Shown here: positions 1 through 64,000 of the stretch, one piece after another
Layout of the letters: each line of letters opens with the position of its first letter
How positions within the stretch are numbered: position 1 is the stretch's first letter
NCBI GenBank assembly: GCA_021234155.1
Contig: JAJEKV010000084.1
Location: forward strand, 1,240,001-1,304,000
From: Isoetes taiwanensis
Taxonomy: Eukaryota; Streptophyta; Lycopodiopsida; Isoetales; Isoetaceae
Direction of reading: 5' to 3'
Length of the DNA: 64,000 nt
The notes under the pieces: model-generated
Seen by the model: only the letters and a program-made list of their open reading frames with translations
Database searches by the model: none
What the model was told of the DNA's origin: nothing
Made by a program: the position numbers and the translations under genes

Positions 1-299
<299 letters not shown>

Positions 300-349
300 C
301 GTATTTTTTACGCCATGCCTATTTCTTACGTATCTTTTAAGTCGAAAAA

Positions 350-601
350 GGGTAATGATTCTTGTATATAATGCATGCCAAGAAATGTCCTACTGGGCAA
401 CATTCACCCTTGGCGAGCCCTAAGACACCACCAGAATTGTCCCTACATAATGGAGGGGGAGGATACGTGATTGAAAGGTAACGATTCTTGTATGTAACAC
501 ATGCCAAGAAATGTCCTACTGGGCAACATTCACCCTTGGCGAGCCCTAACACACCATAAGAATTGTCCCTACATAATGGAGGGGGGAGAATATGTGCTAG
601 A
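350..601. repeat. Two-copy tandem repeat, 126 bp period
   Basis: Two copies of a roughly 126 bp unit: the motif GATTCTTGTAT starts at 357 and again at 483, followed by closely matching sequence ending in a G-run. The open frame across it on the minus strand simply repeats the same peptide and has no recognised domain. Confidence 0.9.
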
Positions 602-649
602 TTTTTTAGTGGTTGTGGTGGGCCATGTAGCAATTTTTAACAATCATTA

Positions 650-681
650 GGGCGGATTTGGGGTCTCAAATGGCTCATATC
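650..681 (+). repeat. Left terminal inverted repeat
   Basis: Starts GGGCGGATTTGGGGTCTC after a TA dinucleotide (648-649). It pairs with 26758-26791 with two one-base gaps and one mismatch, and weaker similarity may continue another 40-60 bp inwards. Confidence 0.8.
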
Positions 682-683
682 TT

Positions 684-1230
684 GGGTTAAAGATTTCCAC
701 GTCAGATTCGCCACGACCAATCAGGTTTGCGCCTTTTTTACGATGGCCCGTATTTTTCGGGAGTCGCTTCGCCACCCAAAATAATGGTGACTTTGACCAC
801 CTACTGTCAGCGTCACCAACTCCCTTGTCAAATTTTGGCGCCAAACTTCTGTACTGTCACTCCGGCGCCTCTACGTGCATCCTCTCCGCCTTCACTCCTC
901 ATCTGCAATCCATGTCTCCTGTAATTTCTGTGTTTTTGCCGTATTTACAGAACTCCCAAGGTGAAGAAGTGGGAGGTTTTGTGTCAATAGGTTCGTGGGT
1001 GAGTATGCTGCCATCAACGAGGGGCGAGCATAGAGTTAAACGATGAAGGCGATCAGACGTGCGGACACATTGGATAGGTAGGATAAAAGAGTTCAAGTTG
1101 AATTCTAGCGGCCGAAAAGTGGAAAGTATAACAATACGACATGTATATACCCTTCTGATATGGCCAAAGAGCTAATCTTCACCAAAAACAGCTTCCCAAA
1201 ATTGCCCGCAAATGGTAACCACCTTAATCG
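684..1230. other. Left subterminal region, no gene seen
   Basis: Short open frames occur on both strands between 700 and 1100 but none has a recognisable domain, start context or splice pattern. The stretch lies between the left terminal repeat and the first internal hairpin. Confidence 0.5.
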
Positions 1231-1294
1231 GATCACACGACGCGTCGCTGTGGCCTACTTAGCTAGCGTAGAGACGGTTTTGCGTCGTGTGATC
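1231..1294. repeat. Hairpin element 1
   Basis: Inverted repeat of 64 bp: left arm GATCACACGACGCG, right arm TGCGTCGTGTGATC, with about 36 bp of unrelated sequence between. It lies just upstream of the unknown gene at 1318. Confidence 0.92.
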
Positions 1295-1317
1295 TCCTTA
1301 TCTTTTCATTTCTTTCG

Positions 1318-2175
1318 TTGACACGTGTTTACAAACAAATTTATTGTGCAGGTTTATGTTTATCAGACGTCGTGGATGTCGTTCCGGCCGAAAGCATTAG
1401 TAGTGTACTTGTCGTGTATCACATAGACATCGGAATTGTCCTTTTCCAAGGTATGGATGTCGTGACCTTGCGGGGTATAGGCATCTGGTTTTACGGACAT
1501 GATTACAACGTAAAGGTCAGGAAATCGAGCTTGAGACCGGTTGAATTGCCCCTTTAAGTGAACTTTGTAAGCCACAGACTAATGAAAACAATGTAATTGC
1601 AATGAAGAAATGCCTGGCTGACGAGGTGCAAGCAGGAATGTCTGAAAACGGAGGCGTGAGGATGAGTTTCAAAATCTTCACGTCGTTTGAGGTATTTGCT
1701 AACATATTCCAGATGGCACAGGAAGTTCGAAAAGCTCCGAAGACATATACGTGCTTTCTCCCCCCCTGCCGATTTTGTGGATGGCTTATTTTTTGTTCCG
1801 ACCTGGGATGTTCGATTCCACGAATCATCCGGTCAACTAACAGAGTGCCGCGTAGTTAAGTCCTCCTTTAAGTTCAGATACTTTCTTCCAAAACAATATT
1901 TATACGTTAATTGTCAACTAGAACGAAGGAAATAGAAAAAGAGAGGCTGCACAACTTTTTGGGAGCCGTTTGAGGACCATAACAGACACTCCGATGCGGT
2001 AGATATTCGAGTATGGCAAGGGGAGGAAGTCATTTATACAGACATCATGGAAATCGAATGGCCATTATCAGAGCTAAGAGTGCTAGTGGAGACAGAGGAG
2101 ATTGCTAACGACTTCCATTATTTCATTGATGGCATTAGGGTTGGCTACAGGCAAAGAGGAAAATGTAAGGTTTAG
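1318..2175 (+). pseudogene. Hypothetical gene between hairpins 1 and 2
   Basis: I do not recognise this gene. Open blocks on the plus strand run from about 1318 to 1557 and 1602 to 1859. Another block begins near 1687 and continues in one frame past a TAG at 1933-1935 to a stop at 2173-2175. The last block reads like a real protein end, with an aromatic and acidic composition (WEPFED, FHYFIDGIRV). Frame changes and the in-frame stop mean it is either split by short introns or decayed. It sits between hairpins 1 and 2, matching the way other genes in this element are bracketed. No domain could be named. Confidence 0.35.
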
Positions 2176-2465
2176 TGAGTTCGCGATCAACAAGAAATTG
2201 TCTATCGCCTAGCGCTTTGAATCTCAGTTTTTTATTTGTGTTTTTGTCCGATGTTTTTTTAGGGTTCCTTATTTTGTCCGATATTTTTTTAGGGTTCCGT
2301 ACAATTATTTAAAAAAGTCACCATCATATTTTACTTTAACTTCTGTTTTTTACTATTTATCTCTTGCCAGTTGTCTACTTTTGTCAGTGTTCGTAGTATA
2401 AAGTGCCATCCTCTGAGAAGCCTAGGTTCGCACTTTGTATTTTTTTTTTTAATGTTATATGTGAG

Positions 2466-2495
2466 GATCACACGACGCGCAGCAAGCATTGTGCT
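2466..2495. repeat. Hairpin element 2, left part
   Basis: Left arm GATCACACGACGCG of a hairpin element, cut by the Gypsy insertion. The last five bases GTGCT (2491-2495) are the target site duplication. With 13668-13703 the uninterrupted element would be 66 bp. Confidence 0.9.
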
Positions 2496-3087
2496 TGTTT
2501 GGGGTCTGGGTTCGGGAACTCCTGCAAGACAGCCCTCTGTGAGGACCCTTGGATCTAACAGGAGAATCCGGGAGCTATGTCACGCGAGATTTGCAAGAAA
2601 AAACAAGGAAAAGAGAAAAGAAAACAACAAGAACAATGAGATCACAATAATAAGCTTCATTGATGTCAATGAAGATACATGAGCTCTCGCAATCGAGAGA
2701 AAACTGAACTGAGACAAGACTCAAAACTCATCTAAAAAACTCATGTGCTAGCTCTACTCATATATATAGTACAATGGCCTTTGGCCCAATATAGACACTG
2801 ACTGATTTCGGTGCCGACTCCTGGAAGGAGGCCTGATTTGCAGGAATGCTGGCGGTGCCTCTTGAAAAGCCTGAAATCACGCCGACACGGTCGGTGTGAC
2901 GGGCGTCATTGTCTTGTCTCGCGCCGCCTCTTGTTGACGCCAGCGTGGTCTTTTTGTCTGCGTGGTTCGCTTGGTCTTCTGCATTGGGCCTTTGACGACT
3001 GACCCGCGCTGGTTGTGGATCCTTGGCCTTGACCACAGTGTCAGATGCATGAATAGTCCCGTACATCAGAGGCACACGGGACTAACA
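2496..3087 (-). repeat. 3' LTR (element sense)
   Basis: 592 bp, starting TG and ending CA, nearly identical to 13077-13662 apart from scattered differences. In element sense it is the downstream LTR because the polypurine tract abuts it at 3088. Confidence 0.95.
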
Positions 3088-3098
3088 CTCCCCCCACC
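3088..3098 (-). other. Polypurine tract
   Basis: On the minus strand the sequence GGTGGGGGGAG directly precedes the 3' LTR, the expected place and composition for a plus-strand primer of reverse transcription. Confidence 0.85.
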
Positions 3099-3571
3099 AA
3101 ACGACACTCACCAAGAAAAGGAGGAAGTGCCCGAGGGCGGAAACCCATGAATCGAAAGTGATCCTCACGGGAATGAGGACGGGGCGCCATTATGGTAATG
3201 GGCAATGAGGTCTTGGCGTGTTTGAAGAGCCGCCAGAGTGTTGAGCCCAAGGGCGTGGATCCGCATCAATGAGGAAGTGAGAGCGCACCATGTCTTCGTG
3301 GCAAACATGTGCATCGAAGGAACGAACCGGCACTCCATGAGAAGGTAGGTCCGAGACCGGAAGGCGACGCCGCATTCGGGTTGCGAAAAGATTGGACGCC
3401 GCCGATTTAAAGAGCTTACCAGATGCATCCGAGAGCAAGCGACGTAAAAGCGCCTTGACGGTGAACCAAGGGTCCGATGAGGTGGCATGCATTACCGCAA
3501 GAAGGTATCAAGACCATGAAGAGCATCAGCAGCCGCTGCCAACCACGCCATTAGCAATATAGATCCAAGTC

Positions 3572-6095
3572 TCAAGTGGTGTCCAAGGTGGCATTATCCT
3601 CCCAATTGAGAGAGTTCGACAAATCGGGGATCCCACCGAGATCCGCGAGATCCGAGGCGAGTCGACTCAGTGCGGGCCATCCATGACCTTCGCCCAAAAG
3701 GGAAGACGCCAGTAAGAGAGGAGGAACCGTGGGCGTGGAGGGACTCCCTAAGGAAGCATATGGAGAGGGAAGCATGCCTGCAAAGCGTGGGTTGCGAGCC
3801 ATGTCCCTAAATTCTCGAACAAGATTCTGATCAAGAGCACGACACCAATGGTCCCACTCTGAAGTAGAGAGTAATTGATAGACAGGAGGATTTACCCAAC
3901 CCGTTGGGATGGTCTTGCTTTCCAGAAGGCCACGTAGTTGATTGTAGCCTCCCAAGTGCTGCATATAAATTTGGGCGAACTCAAGATCGTCAGGATGCGC
4001 CAAATTTTTGTTTACCTGTTCCAATGTTTCAGCCTGCCACAGAGGTAAGTGCTGAGCAAGTTCAGGCATGTACTCCTGTTCAAAAGTCTGAGACCGAAAG
4101 GGGATCCTTGAAATATGGGTTGGTTGGTGATAACAACCAAGCAGCATTGGAGTTGCCTCGAAAAACACAATGGGCCTCATCTCGGAATTTATCATGGAGA
4201 TCCGCCAGGTAGAAGTCATGAAAAACATAAGCCATTGGCTGAACAACACGGAAAATGACCAAGTCGGGGTCTTCAGAATTGAGCTGATCAAAGACTAAGA
4301 GTGCACAAAATAAACCCTTGTCTTCTACAGAAAGATCCGGCCAGATCCGAAGGAAATCCGCACTTTTGAGTGGCTGTTGATGAACATTGCCATTGGCCGC
4401 GTACCACTTCAAAAGGAAAAGGTGCCGTCGGGCCACCACATAGTCAAGATAGCTGGAAGGAGTAGAGAAGTCCACAGGGATGTTGGTAGCAATGTCGATA
4501 TATCCCTCCTGTTTGTTTTGGGCTTCTTCAGCAGATTGAACTGCTTGCTGGAGCTGATGTTCCAGGTCACGGATCCGGTTCTCCTTTTCTAATAGAAGAC
4601 GTGACTGATCACGGACCCGTTTAATAGGAAGCGTGGCATGTGAAGAGGATTGCCCTGGAGTTTGGAGTCGAAGCGTGGCAATCTCAGCGTCATCAATGGC
4701 CTTCTGTTTCTGAGCCTCCGAAAGCTGATCCTGGATGGACGTTAGCTGATTGGTCAGCGTGGAAAGCTGAGCTTCGAGGGAGATGAGTCTAACATCACGC
4801 TCGGTAAGGTCATGAACTTGAGTGCGGTAATTGTGAGAAAGCTCCGTGTACAAAGTGTCAAGCTTAGCAATGTCTTTCTCCTTGTCACCCAGGAGGGTAT
4901 CTTTTGTCTTGTTCTGCTCCAACAAGTCCTGAATTGTGGTTTGGAGCTGAGCCTGTTGATCTTCAAGCAGGCTGGTCTGATCCTGAGCATTTTTAAGATC
5001 CACACGGACCTGTAATAGAGCCTCGTGCTTTTCTTGAAGTTTGGCCTCCAGATTTTGAATTTGTGCAGTGGCAGCTTGAAGGTCTCGGTGAATTGCATCA
5101 AAAGCCTCCAGGGACGCCTGAACACCATTCATCAGAGCGTCCTGTGATGCTTGTAACTGCAGGGCGGCAGCTTGAACATCCTGCTGGAATTGGTATAGAA
5201 GCTGGCGAGGATTTGGAGGTGCTGGGCCCTGTTGCTGCCTTGTCTGAGATTGTTGGGAGACATGACGGGAAGTGGAAGGCGTGGCTTCAGTGGAGGAAGA
5301 GGAGACAGTGACATGCGTGGTCTGGTTTTGAACATGACCAGGGGAAGTCTGGCGTGAAGGTACAGCCTGTTGGTTTTGACGCTGGGAATGCAGAGACTGC
5401 TGAGTGGAGGCATGAGAAGTGGAAGGGGTCTCAGGAACAGGAAGATAATGACGGATGAGTGCCTGAAGATGGCCACCCACTGAGGCTTCATGTCCAGAGG
5501 AGGGGGCAGCCCGAATGCGGTCGATTTCATGAAGGAGGCGGTAGAATAACATCTGGGGCCAATCAATATGGAGATTGGAGCGGGTGGCAGTGATCACCAT
5601 ATTATAGAACGGCTTATTGATATGGGTGTTCTTGATAGAATACCCAAGGAATTTGCGCCACAGAAACTTCACAAAAGTGTCATGTGACTTGGCAATATTG
5701 GTGAGACGATGCTGGTTGGCTTGATAAGCAGGAGCACCGAACTGAGTGACGTCCATGTCCTGTAAAGCAGCCCAAGATACAGAAGGTTTTTGCAAAGGAA
5801 TACGGAATACCTCAGAAATCAAGGGCTGAGTAAGTGAAATGGTGGTGCCATCGACCACCGTAGCAAGGCCTTCCGGGCCGTTGATGATGTGAGCGATGAA
5901 CTGCTTCAATTGCTCCGAATTTGGGGCCGGGAGCTCCATTTGCGAAAATTCGTAAAGCTTCTGGCGTTCCGCTACTTCTCGACTCGGACCAACAAGGGCC
6001 TCGCGAAAGGTGGGCGTCGAGAAAGACACAGACTCGAAAAGAGTCGCATCCCTTGGAGCAGAAACTTGAAGTGTAGGAAATTTGGGTGTAGCCAT
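3572..6095 (-). CDS. Extra ORF of the Gypsy element, coiled-coil protein
   Basis: ATG at 6095 opens a 671-codon frame; a frameshift near 4200 moves the reading into a second frame ending at 3572, about 840 residues in total. The first 200 residues form a globular region with regularly spaced hydrophobics. A Gln/Ser/Pro-rich linker follows, then a long coiled coil (roughly residues 295-510) rich in Gln, Leu, Glu and Lys. The N-terminal part resembles proteins carried by plant retrotransposons and annotated as plant transposon protein domain, but I cannot confirm that family. It is in element sense between integrase and the 3' LTR, where Athila-type elements carry an env-like ORF. No signal peptide or membrane segment is visible, so an envelope role is not supported. 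Confidence 0.75.
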
Positions 6096-6199
6096 GGCGA
6101 AGAGCGTCGGAACAGAAGGAACTGTCTGGAGAAGGCGGAGAGTAGAGAACAGAAGACGAAGGCGCAGATAGACGAAAAGGTTTTAGGGCGCGCAAGTGT

Positions 6200-7030
6200 A
6201 GGCGAAGGGGCATGATGAGGGCGAACCGGCAACCGTTGATGATGCCAGGTGGCGACAGATGTGAAGTAGGCGATTGAGATGCAAAATTTTGGCTAAGTCC
6301 CCAAACGGTAAAGGGAGAAGCAAGGAACGGTGGCGATGAGACGTAAGAGAATGATCGGATGTAACAAATGGCTTAAAAGGACGACATTAATGTTCGACGG
6401 GCGTGAAAAGAAGGAATGTCATTTAATGCCGGGCAACTCGAAGTGGGATATCATTAAAACGGAAGGTGTCGGGTACCATGGCAGATATGCGCGCGGAGAA
6501 AAGATTCCCCATTTAGAAACAAATTTTGCATTGCAAAACACGCTGGTTTAAATTTCTGATTGGTCCACGCCGATGTGGAGGTCCTCGGTTGGCTATATAA
6601 GACTAACAAGCGGTGGTGGAAGTCGAGACACCCGATGGCGCCAAGATGTTCCGCCGCCGGATCGCACGACAAGTGCACTATGCCGCCTAACCGCTCGGAG
6701 TGGATTACATGCAAGATGGACCTGCTTGGACCTCTCGGCGGTGCCACAACCGTGGCATTGCCATGGACGGTGGTGTGCCGGATGGCTGAGCATCCCGATC
6801 CCCACACCAACGGATGGAGGTGATTCTCGCACCGCTACTGGGACCCCGAAAGCGTAATTACTACCACATCCTACGTGATCACCGCTCCAAACCCGAGTAG
6901 AGGGCTTTTTCTCCTTAGGACTTAGTAGATAGGGCTCTCAGCCCGCTTTTTTGTAAATAGGGCTCGCCCATAGCGAAATAGATGGGCTCGCTCATATTTT
7001 GTAAAAATTTCACCTCGATAATATAAATAT
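6200..7030. other. Non-coding part of the Gypsy element
   Basis: Region between the integrase end and the extra ORF. Only short unconvincing frames are present. It contains near-repeats of GGGCTC-type phrases at 6930-7000. Confidence 0.5.
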
Positions 7031-7038
7031 GCCGCTTG

Positions 7039-8545
7039 TTAGTCACTATCCATTGTGTCTGTGGTTCCGAACAAAGACATCGATGGATGATTGTGACTTT
7101 CTGTTGTATGAAATTGTTTGAGGCGAAAGCCATTAACCAGTGTAGGTAATGGAGTGCCATCTAATTCAGCCAGCTTGAAAACGCTGGGTTGTACCACTTG
7201 AACAATTTGATAAGGACCAAGCCATCGAAACTTTAACTTGCCCGGAAAATTTTTGTAACGGGAATCATAAAGAAGAACCAAATCTCCTTCTCTCGAGAGT
7301 TTTTGTCTTAAGTCGCTTTGTCATGCAATGATTTTCGCGAATCGCTGGCCATGAAGAACTCGAAAGTAAGCATCACGCCGAAGTTCATCCAACTGTTCCA
7401 ATTGATAAACCCTTTCCTTGAGTGCAGCAAGTGGATTATATGCTGTAGCCAGTTGGAAACGGAGAGTCGGAAGAATATATTCAAAGGGCATGAGAGCTTC
7501 TTGACCATAAACGAGTTTGAAAGGAGTGTGACCCGTAGCAATTTTGAAACTAGTGTTGTAAGCCCAAAGAACAAAGAGGGCAACTTTTCCCGCTAACTGT
7601 TTCGCGGAAGGCCACAAATTTTCTTTGATGAGTGTTTTGTTGGTACTTTTAGCCAAGCCATTTCCTTTGAGGATAATAGGGTGTACTCTTCCGGTGTTGG
7701 ATGTGAAGATAATCCGTCGGCTCCTTAATAGTATGGTTGACAAAATGCACGCCACGCATCACTAACAAGTTCCGTGGGACAACCAAAACGCCGCGTGATG
7801 ATGTGCGTAGAGAACCTTTCAGCGGCCTTTGGCAGCCGGTGTTGTCGAAGTGCACAAGCTTCCGCCCATTTAGTAGCATAATCCGCGGATGACCGTAATA
7901 TAACGCACGGTGTGGCAGCCGGTGGGTCCATGGGCCCCACAAAATCCATTCCCCATTTGGTCGAAGGGGTGTGGCATGGCGACCGCGCCAAGGGAAGAGC
8001 GACAAGGGCCGTGGGCTTTCCCACACGCCCATTGCAGACGCCACACGCAAGCAGCATAAGCGTGGGCATCTTTGAAGAGCGTGGCCGAAGTATCCCCGCC
8101 AAAAGAATTTTGCGTGCCGTGGCGTCACCACTAAAATGACCACCACCAAGCCCATCGTGGGCTTGTCGAACAATGCCAGGCACCTCATGAGGGAGGACAC
8201 AACGACGGAGGACCATGTCTTTGCCTCGTTTATACAAATGGCCTGCAACCATGGTATAGTCACGGACTTCTCTGAGAAACTGACGGTGGCGGAGAGTAAG
8301 CTTTGTCCGAGAGAGCGTCGGATCGGCGGGAGGAAGAGCACCAGTGAGAAGATATTGCTGAAAGTTGTGAAACCAATGGGGCGTGGTCGTGACCAGGAAC
8401 AACTGAGCGTCTGGAAAGGCGTCAGAAACACCCGTGGAGGGATCATCCGTGTGGATGCGTGAAAGATAATCAGGCACCACATGAGATTTTGCCCGCCTTT
8501 ATGAACAATTTCAAGGGAGCGAACTCTTGCGTAAGAAGGACCCAA
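7039..8545 (-). pseudogene. Gypsy integrase
   Basis: The zinc-binding N-terminus (HDGLGGGHFSGDAT) starts near 8200, followed by the catalytic core with the first Asp in KWGMDFVGP and the second in ELVSDAW. The third catalytic position reads GNGLAKSTNKT, with Lys where family members have Glu (usual form NGxAESTN). The reading changes frame near 7670-7740. The C-terminal module with GPYQIVQV at 7281-7039 is the GPF/Y motif of Gypsy integrases. Loss of the catalytic Glu and the frameshifts mean the enzyme is dead. Confidence 0.9.
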
Positions 8546-8879
8546 ATGAGCAATGCGTCCTGGTGGGCGTGGCTTTGTTGATCAAATAAAGAAGAGCTTG
8601 ATGATCAACAAAGAACTTGATCTGGTTTCCCAGCAAATAATGTTGGAAACATTGGACACAAAAGACTAAGCCCAAGGCTTCCCGTTCCGTGGCAGAATAG
8701 TTGCACTCAGCAGGATTGAGTTTCCGGCTGGCATAGCGGATTGGTTTATCCGTGGTTTCATCATAGGCCTGAGAGAGAACAGCACCAATTGCAAAGGCAG
8801 AGACGTCAACATGAACATGAAAAGGCTTGTCCCATTGAGGAGGAACAAGTACCGGGGCCTGAGTAAGTAACAGCTTCAA
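8511..8879 (-). CDS. Gypsy RNase H domain
   Basis: Open frame with the RNase H triad in context: Asp in VDVSAFAIGAVL, Glu in ATEREALG, Asp in FVDHQALLY. It follows the reverse transcriptase in element sense. The domain removes RNA from the RNA-DNA hybrid during retrotransposition. Confidence 0.9.
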   Translation of the reverse strand: MKLLLTQAPVLVPPQWDKPFHVHVDVSAFAIGAVLSQAYDETTDKPIRYASRKLNPAECNYSATEREALGLVFCVQCFQHYLLGNQIKFFVDHQALLYLINKATPTRTHCSFGSFLRKSSLP

Positions 8880-8956
8880 CTTCTGAAAAGCAGCTTCCGC
8901 TTGGGAATTCCAAGCCCAAGTGGATTCATCACCCGTGAGGTTATGAATGGGGTCAG

Positions 8957-9760
8957 CTATAGCTGCAAGTCCAGGAATGAAGAATAGTAATTGACCTTAC
9001 CCAGAAAAGAACGTGTCTCTTTGATATTAGACGGTGCTTGAGCTTTCAGTACACAACTGATCTTAGCGGGATCCGTGGTGATGCCTTCTTTACTGACCAC
9101 ATGACCCAACAGAACGCCTGAGGTGACGCAGAAAGTGCACTTCTCAGGATTGAGGCTAATGCCAGATTCATCACATTTTTGAAAGACAAGTTCCAATTTT
9201 TCCAAATGATCTTCCATGGAGCTGTAGGCAGAAAAATCATCTTGAAAGATCTGAAGAAAAGGTTTATCCTTCATAAAGTCTTGAAAGACGGAGAGCATGA
9301 TGCGCTGAAAAGTGGAAGGAGAGTTTGACAAACCAAAGGGGACCACCTTGTAGGCAAAAGTGCCCCACGGGGTGGTGAAGGTGGTTTTGAGTTGATCTTC
9401 TTGCTTGATAGAAATTTGATTGTACCCAGAAAAACCATCCATGAAAGAGTACATCTCATGACCAGCAACTTCTTCAAGAACCTGCTCAGTAAAGGGAAGC
9501 GGAAAGTGATCACGCTCCGTTGCTTGATTGAAGTTTTCTGTAATCCACGCAAACGCGGATCTTACCATTGTGTTTGAGAGCAATGACGATGGGGCTCACC
9601 CATTCAGAATGTTTGACCTCATAAATCAGGCCAGCAGCCAAGAGTTTGTCAATTTCAGCCTTGACGCGGTCACGGTAATTTGGGTTGAGCCTGTACTGTC
9701 GTTGCTAGATTGGGCGTGCATCAGGTTTGGTAGGAATGGTGAGTTCCCCCAATTCTGTTT
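8957..9760 (-). pseudogene. Gypsy reverse transcriptase
   Basis: The block at 9583-8957 carries YSFMDGFSGYNQI, PFGLSNSPSTFQR and the active-site motif as FQDDFSAYS (YxDD in active relatives). The N-terminal part (KAEIDKLL, GKIRVCVDYRKLN) is present in other frames between 9583 and 9760, so at least two frameshifts break it. Confidence 0.9.
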
Positions 9761-11570
9761 TGATACCTCGAAGGTTTGTAGCTCCAAGCAAAGATATGTT
9801 TGAATTTCTTGAACAGCGTCACAGCGCGTGCTTTATAGGTTGGTGGAAGTTTAGCAGCTAAGCGGACGGGTTGATTGTTTCCTATGTCCACGATTTCCAC
9901 GTCGGGAGTTTGAATGTGAGGAACAACCTCCGTGTCCTGAACCTGATGAGCAGGAGGCTGAAGCATGACGGGAGGAGCAGCATTTTGCGTCGTGAAGAAA
10001 AGAGGTTGCTGAGCGTCATCAAGCAAGGGTTGCTTCATGACGGCATGAACATCAACTGTCTCTGAAGAAGAAAGTGGGTCAGAAAAATGATCAAGTCGTT
10101 GAATGCGATTGCAGGAAGCCAGGTAAGGGTCCAAAAGAGCGGCCACAGCCTGGTCCTGATCGAGCGTCATGTCACCCCAAGGATCAGCATACTCAGGATA
10201 AGATGAGAGAGGTAGACCCGCTGGAGGAGCTTGAACATGATAAATGTTTTGTGCTTCTTCAGAGTCAGTGTCGGAGATGGAAGGTTCAGCATTTTCGACA
10301 GAGATCAATTGGCCAGTTTCCAGGTCCATTGTGGCATTGAGATGGCCATCGGTGATAACAAGTTGGTCCGTGGCCCAGTAATGAATGCTCTTAGCCTGGC
10401 GGAGAAAAGGTCGTCCAACCAGCATTTCATAATCACCAGGATCTTCTCCTGCTTTCCAAACACCAAATTCCAAGGGGAATTTGAGATCACCAATGCTGAT
10501 GTGGAGAAGAGGAGTGACGCCTTGAGGGCGCGTGATGTGGCCATTTGCCAACTTGATGTCATAAGGGGCACGGTATAATTGTTTGATGCCCAATTGCTTC
10601 CTGAGTTTATCAGTAATAAGATTGACGGCAGTACCACCATCAATTTGGACATGATTGATATGTTGATTGCCCACCGTGGCATGCACCGTGGGTGTGGAAG
10701 TCGCAACAGCTCCAACCAGAACCGTGGGAAGAGGTAACTGATCTTTGAGAGCCGGACAGAGTTTCAAAATAGTGGCCAGGCTCAAAGGAATCTTGATCTT
10801 GGCAAGTTCTTCCTGAAGTTCCAAGGGAACATGTGAAAAGGGGTCCACAGGGTCCAATGGAGCTGGGGACTGTGGTAAAGAAGCAGAAACTTCTTTGAGA
10901 AGCTCAACCTCAGCAGCAATATTTGGATATGGCTGAGAGCGTGCACTGGTGGATGATGACGGTGCTGCCTGACGCTGCTGAGCTCGCGTGGTGGCATGAA
11001 CATTGGCCAGTGTTCGACCTTCCGCAGCCTGCATGAGTTTCAGAATACTTTGTCTCACTTTAGGCATGACGTGAGGCATCAGTTTGTCAAGATCAGGGGC
11101 GAAGTGAACTTTTTTATCGTCTTCATGAGGGACAGTTTCCACGGCAAAAGCAGGTTGCGTGTCATGAGGGATGATGGACAAAGGGCGTGAAGCCCGTGTG
11201 TGACGCGAGACAAGACCAACCCAATTGGACTGTTGGATAGGAGGGTTGAGAGCCTGATAAATCTCCTCCTGAGCTTGTTGATCCATAGGATTGGAAGTAG
11301 ACGCAGCTTGCTGAGGGCGCTGTTGTTGAGGCGGTCGAGGAGGCTTTCTCAAAACAGGACGCGGGCCCTGTTTACCGTTGGCCACCCAGAGTTGATAAGC
11401 CGTGAGATGGACAGAAGCTGGTTGATTGGAACCCGGAAGTTGAACTTGAACTTGAGGAAGCTGAGGACACGCCATGGTGGTGTGACCCCATTCATGACAA
11501 TGATAACATTGAGCCTTTGAAGGATCAAAGGGAGGACGATTGCCTTGTCCCTGGGGCTGCTGAGATTGCT
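9721..11570 (-). CDS. Gag C-terminus, protease and N-terminal pol
   Basis: One long frame. Near 11480 a third CCHC knuckle (CYHCHEWGHTTMAC) is encoded just upstream of the first ATG (11475). A Gln/Pro-rich linker follows, then a retropepsin domain with IDGGTAVNLI at about 10620-10650 (DGG replacing the usual DSG/DTG, as in many plant Gypsy proteases), then the start of the reverse transcriptase (KKFKHIFAWSY). It is in the same frame as the upstream gag block but separated from it by a TAG at 11569-11571, possibly a decayed codon. Confidence 0.88.
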
Positions 11571-12960
11571 ATGTTTGTTGATACTGCTGCGGTGGTTGAT
11601 TTTGATATTGCTGAGGCTGATATGACTGCTGTTGTTGAGGGGTGGTCTGGACTTGAAAGACCATTTTATTGCGAAAAGGTGTAGGATGAGAACGAGTGCA
11701 TTCTTCTGTGGCGTGATTGCACATATTGCATCTTTTACAATGAGGAGGTCCATTGGAGGAGTTGCATTCATTTACCAGATGAGCTTGATATTTACAAATA
11801 GTACACCAGATGTGAGCGCATTGTGGATTTGCGTGCTGAGGTTGAACAGAGTTCGGAGGAACCATGACGGGGGGCATGAAAGGGAGTTCCTGGAGAGCAA
11901 CACCCCGAGAAGAAACATTGACCGAGTGATTGACCAATTCAATGGCCTGCTCCAGAGATTTGGGACGCAGATATTATGTCATGAGTCGAATGGCAGGAGG
12001 AAGGCCCTGCAGAAACCAGACGAGGATCTGGCTTTGCGTGGGGTACTCCTGGAGTTTACTGACGAGAATGTGAAGACGGTCCGCAAAATCCCTGGCTGAC
12101 TCTGTGGGCTCTTGTTGAAGGTCATTAAGTTTCTTGAGGAGTAACTGATCATCGTCTGTGGTGCCATAATGAGATAGAAAGGCAGTTTTCATTTTTTGCC
12201 AACTCTGTTTCCAGTGACTTTTGTTGGCCATTAACCACTGATGAGGGGCGCCTCTGAGCGTGGTCGAAAAGATATGAAATTTAAGTTGGGGCTGAGCATG
12301 ACCATTCAGAATGGCTAAAGCTTCAAATTCCTCCATGTGTGCCGAAGCACTTTGATCCAGAGGTTTGCCTTTAGTGTTGCCAAAAGTGGGATAAGTCAGC
12401 TTCAAATTATGAGAGGGCGAGGAAGGCGGAACGGGCGCATAGATAGGTGGATTTGGTGGAGGATATGCAGAAGCATAGAGAGGTGGGACAGTCTGAGACT
12501 GAGAGCAAGGGGGGTGGAACCGAAAAAACATGTGGTCCAGCAAAAGCAGCATCTGGTGGGGAAGGGCCTTGGGAGCCATCCTTATTAGGCTTGAGATCAG
12601 TGGTTTGGTAAACAGGAAGAGCATGCTGAAAGGATGGAGAAAACTGATAGTCGTGAACGTGGGTAGGGCCAAAAGACACTTGATGGTAGCCCATCCCACC
12701 AGGAGGTGAAGAAGGGTGTGACGGAAAAGGTGTGTGGCCTGAAGGAATATTGATATAGGTGCTGTCTGGAGTCTGGAAATAGTGAGGCGTGGGCTGGACA
12801 GGGGTATGTTATGGAGATTGCGGTTGTGAGCAATGACGACACACAGGGGGAGACCCTGGTCGAGAATGAGCACGAGGGGTAGGAGGTGCCGACTGAGCTC
12901 GTGAGCGGATACGACCACCCTCAATGTCATAAGCAGAATCATACATATCCCGAACAGCCT
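11569..12960 (-). pseudogene. Gypsy gag
   Basis: The capsid-like retrotransposon gag domain is visible in the block ending near 11974 (HMEEFEALAILNG, WQKMKTAFLSHYG, QEPTESARDFADRL). Downstream, at 11937-11569, two CCHC knuckles occur: CTICKYQAHLVNEC and CKRCNMCNHATEEC. The N-terminal Pro-rich region is split over three frames between 12960 and 12600, so the gene is frameshifted. Confidence 0.9.
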
Positions 12961-13054
12961 CGCGTCGTTGATGGCGCCCGGCCGAGCCGCCGCTTGGCAA
13001 AGAAGTTCTTGTGAGTGAAACCTCGAAAGCGCATATGATGGAAAGAAAAGAAAG

Positions 13055-13076
13055 ATCGACCCCGCAGCGGCGGCGG
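13055..13076 (-). other. Degenerate primer binding site
   Basis: Directly after the 5' LTR in element sense the sequence contains GCCGCTGCGGGGTCGATC, close to the PBS core of Tat/Ogre-type elements (GCCGTTGCCGGGGATCGA) but lacking the leading TGG. The match is by eye and not secure. Confidence 0.45.
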
Positions 13077-13662
13077 TGTTTGGGGTCGGGTTCGGGAACT
13101 CTCAAGAAGACACCCCTCCGTGAGGACCCTTGGATCTAACAGAGAATCCGGGAGCTTGCCGCGCGGGATTTGCAAGAAAAAACAAGGAAAAGAGAAAAGA
13201 AAACAACAAGAACAATGAGATCACAATAATAAGCTTCCTTGATGTCAATGAAGATACATGAGCTCTCGCGAATCGAGAGAAAACCGAATCGAGACAAGAC
13301 TCAAAACTCATCTAAAAACTCATGTGCTAGCTCTACTCATATATATAGTACAATGGCCTTTGGCCCAATATAGACACTCCGACCGATTTCGTGCCGACTC
13401 TGGAAGGAGGCCTGATTTGAAGGGAATGCCGGGCGTGCCTCTTGAAAAGCCCGAATCACGCCGACGCCGACGCGGGCGGTGACGGGCCGTCACTTGTCTG
13501 AGCGCCGCCTCTTGTTGACGCCAGGCGTGGTCTTTGTCTGCGTGGTCTGCTTGGTCTTCTGCTGGGTTGACAACTGACCCGCGCCTGGTTGTGGATCCTT
13601 GGCCTTGACCTGGTCCGTCGTATGCATGAATAGTCCTGTACCAGGGAGGCACAGGACTAACA
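13077..13662 (-). repeat. 5' LTR (element sense)
   Basis: 586 bp copy of 2496-3087, TG...CA in the same orientation. The two LTRs differ by scattered substitutions and small indels, so the insertion is not very recent. Confidence 0.95.
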
Positions 13663-13667
13663 GTGCT

Positions 13668-13703
13668 TTTTTCTTGCACATAGTAGTTTCGCGTCGTGTG
13701 ATC
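13668..13703. repeat. Hairpin element 2, right part
   Basis: Right arm TTTCGCGTCGTGTGATC of the hairpin element interrupted by the Gypsy insertion. It directly follows the target duplication at 13663-13667. Confidence 0.9.
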
Positions 13704-13849
13704 CAACCCTAACCCTAACTAAAATGTACGGACAAATCTCCCCACAACGGCTGTGTCCCCTTTCATAATCAACAATGGCTACTTGAGTTCAGAAGTGACA
13801 GCGTCTTACCGCTCCTAAACATCTTCTTGTTTTCGTCGTCTGCTTCGCC

Positions 13850-15249
13850 ATGGATTGTTATGTGAAGTTCCTGGAATGGTATGCATCTACCCTACATGAC
13901 AACGAGGAAGTTGCGCCGACTACGATTTATCCATTCTATTGCAAGGAGTTGGACATTATGGCAAACAGTAGCGAGCTTGGATGCTATCGCGAGGTTGCTT
14001 TAGCTTTCAGCCGGACCGCTTGGTCTCAACGCACGTCCTTTGCAGATGTCCCTGGCTCGTGGATTCCAAAACCAGCTCTAGAGGAAGCGGCTTCCCATTT
14101 GCAAGCAGCGAAGACGTTTTTCAAGAATGCTGCGCAGCGGGCTCCTCCTGGCTGCATCCTTGTACTTAAGAAGGTAAGTTATTTCTCTTTGCCATTTGCA
14201 TTCGCTAGTTATTGCATTCTGCTCGGCCAAACCGAAGATACACTGGAAACAATGAAATCTTTAAACTAAGGAGGGTCAGTTATGTGTGATGATGCTGACT
14301 ATGACGTAGAAATGGAGATAGATCTACAACAAGAAGAGCAAGAATGTAGGAGTTTTGGCATCGACGCACTGGCCTTGGGTGAACCAGAGGAGGAAGATGA
14401 TTCTGAAGGTGATGAGGATGAGGATGAGGATGAAAAGAAGTTGCCTGACATAACGCCAATTTTAGTGGAAGGCAAAGAATACTTATTGCTAAGTGATATA
14501 CTGAGGAACACGTCTTTGTTACAAATGTGTGCTAGGGAAGACGAGCTTATCAGTACCTTGGCCGAATGGGTAAACCTAGGCCTAGATTTTGAAGAGGACT
14601 TGGACAAAGAGATGTTTGAAGTGTCTTCTTATACCGGCAATGCTATAAAGCTTAAAGAAGCCTGTGAGAGGCTGGAGTCTCGATTTGCTCAAGAGGAGGC
14701 GAATCTGCCAACGGAAGAAGAATTCCAGCATCTCCGTGCAAAGCTGCCAACAGGATCTACAAGTTTGGCAGGCCCTTCAGTCAAGCGCGGCAGCATAAGC
14801 CTCATGGATGAGGAGAAATGTGAAGAAAATAAGCTTGAGGGTTCTTATTTGTGGGAAGTAGATGACTTTTCTTGCCGACATGCACGCAAAAGGACTCCAC
14901 ATTGTTACGATATATCTCAAGATTCGTTAATGGGGAGATAATCGTCTTCAGCAGAACTTTCAGTCCAAAAGGTGCAGAGTTTATCTATTACATCCGTGCA
15001 TTATGCATGTTCGAGAACCATTCCCAATTGGCATAAAACACTGAAAGGGTGATAGCAATTCGGCGGGATGTTGTGTTACAATATTTTGACGACCAAGCCG
15101 GTCTGCGGGCGAGCAATATGTTAAATTTTTTAGCTGCTAGCTTGACTCACCCAAGGTTGGAAGCTGGGGTCGATAACATGGAAGTCATTGCCTTGTTGGA
15201 TCAGTGCGGCAGGGGATTGAAAGAGCATGAAATTGACGACGAAGCTTGA
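13850..15249 (+). CDS. Hypothetical acidic protein gene, probably multi-exon
   Basis: ATG at 13850 follows a leader of about 145 bp after hairpin 2. The first exon (108 codons) ends at a good donor, AAG|GTAAGT, at 14173/14174. A second block, open from about 14282 to 14941, is very acidic (EEEDDSEGDEDEDEDEKK) and then helical (LLLSDILRNTSLLQMCAREDEL). A third block from about 15000 to 15249 is again protein-like (VVLQYFDDQAGLRASN, GVDNMEVIALLDQCGRGL). Exact joins were not resolved: obvious acceptors do not restore the frame, so there is either an unusual intron or decay. I do not recognise the protein. It is bracketed by hairpins 2 and 3 like the other genes of the element. Confidence 0.55.
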
Positions 15250-15351
15250 AAAATTGGAAGTTATATATTTTCCAACTTGTATCGGTAAAATTATTTATGT
15301 ATAGATTGTATTACCGAAATTATTAATAAAAATTATTTTATTTGTATTTAT

Positions 15352-15413
15352 TCACACCACGCGAAATACATCAGTCTGATTTTCTGTCATATCTAGGTTT
15401 TCACGTCGTGTGA
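15352..15413. repeat. Hairpin element 3
   Basis: 62 bp: TCACACCACGCGAAA ... TTTTCACGTCGTGTGA. It lies about 100 bp after the stop of the acidic gene. Its centre is shared only with hairpin 6, its tandem-duplicate partner. Confidence 0.9.
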
Positions 15414-15470
15414 TATTTCTCTCAGAGAAATGAAATATTATTGGAAAAAAACAATTAATTTATTTATTCC

Positions 15471-15532
15471 TCACACGACGCGAGAAGCAACGGTCCATTT
15501 TCCTGACCTATGGCATCCTTCGCGTCGTGTGA
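15471..15532. repeat. Hairpin element 4
   Basis: 62 bp: TCACACGACGCGAG ... TTCGCGTCGTGTGA. It ends 25 bp upstream of the TATA box of coiled-coil gene 1. Confidence 0.93.
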
Positions 15533-15556
15533 CTCAAGCTACTATGAAATCTATGT

Positions 15557-15565
15557 TATAAATAG
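15557..15565 (+). promoter_or_regulatory. TATA box of coiled-coil gene 1
   Basis: TATAAATAG lies 103 bp before the ATG at 15660 and 25 bp after hairpin 4. The same spacing is kept in the duplicate gene. Confidence 0.7.
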
Positions 15566-15659
15566 AAGACCTATCTTGGCTTCGACCTCCGATCACCTTT
15601 CGCCTTCCGCCTTCTGCCCATCTTCTACTTTCGGCTTCCGCCTTCCGCCTTCTGCTCTG

Positions 15660-16078
15660 ATGGCATCTTCATCTTCCTCTAACAAGCGACCACGGCAAGA
15701 TAGCACTCCCCAGCGCCCAAAACTGCCCGTGGACATCACCCTTGCAGTGGTGATGAAGAGATTCAAGGAGATCCACGATGAAAACAGTCGTCTCGTCGCC
15801 GAGCATATGGAGGCGATCGACAGATTAGCCTTCACGAGACGCTGCTGCATGAGCGAGACATTGAGCTCGCGGAAACATTCGCCATGTACCAAGGGGCGAC
15901 TAGCCGCAGGGCCGAGGCAGTTGAAACTGCCCACAGTATTTCGCAGGCCTTAGAAGATATGGAGAAGAAGCTCCGAGTTGCGGAGGATGAGAACGCAGCC
16001 TTACGGCTTCAGCTACAGGACCATAAAAATCAGCTAGACGATGATGAAAATCAGCTACAGGATCATGAAGATCCCTAG
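15660..16078 (+). pseudogene. Short coiled-coil protein 1 (frameshifted)
   Basis: ATG at 15660 starts a Ser-rich, basic N-terminus (SSSSSNKRPRQ). The family motif LPVDITLAVVMKRFKEIHDE follows, then a helical coiled coil to a stop at 16076-16078. Compared with its tandem duplicate, one base is missing near 15840 (at CACGAGACGC), so the second half (from about 15884) is in another frame. The last 20 residues contain a small repeat (QDHKNQL, DDDENQL, QDHEDP). The N-terminal motif is faintly like the start of an F-box, but no full F-box is evident. Function is unknown. It is bracketed by hairpins 4 and 5. Confidence 0.75.
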
Positions 16079-16176
16079 CCGTTGTATCTATCTATTTTTT
16101 GCTTCAAAGAAAAGTTTTCTCTATTTTTTGCTTCTATCTATTCTCTTGTTCAAATGTATGTTCTGTTTTATTAAAA

Positions 16177-16243
16177 GATCACACGATGCGAAATGCCTTG
16201 CTTGCAATTAGGTAGCAATCAATGGATTTCGCGTCATGTGATC
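16177..16243. repeat. Hairpin element 5
   Basis: 67 bp including flanking GATC: GATCACACGATGCGAAA ... TTTCGCGTCATGTGATC. It starts about 100 bp after the stop of coiled-coil gene 1. Confidence 0.93.
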
Positions 16244-16364
16244 TCCATGCCGTTCTATCTTTGCTTCAATGAGAAGTTCTATCTTTACTTATGTATCAGT
16301 AAAATTACTTATGTATAGATTATATCACCGAAATTATCAATAAAAATTATTTATTTGTATTTAT

Positions 16365-16426
16365 TCACACCACGCAAAATACATCAGTCTGATTTTCTAA
16401 CGAACACGAGCTTTCGCGTCGTGTGA
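16365..16426. repeat. Hairpin element 6
   Basis: 62 bp: TCACACCACGCAAAA ... TTTCGCGTCGTGTGA, the duplicate of hairpin 3. Confidence 0.9.
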
Positions 16427-16471
16427 TATTTCTCTGGAAGAAAAGACGCGAGAAGTAACAGTCCTTTTTCC

Positions 16472-16533
16472 TCACACGACGCGAGAAGTAACGGTCCATT
16501 TTCCTGACCGACGGCATCCTTCGCGTCGTGTGA
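16472..16533. repeat. Hairpin element 7
   Basis: 62 bp: TCACACGACGCGAG ... TTCGCGTCGTGTGA, the duplicate of hairpin 4. A partial extra left arm (GACGCGAGAAGTAAC) precedes it at 16445-16459. Confidence 0.93.
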
Positions 16534-16556
16534 CTCAAGTACTATGAAATCTATGT

Positions 16557-16565
16557 TATAAATAG
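16557..16565 (+). promoter_or_regulatory. TATA box of coiled-coil gene 2
   Basis: TATAAATAG lies 96 bp before the ATG at 16653 and 24 bp after hairpin 7. Confidence 0.7.
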
Positions 16566-16652
16566 GAGACCTATCTTGCCTTCGACCTCCGATCCTCTTC
16601 CGCCTTCCGCCTTCTGCTCATCTTCTACTTCCGCCTTCCGCCTTCTGCTCCG

Positions 16653-17018
16653 ATGGCATCTTCATCTTCCTCTAGCAAGCGACCGCGCCCAGAGCTGCCC
16701 GTGGACATCACCCTTGCAGTAGTGATGAAGAGATTCAAGGAGATTCACGACGAAAACAGTCGTCTTGTCGTCGAGAAGATCGAGGCGGTCGACAGATTCG
16801 AATTCACGAGGGGGTTGCTGCATGAGCGAGACATTGAGCTCGCGGCAACATTCACCATGTACCGAGAGGCCAATAGCCGCAGGGCCGAGGCAGTTTTAAC
16901 TGCCCACAATATTTCGTAGGCGTTAGAAGATATGGAGAAGAAGCTCCGAGCTGCGGAGGATGAGAACGCAGCTTTACGGCTTCAGCTACAGGATCACCAA
17001 AGTCAAAGAGGATCATGA
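16653..17018 (+). pseudogene. Short coiled-coil protein 2 (nonsense mutation)
   Basis: Tandem duplicate of coiled-coil gene 1. ATG at 16653, motif LPVDITLAVVMKRFKEIHDE, then the coiled coil in one frame. A TAG at 16917-16919 replaces the CAG seen in copy 1 (after AHNIS); the frame then continues to TGA at 17016-17018. This copy does not have the frameshift of copy 1, so the two are broken at different places. It is bracketed by hairpins 7 and 8. Confidence 0.78.
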
Positions 17019-17114
17019 AGATCCCTAGCCATTGTATCTATATGTTTTTTGTTTCAAAGAAAAGTTTTCTCTATTTTTTGCTTCTATCTGTTCTCTTGTT
17101 TTGTTTTATTGAAA

Positions 17115-17181
17115 GATCACACGACGCGAAATGCCATGCTTGCAATTAGGTAGCAAACAATGGATTTCGCGTCGTATGATC
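17115..17181. repeat. Hairpin element 8
   Basis: 67 bp: GATCACACGACGCGAAA ... TTTCGCGTCGTATGATC, the duplicate of hairpin 5. Confidence 0.93.
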
Positions 17182-17588
17182 TCCATAACGTACACCTCGT
17201 TGTATGTACAAATTCTTAATTTATTAATAGAAAACTATATGTAACACAAATATCTAGCTAGATTATGTGATATCTTGCAGGTAAATGCGAATTAGTCATA
17301 TCTAGGTTTGGCAAGCGCCAGCACTCAAAGCACGTGGCATGTGGATTACAACGTCTACTCATATACGTGGCATGTGGTTGACAATGTCATGCCAAGAACG
17401 TGGCATGCGCTGCCACAATAACACTGTCTTTTGTACGGCCTGCATACAGTACGGCTAGGATATGACGGATCCCATGATGCGAACATAGGCTACCGTTGCC
17501 TAATTGCATGCTATAATTTCGCCTCGTAGGATAATTACACAACTTTATCGGTACTCGCAACCGTAGATTCCAACGTATATCTAGTTTC
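17182..17588. other. Intergenic region upstream of coiled-coil gene 3
   Basis: No gene seen. It holds several repeats of ACGTGGCATG between 17332 and 17410 and a poor cousin of the hairpin arm near 17515 (TTTCGCCTCGTAGGAT). Confidence 0.5.
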
Positions 17589-17597
17589 TATATAAAA
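17589..17597 (+). promoter_or_regulatory. TATA box of coiled-coil gene 3
   Basis: TATATAAAA lies 98 bp before the ATG at 17687, the same distance as in the related genes. Confidence 0.65.
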
Positions 17598-17686
17598 CGT
17601 CGGAGGCCTTTGTCTTCTCCTATCCGCCATCTCCTGTTCTACCACATCCGCCCTCAGCCATCTCTCCTGTTCTCCCATCACTTTCA

Positions 17687-18103
17687 ATGGCCTCCACCTC
17701 CAGTTCCATCCCTGTCGAGATCTTGTCTCACGTTCTGGTCAAGGAAATTAAGAACATTCGTGCTGAAGCGGAGGAACGGATCCGCCTTCTGAAAGAAAAG
17801 AATGATGAAGACGTCGCCAAGCTGGTTGCGGCAGAGGACAAGGCCGCCTTCTATAGGGAGGTGATTTTAGTGCGCGACAATCAGCGGGCTGCCATAGACC
17901 GCGAATTGCGCGCCACGAGATCCAACCTCCAAGAGAGGCTTAGGTCCGCAATCGAAGCGGGCGAGGCTGCCCGAGCTAAACTCGATGAGCGGGAAGATAA
18001 GGTTGTAGAGTATGAGAACGTGGTTGCGGGACAGGCAATCATGTTGGAGGAGCAGAAAAAAATTATCACTGCCCTCCAGGAAGAGCTTGCCCGGCGATCA
18101 TAG
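17687..18103 (+). CDS. Short coiled-coil protein 3 (intact)
   Basis: Intact 138-residue frame. The N-terminus is MASTSSS, followed by IPVEILSHVLVKEIKNIR, the diverged form of the family motif. From residue 25 to the end it is almost all charged heptads (AEEERIRLLKEKND, REDKVVEYENVV), predicting one long coiled coil. No signal peptide or membrane segment is present. Function is unknown. A hairpin (element 9) lies about 150 bp after the stop. Shared N-terminus, length, TATA spacing and hairpin bracketing make it a paralogue of the other three coiled-coil genes. Confidence 0.8.
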   Translation: MASTSSSIPVEILSHVLVKEIKNIRAEAEERIRLLKEKNDEDVAKLVAAEDKAAFYREVILVRDNQRAAIDRELRATRSNLQERLRSAIEAGEAARAKLDEREDKVVEYENVVAGQAIMLEEQKKIITALQEELARRS

Positions 18104-18256
18104 GCATCGGGCTCCTCCTAGAGGGGCCCGTTTTTTTTTTTTTAATGTTCGTAATTATTTTGTTTTTGCAATGGGAAAAGTTTTTGAAAATTGTGCCGAA
18201 TATTACATTTCCTATTTTTAATTTTCAATATCCGTGGTAGAGAGAATGACAAGACA

Positions 18257-18321
18257 GATCACACGAAGCGAAACCCTTCATAGGATTTTAAAGTGCGTGT
18301 GCAGATTTCGCGTGGTGTGAT
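18257..18321. repeat. Hairpin element 9
   Basis: 65 bp: GATCACACGAAGCGAAA ... TTTCGCGTGGTGTGAT. Arms are slightly diverged and the centre is unique. Confidence 0.88.
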
Positions 18322-18336
18322 ACAGTGTAGTTAGAA

Positions 18337-21300
18337 TCCTCCTATATTATAAAGTTATTCTGTAAGTGTTGGACCCAGCCCTAGATCCGACCCGGGGGAT
18401 TCACCTCTATTATAGGTATATATGCCATGTGTGTTCCTTAGGTTGTCAAAAAACCCATTGTATACGACAGTTCCATACGAAAAACCCTTTGTATACGACT
18501 ACATTATTTGTAAAAGAATGCAGCCCATATCATTTACTTGCCCAAAACACTTTTACTTGACAACCCTTTCCGACATCTCTATTACTTTATATATTATCTA
18601 TTACTTTATATATTATCATAGTATTAATACTTATTATGTAAGTATTAATACGTAAGTAATTTTATAAGTGATATTTTATAAGTTAACGAAAGGAAACTTA
18701 AAACATACAGCCTCGGCATTCATACAGTAGAAGCTCACCAAAAATGACAGACCCTTACAGTATGAATACGAATCGAACATTGGCGCCACCACACTCCCTC
18801 TGGTATCTATACGGCATTCAAACTATAAAAACCTTATATTTTTCTTATATATACGGTACCAGAGAGGCAATAAAAAAACCCATTTGGTGCACTCACATAT
18901 TTCATACCCCATAATCTAGGCGAACCCCCCGGGGATCCGACGGCCAAGATTTGATTAAAAATTTGGACGGTTGAAATATCCTTCCTCTTCTCGCTCTATG
19001 CGATTTAGGGATTTAGGGCATCATCTGGCCTGTTCTTCCAACTTAGCTATCTCGAGTAAAAGTTATAGGTACCGGATCTCCGAGAGCATGGCGGCCGTGT
19101 TGCAGAAATCTTCTTCAGCAGTTAGTTCGCTCCACATCTGACCTGCCAATGTTCTTACCGAAGGTCGAATCAATCTTCTCTGCCAGTTGAAGAGATAAAA
19201 AGCAGTGTAATATTTAGGGTCCAAGACGGCCGGAAATTTGAAGCGCTTTGGTTCAGAGATGTTTGTGCAGACACAGGAATTGTGGAGCTCTGTCTATAGT
19301 TGCTGAAAGTATGTAAATGCTATGTTTTTACTTTGTTTCTTGAATGCAATCTTCAGCAAAGTCAGTTTCAACAAACTCTGTCTTTCCAGTATCGATTTCA
19401 GCAAATTCGATTTATGCCTATAGGTATACTTTTCATTTGGACTTACAAACTCGGCCTAAGCAAAATACATTTAGATTCTTTGTCTACTGCTTGGGTTAAT
19501 CAGGCTAAAACTCCAACAGCCTGTGAACTTTTTTATTGTGGACGACTGTCTGATGGAGTTTACTGCAAAATTTCGGCATGTTTGTCTGCTGAAGTTTACT
19601 GCTGAGTTGTGGCAGTTGCTTGAAGCTGAAGTTTTGACCTGATTGATTCGGCTTTCAGCTTTATTATAATGATATTCTTTTGCCTGGACATACCAGGCAA
19701 GATCACAGAGGTATTTGTTTCATTGTGGCTTGATTTTCTAGAACAAAATGGCCCTGTCTATATCTATCAATCCCAGTTCCAATCATTTCTAAGTGTGGTA
19801 TCTCCTTTTTATTTCTAGGGTTAGAAACAATCAAACATGGAGACATCAAAATGGTTTGAAAGCTTCAAAGATAACTTGAAGTTTACTCACGAAGGGCATC
19901 GAATTTCCAAACCTTTGCATGGGCAATTTGATGTAAGTACTTACCTGTAAATTAAGCTCTTAAGCTCTGTATGAGGAAGGATATCATATTTTGTAAATTT
20001 TCTACTATTTGTTCCTTAGCTCTAATACACCTTTTACTCCTTCCAGGATTGCTAAGACAGAAATTAGTAAGAGTCTGCTTTTCCGACGGTAAAAGAAGAT
20101 TTGATAACACTCAACTTTAAAGGTATGATCTGAGTCTTATCTTGCTCATTTGTTCAAAATATTTGTTTTCTTTTATTTAGGAATTTGCTCCTACTGCGTA
20201 TATACTGGACGACCCTGCCTTTGGAGTTCTGCTCCCCAGTGCAGTGTTGTTACGTGTTGTAGTGCTATGGCTTGGTTCAATTTTTATAGTCTCCTTTTAT
20301 CAGGTATAAAAGTTGTCCTTTTCTTGATACAAAAAGTACTTCTTGCACAGAAGTAGTTACAACATCTTATTGAGAGACTTGAAGAGGCATTATTAAAGGC
20401 ATGTAATGATTGCTGAAAAACCCAAATAAATCCTGATATCTTTGAAGAATACAGGTTTCACTCCAACTGTGGATATTTATACTGAGAAGAAGTTATTCTC
20501 AATAAGTTTCCTTGAGTTTACCAGTTTTTATAGTCCTTTCTACTTCCTGTATAGGTAAAATTGGGAGGGAACTCCTAATGCTTATACATTATCTTGAACT
20601 GAACAACTGGAATATGTAAAATATTAAAGAAGTTTGATAAAAAGGTTGGTTTCAGAGTTGGAGAACATTATCCTGCAGCACGAATTAACCACCCCCACTC
20701 TCAACTGCAGCCTGTTTATGAACAGCTGGCATTTAAGTCTAGCACCATATAGAATAATTTGATGCAGTGTGCCGTGGCATAACTGCTTTTGTTATCTTTG
20801 GTGGCAAAATGTGATGTAATATAGAGTGAATCTGTATGTGTCTAGGTTATCAACATAACATGAAAGTGGAATATGAAGGCCCATATATGCATGGTTTCTG
20901 CCATTCCTTATACATCAGGTACTCAAGCTTGTATTATTTTCTAAAAACCATGGCCCTTCTCTAGCAAATCTAGGTTGCACAATGGTAATGAGAATTTAAA
21001 AACTTCTCCTTGGAAATTGACCGTTCTTCAATTTGTTATATTGGCAGGCTTTGGGTAAATTTAATCAGTGCAAAGATCTCTTTGCATGGAGGGAATGCTA
21101 TATTGGCAGGCTTTGGGTAGATTTATAGAATGCTTAGAACTACAAGAATTATGCAAGGTGGCAAACAAATGATTGCAGTAGATCTACATATTCAACTGCA
21201 TTGCCATGTTCTTTTCCAACAATTACAATTTTACATTTAAATATTTAATTGTATTTCAATGTCCTTTTCCAATGCCATGTTCTTTTCCAACAACTACAAC

Positions 21301-22623
21301 TTTATACTTCAATAATTTTTCAACAACTACTTTATACTTGAATAATTATATTGTCATGTTCTTTTCCAACGACTACAACTACCCTTGATTAATTTAGCAG
21401 CTATTAGCAGTGTTGCAAAATATATCATCATATAGAGAAGGAAATAGATAAATTTGTTAGATCATCATATAGAGAAGGAAATAGATAAATTTGTTAGATC
21501 GGGAAATAGGTAAATTTGTTAGATCGTATGAAAAGAAAGGGTGGAATGATGTGTGATGTGGATTCTTCTTAAAGAACTTTCTCTCTAAAGTCCATTGCCT
21601 TTTTAACCTTTTCACCTACTGTCTTTTTCTGCCCCTTATATACGACCTCCAAGCCTTATATTTGCAGAGGATCTAGGTCCTAGCTGTATCTTAGGCCAAA
21701 GATGGAAGACAATAATGAACACAACTTAGGTACCAAATATCTTGGCATCATTATCAACCCTAGGGTAAGACATATTTTCTGTTGCATCCAAGAGAATGTA
21801 TCAATTTAACATCATGTTTTTGTTTTACAGATGCCTACAAAAAATGATACAGACGATGTGCTCCAACACATTGCTCAATTGGAGAAATCAATCGATGATT
21901 TACATGGTTCAATGACGTCATTCGATGCGAACTTAGATGAATGCCCAGACATCACCCTATACTTTGCCAACATCTAAATGGACGAATCCAAATGCATATT
22001 CTTGGCATCCGTTCATTTTTATCCTTTGTATAAAAATTACGAGAAAAGAAAAGCCAAGATATACATCACAAACAACGAAATATATACAACAAAATACATA
22101 GCAAAACTTGAGTTATTTATCAACAATCTATAGGTCCGTAGGATTGCATATTGGACAATGTATGTCATGTTGTCCTATCACACTGAAGAAGACGAACAAC
22201 TGGAGACTGAAGAGCAACAAGCACAAAACCAGGAGAGTGATGACCAACATATGCGGAGCCAACAACCAGGATTCGATCAAGACTTGGTAGAGATACTCGA
22301 AGAATGCACCTTGGAACTCCTCGCCACCTCACAGAGACTTTGACTATAACCTCACCTCAAACCTGCTTAGATTAACATTTTACTTCCACTCAAAATTGCT
22401 AAGAACAAGCATCACAATGTTCTACTCAAAGCTCTCAGAGATACCGATGCAAAACCATCTAACATGAAGGAGATAGGCTTCTTAAACGATCTTAAACCTT
22501 TGGAAAGTTTTCGTTATAATAAAAAGGTACAAATGTTGAATTATACTGCACGCTTTTCTCATTGTGGCTAAAACATTTATAGCCTCCCAAAGTATGCCCA
22601 GCAACGCTGGGCACCATTACTAG
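18337..22623 (+). mobile_element. Non-autonomous Helitron
   Basis: The 5' end TCCTCCTATATTATAAAG at 18337 and the 3' end, a GCCCAGC-AAC-GCTGGGC hairpin followed by CACCATTACTAG, are typical Helitron termini. Insertion is between A (18336) and T (22624), as expected, without a target duplication. No Rep/helicase ORF is present. Inside are short gene-like pieces: an exon-like block starting ATG at 19837 (METSKWFESFKDN) ending at a possible donor near 19932, and short peptides near 21700 and 22158. These may be captured fragments. It separates coiled-coil genes 3 and 4. Confidence 0.8.
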
Positions 22624-22743
22624 TAGTTATTAATGTGTTCCAGCGGACAGTACCATTAATGTGTTCTAGCGGACAACCGACAGAATCCGCTCGACACGTG
22701 CGACAACAGCCTACTGTGTTTAATATGTTCAAGCGCTAATATG

Positions 22744-22750
22744 TATAAAT
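22744..22750 (+). promoter_or_regulatory. TATA box of coiled-coil gene 4
   Basis: TATAAAT lies 93 bp before the ATG at 22837. Confidence 0.65.
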
Positions 22751-22836
22751 TGAGGTCCTTGCATTGTGCTCCTTCCGCCGGTTAGAGTCTTTGCTCCTCA
22801 CTTCTATAATCTTAACGTCCCTCCCATTTGTCATCT

Positions 22837-23307
22837 ATGGCCTCCACATCCTCAACTGCTGATAAGGGAAAACGCCAGAGGATAGAACTCCCTTCTGACA
22901 TAGTGTTGGGTGTTCTAATGAAGAGGTTGAAGGAGCAAGATGATCTTCTAAAGGAAAATGCCGTCAGAATTCAGCAAAAAGAAGAAGAGAATGAATTCAA
23001 CCTTCTCATGCTTCGTAGCCAGGAGAGGCAAATCGGGCGGTTGAATAGAAGGCTGGACAGGAGGGGATGCCCCAACAATTGCACTGAGATGGTTATGACG
23101 GCAACGAGGTTGTTTATTCAGGCAGAAGAACACGTTGTGGTATTGGGACAGGAGCGGGACATGTACAAAGAGATGGTGGACAGATTGGAGGAACGTTTGG
23201 ATAGGGTGATTGCTCGCTTGAGGAGAAGAGATGAAGACGAAGACGAGGACGGAGCTGATGATGATGATGAAGATAATGAAGAAGAGCTCGCACTGGAGCA
23301 ACAATGA
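22837..23307 (+). CDS. Short coiled-coil protein 4 (intact)
   Basis: ATG at 22837 opens a 156-codon frame to TGA at 23305. A Ser/Lys-rich start (STADKGKRQR) is followed by ELPSDIVLGVLMKRLKEQDD, the family motif, then a coiled coil and an acidic tail (DEDEDGADDDDEDNEEE). A short Cys-containing interruption (RRGCPNNCTEM) splits the coil. It is a paralogue of the genes at 15660, 16653 and 17687. Function is unknown. Hairpins 10 and 11 follow within 160 bp. Confidence 0.8.
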   Translation: MASTSSTADKGKRQRIELPSDIVLGVLMKRLKEQDDLLKENAVRIQQKEEENEFNLLMLRSQERQIGRLNRRLDRRGCPNNCTEMVMTATRLFIQAEEHVVVLGQERDMYKEMVDRLEERLDRVIARLRRRDEDEDEDGADDDDEDNEEELALEQQ

Positions 23308-23390
23308 GTCGTTGTATTTTGTTTTTCAATGTAACATTTTTCACAACTTTAATCAAAAGTAACCTTTTTTTATTATTATCTTGTAAAGCT

Positions 23391-23452
23391 TCACACGACG
23401 CGAAGCCACATAAATGCAAGCAATAGCGAACTCCACTGTTCGCGCCGTATGA
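23391..23452. repeat. Hairpin element 10
   Basis: 62 bp: TCACACGACGCGAAG ... TTCGCGCCGTATGA. It lies 84 bp after the stop of coiled-coil gene 4. Confidence 0.88.
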
Positions 23453-23461
23453 TACAAATAA

Positions 23462-23526
23462 GATCACACGACGCGAAGCTACAGTTGTGCAAACAAGGTT
23501 AGAGGCAAGTACTTCGCGTCGTGTGA
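23462..23526. repeat. Hairpin element 11
   Basis: GATCACACGACGCGAAG ... CTTCGCGTCGTGTGA, starting 9 bp after hairpin 10. The pair sits between two converging genes, coiled-coil gene 4 (plus) and the transposase-like gene (minus). Confidence 0.92.
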
Positions 23527-23602
23527 ACATGCTACACATTACAAGTATATTTTACCGATTCTTTGTCTCTTAGATCTCCACTGTTGCGATGCTAGTGGGG
23601 CC

Positions 23603-26012
23603 CTAGAATTTTGCCAAGCAACTTTCCATTTTCTCTTCAGCATTATGCCAATGGTGTTTACGACTTCTGGGTTGCTCCTTAAAGCGACCTTCTTGTCGTA
23701 TTTAGCCATCCCACCACTCTGTCATCTGTCTTAGAGGGTTGGTTCCCACATTTCCATCCCCTCTTTGAGTATTACGATGAAAGGCTATTTTAACTTATTT
23801 ATTCGACTTCTCTATGCCTTGTGCACTCCACACTGCTAGGCTTCCATACTTCCTAAAAAACCAAGGTGCATGAGCCCAAAAGATGTGCAAGTAGTGTGTG
23901 ACTTCACTCTCTCCCCATGCGTCTATGAAAGCCCTAATAAATTTGTTATTCGATTGCACGAACATTTCTGCATCTTCTCTTGTGAGGTCCATTCTCTGAA
24001 TGTATGGGAACAATTCAGACAATGCATCCCATGCTTTTTTTTTCCTCAATGTCGAACGAACGCCATCTGTGCGGTCCTGCTCCACATCAACCAGCAATTT
24101 TCCAAATTCATAGACCTTTTCTCCCATCTGGTTTCCGTTCAGAGCCTCTCTATGATTCTTTATGAAGCGTCGAGCTTTCACACCTCCAATTGACACCTTA
24201 CGAGGCACACTTGTTCTTCCTGCCCGTTTCTGATCGAGCTCTAATCTTACATTGCCACCATGCAAACCTGCTTCTGATAGAACATGTTCAACTCTACGAA
24301 TTCCTTCCTCTCTTCTCTTCTTGTCCGGAAATGTTCCACACGATCTGGACTCGAAAATATCATCTTGTCGATGATTCTCACAAAAGCGTGCAAAGTGCGA
24401 GATATGAACCCTCTCTAATGGAATGGGGAAAATGCCATGGAACTTGGGATCTTCTTCTCCTCTATTAGGAGCATTTGCTTGGTTAAGGGACAAGGTTGAA
24501 ACAGTCTTCCCAAGATTTTTGACTTCCTTGCATGATTGCAAGATGGACAACTTTTGCATGTTCCTTGTCCTCCTCCACTTATGTTGTACATTGCTTTCTC
24601 AGTTTTAAATCGGGACGCCAAGTGAAAAATTACTTTGTAAGATCCATAGTGATCTACTTGCAAATTTTCCCCTCCCTCGAATCTAGATATTAGACTCGGG
24701 ATGTCAGTTTGATTGAACACCCATTTCAATACCCCGTGGGTTTCTTTCTGAACTTTAAAGAGACCTAACCACCAGGTGTCATCTTCAGATTGACATGAGA
24801 ACCATTTTTTGGCATGCTTCTTTTTCTCGTCCGTCACCTCTACATCTTTTTTATTATTCTTGTTGCTCTTTGATTTAGATGTGCAATTGCATTCTCAATT
24901 GCTCTATTCATGATGACAACGGATACCCTCTCATACTTCTCAAACTTGGTCAATTCCATTTCATCCAATTTTATGCAAACTTCAATCTCACCATTAGTTT
25001 CTGCAACTGTTAAGTCATAATATTTGATAAGGAATTGTAAGAGAATAACCCAGGTCAACCCAAAGATTATTGCGTTCATTCATTCCAACTATATCACAAC
25101 AATCCTTGCCATTCTTATCTTTTATAGCTATGACAGGACCAGCACATTCAACGTGGTGCATCTCTCCTAATATGGCATACACCATCTTTGTCCTAGTAAC
25201 ACTTGTATTCTCGACAATTTGTGGACGTGGAGCGAATACTTTTTTTGTGCCCATTCTTTTCAACGCTTCGTGGAATGGCTTGAATAGAGAACGGTAACCA
25301 AGCCTACTGATGCCTACATCGTCACAAACAGTCTGTACATCTGTCGCTTCTAGCTTCTTGTAGATCTCTCCTAGTACCATTTCCAGGAGAGAAGAGTTGT
25401 AGGGCTGACAAATCATGTCCACTATCTCCCTGTTTGTCGCTAGGTTCTTCACTAAGTAACCAAGATTGGTCTTTGCTAGTGTTGTAAACGGACCTTGTGG
25501 CCGTGACCCTGTGTCTGAATGCACCTGATCCAAACTTCAGTTCCTCTATCGGTCGAAAGTGCTTCTTCCTTTCTCGCAAGCCAAGGGGTGTTTTCTTCAA
25601 ATTCTTTAACCTACATTGAAGCCCAAAGTTTGCTCTTTCGAGCTCTTGGATCTTTTCTTGCAGCTGCCCTATCGCCAATTTGGACTTGTCCACTTCGTAT
25701 CTCAAAGAAGTTTCCCTCCCCAAGCCGTCATTCCTTTCCTTCATTACAGTGGAGTAGAAAAAAGAGCTGCTGGTTTAAGTTATAATTCTCTTGTGACAAT
25801 CGGAAGCAGCTCATTTCAAGGAACTGTATTCGATTCCGAATGCCTTCATCCTCTCTCAATCTCTCACAATATCCCAGGAGGCCAGAGTTGCCGTCACCAC
25901 AAAATCGGACTAAACTTGAAACGTCCCGAAATGACGGTTTCTTGCCACTCAACGGATCCAATGGATATAAACTGCCATCCGCCCAGATGTTGACACTTTT
26001 TGAGCCCTGCAA
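23603..26012 (-). pseudogene. DDE-transposase-like gene, broken
   Basis: Coding blocks follow one another on the minus strand in shifting frames (26012-25728, 25744-25322, 25533-25015, 25079-24840, 24837-24415, 24559-23795), so there are several frameshifts. An in-frame TAA (23795-23797) and a TAA near 23715 interrupt the end. Candidate catalytic residues are Asp in CIKLDEMELTK (about 24964), Asp in LQVDHYGSYKVIF (about 24654) and Glu in SAQGIEKSNK (about 23805). The second Asp is followed by a CxxC motif (CKSCPSC). The end (NPLRQMTEWW) also fits the C-termini of RNase H-fold transposases whose last Glu lies in a G-x-E-x-x-N/H-K context, including RAG1-like proteins. Assignment is by motif only. 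A coiled-coil N-terminus (EKIQELERAN) precedes. The ATG is not identified; 26012 is a TTG. Confidence 0.55.
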
Positions 26013-26138
26013 GACGCAACACGTCGAGGTCTAAGTTCTTATTTTTTAGACCTCCGTTTTTACAATTGAAGACTGGAGCATATTCGTGAGTCAGTTGGAT
26101 CCTTATCCACACATCATTTGGAGCTTCCATACTGCGTG

Positions 26139-26201
26139 GATCGCACGACGCGAAATGAAGGTGTACAATTTGTATACCCCAGCACAATTCGCTTCGTGTG
26201 A
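26139..26201. repeat. Hairpin element 12
   Basis: GATCGCACGACGCGAAA ... ATTCGCTTCGTGTGA, the most diverged pair of arms. It lies upstream of the transposase-like gene, 557 bp inside the right terminal repeat. Confidence 0.85.
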
Positions 26202-26757
26202 GTCGAACGTCCGTACTAACCTCGTTTTTGAAATTTGCAACGTGCATATGGAAATCAAAAAGTCCATTCTCCTACAATCCATGCTTTTATACATTAAGCA
26301 AATTCAAATTTCGAATTGTAGGGGGCGGGAAGCCTGTATTGGGATGAAGTAAAGATCCCGGTTAAGGCGCAGCCGCAGCGCCTCGAAATGAAAGTCTGAT
26401 ACAAAGCTTCAACCTACACATTCAAATTTTGAAATGTAGAAGGCGGGAAGCTTGTATGGCCATGGCCTCTAAATGAAAATAGCGCAAGACAAGAATCGGT
26501 GACGCGCACGCTTGGTATCTGACAAACCAAGAGACACCGTCATGAGTTGCCGGTATGCTATAATGCAAGTGGCTTTTTAGAAGCGCCACGTGTTGCATCA
26601 GTCTGTCTGACAACCAACAGAATTAAATACATATGGCGCCATGAATGTGCTATCCCCCTTATTCCGGGAGAATATTCCAAGTAAATCTGTAATGATGAGA
26701 GTTTGGTATCCTAGGTGGCATGGGAAAAAAGAATCGGAAATATGATGTGGAATGACT

Positions 26758-26791
26758 GATAGGAGGCCATTTTGAGACCCCAAATCCGCCC
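26758..26791 (-). repeat. Right terminal inverted repeat
   Basis: On the minus strand it starts GGGCGGATTTGGGGTCTC from 26791 inwards and matches the left end over 34 bp. TA follows at 26792-26793. Confidence 0.8.
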
Positions 26792-26793
26792 TA

Positions 26794-28430
26794 ATGCTTT
26801 TAGACATTATAGCATTTAATCTAGGTCTAAAATTAGGTAAGACTATAGTCTGGCCGGGGCCGATAACCAAAACTAACTGAGGCCACGTACTTTTGGTTAT
26901 CTGCCGAAGGAAGACCGATAACCACCTTATCGGTCTTATATGGGTGGAATAGTACTGATAATTAGTTATCAATACTCCTCCAGTACTTATAATTATCAGC
27001 CTGCCCCAATAGTGATAATAAAAAAACAAGGACACTGACTTTACACTAAAGAGTCCGATAAGGTGAAATATCCTTAAACCAACAGGCTTTCAAATCAACA
27101 CATCCCTAGCTCTTGATTACTGCCCTGTGATAGGGCATAACAGGCAAGTGGAAACGGGAAAAGCAGCGGCAGCATTGCAACTTTGCCCTCCATTCAGCTT
27201 CAGAGGGATTTTTTTGCCCTGGATTCAACCCTCGGATGCTGATAATCCAGGCTAGGACTTGATAATCGAGCTCTGGGCTTCTAAAAACCGATCTATGGCC
27301 TTGCAAAGCTGTGATAACCGAGCTATGGAAACTCAAATCCTAACTATGGATGAGGCAGCTTGCTTGCCTGGTCAAAGGGGATAAACACCGATGCTCGCCC
27401 GTTACCTCAAATAAACGAGCTCGCCCCTCTAGGCTCCGCCCCTTTATCCGTGCTGAGGCTGATAACGGGCGGCCTTCCAGATGACTACAGCTTTGGAGGG
27501 CATTGCTCGTCTGGTTTTTGTCTAGGCTCCCCACATTTTTCCGCCCCGGCTCCGCTTTTGCGGCAAATGGGCTCTCAAATTATAAGCATTTGTAAATTTA
27601 TACAAGAAATTTATCGCAGCGGCCAAGGCCGCCGTGAACATTTCTCTTCCCCGACTTACTCCTATGAAGGGAGATTTGTATATCTGTGGAATGATGTAAA
27701 AAATGTTCTTGAAATGCAAATAAGTCGTATTTAATTAAAGTGGGACTCATTCCATTCCCATTTTTTTTCGGAACCCTGTTATTTTACACAAAAAGAAGCA
27801 ACCCGACCCGAAAACTGTCCTTAATTCGAATTGTTGTCTGAAACTGTGCATCCAAGCTTTCTCCCAGTTTTCTTGGATATCGAGTCGAGTCCCTGTTTTG
27901 GGGCTTATTTGTCATTCAAAATAAGAGTTTTTCGCGTGAGGGTGAATTCCTTTACCAAGACTTTTTGGCTCTATTTTCTTAAGTGGGTAGACAAGAGATC
28001 ATAAATTCCAACAAAAATTAAGCAAATTGTTTACTTAATCACCAAAAAACACTAGTTTTGAGATACCTTATATTTATAAATGGGCTCATTACAATATACA
28101 TTACAGTGGGTGAAGAGACCATAGTGGTCGTATTGTCACAATGATTACACCCTCTTCACACATGAACCACCTACTGCAAACGGCGCGTGGAGCTCTGTCC
28201 AAGTCACGGAGCAACTTACAGACGATAGAAATTTGTATGAGGAGTTCCTTCATAGCCCACGTGCTTCTATGTCCAACTGATGTCACCACCCTCTTCTCGG
28301 CATCTTTCTTCAATGAACTGGTCTTTTCATTGCTCCCAAGCATGTACTATCTGGTCGAGATAAGGACTGCAAAAGACAAAATCAAGTTAGTCAAGTGATG
28401 CTACATGCAAAAAAAATAAAATAAAACACA
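26794..28430. other. Intergenic region, no gene recognised
   Basis: Contains many CCGATAACC/GATAAC phrases (26860-27310) and a possible decayed protein on the minus strand at 28343-28101 with no recognised domain. The left half of a 26 bp inverted repeat lies at 27721-27746. Confidence 0.5.
27721..27746 (+). repeat. 26 bp inverted repeat, left copy
   Basis: Perfect 26 bp inverse match to 31506-31531, containing the palindromic core TTTAATTAAA. The pair encloses 3.8 kb with the foldback and the oleosin-hemerythrin gene. Confidence 0.9.
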
Positions 28431-28938
28431 GTTCTTAGGGCCATTTTTGGAAAATCTGGGCACGAGAGCCTTTCTCGACCGAAGTCGTGAAAAGGCAGCT
28501 CAAAGCGAAAAACACAAGCTTTAGGGGTCATAAGGCCTTTCTCGACTCGCGAGTCGAGAAAGGAGGCTCAAAGCTTAAAAAGCGGTTCTTAGGGGTGATA
28601 GGGCCTTTCTACTCGCGAGTCGAAAAAGCGAAACTCAAAGCGAAAAATCACCGGTTTTAGGGGTCATAGGGCCTTTCTCGACTTCGCAGTCGAGAAAGAC
28701 AAACTGCTTAAAAACGCAGGGTTTTAGGGGTCATAAGGCCTTTTCGACTCTCGACGAGTCGAGAAAGGCCCTATGACCCCAAACCCCTAGCTTTTTTTTC
28801 CTCTTTCGACTTCGCGTGAAGCCCGAGAAAGGCCCTATGACCCCTAAAAACTGCATTTTTCGCTTTGAGCTGCCTTTCTCGACTCGCGAGTCGAGAAAGG
28901 CTCTCGGGCCTGTATTTTCCAAAAATGGCCCTAAGAAC
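28431..28938. mobile_element. Foldback element with internal palindromes
   Basis: Ends are inverse copies: GTTCTTAGGGCCATTTTTGG at the left and its complement at the right (28919-28938). Between them, units of about 80-100 bp repeat the phrase TTAGGGGTCATAGGGCC with CTCGACTCGCGAGTCGAG palindromes, in opposite orientation in the two halves. The whole can fold into one long hairpin. There is no coding capacity and no clear target duplication. A lone related palindrome is at the end of the oleosin-hemerythrin gene (30926-30945). Confidence 0.85.
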
Positions 28939-28940
28939 AA

Positions 28941-29100
28941 TGTGTGCTAATACTAATGTGTGCTAGTATAAAAACAATTGTTACATACTAATGTGTGCTA
29001 AATACTAATGTGATGTGCAATGTGTGCTAATACTAATGTGTGCTAGTATAAAAACAATTGTTACATACTAATGTGTGCTAAATACTAATGTGCTGTGAGA
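28941..29100. repeat. Two-copy tandem repeat, 80 bp period
   Basis: Two nearly identical 80 bp units beginning TGTGTGCTAATACTAATGTG at 28941 and 29021, directly next to the foldback element. Confidence 0.95.
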
Positions 29101-29690
29101 AAAACAATAAAGAGATTTAGGACAATGTCCTAAATGGTTATTAACTAGCACACCTTAATTAGCAGACTTTAGTACTTTATACTACAATTTCATAATGCAC
29201 GCATTAGCATTAGAAATAAAGTGAACTAATTTAAAGTATACTATTATCTTGTATAAGCCAACTTTTTATCTTAGACATACTCTAAGGTCAACATAAGGTG
29301 TAAAATATGATTATACAAGCACACAACCATGCTATCAATTTGCGACAAAAATTCAAATATTTATATGGGCGACACTAATAAAATTATAGCCCAATTAATG
29401 GTATCCTAGAAATTTAAAATTTGGTACGTACCCCGCTATTTTTTTTCCATTAACCTTAGAAAAATAACCGTATATATCTGTATCCGTATTTTTTTTTTTT
29501 GAGTACACACTATTATTCCGCTTTTTTCTCTCCGTATTTGGCTTTTTTTTTCTCCCACCTCTTAAGTTCGAAATTTGAAATTGAAAAGGGGGGACATTTT
29601 CGAAATTTGAAATTGAAAAGGGGGGAATTTTCGAAATTTGAAATTGAAAAGGGGGAGATTTGGCACGCACCTTTTAGAAGAAGAAATTTG
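29101..29690. other. AT-rich intergenic region
   Basis: No gene seen. Near 29570-29660 three tandem units of about 29 bp repeat TTCGAAATTTGAAATTGAAA followed by a G-run. Confidence 0.6.
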
Positions 29691-29746
29691 GTACACTTAA
29701 TAAATCGTGGTCGGCTATGGCTTAAAACCCGCCCGACCGTTGTTGG

Positions 29747-30411
29747 AGCCGGATCCGCTGGCAAACCGCCCGATCCGTTGTTGGAGCTTAAACATTCGCC
29801 ACTTAAGTCTATGGCAGCCATTTATGCTTTGGCTATGGCTGAAAAAATGTGAAAACCGGAATGGGCAGAGCATCACGAGGGAGCAAACTATGGAGCAAGG
29901 CAAGGCAAGAAGGATCAACTGGAGAAGGGCGGCCATGGCGATGGCGCCGCCGCGAATGCCGGGACGGCCTAACCATAGGAACGCTTAATTTCTGGTAATA
30001 TCTTCGGCCACAAGTTACTCCTTTTAGCCCGATTCTAGTACCTCTAGGGTTTGTGCTTTTCATGGCCATTTCTGGCGGAGTCGAGGCAGAGCCGGATCTG
30101 TTGGCAAAACTGCCCGATCTGTTGTTGGAGCTTAAACATTCGCCACTTAAGTCTATGGCAGCCATTTATGCTTTGGCTATGGCTGAAAATACCGAAACCA
30201 GAATGGGCAGAGCATCAGCGAGGGAGCAGCTATGGAGCAAGGCAAGGCAAGAAGGATCAACTGGAGAAGGGCGGCCATGGCGATGGCGCCGCCGCTTAAT
30301 CTTTGGGACGGGGCCTAACCATAGGAACCCTAATTCTGGTAATATCTTCGCCGCTGTTACTCCTTTTTAGCCCGATTCTAGTACCTCTAGGGTTTGTGCT
30401 TTTCATGGCGC
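29747..30411 (+). repeat. Tandem duplication of the 5' part of the oleosin-hemerythrin gene
   Basis: About 320 bp present twice (29747-30067 and 30092-30411), offset 344 bp. Each copy has the leader, the start codon region and the sequence up to the proline knot. The first copy stops shortly after the knot and continues into the second, so only the second joins the rest of the gene. Confidence 0.9.
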
Positions 30412-30938
30412 TGGCGATACCGTGGGCTATGGTGGCAGCGGGCAACGCAGTGGCATGGATCTACCGCTACAAAAAAGGCCGCCACCCCATGGGATCCGAT
30501 AAGCTTGATGCAGCAATCCACAGGTTCATACCCAGAAGAGATATCATCGACCTCGTTAGGGAGGATCATGCTAAACTGGAAGAGGATTACGTTAATTACA
30601 AGAGCGCCAGCCGTAGAGGAGACCACTACGAGGCCAGAAAATGGTTCAACCAGTTTGTGTGGGAAATTTCGGACATTTCCGTCTCAGAAGAGCTTGTTAT
30701 GTATCCCCTCCTTGATGGGCTGGGCCCAAAAGGCCGAGATTTGGCATATCAATCCCGTGCAGATCATCACAAGATCAAGGAATTGCTCACGGAATTGCAG
30801 CACAACACTGAGTCTGAGGATTTTGATTCCAGAATGGAGTCCAATCTCAGAGAGCATTTTAAGTTGGAAGAAAAGCGCCCTTGGACTTGCTCCTCCTGGT
30901 GTAAAAGGGGATCCACTTTCCAATTCTCGACTCACTAG
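30232..30938 (+). CDS. Oleosin hairpin fused to hemerythrin HHE domain
   Basis: From ATG 30232 the frame encodes a basic start and the first hydrophobic arm. The frame then changes near 30310, where two extra G are present compared with the upstream partial copy; the main frame runs to the stop at 30936. At 30351-30386 it encodes PLLLLFSPILVP, a perfect oleosin proline knot (P-x5-SP-x3-P). A second hydrophobic arm and the oleosin tail signature WIYRYKKGRHPMGSDKLD follow. Directly after comes an HHE cation-binding domain (about 30537-30900) with His in REDHAKLEED, Glu pair in SEELVMYP, His pair in RADHHKIKELL and REHFKLEEK. Oleosins coat lipid droplets; hemerythrins bind a di-iron centre. The last 20 residues look like a frame error or truncation next to a CTCGAC palindrome. 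Joining of the two domains is seen directly; expression and function are unknown. Confidence 0.75.
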
Positions 30939-31049
30939 TCGAGAAGAGAAAGGTTTATATTTTTTTTATTTAATTAATTAAAATATTTTATATTTAATTA
31001 AAGAAATTATTAATTATATTTTAATATTAATCTTTTTTAATCTCAAGGG

Positions 31050-31440
31050 GTTTAGTTATTTTTGGCTTTCCCCTCCCCCCTTCCCCCTCTCCCCTTCCCC
31101 CCCTTCTCCCTTCCCCCCCTCCTCTTGCCCCTTGCCCACCTCCCTTTGCCCCTCCCCCTTGCCCCTCCTCTTGCCCCCCTTGCCCCTCCCTTATTTATTA
31201 TTTTGGAAAGGGTGGGGGGAGACCCTTGCCCCCCTTTGCCCCTCCCTCTCCTCTTTTTTAACCATTATTTTGGAAAGGTTGGGGGAGACCCCCCCTTGCC
31301 CCTTTGCCCCAACCTCTCCTCTTTTGCGCCTTCCCCTCTTCTTCCAACTTAGCGCCTTCCCTCTTCTTCCAACTTAGCCCCTTCCCTCTTCAACCTGTGG
31401 CCCCTCCCTCCTTCTCCTCCTATCCTTCTCCTTATCAAGG
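31050..31440 (+). repeat. Pyrimidine-rich low-complexity tract
   Basis: C- and T-rich sequence built from CCCCTT/CCCTCC phrases, with two copies of a phrase containing TTTATTATTTTGGAAAGG. The Pro/Leu-rich frames across it are artefacts of composition. Confidence 0.9.
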
Positions 31441-31505
31441 AGTGCCCCATCTCCCTCCCCCTGAGATTCGAGAAAAATTCCCAAAATTCCCAAAATTCGA
31501 GATTT

Positions 31506-31531
31506 GTCCCACTTTAATTAAATACGACTTA
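31506..31531 (-). repeat. 26 bp inverted repeat, right copy
   Basis: Perfect inverse copy of 27721-27746. The sequence outside it (ATATCTTTACAATGGTGTGAAAG...) resembles, in direct orientation, the sequence left of the other copy. Confidence 0.9.
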
Positions 31532-31937
31532 AATGGGAATATCTTTACAATGGTGTGAAAGATGTTCTTTGGGTTTGTATGGCCATGAATTTGTGAACTA
31601 TGAGACTTGAACTCGTGTTGTTGCCTCATGTTTTGTGCCTCTAGAATAGGATAGACGAGGGTTGAGGACATGGGTTTTCCTCAAATAAGCTATTGCAGTC
31701 GATGACAGAGACAATTTTCACCTATGAACACTTGGTTCACTGTCCATATTTAGCCAAGCAGTCTTAGCCCCCTCAAAATTTACCCTCAAAATAACATTTC
31801 AGTGATCAAGGGAATAACAGACCAAACATATGTGCCAAAAAGAAGCAAATTTAATTCATTCTTGCTAGTAGTGGCATGGTATATCGTATCGTAAGTAGGT
31901 ATTGGTGTAAAAACCATGTTATAAAAGGAAAAAAAGA
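31532..31937. other. Intergenic region
   Basis: No gene or repeat recognised between the inverted repeat and the next element. Confidence 0.5.
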
Positions 31938-34163
31938 GGGAAATTTACCAAAATAACCCTAATTATTGACTTATTTCCCAAAAAGCCCTTTGTATTTTTG
32001 AAATTCCTAAAATGCCCTTAATTCTTAAGTATTTTCCTAAATAGCCCGTTATAATTTAAAAATCACTAGAGATAAGCCTATCATTCCAATACTAGAAATG
32101 ATCAAAGCCAACTAATTTAATGCTTTTACAAAAATCGTATTGAAGGAGAAGCTTTGTGGGCATCTTGTGGAGAAGCTGCTTCATACCCATCCAGGTTACT
32201 TGTAGAGCTCATTTTGCTATTGATATGTTGGAGCTATTTATCCTCCAAATATTGAACTTCTTGAAAATAATGAAATGCTGCCTCTACAACATGTCGTCCT
32301 CCTGGCAGGCCTATAAGGTTCCCAAAATGTAGTTGGAGTATCGTGTACCCCAAGATTTTGGGTGGTTTGGGGGCTGTATCCGTATACTTATACGTATAAA
32401 TCTTACGCTGGAATATCGAGTTCGAGTCTTGGGACTATTTCATGGTTTGGAAGGGCCGATTCCACGTGGCGATTTGGTTGCAGCACGTAGAAGGTGTGGC
32501 GAAGTAGTCGGCATGGTACACAGGAAGCGGCCAAGTTCTTGAAGCCATAGTCTTCTCCATGGTAAATGGTCTTATCTGTTCTTGAAGCCCTAGTTTGTCT
32601 GTGGTAAATCGCCATAGCTACTTCTGCCGGATCTGCTTCCAACCTGCTAATTTTGCTTGCAACCATGTTTGTCGGATCTGCTTCCAACCTGCTTATTCTA
32701 CTGGAACATAAATGGCAGCAAGAGCTTGGCGGCCTTTTCAACAGAGAACTAGACAAGACAAGATCTCTCAACTGGATCTTTTTTTTCCTTTTCCGTTCTA
32801 TCTCAGACAAACAGAGTAAGGATCATTCTCAATATCCGCACTGAAGAAGTATGCAATCACTGGAACATGGATTAAGGTTTGCATAAAGAAAATGTCGCAG
32901 TTGCCCATTGTGGGATGGAGTTCGGCACGTTTCTTTTCTTAATTCCAAGATCTAACACCTGGAAGCTTTTTTCTGATCTGCAAGCTCTAGTGTGACAGAG
33001 GACCTCTTATATGCAGATGATCCGATGAAGAGTTTTGGAGACGGATAGAGAGGGTTTTCTGTACCATTTTCGTGTAGAGGATGAATGGAGTGGCATATTG
33101 TATTCTCTTTGTATGGCAGTGGATTGAACGATTGAATGAAGTAATAAGGTTTTCAGTGCTCTTTCTCCAGAAACGATTACATGTTTTGAGCGTCTTTCTA
33201 CATAAAATTTCTGATTGTTCTGGTGTTTTTATGCATGTGCACTCTGGAACTGCAGGTGTTTGTGCACAATGCATTCGTGATGCTTGTTTCCTCGGGGATA
33301 ACTTGATTGCAGCATAGGTTATGTTAAGTGTACAGATCGTAGAGAAGAAAATATTTGTTTTAAAGGCAAGCATATGCAGGCCTTTGTGCAGGGTGCATTT
33401 GTACTACTTGCTTGGGACGGATGAAGGCGCTAAATGTGGAGGCGATGGCGCCATTGATGCAGGAGCCATGACGGTAGAGAAGCATCTCTGTCCTATGCCA
33501 TAACTGTCGCTTTGTCAAAATTGTTGAATTGGCTCAAAATTGCTGTACTGCGCACTTCTCAAGTTTGCTAGAATTGCCTATGGTAGGAGAGTTCAATTTC
33601 CTAAGCTAGGAAGTTTAATTTGAGTATGCCTTGGTTTGTGATTGACTGCATCATTGACTTGGATACCATGGTTCTAAATCATATGCTGACATGGAAATGG
33701 TGGTTTGACCCCATCACGCGGTCAAGGGACGGCCAAGGCATCTCTATTTGGAATCAATCATGGAATATTCCTATGATCAATGGCTCAAAACAGACGATAA
33801 TATGAAACAGACGATAATCCAAGAGGAAGATAGGGATAGTGAACACTTACACGCATAAGTGCACACGTTGTGGTAACGTCGGACAAAATGAACGCAGTTG
33901 CAGAAATTCTATTTGACATTTCTATTGCATATTTTTGTTATAATGATTTTCTGAATTTTATTTTCTAAATTATTATCTCTATAAGAAACACTTCCTCTGT
34001 AAAAAATGATCTTCTATGTAAATACGTGATTTTTGGTGAGTTTTTGGATACAAAGGGCCTTTTGAGAAAATACTTAAGAACTAAGGGCATTTGGGAATTT
34101 CAAAAATACAAAGGGCTTTTTGGGAATTAAGTGAACAATTAAGGTTATTTTGGTAAATTTCCC
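31938..34163. mobile_element. Non-autonomous element with long TIRs, Mutator-like
   Basis: Terminal inverted repeats of about 110 bp (31938-32050 and 34052-34163) start GGGAAATTTACCAAAATAAC and match at roughly nine of ten positions. Long TIRs of this type suggest a Mutator-like non-autonomous element. Flanking 9-mers (AAAAAAAGA, AAAAACAAC) are too A-rich to prove a target duplication. No transposase is inside; the 2 kb interior has only short frames without a recognised domain. A B-box-like GAGTTCGAGTCT at 32411 hints at a SINE-like fragment. Confidence 0.8.
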
Positions 34164-35372
34164 AAAAACAACATGTATGAGCACCCCAAATAGTGTAATT
34201 TGAGCAGCGGGATCCACCATTGTGGCAGGAAGCATCGACTTTAAAAGGACCTAGAAGCGACGACCGAAAAAAAATGGAGATTATCCTAGCCAGCCGATTT
34301 AGGCTCTCGGGCGAAGTTGGATGATTTTCAATTATCTATATTCTTTTATCTTGAAGACTTTCGCAACTGCGAGATCAGTGAGTGATCTGAAATTATTTTA
34401 AGACCTGCAGATAATGGGATTAAAAATTATTCCATCGATTTAGGAAAATCAATCTAAGACCCGCAAAATAATGGCGCTGCCTGTTGCATGAAACTGGCGC
34501 TGTTGTTGGAATGCTATTTGTGGGCAAAAGGTAGTCCTGATGAAGATTGGAAAGGAAGTCGATTTAAATCAATTGGATGGGCGAATCAATTGGGGAGGAA
34601 TCGTGGAAAGGTTAAAGAGTGGTTCATCCGTTTGAAAGTAGAACGGAATAAAAGACAGGAACAAAATGCCTCCCAGTTACAACTAGATAGCTGCAGGCAG
34701 AAAACGTACCTATCTGTAGACGCGCAAGCATTAAGCGAATGTCCTCCGACACAACAAATCGGTTGAATTGGAGGTAAATGAGAGCTAGATTTGAAGATGC
34801 AGAATAAAAGCCGCAGCATGCTAACTTTTAAACAGTTCGGAAGGATAATTCAATTGAAAGAAATTTAAGACTTTCTTATCAAACTTGCCTTTGAATTTGA
34901 AGGCAAGCAAAGATTCAAATATCGAGAGAATGACCAGATTATGACACGTTAGGTTAGAAACGGAATCGGTTTCACGTGGAATCGCCAAGTATTGCCTACA
35001 GAGAGAAGGAATAAAAGAATAGAATCTTTCTATAATAATGTTTATATATGTCTAGATAAAATAATACTAAGCCTGGGGTGAGGCGAATTACCGTAAAATT
35101 ACGTCTGTTTTCTCAATATTTTTTCCTTTGTCTGTCTATGGGGGCGCGGCATGCAAGAATAAACCTGTTCCGTTCTGGAGAAAATACCCTGTTTGTTTCC
35201 TAAAGCGACAGATCTGCTCCCTAAAGATTTATCCAGCGAGTTTAAATTGACTACATAGAGACGTCTCAATATTAATCTCAACGCAATGGAACACCTGCAG
35301 TTTACAGCATAAAACAAAATGGCATACTTCGCAAATATTCATGTAAACAAGAGAACCTGGAATTGAAAAGAA
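34164..35372. other. Intergenic region
   Basis: A 92-residue frame on the plus strand (34488-34766) is basic and helical but has no recognisable domain. Nothing else is seen. Confidence 0.5.
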
Positions 35373-37109
35373 TTATAATAATTGTTCGTGTAGAGTCTTA
35401 AAATTTTCAATCCCGAACCAGGTCAAGGCTTCCTTTATTCCTGACAAAAATTTCACCATCTGGCCATCATTTGCCAGAGGTGCGAAACAAATATTGTAAA
35501 TATGTTAAAAGCAGTTCAGTGTGAAAGTTGTTTGCCAATAATAGTGAACTCTCTCTCAAAACCCTTAAAGACCAATGCCTTTCTCGAATTTCTGTATTTG
35601 ATTAAGGAATATCCAGGTCATCTGTCAAACAGTTAAAAAAGTTAAACAAATACAAACCAGCATATTTTGCCTAAACGATGTGAGAGAGAACTTACCATAA
35701 CATGTGGTGCAATTCGTACACAATAAGTTCCAAATCCAGTGTAAAACTTTAAAGGTCCACCAGATTTTAGTGTTTTCACGGCACAATCTAGAGATCCTTT
35801 ATATGGATATTTGCCATCTGCATCAGGTTGCATCTTTTGAATCTGCGTCTTGACATAATCAAAGGGTAGACTGCAAGCTGAAGCAAAGAATCCAGAAACT
35901 GCACTGGCACCTGCAATGGTATAACAAGTCTACGTTGTTAAATAACAACACAAAACAATGAGTAGGCCCATGTCGGAGGCTATAATACTCACCAATGACG
36001 GTAGGAATCTCAGTGAAGTTCAAAGTATCTCTGAAGAACTCAACACTTTGATCGTAAGAGGCAAGCATACCCATATTCAGAGCCATTGCTCTTACAACAG
36101 TTGGACCTGCTCCTTTCCACAAAGCTAAGACACCTTCATCAGTAGTAATCCTATATAATGCATGAAATGCATTCTGATAATTCCTCCTTTGTGCAAGAGG
36201 TAAAGTTGCATCAGCTTGCATCCGGATGAGTGCTAAATCAGCTGGGCTTCCAACACTAGCACCAATTGCTCCAGCTGTCAGACCACAAAGTGCCTTCTGG
36301 TACAAAGGCAGTGGTTTGCCATCATTTGCTGCAGTGGCCTTAGCTGTCAAGACCCTGCAAGGAGTTCCACAATTTTCTGTTACTCCAAAAACATTTCTAA
36401 CTGCCAAATGCTCGGCTATACATTAAAAGCAGCTTCTCTGTCAGCTATGAGCAGACTTGATATATTTGTGCAAAGTGTTATTTCTTTAAATTCCTTAAAA
36501 AGCTAATTATTCAAAACGCTAGATGCCTCATGAAAATTGAGTCCATGCTTTAAGTATGTCAAGAAAAAATCAATATTAATAATGTTACCTAAATGATCCA
36601 AGTCTCGCAGTCGTGTATGTTGCTTGCCTTAGCAGACCAGCAGACAAACCCTAAAACAGTTGAAATAGCATAAACAATATTAACTATTAACTCTAGTATG
36701 TAACGTGAATTTTATACATTTCTCCAATAGTGTCAAACGTATGAAAGAAGTCCCGGTTTAGTGAAGTAGTGAACCTTGTAGAGGCCACCAAATCCCTCGT
36801 TTTTTACAACATCTTTTGCTACTTGGATTGCAGTCCCCTGCCCGAGCTGGATCCTCACCTACAAAAAACCTATGCTTCACATTCCATCAGCTATTCGCAA
36901 CACTTTCTCAACATACAGAAATAACTTTCTTTCTTAATCATGTATAGTGTGATGAAGGATAAAAACTTGCCAATTACCTTAACCATATCGATTGGCTGGA
37001 TCACACAGGTCGCTCCCATTCCCGAAAGCCCACCATTCATAAAAGGTTTCACAGTCGACCATAGAGTGCTTTTGGGCTTTTGCTCCACCGCCACAGCTGC
37101 GGAGGCCAT
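35373..37109 (-). CDS. DTC: Mitochondrial 2-oxoglutarate/malate (dicarboxylate-tricarboxylate) carrier
   Basis: Six exons on the minus strand: 37109-36978, 36858-36775, 36650-36589, 36354-35993, 35910-35696 and probably 35432-35373, all with GT-AG introns and consistent phases, giving about 304 residues (family about 300). The three carrier repeats each have the PX[DE]XX[KR] signature: QPIDMVKVRI, SPADLALIRM and LPFDYVKTQI. VRIQLGQG after the first signature is typical of plant DTC and animal oxoglutarate carriers. The protein sits in the inner mitochondrial membrane with six helices and exchanges 2-oxoglutarate, malate and other dicarboxylates (tricarboxylates in plants). The ATG at 37109 (MASAAVAVEQKPK) fits the family N-terminus. 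The last exon (EALTWFGIENFKTL) is the least certain. No defect is seen. Confidence 0.93.
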
Positions 37110-37345
37110 TATGCCAAAGCTAGCAGAAAAAAAAAAAGGCATAGGGGTATAAGCTAGGAAAGTTAGCGGCCAAAAACTGGAAGATGAACTTATGCTACCT
37201 ACCTTGAAAGCCGATCTGTGGAGGCGGAGCTGGAGAGGAAGTGGGGCGCCTGAGGAAGTCGAGATCCGGCCGCTAGATGCACAGGCAAATAGAATACAAT
37301 TGGTATCAGGAGCTTTTAGAATAATGGAGGTCCCTTATTAGGTTA

Positions 37346-38449
37346 GGCCCTTTTTCCACGGCATTCTGTCTTAAATTTGTGAAGATATGATTGGGCCACA
37401 TATAAGATACCTTAGTTTTGCCACACAAATTTTTAAGACATGTCGCATGTGCCTAACGTACAACTTTGGAGTCCCATTTTCTTCCGGGGGAACCCCTTGC
37501 AAGAAAATAAGATAGCAAATCTTATCCAATCGCAGGGCTTCTTCACCGAAAATTGTGAGGCTCAAAAAAATGAGATCGAAGAGGAATTTATCGGACTGTA
37601 AAGTCTCTTCTTTGTCAGATTTGCTGGCTTGTCCGATTTGCCCAGCTTCCGCTTCTCCCACGCCATATCAAGGACAAAAACTGCAGCCCCAATTCTTCCT
37701 CCAGCAGATCATCTGTGCAGAGCAATTTTGACATGCCAGCTCAAGCTTCCTTATTACACTTCCCAGGCGCAGATTCTTTTTGGGGAGATTGATTATAAAG
37801 TGAAATCATTCTGCACGGAATCTGCAGGTTCTTTAGACCTGTCTGCAGCAAATGAAAAAGCCAAGACTTTGATCATGGACAGTGCTGATTCCACAGAAAA
37901 TATGAGCTTAGCCTCTTCAGCAGCAGGTTTTGTTAAAACATACTCCAGATACTCCAAATGATATCCTGCATACGGATTTTGTATGGGCATTTATGGCTGA
38001 AAATTGAAAAATACAGCCAATTTTCTTACATTTCTATGTTTTCTCAACATCTGCTCTACTTGAAAGGATCTATCCCAACTCGTCTTGATCATCATGCCAT
38101 ATTTGCTGGATTACAGGCATTACAGACAAGGAAGGAAGCTATGATAAACAATTTCATGCTTGTTAGATATGCTGCCTCATCTGCAACAGCTATCACGCAT
38201 CAAGAATTGTGAAATTGCAATTGAGTGAAATTGTGCCTCTCCGTGACAAAATATGCAAGGAAACCACGGAGAGATTGAGTAGTGGAAAAGCAAATTTATG
38301 AGACATGTCTTATATTATAAGACATCTCTTATAATGAAGCCATGGAAACTATTTTTTTTAAGACATGTCACAAAAATGATGTGGCACCTCAAATGCTATC
38401 TTATAGTTATAAGAGAGCCATATTTTAAGCCAACCGTGGCAAAAGGGCC
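37346..38449. mobile_element. PIF/Harbinger-like non-autonomous element
   Basis: Ends are inverse: GGCCCTTTTTCCACGG at the left, matching the right end read inwards (GGCCCTTTTGCCACGG). Both sides carry TTA (37343-37345, 38450-38452), the usual PIF/Harbinger target duplication. Subterminal stretches with AAGACATGTC are also inverted. The interior has no transposase; a 110-residue frame at 37629-37961 has no recognised domain. The left end lies about 240 bp upstream of the carrier's start codon, within its probable promoter. Confidence 0.82.
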
Positions 38450-38748
38450 TTAGCATATTCTATACTTTATGGCGTCCTATCTAACTTTGATTTCCAGCCA
38501 TAGATGCATAGAATATTCCCCACACTTCCAGATCGGCGGCCACAAACTTTTTAAACCAAAAAACCTAAACATCCAATCAATGGTGCAAAACAACTGCATA
38601 GTCTAAGATATTTTGTTCACAACATATTTACATACATCAGAAACCATAGCTTCACATCACAAAATCACAAGCATGTGAGTTCAAACACTAAAACACAAGA
38701 CAGTATTCACTTGGCTGCTGTATGCACAGAACATACAAAAATTCCTAT

Positions 38749-40412
38749 TTATGGCGCCCTCCTCTCGCTAGCAGCCCCGCCGTAAGTGTCATGACGGCGC
38801 CTCACCAGCTCCAGCTCGCGCAATTCCTTGATAAGGAGCGCCCTGCATAGATTGAGATGTGAGCGAAGCATGCCTCTTTCAAATATAACCAAATCCGCCT
38901 CACATCGATCCACCACTTGCATAGCGCTCTCAATCTCCTCCAGAACTGTTGCAAGTGCCATTCGCAGATTCTGCACAGCAGAACATACGTTCATAATAGC
39001 CTCTTGCGCATCCTTCATTATCTGCGCAAAATCAAACTCTCTTTCCTTCTGACTGGACTCGACAACAGATTGGTCCACAGACTCAACCTTCTCAGAGCTG
39101 TCACTAATCACCACGACCTCGCGCTCACCATCGTGGACTATCCTCATGCCATTGTCCGCTGCAATAAAACAACAAAGCATAAGACGTGCACATCAACATT
39201 CTCATATTAAAGAGTCAGAATGCTACATCACGCAATGTCAAATTCATCATCATTAATGTCAAGAGGGATAAATTCTGCAAAGGGACCAGCAGGTTCTGGA
39301 GATGGTGGTTGTGACGCCACTTCTAGCATATACAAAGTCATCAGCGCTACTTCCTCTCTCCAAACTCTCTCTCTCCATCATCAAATACACCTGCGGCATC
39401 CCAGAACATTTTCCTCCTCTTCCTTACTCGCTCAATTGGAACCACACCTGGTTGAGATTCAAATAAAGCCATCCTCACATCCTTATATGAACAAGTTTGT
39501 GGAGAAAGCATAATTCTCCACGCCACTTGCACCCTCTTCAGTGACGCATATGCAGAATTGTTAGATAAAATCCATGAGCTGGCCGACCTCAAGTTTCCGG
39601 TCTGTAATATGCATCTAAAGGTATGGAGAAGAGGCACGCCCCGGAATTTGCCTCCATGAGAAGAAACAAAATGCAATGCCTTCTTCATGAGATTTCGATT
39701 ATCAAGCACCATCAGGTGCTTTATCTCTCCAGCACCGTACGGTGCATACAGCTCTTTGCCTATACTGATCTGCTCTGAAGTCACATTATGGATATGCACT
39801 CTGAAATGTAAGTTCCCAATATCTTTGAGGCAGTATCCGACGATCCCCTCAAAGCAGTGCCATTTACTACCACAAAGGGCTTTGCACAGGATCATAGCTC
39901 CGGCGAGCTTAGAGATATTCCAACCTAAGAAATTTTTTATCCTTACATTCAAACTGGCAGGGGTTTTGCATCAGATTGCATCACCGCCTGTATATGGAGA
40001 TGATCAAGAGATGACCCCCTCTCTAGAGCTGCCATGCCCGCCTTGGAGTTTTCCTTCAGGATCCTGTCATACAGCACGAGGGGAACATCGCATCCCCGAA
40101 CACTATCGTGACATGCGTATCTAAGAAGCACGGCAAGTCTATAGCTTCTTCGCCTCCTCCACCGCCAATATCTGTTTCCAAGTGCTCCTCCATGAAAGTC
40201 AGAGCCCTCCTGCCTGTACCCCTTCCTCGCTTCCTTGCTCCACCCCTATTCATCTGCATCTGTCGACAGGTGGCCTCTTCATCTATAGCCCCATCCCTCA
40301 CACTCTCACTAACAGAAGATGGCAAATTCACATCTGCTCTTATACCAACAGCCCTCATGCAGGAGCCTCCTCGCTCTCTCCCCTTGCCTCTACCTCTCTT
40401 CGCACTTCCCAT
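38749..40412 (-). pseudogene. HUH endonuclease (Rep-like) gene, copy 1
   Basis: The minus strand encodes a basic N-terminus (RGGARKRGRGTGRR), then ERGSSLDHLHIQAV (HUH motif as HLH, around 40010). After a frame change near 39955 comes CFEGIVGYCLKDIGNLHF with the Tyr/Lys motif YxxK of single-tyrosine Rep nucleases. The frame runs to 39347 and a downstream exon (39145-38749) encodes an acidic linker and a helical end (RSHLNLCRALLIKELRELELVRRRH). The same order of motifs is found in the gene at 42365-44308, including the last helix. HUH plus one YxxK tyrosine fits the Replitron type of transposase; helicase or ATPase motifs are absent. Frame changes near 40110 and 39955 indicate decay. The start (ATG 40412) is uncertain because the frame continues upstream into a Gypsy relic. 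Confidence 0.72.
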
Positions 40413-40539
40413 TCTCGCAGCAGCCACACTCACATCAAGAACTACAACTTCAATTCTATCTTCAAACACAGCAGCCTGCACAACTCTTGATTGCTCCTTC
40501 CCATCATAGCCCCCACCAGTAGTCTGCTTTGCTACATCT

Positions 40540-41197
40540 CCTGTCCCCAAAAGTATGACCCGGAATACCGTTGGAACCGTATGGTCTTGACTTGATCTAG
40601 ATTCCACGGGATGGTGTGGTCTATCATTTGTGATGCTCAAGGACGAGCAAAGTTCTAGTGGGAGACATCGTAACGGACCCATGGGAAATCGCTCGAGTAG
40701 ATCTGGATTTTGCGTTCCCGAGACACCGGTATAAATAGATAAAAGCGACTACTCATAAATGTCTAGATGATTTTGTCCAGTTGGTTAAGGGCATGTCGGT
40801 TAGGAATGTTACATTTTGTATCAGAGGATGGCTCGAGTTCGAGTCTCCATGGAGGCAAGTATGACTCGGAATACTGTTGGTCGGTAGGTCATGACTTGGT
40901 CTTGGACACCATGGATAGTCTCCATGGAGGCAAGTATGACTCGGAATACTGTTGGTCGGTAGGTCATGACTTGGTCTTGGACACCATGGGATAGTGTGGT
41001 CTATGGTTTGTGATGCTCGAGGACGAGCATACTTCTAGTGGGAGAAATTGCAACGGACCCATGAGAGATCGCTCGAGTGGATCTTCGTGTTGCATTTCCA
41101 AGACAACAGCATAAATGAGTAGAAGCGACTGCTCATAAACGTCTAGACAGTTTTGCCCAGTTGGTTAAAGGACACGTCGATTAGGAATGATACACTA
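40540..41197 (-). mobile_element. Gypsy relic with internal duplications
   Basis: Phrases GTGATGCTC(A/G)AGGACGAGCA followed by TAGTGGGAGA (40634-40664 and 41010-41043) resemble the pol end and polypurine tract of Gypsy elements. A unit of about 350-370 bp is present twice, and a 69 bp unit (ATGACTCGGAATACTGTTGG) is repeated in tandem at 40860-40990. At 40784-40845 the unit has an A-box-like TTGGTTAAGGG and a B-box-like GAGTTCGAGTC, as in tRNA-derived sequences. Confidence 0.55.
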
Positions 41198-41884
41198 TCT
41201 TTATATTCGAAAGCCATTATCGCACACATATATATTATATTTTAAAATCATAGACATTCCAAATAATAGATGACCATAATCGGAATGTGATATGCACACC
41301 CATGCTCTGGGCTATAGAATCGACGGTTCCAACACCCTAGGTAGCCTAGGGCACACCTCATTTAATATGTAGCATAATAATTTGGAGGTTCTAGAGGGAT
41401 TTGATGGAGTATAAATGACCACACTCAAAACCATATACCGCACCTCTATAACGCTTGAATGGATCGTTGTCATTGAAAAAAAATTACGTTAAATCGTTGG
41501 TTCCATTGGTCAAAACCTTTTTTATTACGACACTAATTACTTTGGTGGGGTTCGACTCCCTTTATTTCGTGTTCGAAAATTTTCGAATTTCTATATTTTG
41601 TATTTCGAATTTATAGAAGCACCCGTATTTTATATTGTAAAATCATAAATACCCCAAATTATAAATAACCATAATCAAAACGAGATTCACAAACCCATGT
41701 TTTAGGTCGTATGATCGACGGATTCAACATCCCACATAGTCAAAGGTGCACTTCGTCCACAATATGTACAGACACATGTACACTCCACACACCATGCGAA
41801 AAATGATTCATGCAATAAACTAAGCATGCAACTTCCCGAACTAACCCTATTTAATGCTTGGCAATGCCAGGCACTCGTTACTAG
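41198..41884 (+). mobile_element. Short non-autonomous Helitron
   Basis: The 3' end at 41855-41884 is a hairpin (GCTTGGCAATGCCAGGC) followed by ACTCGTTACTAG and then T. The 5' end is placed at TCTTTATATTCGAAAG (41198) after A, which is less certain. The element truncates the second copy of the Gypsy relic's duplicated unit. Confidence 0.6.
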
Positions 41885-42364
41885 TATTTTCCATTCAGTA
41901 TATTCGTGTATTTCATTTTACCCATGTAATTCAGCTAAAAGATACCCAACCTTCAATAAGGTTTGCTAGTTCATGAAAGCGTATGTTTATAACATAAGGT
42001 TTTAATGGTTAATGGGGTGTATTGTAGGAAAATGTGTACATAAAAGGGGGCTAAAAGAATCTTCACGATTTCTACTCTTGTTCATTGGGTTAGGTTCAGT
42101 AGTTAGGTTAGATTTAGTAGGTTACGTTTCGCGGGAGATTGTGGAGTTTCGCGGATGTGGACAAGCAGGTCGGGTGCATGGTCTGATGCAGGCGCTATGT
42201 TTGGAAGGTGCCTCTTTCTGTTCCTGGCAAGCTGGAAGTGGATAAGATGGGGAATCCGGCCCTCTTACAGTCTATAAATCGTGACCTTGGAGCCGGCTTG
42301 CGTAACCAACCAGGTGAGCTTCAGATACCCTTCTGTTTTTCGTTGTTCTGTTTGTTTTGTTTCC
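41885..42364. other. Region upstream of HUH gene copy 2
   Basis: No other gene seen. Open frames here have no recognised domain and may be leader sequence of the HUH gene. Confidence 0.45.
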
Positions 42365-44308
42365 ATGAGGAGGGATGCTAGAAGAGCAGGGCGGGCAGGC
42401 AGGAATGGGCAGCCAGAGTCTTCTTCTGGGAGGTCTGATGTGGAGGCATGCAGAAATGGTGTTGAGGATGAAGGCATAGGCCTCATAGACGCCAGTGTTA
42501 CACTGGGTGTGGCAGGCATGGATGCACCCCCAGAGTTCTATGACATGCTCATTAATTTCTGTCAGGAAGACTGTGTCTCAGGTGCTGTTGCAGCGGAGAG
42601 GGGGAGTGACTTAGATCACCTGCATTACCAGTGTGTCTTTAGGCTTGCTCTGAAGTCCCCTAGAGTAGTGAATTATAAATTTATACCGCCCGTGAACTCG
42701 AGTGGTATAAATTTATAAATTGAACTCGAGTGGTATAAATTTATACCGCTTGCGAGCTTAAGCGGTATAAGTTTATACCATCGCCTCTCATGAAAAGGGC
42801 GGGAGCAGTATAAATTTAGACCGAAATTATTTTACAAAGGAAGCCACGGTATAAATTTATACTACAAGTTCTCTTTAAATACATTTTGCTATAAATCCAA
42901 TACAATATAAAACAAGGAAATTTTATGAGATGGATTTTTATTGTTGGTTATAACGTGACAGGGCGCGGATATAACATGATAATCATCTGGCTAAAACATG
43001 GTTGGCCATGAAGCGGAGGTTTGGGTGGGGAGGTAAGAAGCCTGTGGGGGTTGTTCTTGTTTGTAAGGCATTAAAGAATACGAAGCTCCATTGTTTTGAG
43101 GGGCTAATAGGCTATTGCATGAAGGATATGGGGAAGCCCCACTTCAAGCTGCACACAAAGAATGTTTCTGAGCGCCAATTGGAGATGGGCAAGGATCTTT
43201 ACTTGCTCTATGGTGCAGGGGACATCAAGCATGTCGTAGTTTTGGATAACAGGAACCTCTTGGGAAGAGCCCTTCATTTTGTAAACTATCATGGTGGAAG
43301 GCAGCTGAGTTCTACCTTGTATACACAATCACTAGGATGCCTAGAACCGGTAAATTTATGTTGTCTACTAGCTGGATCCTTCCTTCTAACACTGCTTTTA
43401 TATCTGAGCATAGAGTCAAGGCCGCCTGGCACCTGACACTAAACCCCAGAGTGGCTTTGCCAAGTGATGTTAGGTGTGTGCTCTATGGCATCCCGGCTGG
43501 GATGGAGCCCATTCAGCGGATTGGGAAGGGTAGAAAACGATACTGGGATGAGGCTGCCACGCCTGGAGACATGGATGAGAACTTTGTGGAAGGGGAGGAT
43601 GATGAATTCAGGCCTGAGGCTGTCGTGGACATGCCTGGGACTGATTTTATACCTCTTGACACCACGGATTACACAATGGCAATTGGGTGACTTGTGCTTG
43701 TAGGGGGCTGCCTGCAGGTTTTGTACATATGTTTCTCTTTGTTTTGATTTTGGATCTTTGTTTGCAGTTATTTCTTTATGCCTGGACTAGAGATGGAACG
43801 TGGTGATGGGACTGTAGGGATGGAGATTGGGAATGGGGCTGCTCCTACCAGCAGCCCTGTTGGAGTTGTCGGGATGAGGCCAACTGATGGCGTGATTAAC
43901 ATTGACAGTGATGAAGAGGCCCCATCTTCCCCTCCTCACAGGCCTCCTGCTCTGGGGCCAAGTATCCATGATGTAATTCATAATGTTGCGCCCTCTCCTG
44001 TTGCCTTCTCTCCGAACAGGGAGCGTGTGCAGGTTGCTCTGGAAGTTGTCTCAAGCATTGTTAACATTAATACTCTTGTCGAGTCTGTGGCAGCCTCTGT
44101 CAGATTGTTTAGGATGCAGCTTGGCCGCCTCTTTGCAGCATTGGAAGAGGCCGTTTCCCACATGGAGTGGGAAGAGGTGGAGGTCAGCACAGATGAGCGC
44201 CAGCATATGCGGTCGCATATGAACCTGGCACGGGCTCTTCTTCTCAGGGAATTGCGGCGAATTGACGCTTTGGCCAGGCGCCACAATGCTGTTATGAACA
44301 ACAACTAG
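42365..44308 (+). pseudogene. HUH endonuclease (Rep-like) gene, copy 2
   Basis: ATG at 42365 opens a basic N-terminus (MRRDARRAGRAGRNG), then AAERGSDLDHLHYQCVF (HUH motif HLH, about 42594-42645). After an AT-rich palindromic insertion (about 42665-42995) the protein resumes with VVLVCKALKNTKLHCFEG and GYCMKDMGKPHF (YxxK, about 43110-43145). A one-base frame change near 43300 leads into TSWILPSNTAF and an acidic end. A clean 81 bp intron (43687-43767, GT-AG) joins in phase to a last exon with an SDEEAP-type acidic motif and a terminal helix (MRSHMNLARALLLRELRRID). The catalytic domain nicks and rejoins single-stranded DNA in this class. Copies 1 and 2 are perhaps 40-50% identical and point away from each other. 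Replitron-like identity is inferred from motifs. Confidence 0.75.
42665..42995. repeat. AT-rich palindromic insertion in HUH gene copy 2
   Basis: Contains several complete or partial copies of the palindrome GGTATAAATTTATACC (for example 42674-42690, 42700-42720, 42732-42748, 42850-42870), some flanked by CTCGAG or CTTAAG. It splits the HUH and YxxK motifs, which are adjacent in copy 1. Confidence 0.8.
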
Positions 44309-44540
44309 ACACTGCTATGCTTGTATGAGTCTCTGCTTTGCTTGCTTATTGTGTTTTCTCTGTGTGACAGATGCTATGCATGAGAAAAGGAACTAGAAAA
44401 TGGAAAATGGATGTGGAAATGGACTGCAGGTCAACAAAAAAAGTTTGTCTTTCATTGGAAAAAAACAGATTTCTGTGTTTGTGTTTGTGTGTGTTTCATG
44501 TGCATGTGCATGGGAATAGCCTCTGCCCTTTAAGGGCGGG

Positions 44541-44592
44541 CAGATTGCTTGGAGCTGCGCATTGCGCAGGGGGTTCGAATCCCCCAATCTGT
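44541..44592 (+). other. tRNA-like stem with perfect B box
   Basis: CAGATTG pairs with CAATCTG as a 7 bp acceptor-like stem, and GGGGGTTCGAATCCCCC forms a perfect T arm with a Pol III B box. Only about 52 bp lie in between and there is a 6 bp CTGCGC/GCGCAG hairpin but no normal D and anticodon arms, so it is not a functional tRNA. It lies 233 bp after HUH gene copy 2. Confidence 0.5.
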
Positions 44593-45132
44593 TTCCTCAT
44601 TCCAGTTGTATTTGCAGCAGGGCAGGGACTTATGTTGGTGCAGCCTTGTTTGGTCGGTGCAAACGCCTGCCTCAACTTTGTGGTGGCAGGCAGAGGAAGC
44701 TTTTCTTAGACTCCATTCTATTTTCAGTCTCATGGCTATTTTAGGCTCTCTTCTAATCTGGGGTCAATGCAGCATTATTTCCTTGTGCAATGGTTGTCAA
44801 GGGGCCTAAAGAATAGGGCCAACTAAGCGTTTGACCCCATCTCCCAATGACGTGTACGGCTGTAATGCTCCTAGAGGGAATATCCGAGGGAATATTCTTG
44901 CATCATGCGGCTGGCAGTGCACTAGAGAAGCCATCAGCCATAGTATCCTTGGGCATGCAAATATCCTAGTATTTTCCTAGACATTTCCATTATTGATATG
45001 ACATTGAGGTGGTCACGGAATATGTCCGACATGGAATTCCAGCTGAAAATTAGAGCCTTGTAGAGCTAGAATTTGAAGGTTTAGGTGCTACGTTTCCAAT
45101 GTAGCATTGTTCTTGCTATTATTTGATGTTTT
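44593..45132. other. Intergenic region
   Basis: No gene recognised between the tRNA-like stem and the end of the START-domain gene. Confidence 0.5.
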
Positions 45133-47157
45133 TTAGACTATGCCAAGTTCTTGTACGCCAAATTTTGATTTAACTCGATGGTATAGAGGTTCCTCCGAGG
45201 CAACTTCCCGAAATGATTGATAAATTCCATTATGCTTGTTCATTGACATTACAGCCTTCGGGAAAAAAAAGAGAAAGTGTAAGACCGCATATAGAATTGC
45301 ATCAAAAAATAATACTTTGGAAGATTATTAATTACCTTGTTATATAACTTGTGCCCATAACCTGCCAGCTGCCGTGCAATGAAATTGACAAACCAAATTG
45401 GAACAACGTCCAACTTTAAGTCTAGGCTTGCGACAGCCCTGCAAACAGATTTTCAGATTTTGATTGTTATAGAAAAAAAAATGCCTCAAGGTGACAGATT
45501 TAAATTGAATTTAGAAGTCATTGGCTTTATTAGCTTGACTGTTGGGTAGAGATAAAATCCAAAGTTTGGCGTAATCCTTTACCGAAAGTAGCTTTGGGTA
45601 GATGAAATTTTCTGCAGAGCAAACCCACCAGCAATGTCTACGCGGATAACATTTGGATCCATGGATGGGATGTCCTCAAAGCTGTACCCAAGGATTCTTT
45701 CTCCTCCATCCAATATATTTGGAACCTGAATGATACAGAAAAGTCATTCTATAGTGACAGCATTCCAAAGCATAACCAATAGATAGATTACTGTTCCGAT
45801 GATCCCTAGAATGAGGTCAACTTCAGGGTATTCTAGCTCAAATAACTTTACTATAGCTTCACGCTCATCCATTGGCCATGGCACCCTTATACTGAACAGG
45901 GTCATGAAAGTGGTTGGCACACCACTTATATTATTATGAACGCTGTAGGAAGCGACTACACTTAAATGTTAAATATGATAACCTGATTTCAGCCAAATCT
46001 TCACCAACACGTATCCTCTTGATCCATTTTGAATCAAGAATCTTGAAGCTGGGAACATTATACTGTGGCCACCTAATGTAAAAAGGATAAGAGATACAGG
46101 TTGCACAATTATACCATGTAATTACATGTAACTGTATTTGTTTCTTTGCCTATTCGCTTATTTTTAAGGAGAGAAACTGAGAGATAGAGGGAGGGAACAT
46201 GGGATCTTTCATTTACCATTCCTTATATGCAGGAGCTTCCCAAGCGACAGAGAGAGCTGCATAACAAATAAAACTATAAATTTCATGACGCTTTGACATA
46301 ATAAAAGTCCAGATACCATTTGCCGTGGATCCATCGATGATGCCTTCAGAGCAGTATGTATGAAATGGAGTGCCTGCTAGCCCCTCACGATACAAAACAC
46401 GCATGCTGTTATCCTCTGCTTTCACCTGTACATGAGCTAAATATGATTGTAAGATATAAAAATGTCATGTTAATAGCAACTATATATTAATAGAAACTCG
46501 ATTAGCGCGTGCATAACTGATGGTCAAACATCTTAATATAGAAATTTGTCAGACAGTAAATCACCTTCCATCTCCGAGCAGATTCAGTATGCCTGTTCAA
46601 TTTTGATAGTTTATTTCCTGTGTGTTTTTGTGATATACTTCTTAAATCTTCAAGGCAAGCCCAAACATCAGCAGATCGTTTCTTTGTGGCGGCATCAAGA
46701 TCATTTTTAATCCATGATTGAACTTCTTCATCTAAGTACTTTTCCACAAGTTAGGCGCAATATGAAATGGCCTTACATGCAACCAAACCAAGTAGAAAAG
46801 ACCAAAGAAGGCAGCTTGTTTTGGCTTTCATGTAAATCTATGCAATGCCTGAATTGGCTATGCTACATTATATGCCGTTAACGGACACATGACAATATAA
46901 ACAGATTCAAGCATCATGGAATGTGTTCGTGCTCAATTATATATGTGTAGTGCATTCTTATGAGGTTAAAACATTAGTTTTATATACATCGCCCAATGAA
47001 GGAAACAGAGGAAGAAAATTGCAAAGAATCGCGAAAAAAAGAAGATTTACTAACCAGACGTGTGATTCGGAGGCGAGTCAAGAAGCTGGCGACGAACAAG
47101 CTGCTCCAAATTGTGCAGGCTAGTAAGAGAGGGCGCAGAAGAGAGAGTATCTTCCAT
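45133..47157 (-). CDS. START-domain lipid-binding protein
   Basis: Minus-strand gene of about nine exons: roughly 47157-47062, then 46738-46565, 46425-46317, 46256-46217, 46072-45983, 45891-45792, 45725-45583, 45438-45336 and 45255-45133. Introns are GT-AG and the last eight exons join in phase. START-domain features in order: MRVLYREGLAGTPFHTYCSEGIID, VAWEAPAYKEWW, IKRIRVGEDLAEI, RVPWPMDEREAIV, FELEYPEVDLILGIIGT, IRVDIAGGFALQKI, and VPIWFVNFIARQLAGYGHKL near the C-terminal helix. Such proteins hold a lipid in a helix-grip pocket; the plant members are mostly uncharacterised. The join of the first exon (MEDTLSSAPSLTSLHNL, ATG at 47157) to the second does not keep frame in my reading, so an extra exon or a different splice site there is likely. 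Confidence 0.85.
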
Positions 47158-47636
47158 TCTTTTAATATATTGCTGACACAGTTCTTCAAAAAAAAAAAAA
47201 GAGAGAGTATCTTCCAGTTTCCGGCGAGCATCCATTTGGACGGAATCCATTTGAAGAAAAAACAGCCCTGTTCTGCTGCATTCAAGACTTCGTTGCGGGT
47301 AGATGAATGTGCAGGCTTTTTTTCTTCTTTTTTTTTTTTATTATGCATTAGACAAAGCATTTATTCCGGTTGTTCAAACTGAATAAAAACATCCACTTGC
47401 TATTTCGGCGTTTTCGACAGTTAACTCTGAAAATTTGTGTTGGACGCGATGTTGATTTTGTCTGCCAAAAAATGATCGGAAATACCTTTGAAACGGCGGA
47501 AATAGCAAGCCAAAGTTTTTTTCCTACATAAATCTCCTCTCGGCAGGAATTACTTGTTCCAGTGTATGTGCCAATTTGCAGAGGACTTCGTCATATGTCC
47601 TCATGGATGCTGCCAATGTGGCATGACGTAAAAATA

Positions 47637-47694
<58 letters not shown>

Positions 47695-49625
47695 ATCTTT
47701 CTTTTGCCCAGAGGAAATATCAAGAGAGACGTGCCACCTCCTTTGTATCCTAGCCACCAAGTGAATTTGACCACTTGTTGGAAACATGTGACGGCCAAAA
47801 AAAAAGGCCACGGCACTACCTTTGTTGGGCAAAGTCAAGGAAACACTAAAACCAACAACTGTTCCAATTAAAAAAAGTTTCACTTTCGGCTCTAAACACA
47901 AGATATCCCATTGGCCAAAGTAACTATCTTTTTTGGGTTGCCCCTAAGGAGGCAAGCCCTCGTTGATGTGGGTTTATGGCATATTCTAGGTATATGCCAG
48001 TATATGCCAGGAATATGCCAATAACTGCTCCAAACCTGCTATCCGGTGTAAACTGGCGGTGGCCGCTGTTGTTGGGATCCACTTTGGAAACCGGCTAACC
48101 TGTTCTTGCTCCTCCTAATCAATCTACGAAAGTGTTGAAGCATTGAGACATCTTTCCTTTTCCTCTTTAAATTGGCAGGATCTGCTTGTGAGGTGCCTAA
48201 ACGAATGCCCAGAAAGTGCATGGCCAGTTCGGATTTGCATGCCATAGACAAAAAAACATGAGGACGAATGCACCATGCCGGAAATAGGATGGTCGAATTT
48301 GGTGGGAGGCCAGTATGGCCTCTGGCTTGGCTGGTTTATGCCTATGCCAACATGTCCAGGATCTCAGACTGCTGCCTGGTAGAACAATTCTACCAGAAAA
48401 CTTTGCTACAGAAGATTGGATTCTTAGAGATCTTCAACAGGTAAGCATGTCATGTTTTTCTTTCTTTGTGAGCAAGCAATCATCTAAATCTCAACATGTT
48501 TACCATTCGGGATTCAGTATTTTTGCCAGGCATTTTTGTAGAAGGTCGTTCTTGCACTTTTTATTTGGAGTAAAAGACTTGATGGTGAAGCTGCAATTCG
48601 TTTCTGATGCATCTGCTTCAGATAGACTTGTTTCTATGCATGCCAACATAAAATACCATATTTAACCTCAGCTTATCAGTTTCTTAAACCACAGATAACT
48701 AAAAGTTTCAATCATTTGGACTGGAGCTTATGCTTTGAAGCAAACATATAAGGTGAAGTTTAATTACCCTCTTTTGTAAGGTATTTGCTGGCAAACTTGG
48801 ATTCAAGTTGTTAGCATGACAAGATCTTTTTTTTCAGTTTAGATCTGGGATGTTTTCTTATTCATAGATCCTTCAAATATTTTTCTGCCTCGTAGATTGT
48901 AGACAATAAGAAAAGTACTTCTATTAAAGTGTACTTCCTTCCCTGTAGAGGTTTCTGAATTGGTAAGCAAGTTTGCACAAAACAGAGGATTGTAGAAGCT
49001 GACATCAAAAGCACTATTGGATAGTTAGTAGTCTCTAGCATAAGCACTTCCTACGCTTTGCCAAGCAGTGCATGAGTTTCAAGTAACAAATTCGCTTCAG
49101 GTGTAGCCATGCCATGGTACAGCATGATTTCTGACTACTGGCAGTATTTTTGGTAGACATCATAAGGCATCTTTGAGCAACGGCATCAACAATTTCAATC
49201 CGGCAGCTTCAGTCATACCGGATTTTCGCCACACCTCTCTCTGCTCACAGGCAAACAGTTCTGATTTCCAATAGCTTGGAGGTAACTTTGTTTTGTGCTT
49301 GCCCATCTTCTTGTAGCACCGGATTATACAGTCTTGATTTCTAAAAGCATGGAGCTCCCTTTGTTTTATGCTTGCTCTCATCTTCCTGTAGCTCCCAGGG
49401 TTCTGCAGCACCCATCTTCATTGGTAGCAGGCTCACAGGGTCTGGAGTGGGCAGACGCATTGGTTGGTACCGGATCCACGGCCCATCTATTCCGTACGCA
49501 TCTATCCACGCATTGGTCTGTCTTGCTTTGCTTTGATTTGTGCCTCCCCTTTCTTTGCTTTCGCTGTGTTGTACCTTGCCTTGCCTTGTTTGGCTTTTCT
49601 TTGCTTTGGTTGCTATGTCATTATC
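47158..49625. other. Gene-poor region with microsatellite
   Basis: Apart from the microsatellite at 47637 no gene is recognised. A 48315-48440 open block ending at a good donor (CAACAG|GTAAGC) could be an exon but has no recognisable domain. Confidence 0.45.
47637..47697. repeat. (ATCT)n microsatellite
   Basis: About 15 copies of CTAT/ATCT, the complement of the GATA repeat at the window start. Confidence 0.95.
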
Positions 49626-49748
49626 CATCAAATGGAAGAACGGGATGTTCAGCCTGATTTGGTAGTTTACAGCACGCTTATTGAGCTGGCTGGAAAATTG
49701 AAAGACTATTCCAAAGCCATGATGCATTTTGACTTGTGTATAGAGGTT
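49626..49748 (+). pseudogene. PPR protein fragment
   Basis: About 40 residues, including MEERDVQPDLVVYSTLIELA and GKLKDYSKA, match the repeat pattern of P-class pentatricopeptide proteins, which bind organellar RNA. Flanking sequence does not continue the repeats, so this is a lone fragment, presumably captured by a mobile element or left from a deletion. Confidence 0.65.
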
Positions 49749-50979
49749 GGCTATGGGATCTTAGGTTCTCTTTGTAAAAGTGGAAATATTACATTGAGTT
49801 TGTTGTGTTTGATGTGCATAGAAGCCACTTTAGATTCTACTCACATCCTTGCCATCCTTCTATGATTTTACTAGCATCTATTTAGGACTGTTCTACTATA
49901 GATGCATAAATTTTAGCCTCCCAGAAACCATACATATCAACTATAATCAGCGAAATGCATGCCATCGAGCTATATGAATTTACTCCTCTTAATCTTATCG
50001 AACAAAAGTTCATCTTACTATACAACATGCATTCTGTTGTTAATTGTTATTCCTAGAGTACTATGGGAACATCTGCGTGTTGATGCTTGAGAGCGAGACC
50101 CTGGGGCAGGAAATGGGATTTGTTTGTGGGCACAGGCAGCAGCTAGAAAGGTCAGGCGAGTTCAGGTTTACTTGCAGGTTCTAACATTTATTGTTATTAT
50201 TTTTCAAAGACACTTAAGATAATAGAGGAGGCAAGAACATTTTAGTAGATGAACTTTAAAGCTGTTACGTCTTAACTGCTGTGCATTGCCAACTAACTTG
50301 TTACGCATTGTACACGAACTTTAGCAGCAGATCTTGACAATTCATTTGTCCCATCAGGTTCACCATTCTTGATGCATAGATTTAAGTGCAGTTAGAAGGA
50401 CTTTAGACCCTTCCAAGCTCATATATTGTTCAATAGCAAATATGATGGACGTAGGTTCTATTGATTGTTATGCTTCTGTTTTAAATTTAATGGGTATATA
50501 ATTTTTTGCTCTGGGGCCTAATGTTGTGGATGGCATATAGGGTTTCAAATGGTGGCTCCATCTAGCTACAATACCAATGGTTGCTTTTAGGTTCTATCTT
50601 CCACAGGTGATTTCATGCTTATTGATTGAAGTCTGGAAAGATTAGCATAACGAGAGTTATGTTCAATCACACATGCAATTGCAGCTGCTGTTAAGTTGTG
50701 GGTCAGTCATTGCATGAAGACTGGCACTCAAATATGTAAACTGTACTTTAAGACAAGGCACTTCAATGAAAGGCCACCTTGTTGAGAGATGTTCTTGTAA
50801 CTCAAGTATATAAGCTGTACCTTATGACTTAATGAAAGGTCACCTTGTTGAGAGATGTTCTTGTAACTCAATCTATGAAAAAGAGTTCTAAGATGAAAGG
50901 AGATATGTGAATAACTATTTTGAGTTCTTAATCTTTTTGTTGAAGCTTGATCTTTTGCATTTATAAGGTTTAATGATTA
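49749..50979. other. Gene-poor region
   Basis: No gene seen. A 66 bp unit is tandemly duplicated at 50740-50873 (ACCTTGTTGAGAGATGTTCT occurs in both copies). Confidence 0.5.
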
Positions 50980-51008
50980 CTAGTTATGGTGCCCGGCGTT
51001 GCCGGGCT
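50980..51008 (-). mobile_element. Helitron 3' terminus
   Basis: On the minus strand: hairpin GCCCGGCAACGCCGGGC, then ACCATAACTAG and T. It is nearly the same as the end at 22596-22623, so the two belong to related families. The 5' end, expected to the right, was not found. A decayed relative of the hairpin is at 51209-51228. Confidence 0.7.
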
Positions 51009-54000
51009 TAGTAACAATTTGAAAAGATGTCGATAAATAAAGTGACCTCAGCATTTAGAAATTGCTAGATGGGGAATAGATTTGCTTTCAAAAATTCCAT
51101 GGGCTCTTTCTTTGCCCACATGCAGTTCCGTATAACTTTGTGATGGCGTAAGGAGTGTGTGAATGAAAACATATAGCCTAAAAGTGGATTTAAAAGACTA
51201 TAGTAACATTGCCTGGTGTGGCTGGGCTTAAGTAAATTTTCTATGCCTATAGTGTAAGTGAGTGGAAACAGATTGTACATAGACCATCAATTGTTAAAGT
51301 TGAACATGGATGGCACAATGTGATATTAGCTAATGATGAGGAGGAGGAGGTTATTTCGTTATAAAATTAACATGAGCTATTTGGTTGGATGCTATCATTT
51401 GAGAGTTAGAATTCACTATAACATAATATTAGCTAATATGGTATATAGAGAGAGAATGTTGGGCTATGTGTAGTGAACTTTATATTTGAAGTCGATGGTT
51501 TATAAGATAGGATTGAGCTAGGTGCAGTGCACTTTATATTTTAAGTCAAGGGTTTACAAGATGGGATAGTGCCACGTAATCGTTGTTTGTGGATAAAGAT
51601 GTATGAACTTTGGATCTTAGATGTTCTCTACTATGGAAAGAGAAGGCTGGGCTATTTGTATGGGATGGGATAGTGCCATTTAGATGTGTTGTTTGAGGAA
51701 AATGATAATATTTTATGCAATTTTAAAGAGGAGAGAAGATAAATTGATTAGTACATTAATGGTTGCCGCTGGATGAGAAGGCTAAAGTGGCAAAAGCGTA
51801 GGATCTCTGTAGAGTACTCAAAACAATTATGTCATAAAAAACAGTTAAAGTTTTTGCTTGCCACATTTGTGCGAGTGTAATGCGTTACAATGATCCTTTT
51901 GTCCTCTAAGTTTCATGCAGTTAAATGAGCTTATAGGTAGACAATACAGTGCAAAGCTGCCCATCTACTTTTATATATGTAATAGCAAGAAGCAACAACA
52001 CTATACTATACTATGATTGGGAAAGGGAAGGTTGCTTCTAGGGGGCTTTTCTAAAACTACTTGATTGCCCACTGTAATAAGGTCCAATAAAGGAACCCTA
52101 TAGTGGGAGGATGTCTCCATTATGATAAACCATTTTGATCCATGAATGCGCTATATATCCATGAACCATGTACAAATGTGTGTTGCACGTCCCTATGTTA
52201 AAAGCAATAATAGTTGATTCGAAGGTGTGTCCCCTCTCTCGTTTGGAGAAAGCTAGCGGTTTTTCATGATTTTATTTTCATATATGCACATACAATGGAA
52301 TTTGGTTGAGCACATGCATCGGTGCGGGTTGGGAAGAACTTATGTTGATTTGACGGTGCTTAGCCTAAATGTTACAATGAGAGGGGTTGTGGAGTGATCT
52401 CTAGATAAACACATGGTGGTGCAAGCAAGGTTTTACTATTGGACATTTTGGTTTATGCTTTGACATCCCATCCTATAAGCCTATAGTTCTACATGAACAT
52501 CATGTCCTATAAGCCTATACAATTGGACATTTTGGTTTACAATTGGCCTTCCATCCTTTAAACCTATTGTTCTAGGGGGTTAGTAGTGGTGGGTGTGTGG
52601 GACACCAATGGTGGACCAGTTAAGAGCAATAGCTAAGGAAAGGTCCAAATAAATAATTTTGTGAATTAAGTTATATAGCTAGAAAGATCGTGGTTCTAAG
52701 TATTTTGCAAATTTCTGTTCAAAAAATGTAAATATGTATTACCATAAAATCTAAAAATAAAAAGAATTCATTAAAGCCGCAATTGTGCCTCAAGGTTTAA
52801 TGGTTAAGAATAGGGCTATTTTTTTTCATTGGCTGCAGTGGTTTAGATTGATATAATAATTATGGGCTGACCTACTATTGGAGAATTTGATCTATTTTTG
52901 TGATCCACAATTGTACCATGGTGCACTATGGGTGATCCTCCCCTACATAAATTTGCATTCTTTTTCATCGCATCTGATGTCAAACACGGGTTCCTAGCTT
53001 CATATAATAAATGCCTTTTAAATTATAGTTGGAACTGTATTAATGTTCATGAAAAAACTCAAAGTCTATTTTTTCTAACTGCTCATGCAAATTCAAACGA
53101 AACCAGTTACAAAAAAAAAATGAGGATAAAGGAACAATTACATGTGGAAAACATGGACGTGGGAACTGCCGGCTTGCAAATCCTCTGAAAATATCCTTAT
53201 AGATCCTAATGAATAGAATAGAATGAGATCCATGCATATTCTGTGTGGCATCATCCGGTATGCCCTGGAAAGCCAAGAATCCCAAATCAAACAGAAGACG
53301 TTCTTCCATATGAACTTAGGTCTTACCAAGTTGTTCCTTCTCGGTTTGTTCAACAGTTCATTGAAATCCTCAATCTGAATTTAGATCTTTCCAGAAGTGC
53401 AGAGAAACATGACACATCTATATGCTGCAAGCTCCACGAAACATGCATACCCCTTGGAAATATTTTATAGCTGCACGTAAGGATACTGAAGAGATTAGGC
53501 AATTTAAAAAGAAAAAAAGAAATCTTGTTGTTGTGATGGCTAGATTAACCATAATGTGTAGCAAATTTCATATCCATACTAAGTAAGCATTGCAAATTGC
53601 AAGAAATCCATGAAATTTTTTTGACATAGAGGACAGGCCACAGAGATTTCATGTGAATACTATGCAAGCATTGGAATTTGCAAGATATCTGTGGAAATTT
53701 TCTCACATATAGGACAGGCCATACAATCCATTCCTATTATATTAAAGGGGCAGGAGAATAAAAAATTTTGTGGCCTTAGAGCTTAGAGATTGTAAACATA
53801 CAAATCAGGGACAACAATTTTCTTACCTTGTTATCATCATGCGGTATGACTATTTTTGTTGAACAAAGGACTTCGAATGGATCTGTGCAGGAAGTAACCA
53901 AAAGATTAGATATTGAAGAGAATTTTGGGCATTGGTACCTTCATGCCTAGTCTAACTTCGAAACTATTCTATTCTATTCTATTCTTCGAAACTTGAAGAT

Positions 54001-54400
54001 TAGATAATAAACCATGATGTTGGAGCAAACTTCAATCTTGAATCTAATATGAAGTAATCTTACAGAACATGAAGTGATCAACTACCTTGGAACCACCTCA
54101 AGCACCTGTTTACAATGGAGATATAGGTATCTATTTATAAGATAAGACAAAAATTCCAAATGATAGCTCATCGTGAGAATGGTCACAAAAAGTAAAAAAG
54201 AAACATGAGATTTATCTCAAAACTCTGCTATTTGTTTTATCATTTAAATGGATGATAATGGCATCATAACCTAAGCATAGGATCAACAGGAGGTACTTGG
54301 TACTATGCTCACATCTTGCAACTTGTTTGGAATTCAATACTGTGGTAGCTTTACCTAAGTGGCATTGCATAAGGCCACTTAAGTAAATAGAAACATAGAG
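51009..54400. other. Gene-poor AT-rich region
   Basis: Only short frames are present and none is recognisable. At 53734 a phrase TTCCTATTATATTAAAGGGG resembles a Helitron 5' end but no matching 3' end was found. A short TATTC repeat lies near 53965-53985. Confidence 0.5.
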
Positions 54401-54604
54401 AGGAATTTTTGCTAAGAAAACTTACAGTGGCTTGTTGAGAACATACCTTCTCTGGATTTAAGAACCTTCATGATCGCCCCCCTGCTTGCACTATCTCACA
54501 TAGACCACCCAGCCAAAGAAGAGAACCACCAGGCAGCAGCAGCTCCCAACAGAAGCAATTTGCATGCATCTTATTGCACCTACAGAAGAAGGCAAACCAA
54601 CGAA
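54401..54604 (+). repeat. Long inverted repeat, left arm
   Basis: 204 bp that matches 54821-55021 in inverse orientation at about 95% with few indels. The 216 bp spacer is unrelated. Confidence 0.92.
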
Positions 54605-54820
54605 CTAGGTTCAGGCCAAAACAAAAACTTATCTACTTTGCAAGGTCATTTACCTGCTGTGATTAAGGTTTTATTTCTTTGCTGATGGAAGAGGCCGCTT
54701 GCATGCACATGGATCGTTTCACAGTAAAGCCTCTCTAGCTATGGCTTGCTCTACCCAAAATTGAATTTTGTCTCTGCTGCATGTCTTCAGATGTTTCATA
54801 GGTGGTCGTTAGGTGCAAGA

Positions 54821-55021
54821 TTCGTTGGTTTGCCTTCTTCTGTAGGTGCAATAAGATGCATGCAAATTGCTTCTGTTGGGAGCTGCTGCTGCCTGGTGGT
54901 TCTCTTCTTTGGCTGGGTGGTCTGTGTGAGATAGTGCAAGCAGGGGGGCGATCATTAAGGTTGTTAAATCCAAAGAAGGTATGCTCTCAACAAGCCACTG
55001 TAAGTTTTCTTAGCAAATCCT
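54821..55021 (-). repeat. Long inverted repeat, right arm
   Basis: Partner of 54401-54604. A transcript across both arms would fold into a long double-stranded RNA. Confidence 0.92.
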
Positions 55022-57343
55022 TTATCTATATTTTGTACATTGCATAGGCTTCCCTGTTCTATAGGGTTACTATGTTCTATAGGATCACAGGACTATGTTT
55101 CTGTAGTGGATCAATTCTGCTTGGATCTTGGACTATTACTTGTGCAAGCCATCAGCAATTTGATCTAGAGCTTTTGCCTTTACATCTTAATAAGTGTTTT
55201 TTGCAACACTTTTGTTTCAAATTTATTGCTCATTAAAATCTCTGTTCTTTCCTATTGTGTTTTTATTGCAAGTGTACCTAAGACTTCCCATGACAGTTAT
55301 AGGGTAAAAAACTCAAACTTAGTTGCCTCTACAAAGACTCACGTTTAAAGAATAAAGGTTAATGTTTGCAATCGAATATTAAGGCCTACATACATATCCT
55401 TATCCGGTTTATGCCATGAGGTAAGTAGTATTATTTTAGTGGTTATGACCCCAAGGTGAGCAAAAGGTCATGAAGCCACCATAAAAAAATGCAGCTGAAG
55501 TGGGTATAGGAGGGATTACATTACCTCAACATGCATTTTGTATTATGACTGGAATAGACCTAATAAGATCTTGGGTCTTGTAACTAGGTCATTAGCGCGA
55601 ATGTTTTTACTGCAAATGTTAGTGAAAAGTGTCGGATCACATTTTTATGTAACAAAACCTTTTTACTGAAATAAAAGAGATCCCATAGGTCTGTTTTGAG
55701 GTCAATACCATTTTCACTTTTCACCATTGTTGAAGGCTACATCATGGAGTGTTTTTTATACTCTTTCAGGTGACACGGTGGTGTGGTTGGTTTATGATTC
55801 AACAAGAGTAGACGAGTAACAACTCCACAAGAACAGACGGATGAATACAAAAAAAATTGCGTTCAGGTTACACAATGGTGTAGGTACAGTCAAGTTACAC
55901 AATGATGTTGTTTTATGACTCCACCAGAACAGATTGGTGACTAGAAATTTTTGTTAAAGGTTATACAATGGTGTGGTTATTTTAGGAGTCCACCAGAACA
56001 GACGGGTACTATAAATTTGAAGAGCTATATAAAATTTCAGTTGGAAAATCTCCCTTTTTATTTTATTGTTTTGTTGATGCCATGAGTGAATGACAAGAAG
56101 CATCAATATATAGCTTACAAGAAAGTAATATGGTGCCATTGGCACTGCATTCGATACGACGTTCAATAAGATATGTTGTTCGTTAAATTGCATTAAAACA
56201 GTGTAATGTCTTTAGACAAATTGGACTTTGTATGAAACCTTAAGCATAAAGATTTTAGCAAGAACTGTACCCACGAAGTAAAGGGGGCTGAAAGTCAAAG
56301 TTGCATTGCGAGTCAGTTATCCTAGTGGTCAAGATCAAACTAAATTTGAATTAAACTATAAGAGCCAAGGTAAAGTCAAAATCAAAGTTTAATTCGGAGA
56401 ATATGAACTCATGTTATACACTATAACTTGGATCTCAATAGTTTCTTGAAAGATTCTCTTAGATTTCGTGCAAGACACACCTAACGTTAAAAATCAGGTC
56501 AAAACACACCGCCAAACATCAAACCGTTGATCAAACTATTGCAAACACTGGCCAAACCCAAACTCATGCAAGGTGAATGGCAAGGATGGAGTGAAGGTGA
56601 GGATTGTAGCTATAGTTCCCTCATCTATCTATCTCTCAAATTCTTGAGATTTCTTTCAAATTTCTTCAAATTTCGTGGAAAATCCCCTTGCTCAAATTAA
56701 AACTTGGATGGGATAAGACATGCATGAATCGTCCCATTTTTTTTGGCAAAAAAAGGAGCCCCGACTTGCTTGTTTCTTAAGCACCGTAATCGTTTGCCAT
56801 ATCCATAGGGCATGATGATGAAAGATCCGGCAGAGCTAAAATAGATAATGAAAACAGAGCCATGCAGATATAATCATTTGAATATCCTTCAAAAAGAATT
56901 ATTCTTTGGAAAGAATATCCGAGAAGTTGCACAATACAACCATGGTGCGATCCAATGGTGGGCAATGGTTGATTAGGTTAAGAATCTAGAAGCGGTTGCA
57001 GAACCAGACAACAATGGTCCTTGCCGCTTCCTCCTAATGTTCTAAAAATGACAACATCAAATTCAAGAATAAACAAAGATATAAATTATGTCCGTATAGG
57101 TCTTTATATTTGAAGATTCTTCCGATGATATAATCTTTGAATTGGCTGGTTTTCCTATTTAATACACTCACCTATTGATTCATATATTCCCTGATTAATT
57201 GGCTGTACATTGAATAGTGGACATTTGTACATGGACAGTGAACACTCAATGCACAACAGATATTAGAATCACTAAGATGGTCACTACAATTTGAAGTCCC
57301 TTGGATATGAGGATGTGATTTCCGGCAGGATTTTGGGCATTTT
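55022..57343. other. Gene-poor region
   Basis: No gene recognised. Between 55760 and 56015 three or four degenerate units of about 75 bp repeat phrases like CACAATGGTGTGGTT and CCACCAGAACAGACGGGT. Confidence 0.55.
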
Positions 57344-60300
57344 TTACTGTTTTTTTGCGGTTTCTTTGTTTGCCGGCCTGTTTTCCGATGAGGGGGGCCG
57401 AATAACGAAGGTGTCCCTTAACGTAACGGTCCTGTTGAATACGAGATTTTCTGGCCCGCTATCTTTGTCAACACAGAAGTATCCTGCAACAACAAAAAGA
57501 CATCACCAAAATTAGAACCAAAACATAGAGATATAACCACAACGCAAGTAAACCTGTCCTCTCGAACTGGAAAGCATCTCCCAGCTTGGCATGTGCCAAA
57601 GTAGGTGTGGCAAATGCTCCTCTGATGATTTCAAGCGACCTTGGATTGCGATCATCTAACCAGTCATCTTTTTTCCCTGGGTTCTGCAAAATTGACAGAA
57701 TGCATGAGCGGTCTTATAGCAATGGTCAGACATAAACATAGTTTTTTTTACCTCAGAGTTGAACAACTTGTCAAACAAACGGGCTTCAATACGAAGTGGA
57801 TCAATGCCCGGAGAAGGCTCTGCAACCCAATGCAAAACCCCCTGCAAACAAGGAATAAATCAGTGGTTAAAATAGAGGGAATAAAAATAGTGGATCCAAA
57901 CCTTCGGTTTAGTGCTCTTGTTGGGATCATAAATTGCATGAATCTCAATAACTTCGTTATGATCATTAGTGACAATATCGCAACATTTGATAGGATATGC
58001 ATATCTGTCAAAATACCAAGTAGATAAGATATAATTATGATATGCAATCGACAAATTGCCACAATCTCCTGCAATATGGCTACTGACCTCAATAATACCG
58101 TCTTTCCAAGTGCAAGACCATAATAATCTTTTGACGAAAATCAGATTTCTCTATATAAACTACACGCGTAAATGGTATCTATAACATACAGAAACTTTAA
58201 ATCAGCAGTCACTAAATATATGACACAATTCAAATCCACAATGTTATCTTACCTGATAGGTAGCTAAAGGATCGCCATCTGGCCACTTTCTCCCTTCTAC
58301 TATCTCTACTTTACCTTCTTCAAAGTTGTCTATTACCACCTAAAATGGAAGCAGACTCAATAGCAGTGCTTGGGACATAACCCTGAAAATGTTACCTTCA
58401 AAGGTGAAAGCACCACCATAGTCCTTGGTGAATTTCGATTTAGATCGTCCCTAATATAGTGCTCCAGCAGCTCAGCTCTAATCATCTTGTTGTCACTGCC
58501 AAGAGAGTGGGAGGTGAAAGATTAAAAGGTTGAACTAAGGAATTTAGGGCCCAAAGCCAAATGTCTGACAGTCAACTATGCTGGACCAGTTAAGCAGACA
58601 TGGAAGAGATACTAAGAGGATGGATATGATCAGTGAAAACATGAAAATAGTCCAGCTACCTTCTTGCAATTCCTATCCCACGACAGAATGCATTTATAGA
58701 TTCAGGCGTTGCCCCCCTTCTTCTGAGCCCCGACAATGTCATCAGCCTAGGATCATCCCATCCATTTACAAAACCACCTGTTACTATATGACATATTAAG
58801 GTGCTGTATCAGTTACAAGCACCAGGCTAGTTCTGTTTCCTTCCTTTTATAGGGGACAATGTGCGCTGTTCCAACTTAACAAAACAAAAAGCAGGGTACC
58901 TTGGCATGTCCAATATGTAAATAACCATTAGGTTCTGGAGGAAAACGCGTCACAAACTTCCCACCCGTTTCTCTCAGATGCTTCTCCAACCTTTCCCGGG
59001 AATTGCTCGGCCGCCAAATAGAACCATCACTGAAAAAGATTTCTGTATGCACCTACTTAAACCAGCAAAAGTAGCACAATTAGCCTGAAATAAAAACCAG
59101 GTCATATTAGATGCAAACTCATTGCCAAGTCATTATAACGTTGCGCATAGAAATGAACAATTATAGTGCATATAAGCAAAACAATCCATGATAAGTACCA
59201 TAAGTCTAAAATCATAAAGATTGAAAAGCATGTTAAGTTTGCTACGTACAATATTATTATCCTGAGGCTTTGGAAAAATTGCATAAGGGTCTGTTTCCTC
59301 TAAGATTGTGGCAGTTGCATTCTGAATGACATCTATTGCACCGTTTGTATCCTGTAGAAGGATCATAACACATTAAATGTTTCGAAGATCAAATATATTT
59401 GTGACAAACATGACACACCTCAGGTTTGGCCTTCTTTTCCTTTTTCTTCTTTGTAGGTTTTTCATCATCCTCTGGAGTTCTCTCCCCAAGCACATCCTTA
59501 AGTTGAATGTCCATAATCTCCTGCAATTAAAGCATGATCATAAAACCAGCTTGAATACTATCATGCAAATGAGGGCACACAATTACCTTCACTACTTTTC
59601 CATCTGCCCAAGGCTGAAGTTCACGGACCTGTGATAATAACAGGCCAACTGCAGAAAAAAAAATCATATAATTTAGTTATCAGCAACACCAACGTGCACC
59701 AAGATATCAATGTAACATTCACCATTTGTACGATAACGTTGAGCTATCAGAAGGTCCATATTACTTCTGATAACGTTCCTAACAGCCATGGATATTTCCT
59801 CTGTAGAAACTTCGATGCCTGCAATCATGTGCAGAATTATTAGTTACTGACTCAACCCCATTCCCCTCGATTAAACTTCACACCAAGTTCAAAATCTTGC
59901 TTACCAACTCCACATTTAAGTGCAAACTCGTTTGAGTCAAAATTATCAGATCCAACCGAATTAAAATATTGAAAAGCTGCTTCTAACTGTGTATTAGTCT
60001 TGATCTGTAGGACATTATATGCTCAGTGATACTTAAAAGATTGCTATATACACAGCCCTATAACAGTTCTAAATATAATTAGCTCTGAAAGAGAATTTCC
60101 TGAAAGATTAAGTTTTATTCATCAAAAAAATAAGTCTATGAACCTTAAAACACATCTTGACAATGAAAAATAGTTGAAATGAAAATTACACTTACCTTTT
60201 CAGAGATGACATTAGATATGAGGAAAGGACGATGCGTTAATGCATTATTTGGGAATTTTGTAGCCACCTATATAACGAGGAAACAAGGTCAAGTACGATC

Positions 60301-60757
60301 AAGAAAAAATACCTCAAAGGGCAATTGAGATGAGAAGAAATGGATAGCACCCACAAGAAAGGACGAATCTGGCAATCCATCATGACACAAAACCTACCGT
60401 ATAAAGTAGATTCCCACAAGCCCTTGTGCAACTGTTCTCAACATTAGCCTGATAGAGCAAACGGCCAAGTATACACATAAAAGGAATTACACAATATATG
60501 AAAAGGTTCCAAATGCTTTGAAGGTAAGGAAACAGCAATGAAGTACTAACCTCACGGATTACGCCAAGAAGGTTAGTTGTCACTTTGGCATTGGCTACCG
60601 TTTCTTGAGCGATTCTTTCGTCCAGACCAATCTTGAGGAAGGCCCTGTCGGGCTTCGGACGACGAAGTTCCTCGGCCGCAAAAGTCTCGGGGTTTAGTGG
60701 TGGTGGACTAAAACGTAGGTAATATCCGGGGCGATCTGGGCCCTTGGAGACACACAT
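57344..60757 (-). pseudogene. Glutaminyl-tRNA synthetase gene lacking its catalytic core exons
   Basis: About 16 minus-strand exons. ATG at 60757. The N-terminal RNA-binding domain is complete (FLKIGLDERIAQETVANAKVT, NSVGSDNFDSNEFALKCGVG, VRELQPWADGKVVKE), followed by a Lys-rich linker (KPTKKKKKEKKAKPE). The exon at about 59055-58907 has [17 protein letters not shown], the class I HIGH motif. The next exon (58782-58658) starts GFVNGWDDPRLMTLSGLRRRG, which normally lies about 200 residues later, just after the KMSKS-type loop (VMSKRKL). Only a 120 bp intron separates them, so the rest of the catalytic fold is absent. The remaining exons encode the complete anticodon-binding barrels (APRT-type VVLSPLKVVIDNFEEG, DYYGLALGKTVLLR, GVLHWVAEPSPGIDPLRIEARLFDKLF) to a TAA at 57344. 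No other stops or frame breaks are seen. As it stands it cannot be an active synthetase. Confidence 0.85.
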
Positions 60758-60954
60758 GTGGCATGATGATCTGGCCTTTTCACTGCAACGGAAGATACCA
60801 GCTGGACGAATGAGTAAGCTCTAGATTTGGTTTTCTACGATTCCGCACATAACCTTGAACCTTTGGATTTCCAAAGCTAATGGAGTATGGGTGGAGCCAT
60901 TGCCCCTATGCTAGGACATACAGAAAGGAGTAATTCTAGGGTCAGCTCGTGGGC

Positions 60955-60992
<38 letters not shown>

Positions 60993-61180
60993 ATCCACGA
61001 AATTTTCTCTTGACCAAAATTCTCCAACAAGAAAAAATTTGGCATGAAATTTGCCCCGATTTTGTCTTTTCGACAAGATTTTGGCAATGCTCGCTTGTGG
61101 CCACTTAGCAGAGAACAGATAGGTCGAGTAGAAATTGAGTGGAATCTATCTCGGGGCAAAATTTTGACCCCTTTTTTTGG
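60758..61180. other. Upstream region of the GlnRS gene with poly(A) run
   Basis: Contains a 35-base A run at 60957-60991 that may mark the end of a retroposed sequence in plus orientation; the preceding 60 bp are not recognised. Confidence 0.5.
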
Positions 61181-62989
61181 GGGCTATTGATATGGAGTGT
61201 CTGTGGTTAAGAGAGATAAGGATCTGCCCTTTTAATGCATTGGTATTGTAATACGTGAATATTATGTTCTATACATGTAGAAGACTATGTATTTTTATAT
61301 GCATTGTAATACGTGAATATTATGTTCTGCATGACTTTAACATGTTGGTATCATTGAACAATGGGTCTAACGAGATCGGTTTTTAAACATTGGTCCAAGA
61401 TAGGACAACAAAGTCATAATGCCAAGAAATCGAGAACTTTACTTATTAAAGGAATTCTCAGTTACATGCTAATGGGGAAATAATGGACTATAATTTGGAT
61501 TCTTTCTAAACACATGCATGTTGTGGAAGGCATTGTGCCATCCGGTAGGACGCCCTAGAATGCATGACGATGCTCCCATCAGACAAATACGGGAATTCCC
61601 TCCCGTAGCGACTACATCACCATGGAAGGGTCGTCCACAAACTCGGACCACTTGGGATGGCCAAGTGTCCGGTGAAGGACACGGAGGTGTCATTCGGCCC
61701 CACGCCCTCTATGGGAACCCTATATACGGAAGCGCATATATATGTTAGCACTTAGCAATTATACACAATACAATATACCACCACGAAGGGTGGTCCATCC
61801 ATCATCATATAACCAACAAGACAAGGACACGATAATATAAGCAATATACCATAAATAAGGGCTCTACCCCGGGCTCAGACTCTAGGGGGTCGACTGAGGG
61901 TCAAGGTCTCCAGATAACATCAGGCAGAGATATAACATGGTGTTGGCTGGCATAGAACAATGGCTAAGTTAGTCCACCCCATCCGCTCCTCCCATGCACA
62001 CTTTCATGAGATAGGCCAAAACATGTTATGGCGTGGTTATAGCCTTGGGAGACGCTTAATCCCATGGGATCACCCCATGAGACTACTCGAGGCGCCTCCC
62101 CCGGTCCGATGAGGTAGGTTAGGGAGGTGTCCCCTCATCGGGCACAATGGATCCCTTGGTGTGCTAGAGGACAGGGGCCCACATCAGCAGTCCCTGCATA
62201 TGTACCCGACTTACTTCCCTAAATCTAAAGGCCGGCTCATCGCGCCTGTTCGAGCCCATGACGCCCCTATAGGCACGATATCCTGCGACCCAGGGAGTGT
62301 CAGCCCATACTCGGCCCCTTCAGTGACCAACTGTAAGCCTAGCACACTATAGGAATCGTGGTAGCCACACTAGGCAAGGTCCCACCCCGCTTTCACCATC
62401 ATACCCATTATCCGCATCAATCACAACATAGCATCCACAGCCATGTGTGGGTTCTTGTTCACAGTCGCATTTATCGGGTCTTAAGGGTTCTAGCTAGAGA
62501 CATATCTACTACTAGGAAGCTTTCAGTTCTCTACCCACCCTTATCCCCAAGCACATAGGAGGAATAGAAAGATAATACATAATCATAAATAAAACATCCA
62601 TCATCATTTTAGTAGCACTCAAAAGAGAATTTATCCATCCATCTAGTCATACAAGGGTTAGTGAAGCACAAACTATCTAGAGACTAATCGGTCTCTTGGC
62701 TAGAGCCATTATCATGAAAGACTTTCATTCTTCAAGTCCGGATGCAAAGCAAAGAAATAGCTCCTCCCTTATCCACTTTTTTCCAAATCGATTTGGGCAG
62801 TAATTGGGGGTATTGCACCCTAATTTTAGTAAGTTTTTCGTGGCCAATCGATTTGGGCCAGGTAGCTAATAAAGAGCCCTTTTAGGTTAACCCAAGTTGC
62901 CCCCTAATGACCTATAAGGGTCCACTTAAGCCCTCGTAACGTGTCATAGTATGTATACATATACTATATAAATACGTGAGAACGCCACA
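61181..62989 (-). repeat. Probable LTR of a chromovirus
   Basis: On the minus strand an LTR appears to begin TGTGGCGTTCTCAC at 62989, directly after a polypurine tract. Its other end was not located, so the left boundary is only a limit. No coding region is seen inside. Confidence 0.5.
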
Positions 62990-62999
62990 TTCTCCCCTT
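62990..62999 (-). other. Polypurine tract of the chromovirus
   Basis: Minus strand AAGGGGAGAA precedes the LTR start. It lies about 455 bp after the end of pol. Confidence 0.6.
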
Positions 63000-63453
63000 G
63001 GAATAATGATGTCCTCAAAGATTGGGATTAGGTTAGTAAGAAATAATTAAGTTATAGAAGATAAAATTACTTCATCAAAGCGATAAAAAGCTATAGAAAA
63101 CGATTAGTGATCAAGTTTTTAGGACCTGTAGTCCATTCATAATGTATAATAAACACCATATCAAAAAAATTACATCGAGCATACATGTAAAACAACACTG
63201 AACAACAAGAGATAGCCCCGAGAGACCTGAATCTTCTACGATGCCACAAAGAGACGCTACTAGCTGCATAATTACAAAGACATTAGTACTTATGAATAAT
63301 TAAAATAGTGTGGTTGAAGGACCACCCCCTAAAAGAAAAAGAAATAGGAATGAAGGAAATCCTATCATGCATAAGGCTTGCATTTTGTCTCTACAGAAGG
63401 AATGACAATGTTTCCATTATAGCAAAGATATAAATGTGTCCTATCATGAATGC

Positions 63454-64000
63454 CTAAATGCCCATTTCCCCATCTAGGATGCATCTATCCCAACCCCTTA
63501 TATGATCCCCGCCGATCGAACACTCACATGATCCCCCGTCGGATCCATAATGCAAAGGCTTACCATTAGAGTTGGAGTCGATCGCATCATGAATGGTTCG
63601 GCCCTGGCATTGCCGCATAAAGTCTGAGTAAGCCTTGTCCAAATTGACTTTAAGGACCCAGGTTGCATCTTCTGTTGGTAAGTGTTTCCACTTAACCAAG
63701 TACTGCAATATTTGAGTCTTGTGAGTCTGCTTATATGCACGATCAAGGAGAGCCTCCTGCACAATCTCCAGCTGCTACTTCGTCATCTCCAGAAGTGTCG
63801 GCGTGTCAAGGATCTCTTCCAGATCGGGTATATGCTTCTTGAGAAGGCTGATGAGATCTTATAGACCTTCAAATGTGCGGGTAGATTCAACCGATAGGCT
63901 TGGGAACCTATCCTTTCAGTTATCTCAAAGGGTCCCGCCCATCTAGGTGCTAGCTTCTTACAATTGCCAATTTTGTGCTTGGCCTGCTTGACCTTAATCT
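63454..64000 (-). pseudogene. Chromovirus integrase C-terminus with chromodomain, partial
   Basis: Runs off the right edge of the window. From the edge inwards: KHKIGNCKKLAPRWAGPFEITERIG (GPF/Y motif of Gypsy integrases), then after frame changes a chromodomain-like stretch, LDRAYKQTHKTQILQYLVKWKHLPTEDATW (broken here as LDRAYKQ ... YLVKWKHLPTEDATW). Chromodomains steer insertion towards heterochromatin. A TAG near 63777 and a frame change show decay. Confidence 0.8.

Follow-up and report, generated by a model that had tools for sequence, protein, structure and literature searches.

The locus described here raises the question of why a giant transposon, one of a multigene, high-copy-number family in Isoetes taiwanensis, carries repeated short hairpins with constant arms. 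The window, by which we mean the whole 64,000-nucleotide stretch that was analysed, holds one copy of this transposon. A sequence-only reading had described twelve pairs of inverted arms there, and had proposed protein-binding sites, transcription boundaries or processed RNA hairpins in preference to copies of one MITE. Of these readings, predicted protein binding at sites inside a single kind of element fits best. We give somewhat less than an even chance to the hairpins being bipartite binding sites for a protein that the element most likely encodes, with an activation or anti-silencing role analogous to that in the VANDAL/VANC system.

The host transposon and its ends

The transposon is delimited by a TIR, CATTAGGGCGGATTTGGGGTCT(C/G)AAAATGGCC, found at ~645-676 and ~26765-26796 in the window. 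Searching the genome for the TIR core gave 901 + 907 = 1808 matches, and the reversed control gave 0. The element and the DNA inserted into it are as follows.

645..26796, no strand: giant TIR transposon, ends aligned in six copies including the window copy
2496-13662: LTR-retrotransposon inside hairpin h2, with GTGCT flanking both sides
18338..22623, no strand: later insertion; 5 of 7 copies examined are continuous at this point, in C907 different DNA occupies it, and C952 is uninformative

All copies of the transposon are decayed. A 13-kb family can be distinguished from a diverged 4-kb subfamily, of which copies L034 and L035 were read, and three short derivatives (L031, L032 and L033, of 99, 566 and 588 bp) have perfect TIRs and no hairpins. 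Six stretches were also examined for the ends of three more copies; a TIR end was found in one of the six, and no end pair was gained.

Genes carried by the element

Besides G2, which is discussed below, the following genes were drawn in the window copy.

912..2175, plus strand: G1, putative two-exon gene, borders approximate
13851..15249, plus strand: G3, probably multi-exon, borders approximate
15661..16078, plus strand: G4, coiled-coil-like, a paralogue of G4' and G6 and, more distantly, of G5
16651..17022, plus strand: G4', duplicate of G4
17687..18103, plus strand: G5, coiled-coil-like, distant paralogue
22837..23307, plus strand: G6, coiled-coil-like paralogue with an acidic tail
23539..26128, minus strand: G7, probable transposase gene of the RAG1/Transib type, disrupted in the window copy, borders approximate

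A likeness of G1 to the BAH domain, seen by eye, found no support in Pfam, protein and PDB searches, which gave no match. The coiled-coil family (G4-G6) had no homologue at E <= 1 among 7993 scored candidates. Scans of 18 protein pieces recognized no DNA-binding domain above cut-off; one piece of G7 matched bZIP at E 0.006, which falls short of the cut-off for that domain. G7 probably encodes a RAG1/Transib-type transposase, an assignment that comes from its model: plain Foldseek gave no significant match, and RAG1/Transib came out on top only after a VIA second look. RAG/Transib ends start with CAC, whereas the ends printed here are CATTAGGG or close variants, starting CATTAGG, and show no CAC-type terminal heptamer.

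The mode of insertion is also unusual. PMC4411706 gives 5-bp target duplications as typical of Transibs, whereas here, in a multigene element of high copy number in a plant-like genome, a 5-bp target match was found at 1 of 23 insertions with both ends (C908), and at 0 of 17 in one subset. The empty site of C208, in L028, consists of the two flanks joined without CA..TG, and the printed flanks show no obvious target motif. Spy elements combine TIRs and no target duplication with a Harbinger-type transposase and a fixed target; the transposon described here resembles them in the first two traits but differs in its probable RAG1-type transposase and in the absence of an obvious target motif. Among the literature titles and abstract openings available, none reported a plant transposon of the RAG1 type.

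G2 is a histone H3 homologue: it matches Pfam Histone with 82 bits (E 5e-23; cut-off 26), and its best PDB matches are H3 and H3 variants at E ~4e-20. Its tail reads ARTKQTAR in 5 of 7 copies and ARTKQSAR in C907, and is shifted in C17; K4 is kept and I then stands in place of K9 in 6 of 7 copies, with tail and histone fold never in one unbroken frame among the copies examined. Because it encodes an H3 homologue, the element plausibly acts on chromatin. The titles and abstract openings available contained no report of a transposon-borne H3.

Anatomy and distribution of the hairpins

Thirteen hairpins can be recognized in the window, of which one (h6) is degenerate and one (h2) is split.

1233..1292, no strand: h1, within the presumed intron (~1215-1351) of G1; has a counterpart in the 4-kb subfamily
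2468..13701, no strand: h2, 62 bp, split by the LTR-retrotransposon
15352..15413, no strand: h3, ~100 bp past the G3 stop
15471..15532, no strand: h4, 24 bp upstream of the TATAAATA box preceding G4
16179..16241, no strand: h5, ~100 bp past the G4 stop
16365..16426, no strand: h3', local duplicate of h3, centre differing in its right part
16472..16533, no strand: h4', duplicate of h4, upstream of G4'
17117..17179, no strand: h5', duplicate of h5
17470..17531, no strand: h6, degenerate arms (3 + 3 mismatches), upstream of G5; absent from the first list
18259..18320, no strand: h7, between G5 and G6
23391..23452, no strand: h8, past the G6 stop; minus-strand frame open through the site
23464..23526, no strand: h9, between convergent G6 and G7, ~12 bp beyond the G7 stop region; minus-strand frame open
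26141..26201, no strand: h10, immediately upstream of where minus-strand G7 is presumed to start; frame open through the site

Each site consists of two inverted 14-bp boxes, approximately TCACACGAYGCGAA, 60-63 bp end to end. An arm search of the window allowing <=3 mismatches gave 31 matches against 2.06 expected, a count reached by 0 of 100 shuffles. All twelve pairs first described were recovered, including the pair at 2466/13668, which is one 62-bp hairpin whose halves are separated by the retrotransposon, and within the window none lies beyond the ends of the element. The arm-to-arm length had been given as near 62 bp, which holds, and as ranging over 61-67 bp, which the measured outer lengths of 60-63 bp correct. 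Likewise, local duplication does account for three pairs with common centres, except that those at 15352 and 16365 agree in the left part of the centre only.

Hairpins occur at matching positions in seven other copies, giving 65 hairpins in 8 copies and 11 position classes; the outer length is 62 or 63 in 57 of them and 60-63 in 64. For instance, h2 is unsplit in C908 and C952 (it is only 56 bp in C930), and h6 recurs in C926 with the same arms and centre. Some hairpins of decayed copies fall below the detection threshold, such as h1 and h2 in C954. No hairpin was found between G1 and G2.

A genome scan with a degenerate hairpin pattern, as the first reading had suggested, returned 1332 matches, with 0 in the reversed control; the 50 listed have, by eye, element-type centres, and at least 32 of these 50 have a zero-mismatch TIR within 20 kb, zero-mismatch TIRs alone being considered. 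Perfect arms occur in 168 hairpins genome-wide, the h9 class among them, and the 50 of these that were listed have centres that by eye match known positions in the element or look like diverged versions of them. Clustering in one element type, which the first reading had proposed to check, is seen among the listed hairpins, and as far as these show, the pattern is not one of copies dispersed by the thousand and flanked by target duplications. If the hairpins were very short MITEs inserted into the transposon, this would account for inverted arms, similar size and several copies. This explanation is extremely improbable and was rejected, since by eye no convincing target duplication flanks the 11 hairpin positions, and the centres are position-specific and common to copies.

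Constraint on arms, spacing and centres

Sequence comparison can show which parts of a site are held constant. Between classes, T1, C2, A5, G10, C11 and G12 are invariant in 22 of 22 arms, and within classes non-CpG changes number 22/944 in arms, 59/1680 in centres and 65/1296 in 12-bp flanks. Constraint is greater on the arms and spacing than on the centre. The presumed intron site gives a longer comparison: between C908 and the 4-kb copy L035, 25 of 28 arm bases and 17 of 34 centre bases are kept, as are 24 of 52 in the 60 nt before the site and 37 of 60 in the 60 nt after it. In L034 the two arms of the intron site carry 3 and 4 mismatches. A distinct version of the arm characterizes the 4-kb subfamily, with 1.25 CpG per arm against 2.59, as would be expected under co-evolution of site and binder.

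Each position has its own centre, and centres are nearly identical between copies, so that the "free centres" of the first reading are free between positions and not between copies. To call them unrelated was also a slight overstatement. Aligned centres of different positions are weakly akin, a kinship that 0 of 500 dinucleotide shuffles reach with all 11 centres and that is fragile, 15 of 200 shuffles reaching it once h2 and h11 are dropped.

The arms could instead act as RNA, as processing signals or small-RNA precursors. They are pairable at 193 of 210 positions, G-U included, and some sites lie in the presumed intron or in possible leader or 3' regions. However, of 16 arm positions in the 13-kb family that depart from the consensus within a class, 15 are one-sided or differing and 1 is alike, which is not above random arm pairing (equalled in 787 of 2000 cases); the corresponding counts for the 4-kb family are 2 alike and 7 not. 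Such non-compensatory changes argue against selected RNA stems. Moreover, a 14-bp stem with a ~34-nt loop is a weak design, and Rfam gave no match in the window at gathering scores. We therefore regard hairpins working as RNA as very unlikely. No tRNA was found in the window.

Placement relative to genes and ends

All 13 window sites lie outside the drawn coding intervals, whereas a 62-bp segment placed at random would avoid them entirely with frequency 0.322; the chance of this is 0.322^13 = 4e-7, or 0.322^11 = 4e-6 allowing for three local duplicates, with coding intervals that were drawn after the hairpins were seen. Some sites may nevertheless not be non-coding, because a frame runs open across h1 in copies C908 and C926, across h8/h9 on the minus strand of six copies, and across h10, which for this reason may be leader or coding; this slightly lowers our confidence in the protein-binding reading. 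CpG content offers a point in favour of that reading. Observed/expected CpG is 1.01 in element non-coding DNA without the hairpins, against 0.50 in the later insert and 0.55 in the window beyond 27000. The ratio is uneven (0.74 in the retrotransposon, 0.76 in element coding DNA), and across six copies it is 0.78-0.94 for whole elements and 0.31-0.95 for flanks. Youth of the family could explain this contrast.

Position next to genes is what would be expected of transcription boundaries, that is, promoter, terminator or insulator elements bound by host proteins with no anti-silencing role. For example, h4 and h4' lie ~24 bp and h6 57 bp upstream of TATA boxes, and h3, h5, h7 and h8 lie ~80-160 bp past stop codons. 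A general host site should also be expected near host genes, however, and the 50 listed of 168 perfect-arm sites are element-type by eye. It would also be unusual for promoters or terminators if a single symmetric site acted at the starts of genes and at their ends alike. We consider this explanation unlikely, if a serious one.

Recognition by the transposase, at subterminal or internal sites needed for mobilization, is most unlikely. The distances of h1 and h10 from their respective ends are nearly equal in the window (588 and 595 bp), and the arm runs T then CAC, recalling RAG/Transib ends. This symmetry is not general, because h1 lies ~690 bp in for C908, C930 and C926; the arm sequence is absent from the TIR by eye, and most hairpins are deep inside, beside genes. 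The three short derivatives have perfect TIRs and no hairpins, so hairpins are seemingly dispensable in cis for mobility.

Finally, constant arms, a variable centre and the bracketing of paralogous genes bring to mind recombination sites that shuffle gene cassettes. Integron attC sites have conserved inverted arms and a variable centre and adjoin genes, as do the hairpins; here, in contrast, no integron integrase was seen, and sites flank genes on either side and also occur within a presumed intron. Copies do differ by duplications and, in C930, by an internal inversion, yet no recombinase was recognized among the 18 protein pieces scanned, and marker order is identical in C908 and C954 for the markers found. 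In that comparison the G7 marker matched in no copy, and the G5/G6 or G1 markers were absent in C930 or C926. Cassette shuffling is hardly credible.

A proposed role in self-recognition

Returning to protein binding, the sites have probably all been copied from a single ancestral one and retained mainly in intergenic gaps. Both boxes would be bound, as double-stranded DNA, by a sequence-specific protein that is most likely a product of the element itself; the binder could also be a host factor. Once bound, this protein may keep flanking promoters and gene ends open, by activation or anti-silencing, as VANC does on VANDAL. VANDALs are Mutator-like. According to PMC5735166 and PMC10398659, the VANC motif of Arabidopsis VANDAL transposons is the 9-bp YAGTATTAY, in same-orientation tandem arrays. 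Like the hairpins, it is a short family-specific motif that drifts between subfamilies; it recurs in introns and other non-coding parts of a DNA transposon with several genes, as the hairpins mostly appear to do. The systems differ in that the hairpins are single inverted pairs of 14-bp boxes with fixed spacing, in an element with a probable RAG1-type transposase and no recognized VANC-like protein. Certain DNA transposons of fungi, which have a TET/JBP dioxygenase gene (PMC12730594), similarly carry a gene that could counter silencing; theirs encodes a demethylating enzyme, whereas here there are an H3 homologue and repeated DNA sites.

A broader proposal, which we hold to be doubtful, is that a RAG1-type transposon carries a self-made anti-silencing kit. 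The K9I H3 variant would possibly be a dominant-negative decoy for H3K9 methyltransferases, towards which K9M is dominant-negative in fission yeast; 62-bp bipartite landing sites in most intergenic gaps would let an element protein mark its own DNA; and insertion would nearly always be free of target duplication, perhaps because RAG-like signal ends are joined blunt.

Implications

If the sites are as they appear, they would add to the cases in which a plant transposon recognizes its own sequence specifically. With two 14-bp boxes at a fixed spacing, the site is simple enough for a direct test. The element that hosts it is unusual in its probable RAG1-type transposase, present at high copy number in a plant-like genome, its few target duplications and its H3 without K9, and each of these traits bears on how transposons escape H3K9-based silencing and on the spread of RAG-type recombinases.

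Hairpin sites in a giant transposon

Searching the window for the arm TCACACGACGCGAA returns 31 matches versus 2.06 expected (<=3 mismatches, both strands), and inward-facing arm pairs make up 13 sites with an outer length of 60-63 bp. All twelve pairs claimed by the sequence-only reading are recovered among them. Every site is part of one giant transposon with terminal inverted repeats (TIRs), and the site at 2468/13701, split by a retrotransposon, is whole again once that sequence is removed. The main features are as follows.

645-26796: giant TIR transposon
2496-13662: LTR-retrotransposon inside hairpin h2, flanked on each side by GTGCT and with long minus-strand ORFs
17470-17531: degenerate hairpin, found by the paired-arm search and absent from the earlier twelve
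23539-26128, minus strand: G7, probable transposase gene

Other repeats were also seen: a telomere-like CCCTAACCCTAAC immediately past h2 (13702-13720), a long GATA tandem repeat just beyond the element's left end (180-300), and, outside the element, clustered nested inverted and direct repeats of CTCGACTCGCGAGTCGAG-like units (28426-28945).

Pattern counts across the 1.66-Gb genome (1110 contigs) place the TIR core at 901+907 places (<=2 mismatches; reversed control 0), with 168 perfect-arm hairpins (control 0) and 1332 matches to a degenerate hairpin pattern (control 0). Among the 50 perfect hairpins listed of the 168, the centres are, by eye, of h1, h5 or h9 type or diverged forms. A TIR lies within 20 kb of 32 of the 50 listed degenerate hairpins when compared with the zero-mismatch TIRs listed; C17, an element copy among the other 18, has a TIR with one mismatch. 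Seven further loci were fetched, all of which align to long stretches of the window element; both ends were located in five, giving element lengths of 12.4-17.0 kb.

Anatomy of the sites

In eight copies, the window's included, 65 hairpins (summed arm mismatches <=6) fall into 11 position classes, not all present in each copy. The outer length is 62 or 63 bp in 57 of the 65 and 60-63 bp in 64. Across the 22 class arms T1, C2, A5, G10, C11 and G12 are invariant, and position 9 varies most. The centre is almost identical among copies within a class, and agreement across classes is confined to arms and length. The earlier description of the centres as unrelated goes a little too far, since those of different classes are weakly akin: the mean pair score is -2.73 versus -4.35 (sd 0.40) in dinucleotide shuffles, a score reached by 0/500 (15/200 reach the observed score without h2 and h11). 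Given the shared arms and length and this weak kinship, the sites appear to be old copies derived from a single ancestral unit with a centre free to drift.

Markers and hairpins in the copies C908 and C954, together with window ORFs, give the order G1 (h1 in the presumed intron), G2, h2, G3, h3, (h4), G4, h5, (h3'), h4', G4', h5', (h6), G5, h7, G6, h8, h9, G7 (opposite strand), h10, (h11), where the bracketed sites h4, h3', h6 and h11 are present in some copies only and no hairpin was seen in the G1-G2 gap. Single copies lack other sites (h1 and h2 in C954, h7 in C908), and C930 is internally rearranged. The coiled-coil-like proteins of G4, G4' and G6 are paralogues of one another, with G5 a more distant member (identity to G6 34-39% and 25-26%, respectively); a search found no relatives of this family.

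Drawn coding intervals occupy 62% of the window element once inserts are left out, and all 13 window sites fall outside them. A 62-bp stretch placed at random avoids these intervals entirely at a frequency of 0.322, so that 0.322^13 = 4e-7 (4e-6 for 11 sites), an optimistic figure because the intervals were drawn with the hairpins already known, copies are decayed and open frames cross some sites. Such frames run through h1 in C908 and C926 and across h10; in six copies a minus-strand frame also crosses h8/h9.

Constraint on the arms

The large element has its TIR in common with a subfamily of about 4 kb, which carries a decayed G1 relative with stop codons and an intron site that is the counterpart of h1. 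The best evidence for arms and spacing having been held more than the centre comes from this site, where sequences of C908 and the 4-kb copy L035 are identical at 25/28 arm positions and 17/34 centre positions, with lengths of 63 and 62. Agreement is 24/52 in the 60 nt before and 37/60 in the 60 nt after, and 153/290 and 215/318 on the exon sides. Six further places among the degenerate matches listed hold an intact site of this type (<=1 base different); in L034 it has decayed, with 3 and 4 arm mismatches. Within classes a mild trend in the same direction is seen, non-CpG changes numbering 22/944 in arms, 59/1680 in centres and 65/1296 in flanks. The subfamily's arm is mostly TCACACCA(T/A)GCGAA, and CpG per arm is 1.25 versus 2.59.

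Arms of this kind could instead be selected as an RNA stem, and pairing is still possible at 193/210 arm positions. However, the arms do not co-change: in the 13-kb classes both arms changed alike in 1 case, which does not exceed random arm pairing, against 15 in which the change was one-sided or differed, and in the 4-kb classes the split is 2 versus 7. This favours recognition of each arm as DNA over a selected RNA stem.

Mobility, a probable transposase and a transposon-borne histone homologue

The derivatives of about 4 kb (L034, L035), about 570 bp (L031, L032) and 99 bp have a perfect TIR in common. No hairpin lies inside the three short ones (L031, L032 and L033; 566, 588 and 99 bp between TIR ends), and L031 and L032 share an interior, by eye, so a hairpin-free form has apparently multiplied. 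Hairpins thus appear not to be needed for mobility, and a function in gene expression or chromatin is more likely than cis recognition by the transposase.

G7 is probably a member of the RAG1/Transib-type transposase family. Its relatives (P0001-P0028) include one from the fern Adiantum capillus-veneris, with 36% identity over 60% of the query; the others come mostly from short contigs. A target duplication of at least 3 bp is absent in 21 of 23 insertions examined at both ends in the window and fetched loci; the remaining two show one 5-bp and one 4-bp match. Locus L028 holds an empty site for the insertion C208.

Remnants of G2, a histone H3 homologue, occur in all seven fetched copies (e.g., L020 6188, plus strand); it was searched for in the window copy and not found. 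In C954 the histone fold matches Pfam Histone (E 5e-23) and PDB H3 (E about 4e-20). The tail starts ARTKQTAR in five of the seven (C908, C952, C926, C954 and C930, the last with a first codon other than ATG), whereas C907 has ARTKQSAR and the C17 tail is frame-shifted. All 6 readable copies have isoleucine at residue 9, and the frame is broken somewhere in every copy. Isoleucine at this position may act like K9M, which in fission yeast is dominant-negative towards H3K9 methyltransferases.

Proposed function

The nearest working analogue is the VANDAL/VANC system of Arabidopsis. According to PMC5735166 and PMC10398659, a protein made by the transposon recognises a motif specific to its family, located in introns and other non-coding DNA, and lifts silencing there; motif and protein drift jointly. 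The hairpin sites, among the matches listed, likewise appear element-specific, drift between subfamilies and, to the extent that the gene models hold, seem to be placed in a similar way. CpG is not depleted in non-coding DNA of the element (observed/expected 1.01 without and 1.19 with hairpins), compared with 0.76 in element coding sequence, 0.74 in the retrotransposon, 0.50 in a later insert and 0.55 in the window beyond 27000; six copies give 0.78-0.94 for whole elements and 0.31-0.95 for flanks. This is compatible with escape from methylation, but also with youth of the element.

On this basis we tentatively propose, at slightly less than even chances, that the hairpins are candidate bipartite sites at which an element-encoded protein would bind and act as a regulator, perhaps in anti-silencing. 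The open frames that cross some sites reduce the weight given to this proposal. Its main rival, in which the sites would be host-factor boundaries in place of targets of the element's own protein, seems less likely.

As binding sites for an element-encoded protein, the hairpins would represent a new form of transposon self-recognition motif. More surprising than the sites is the element around them, which, as described from decayed copies in a single genome, is probably RAG1-type, almost free of target duplications and equipped with an H3 lacking K9.
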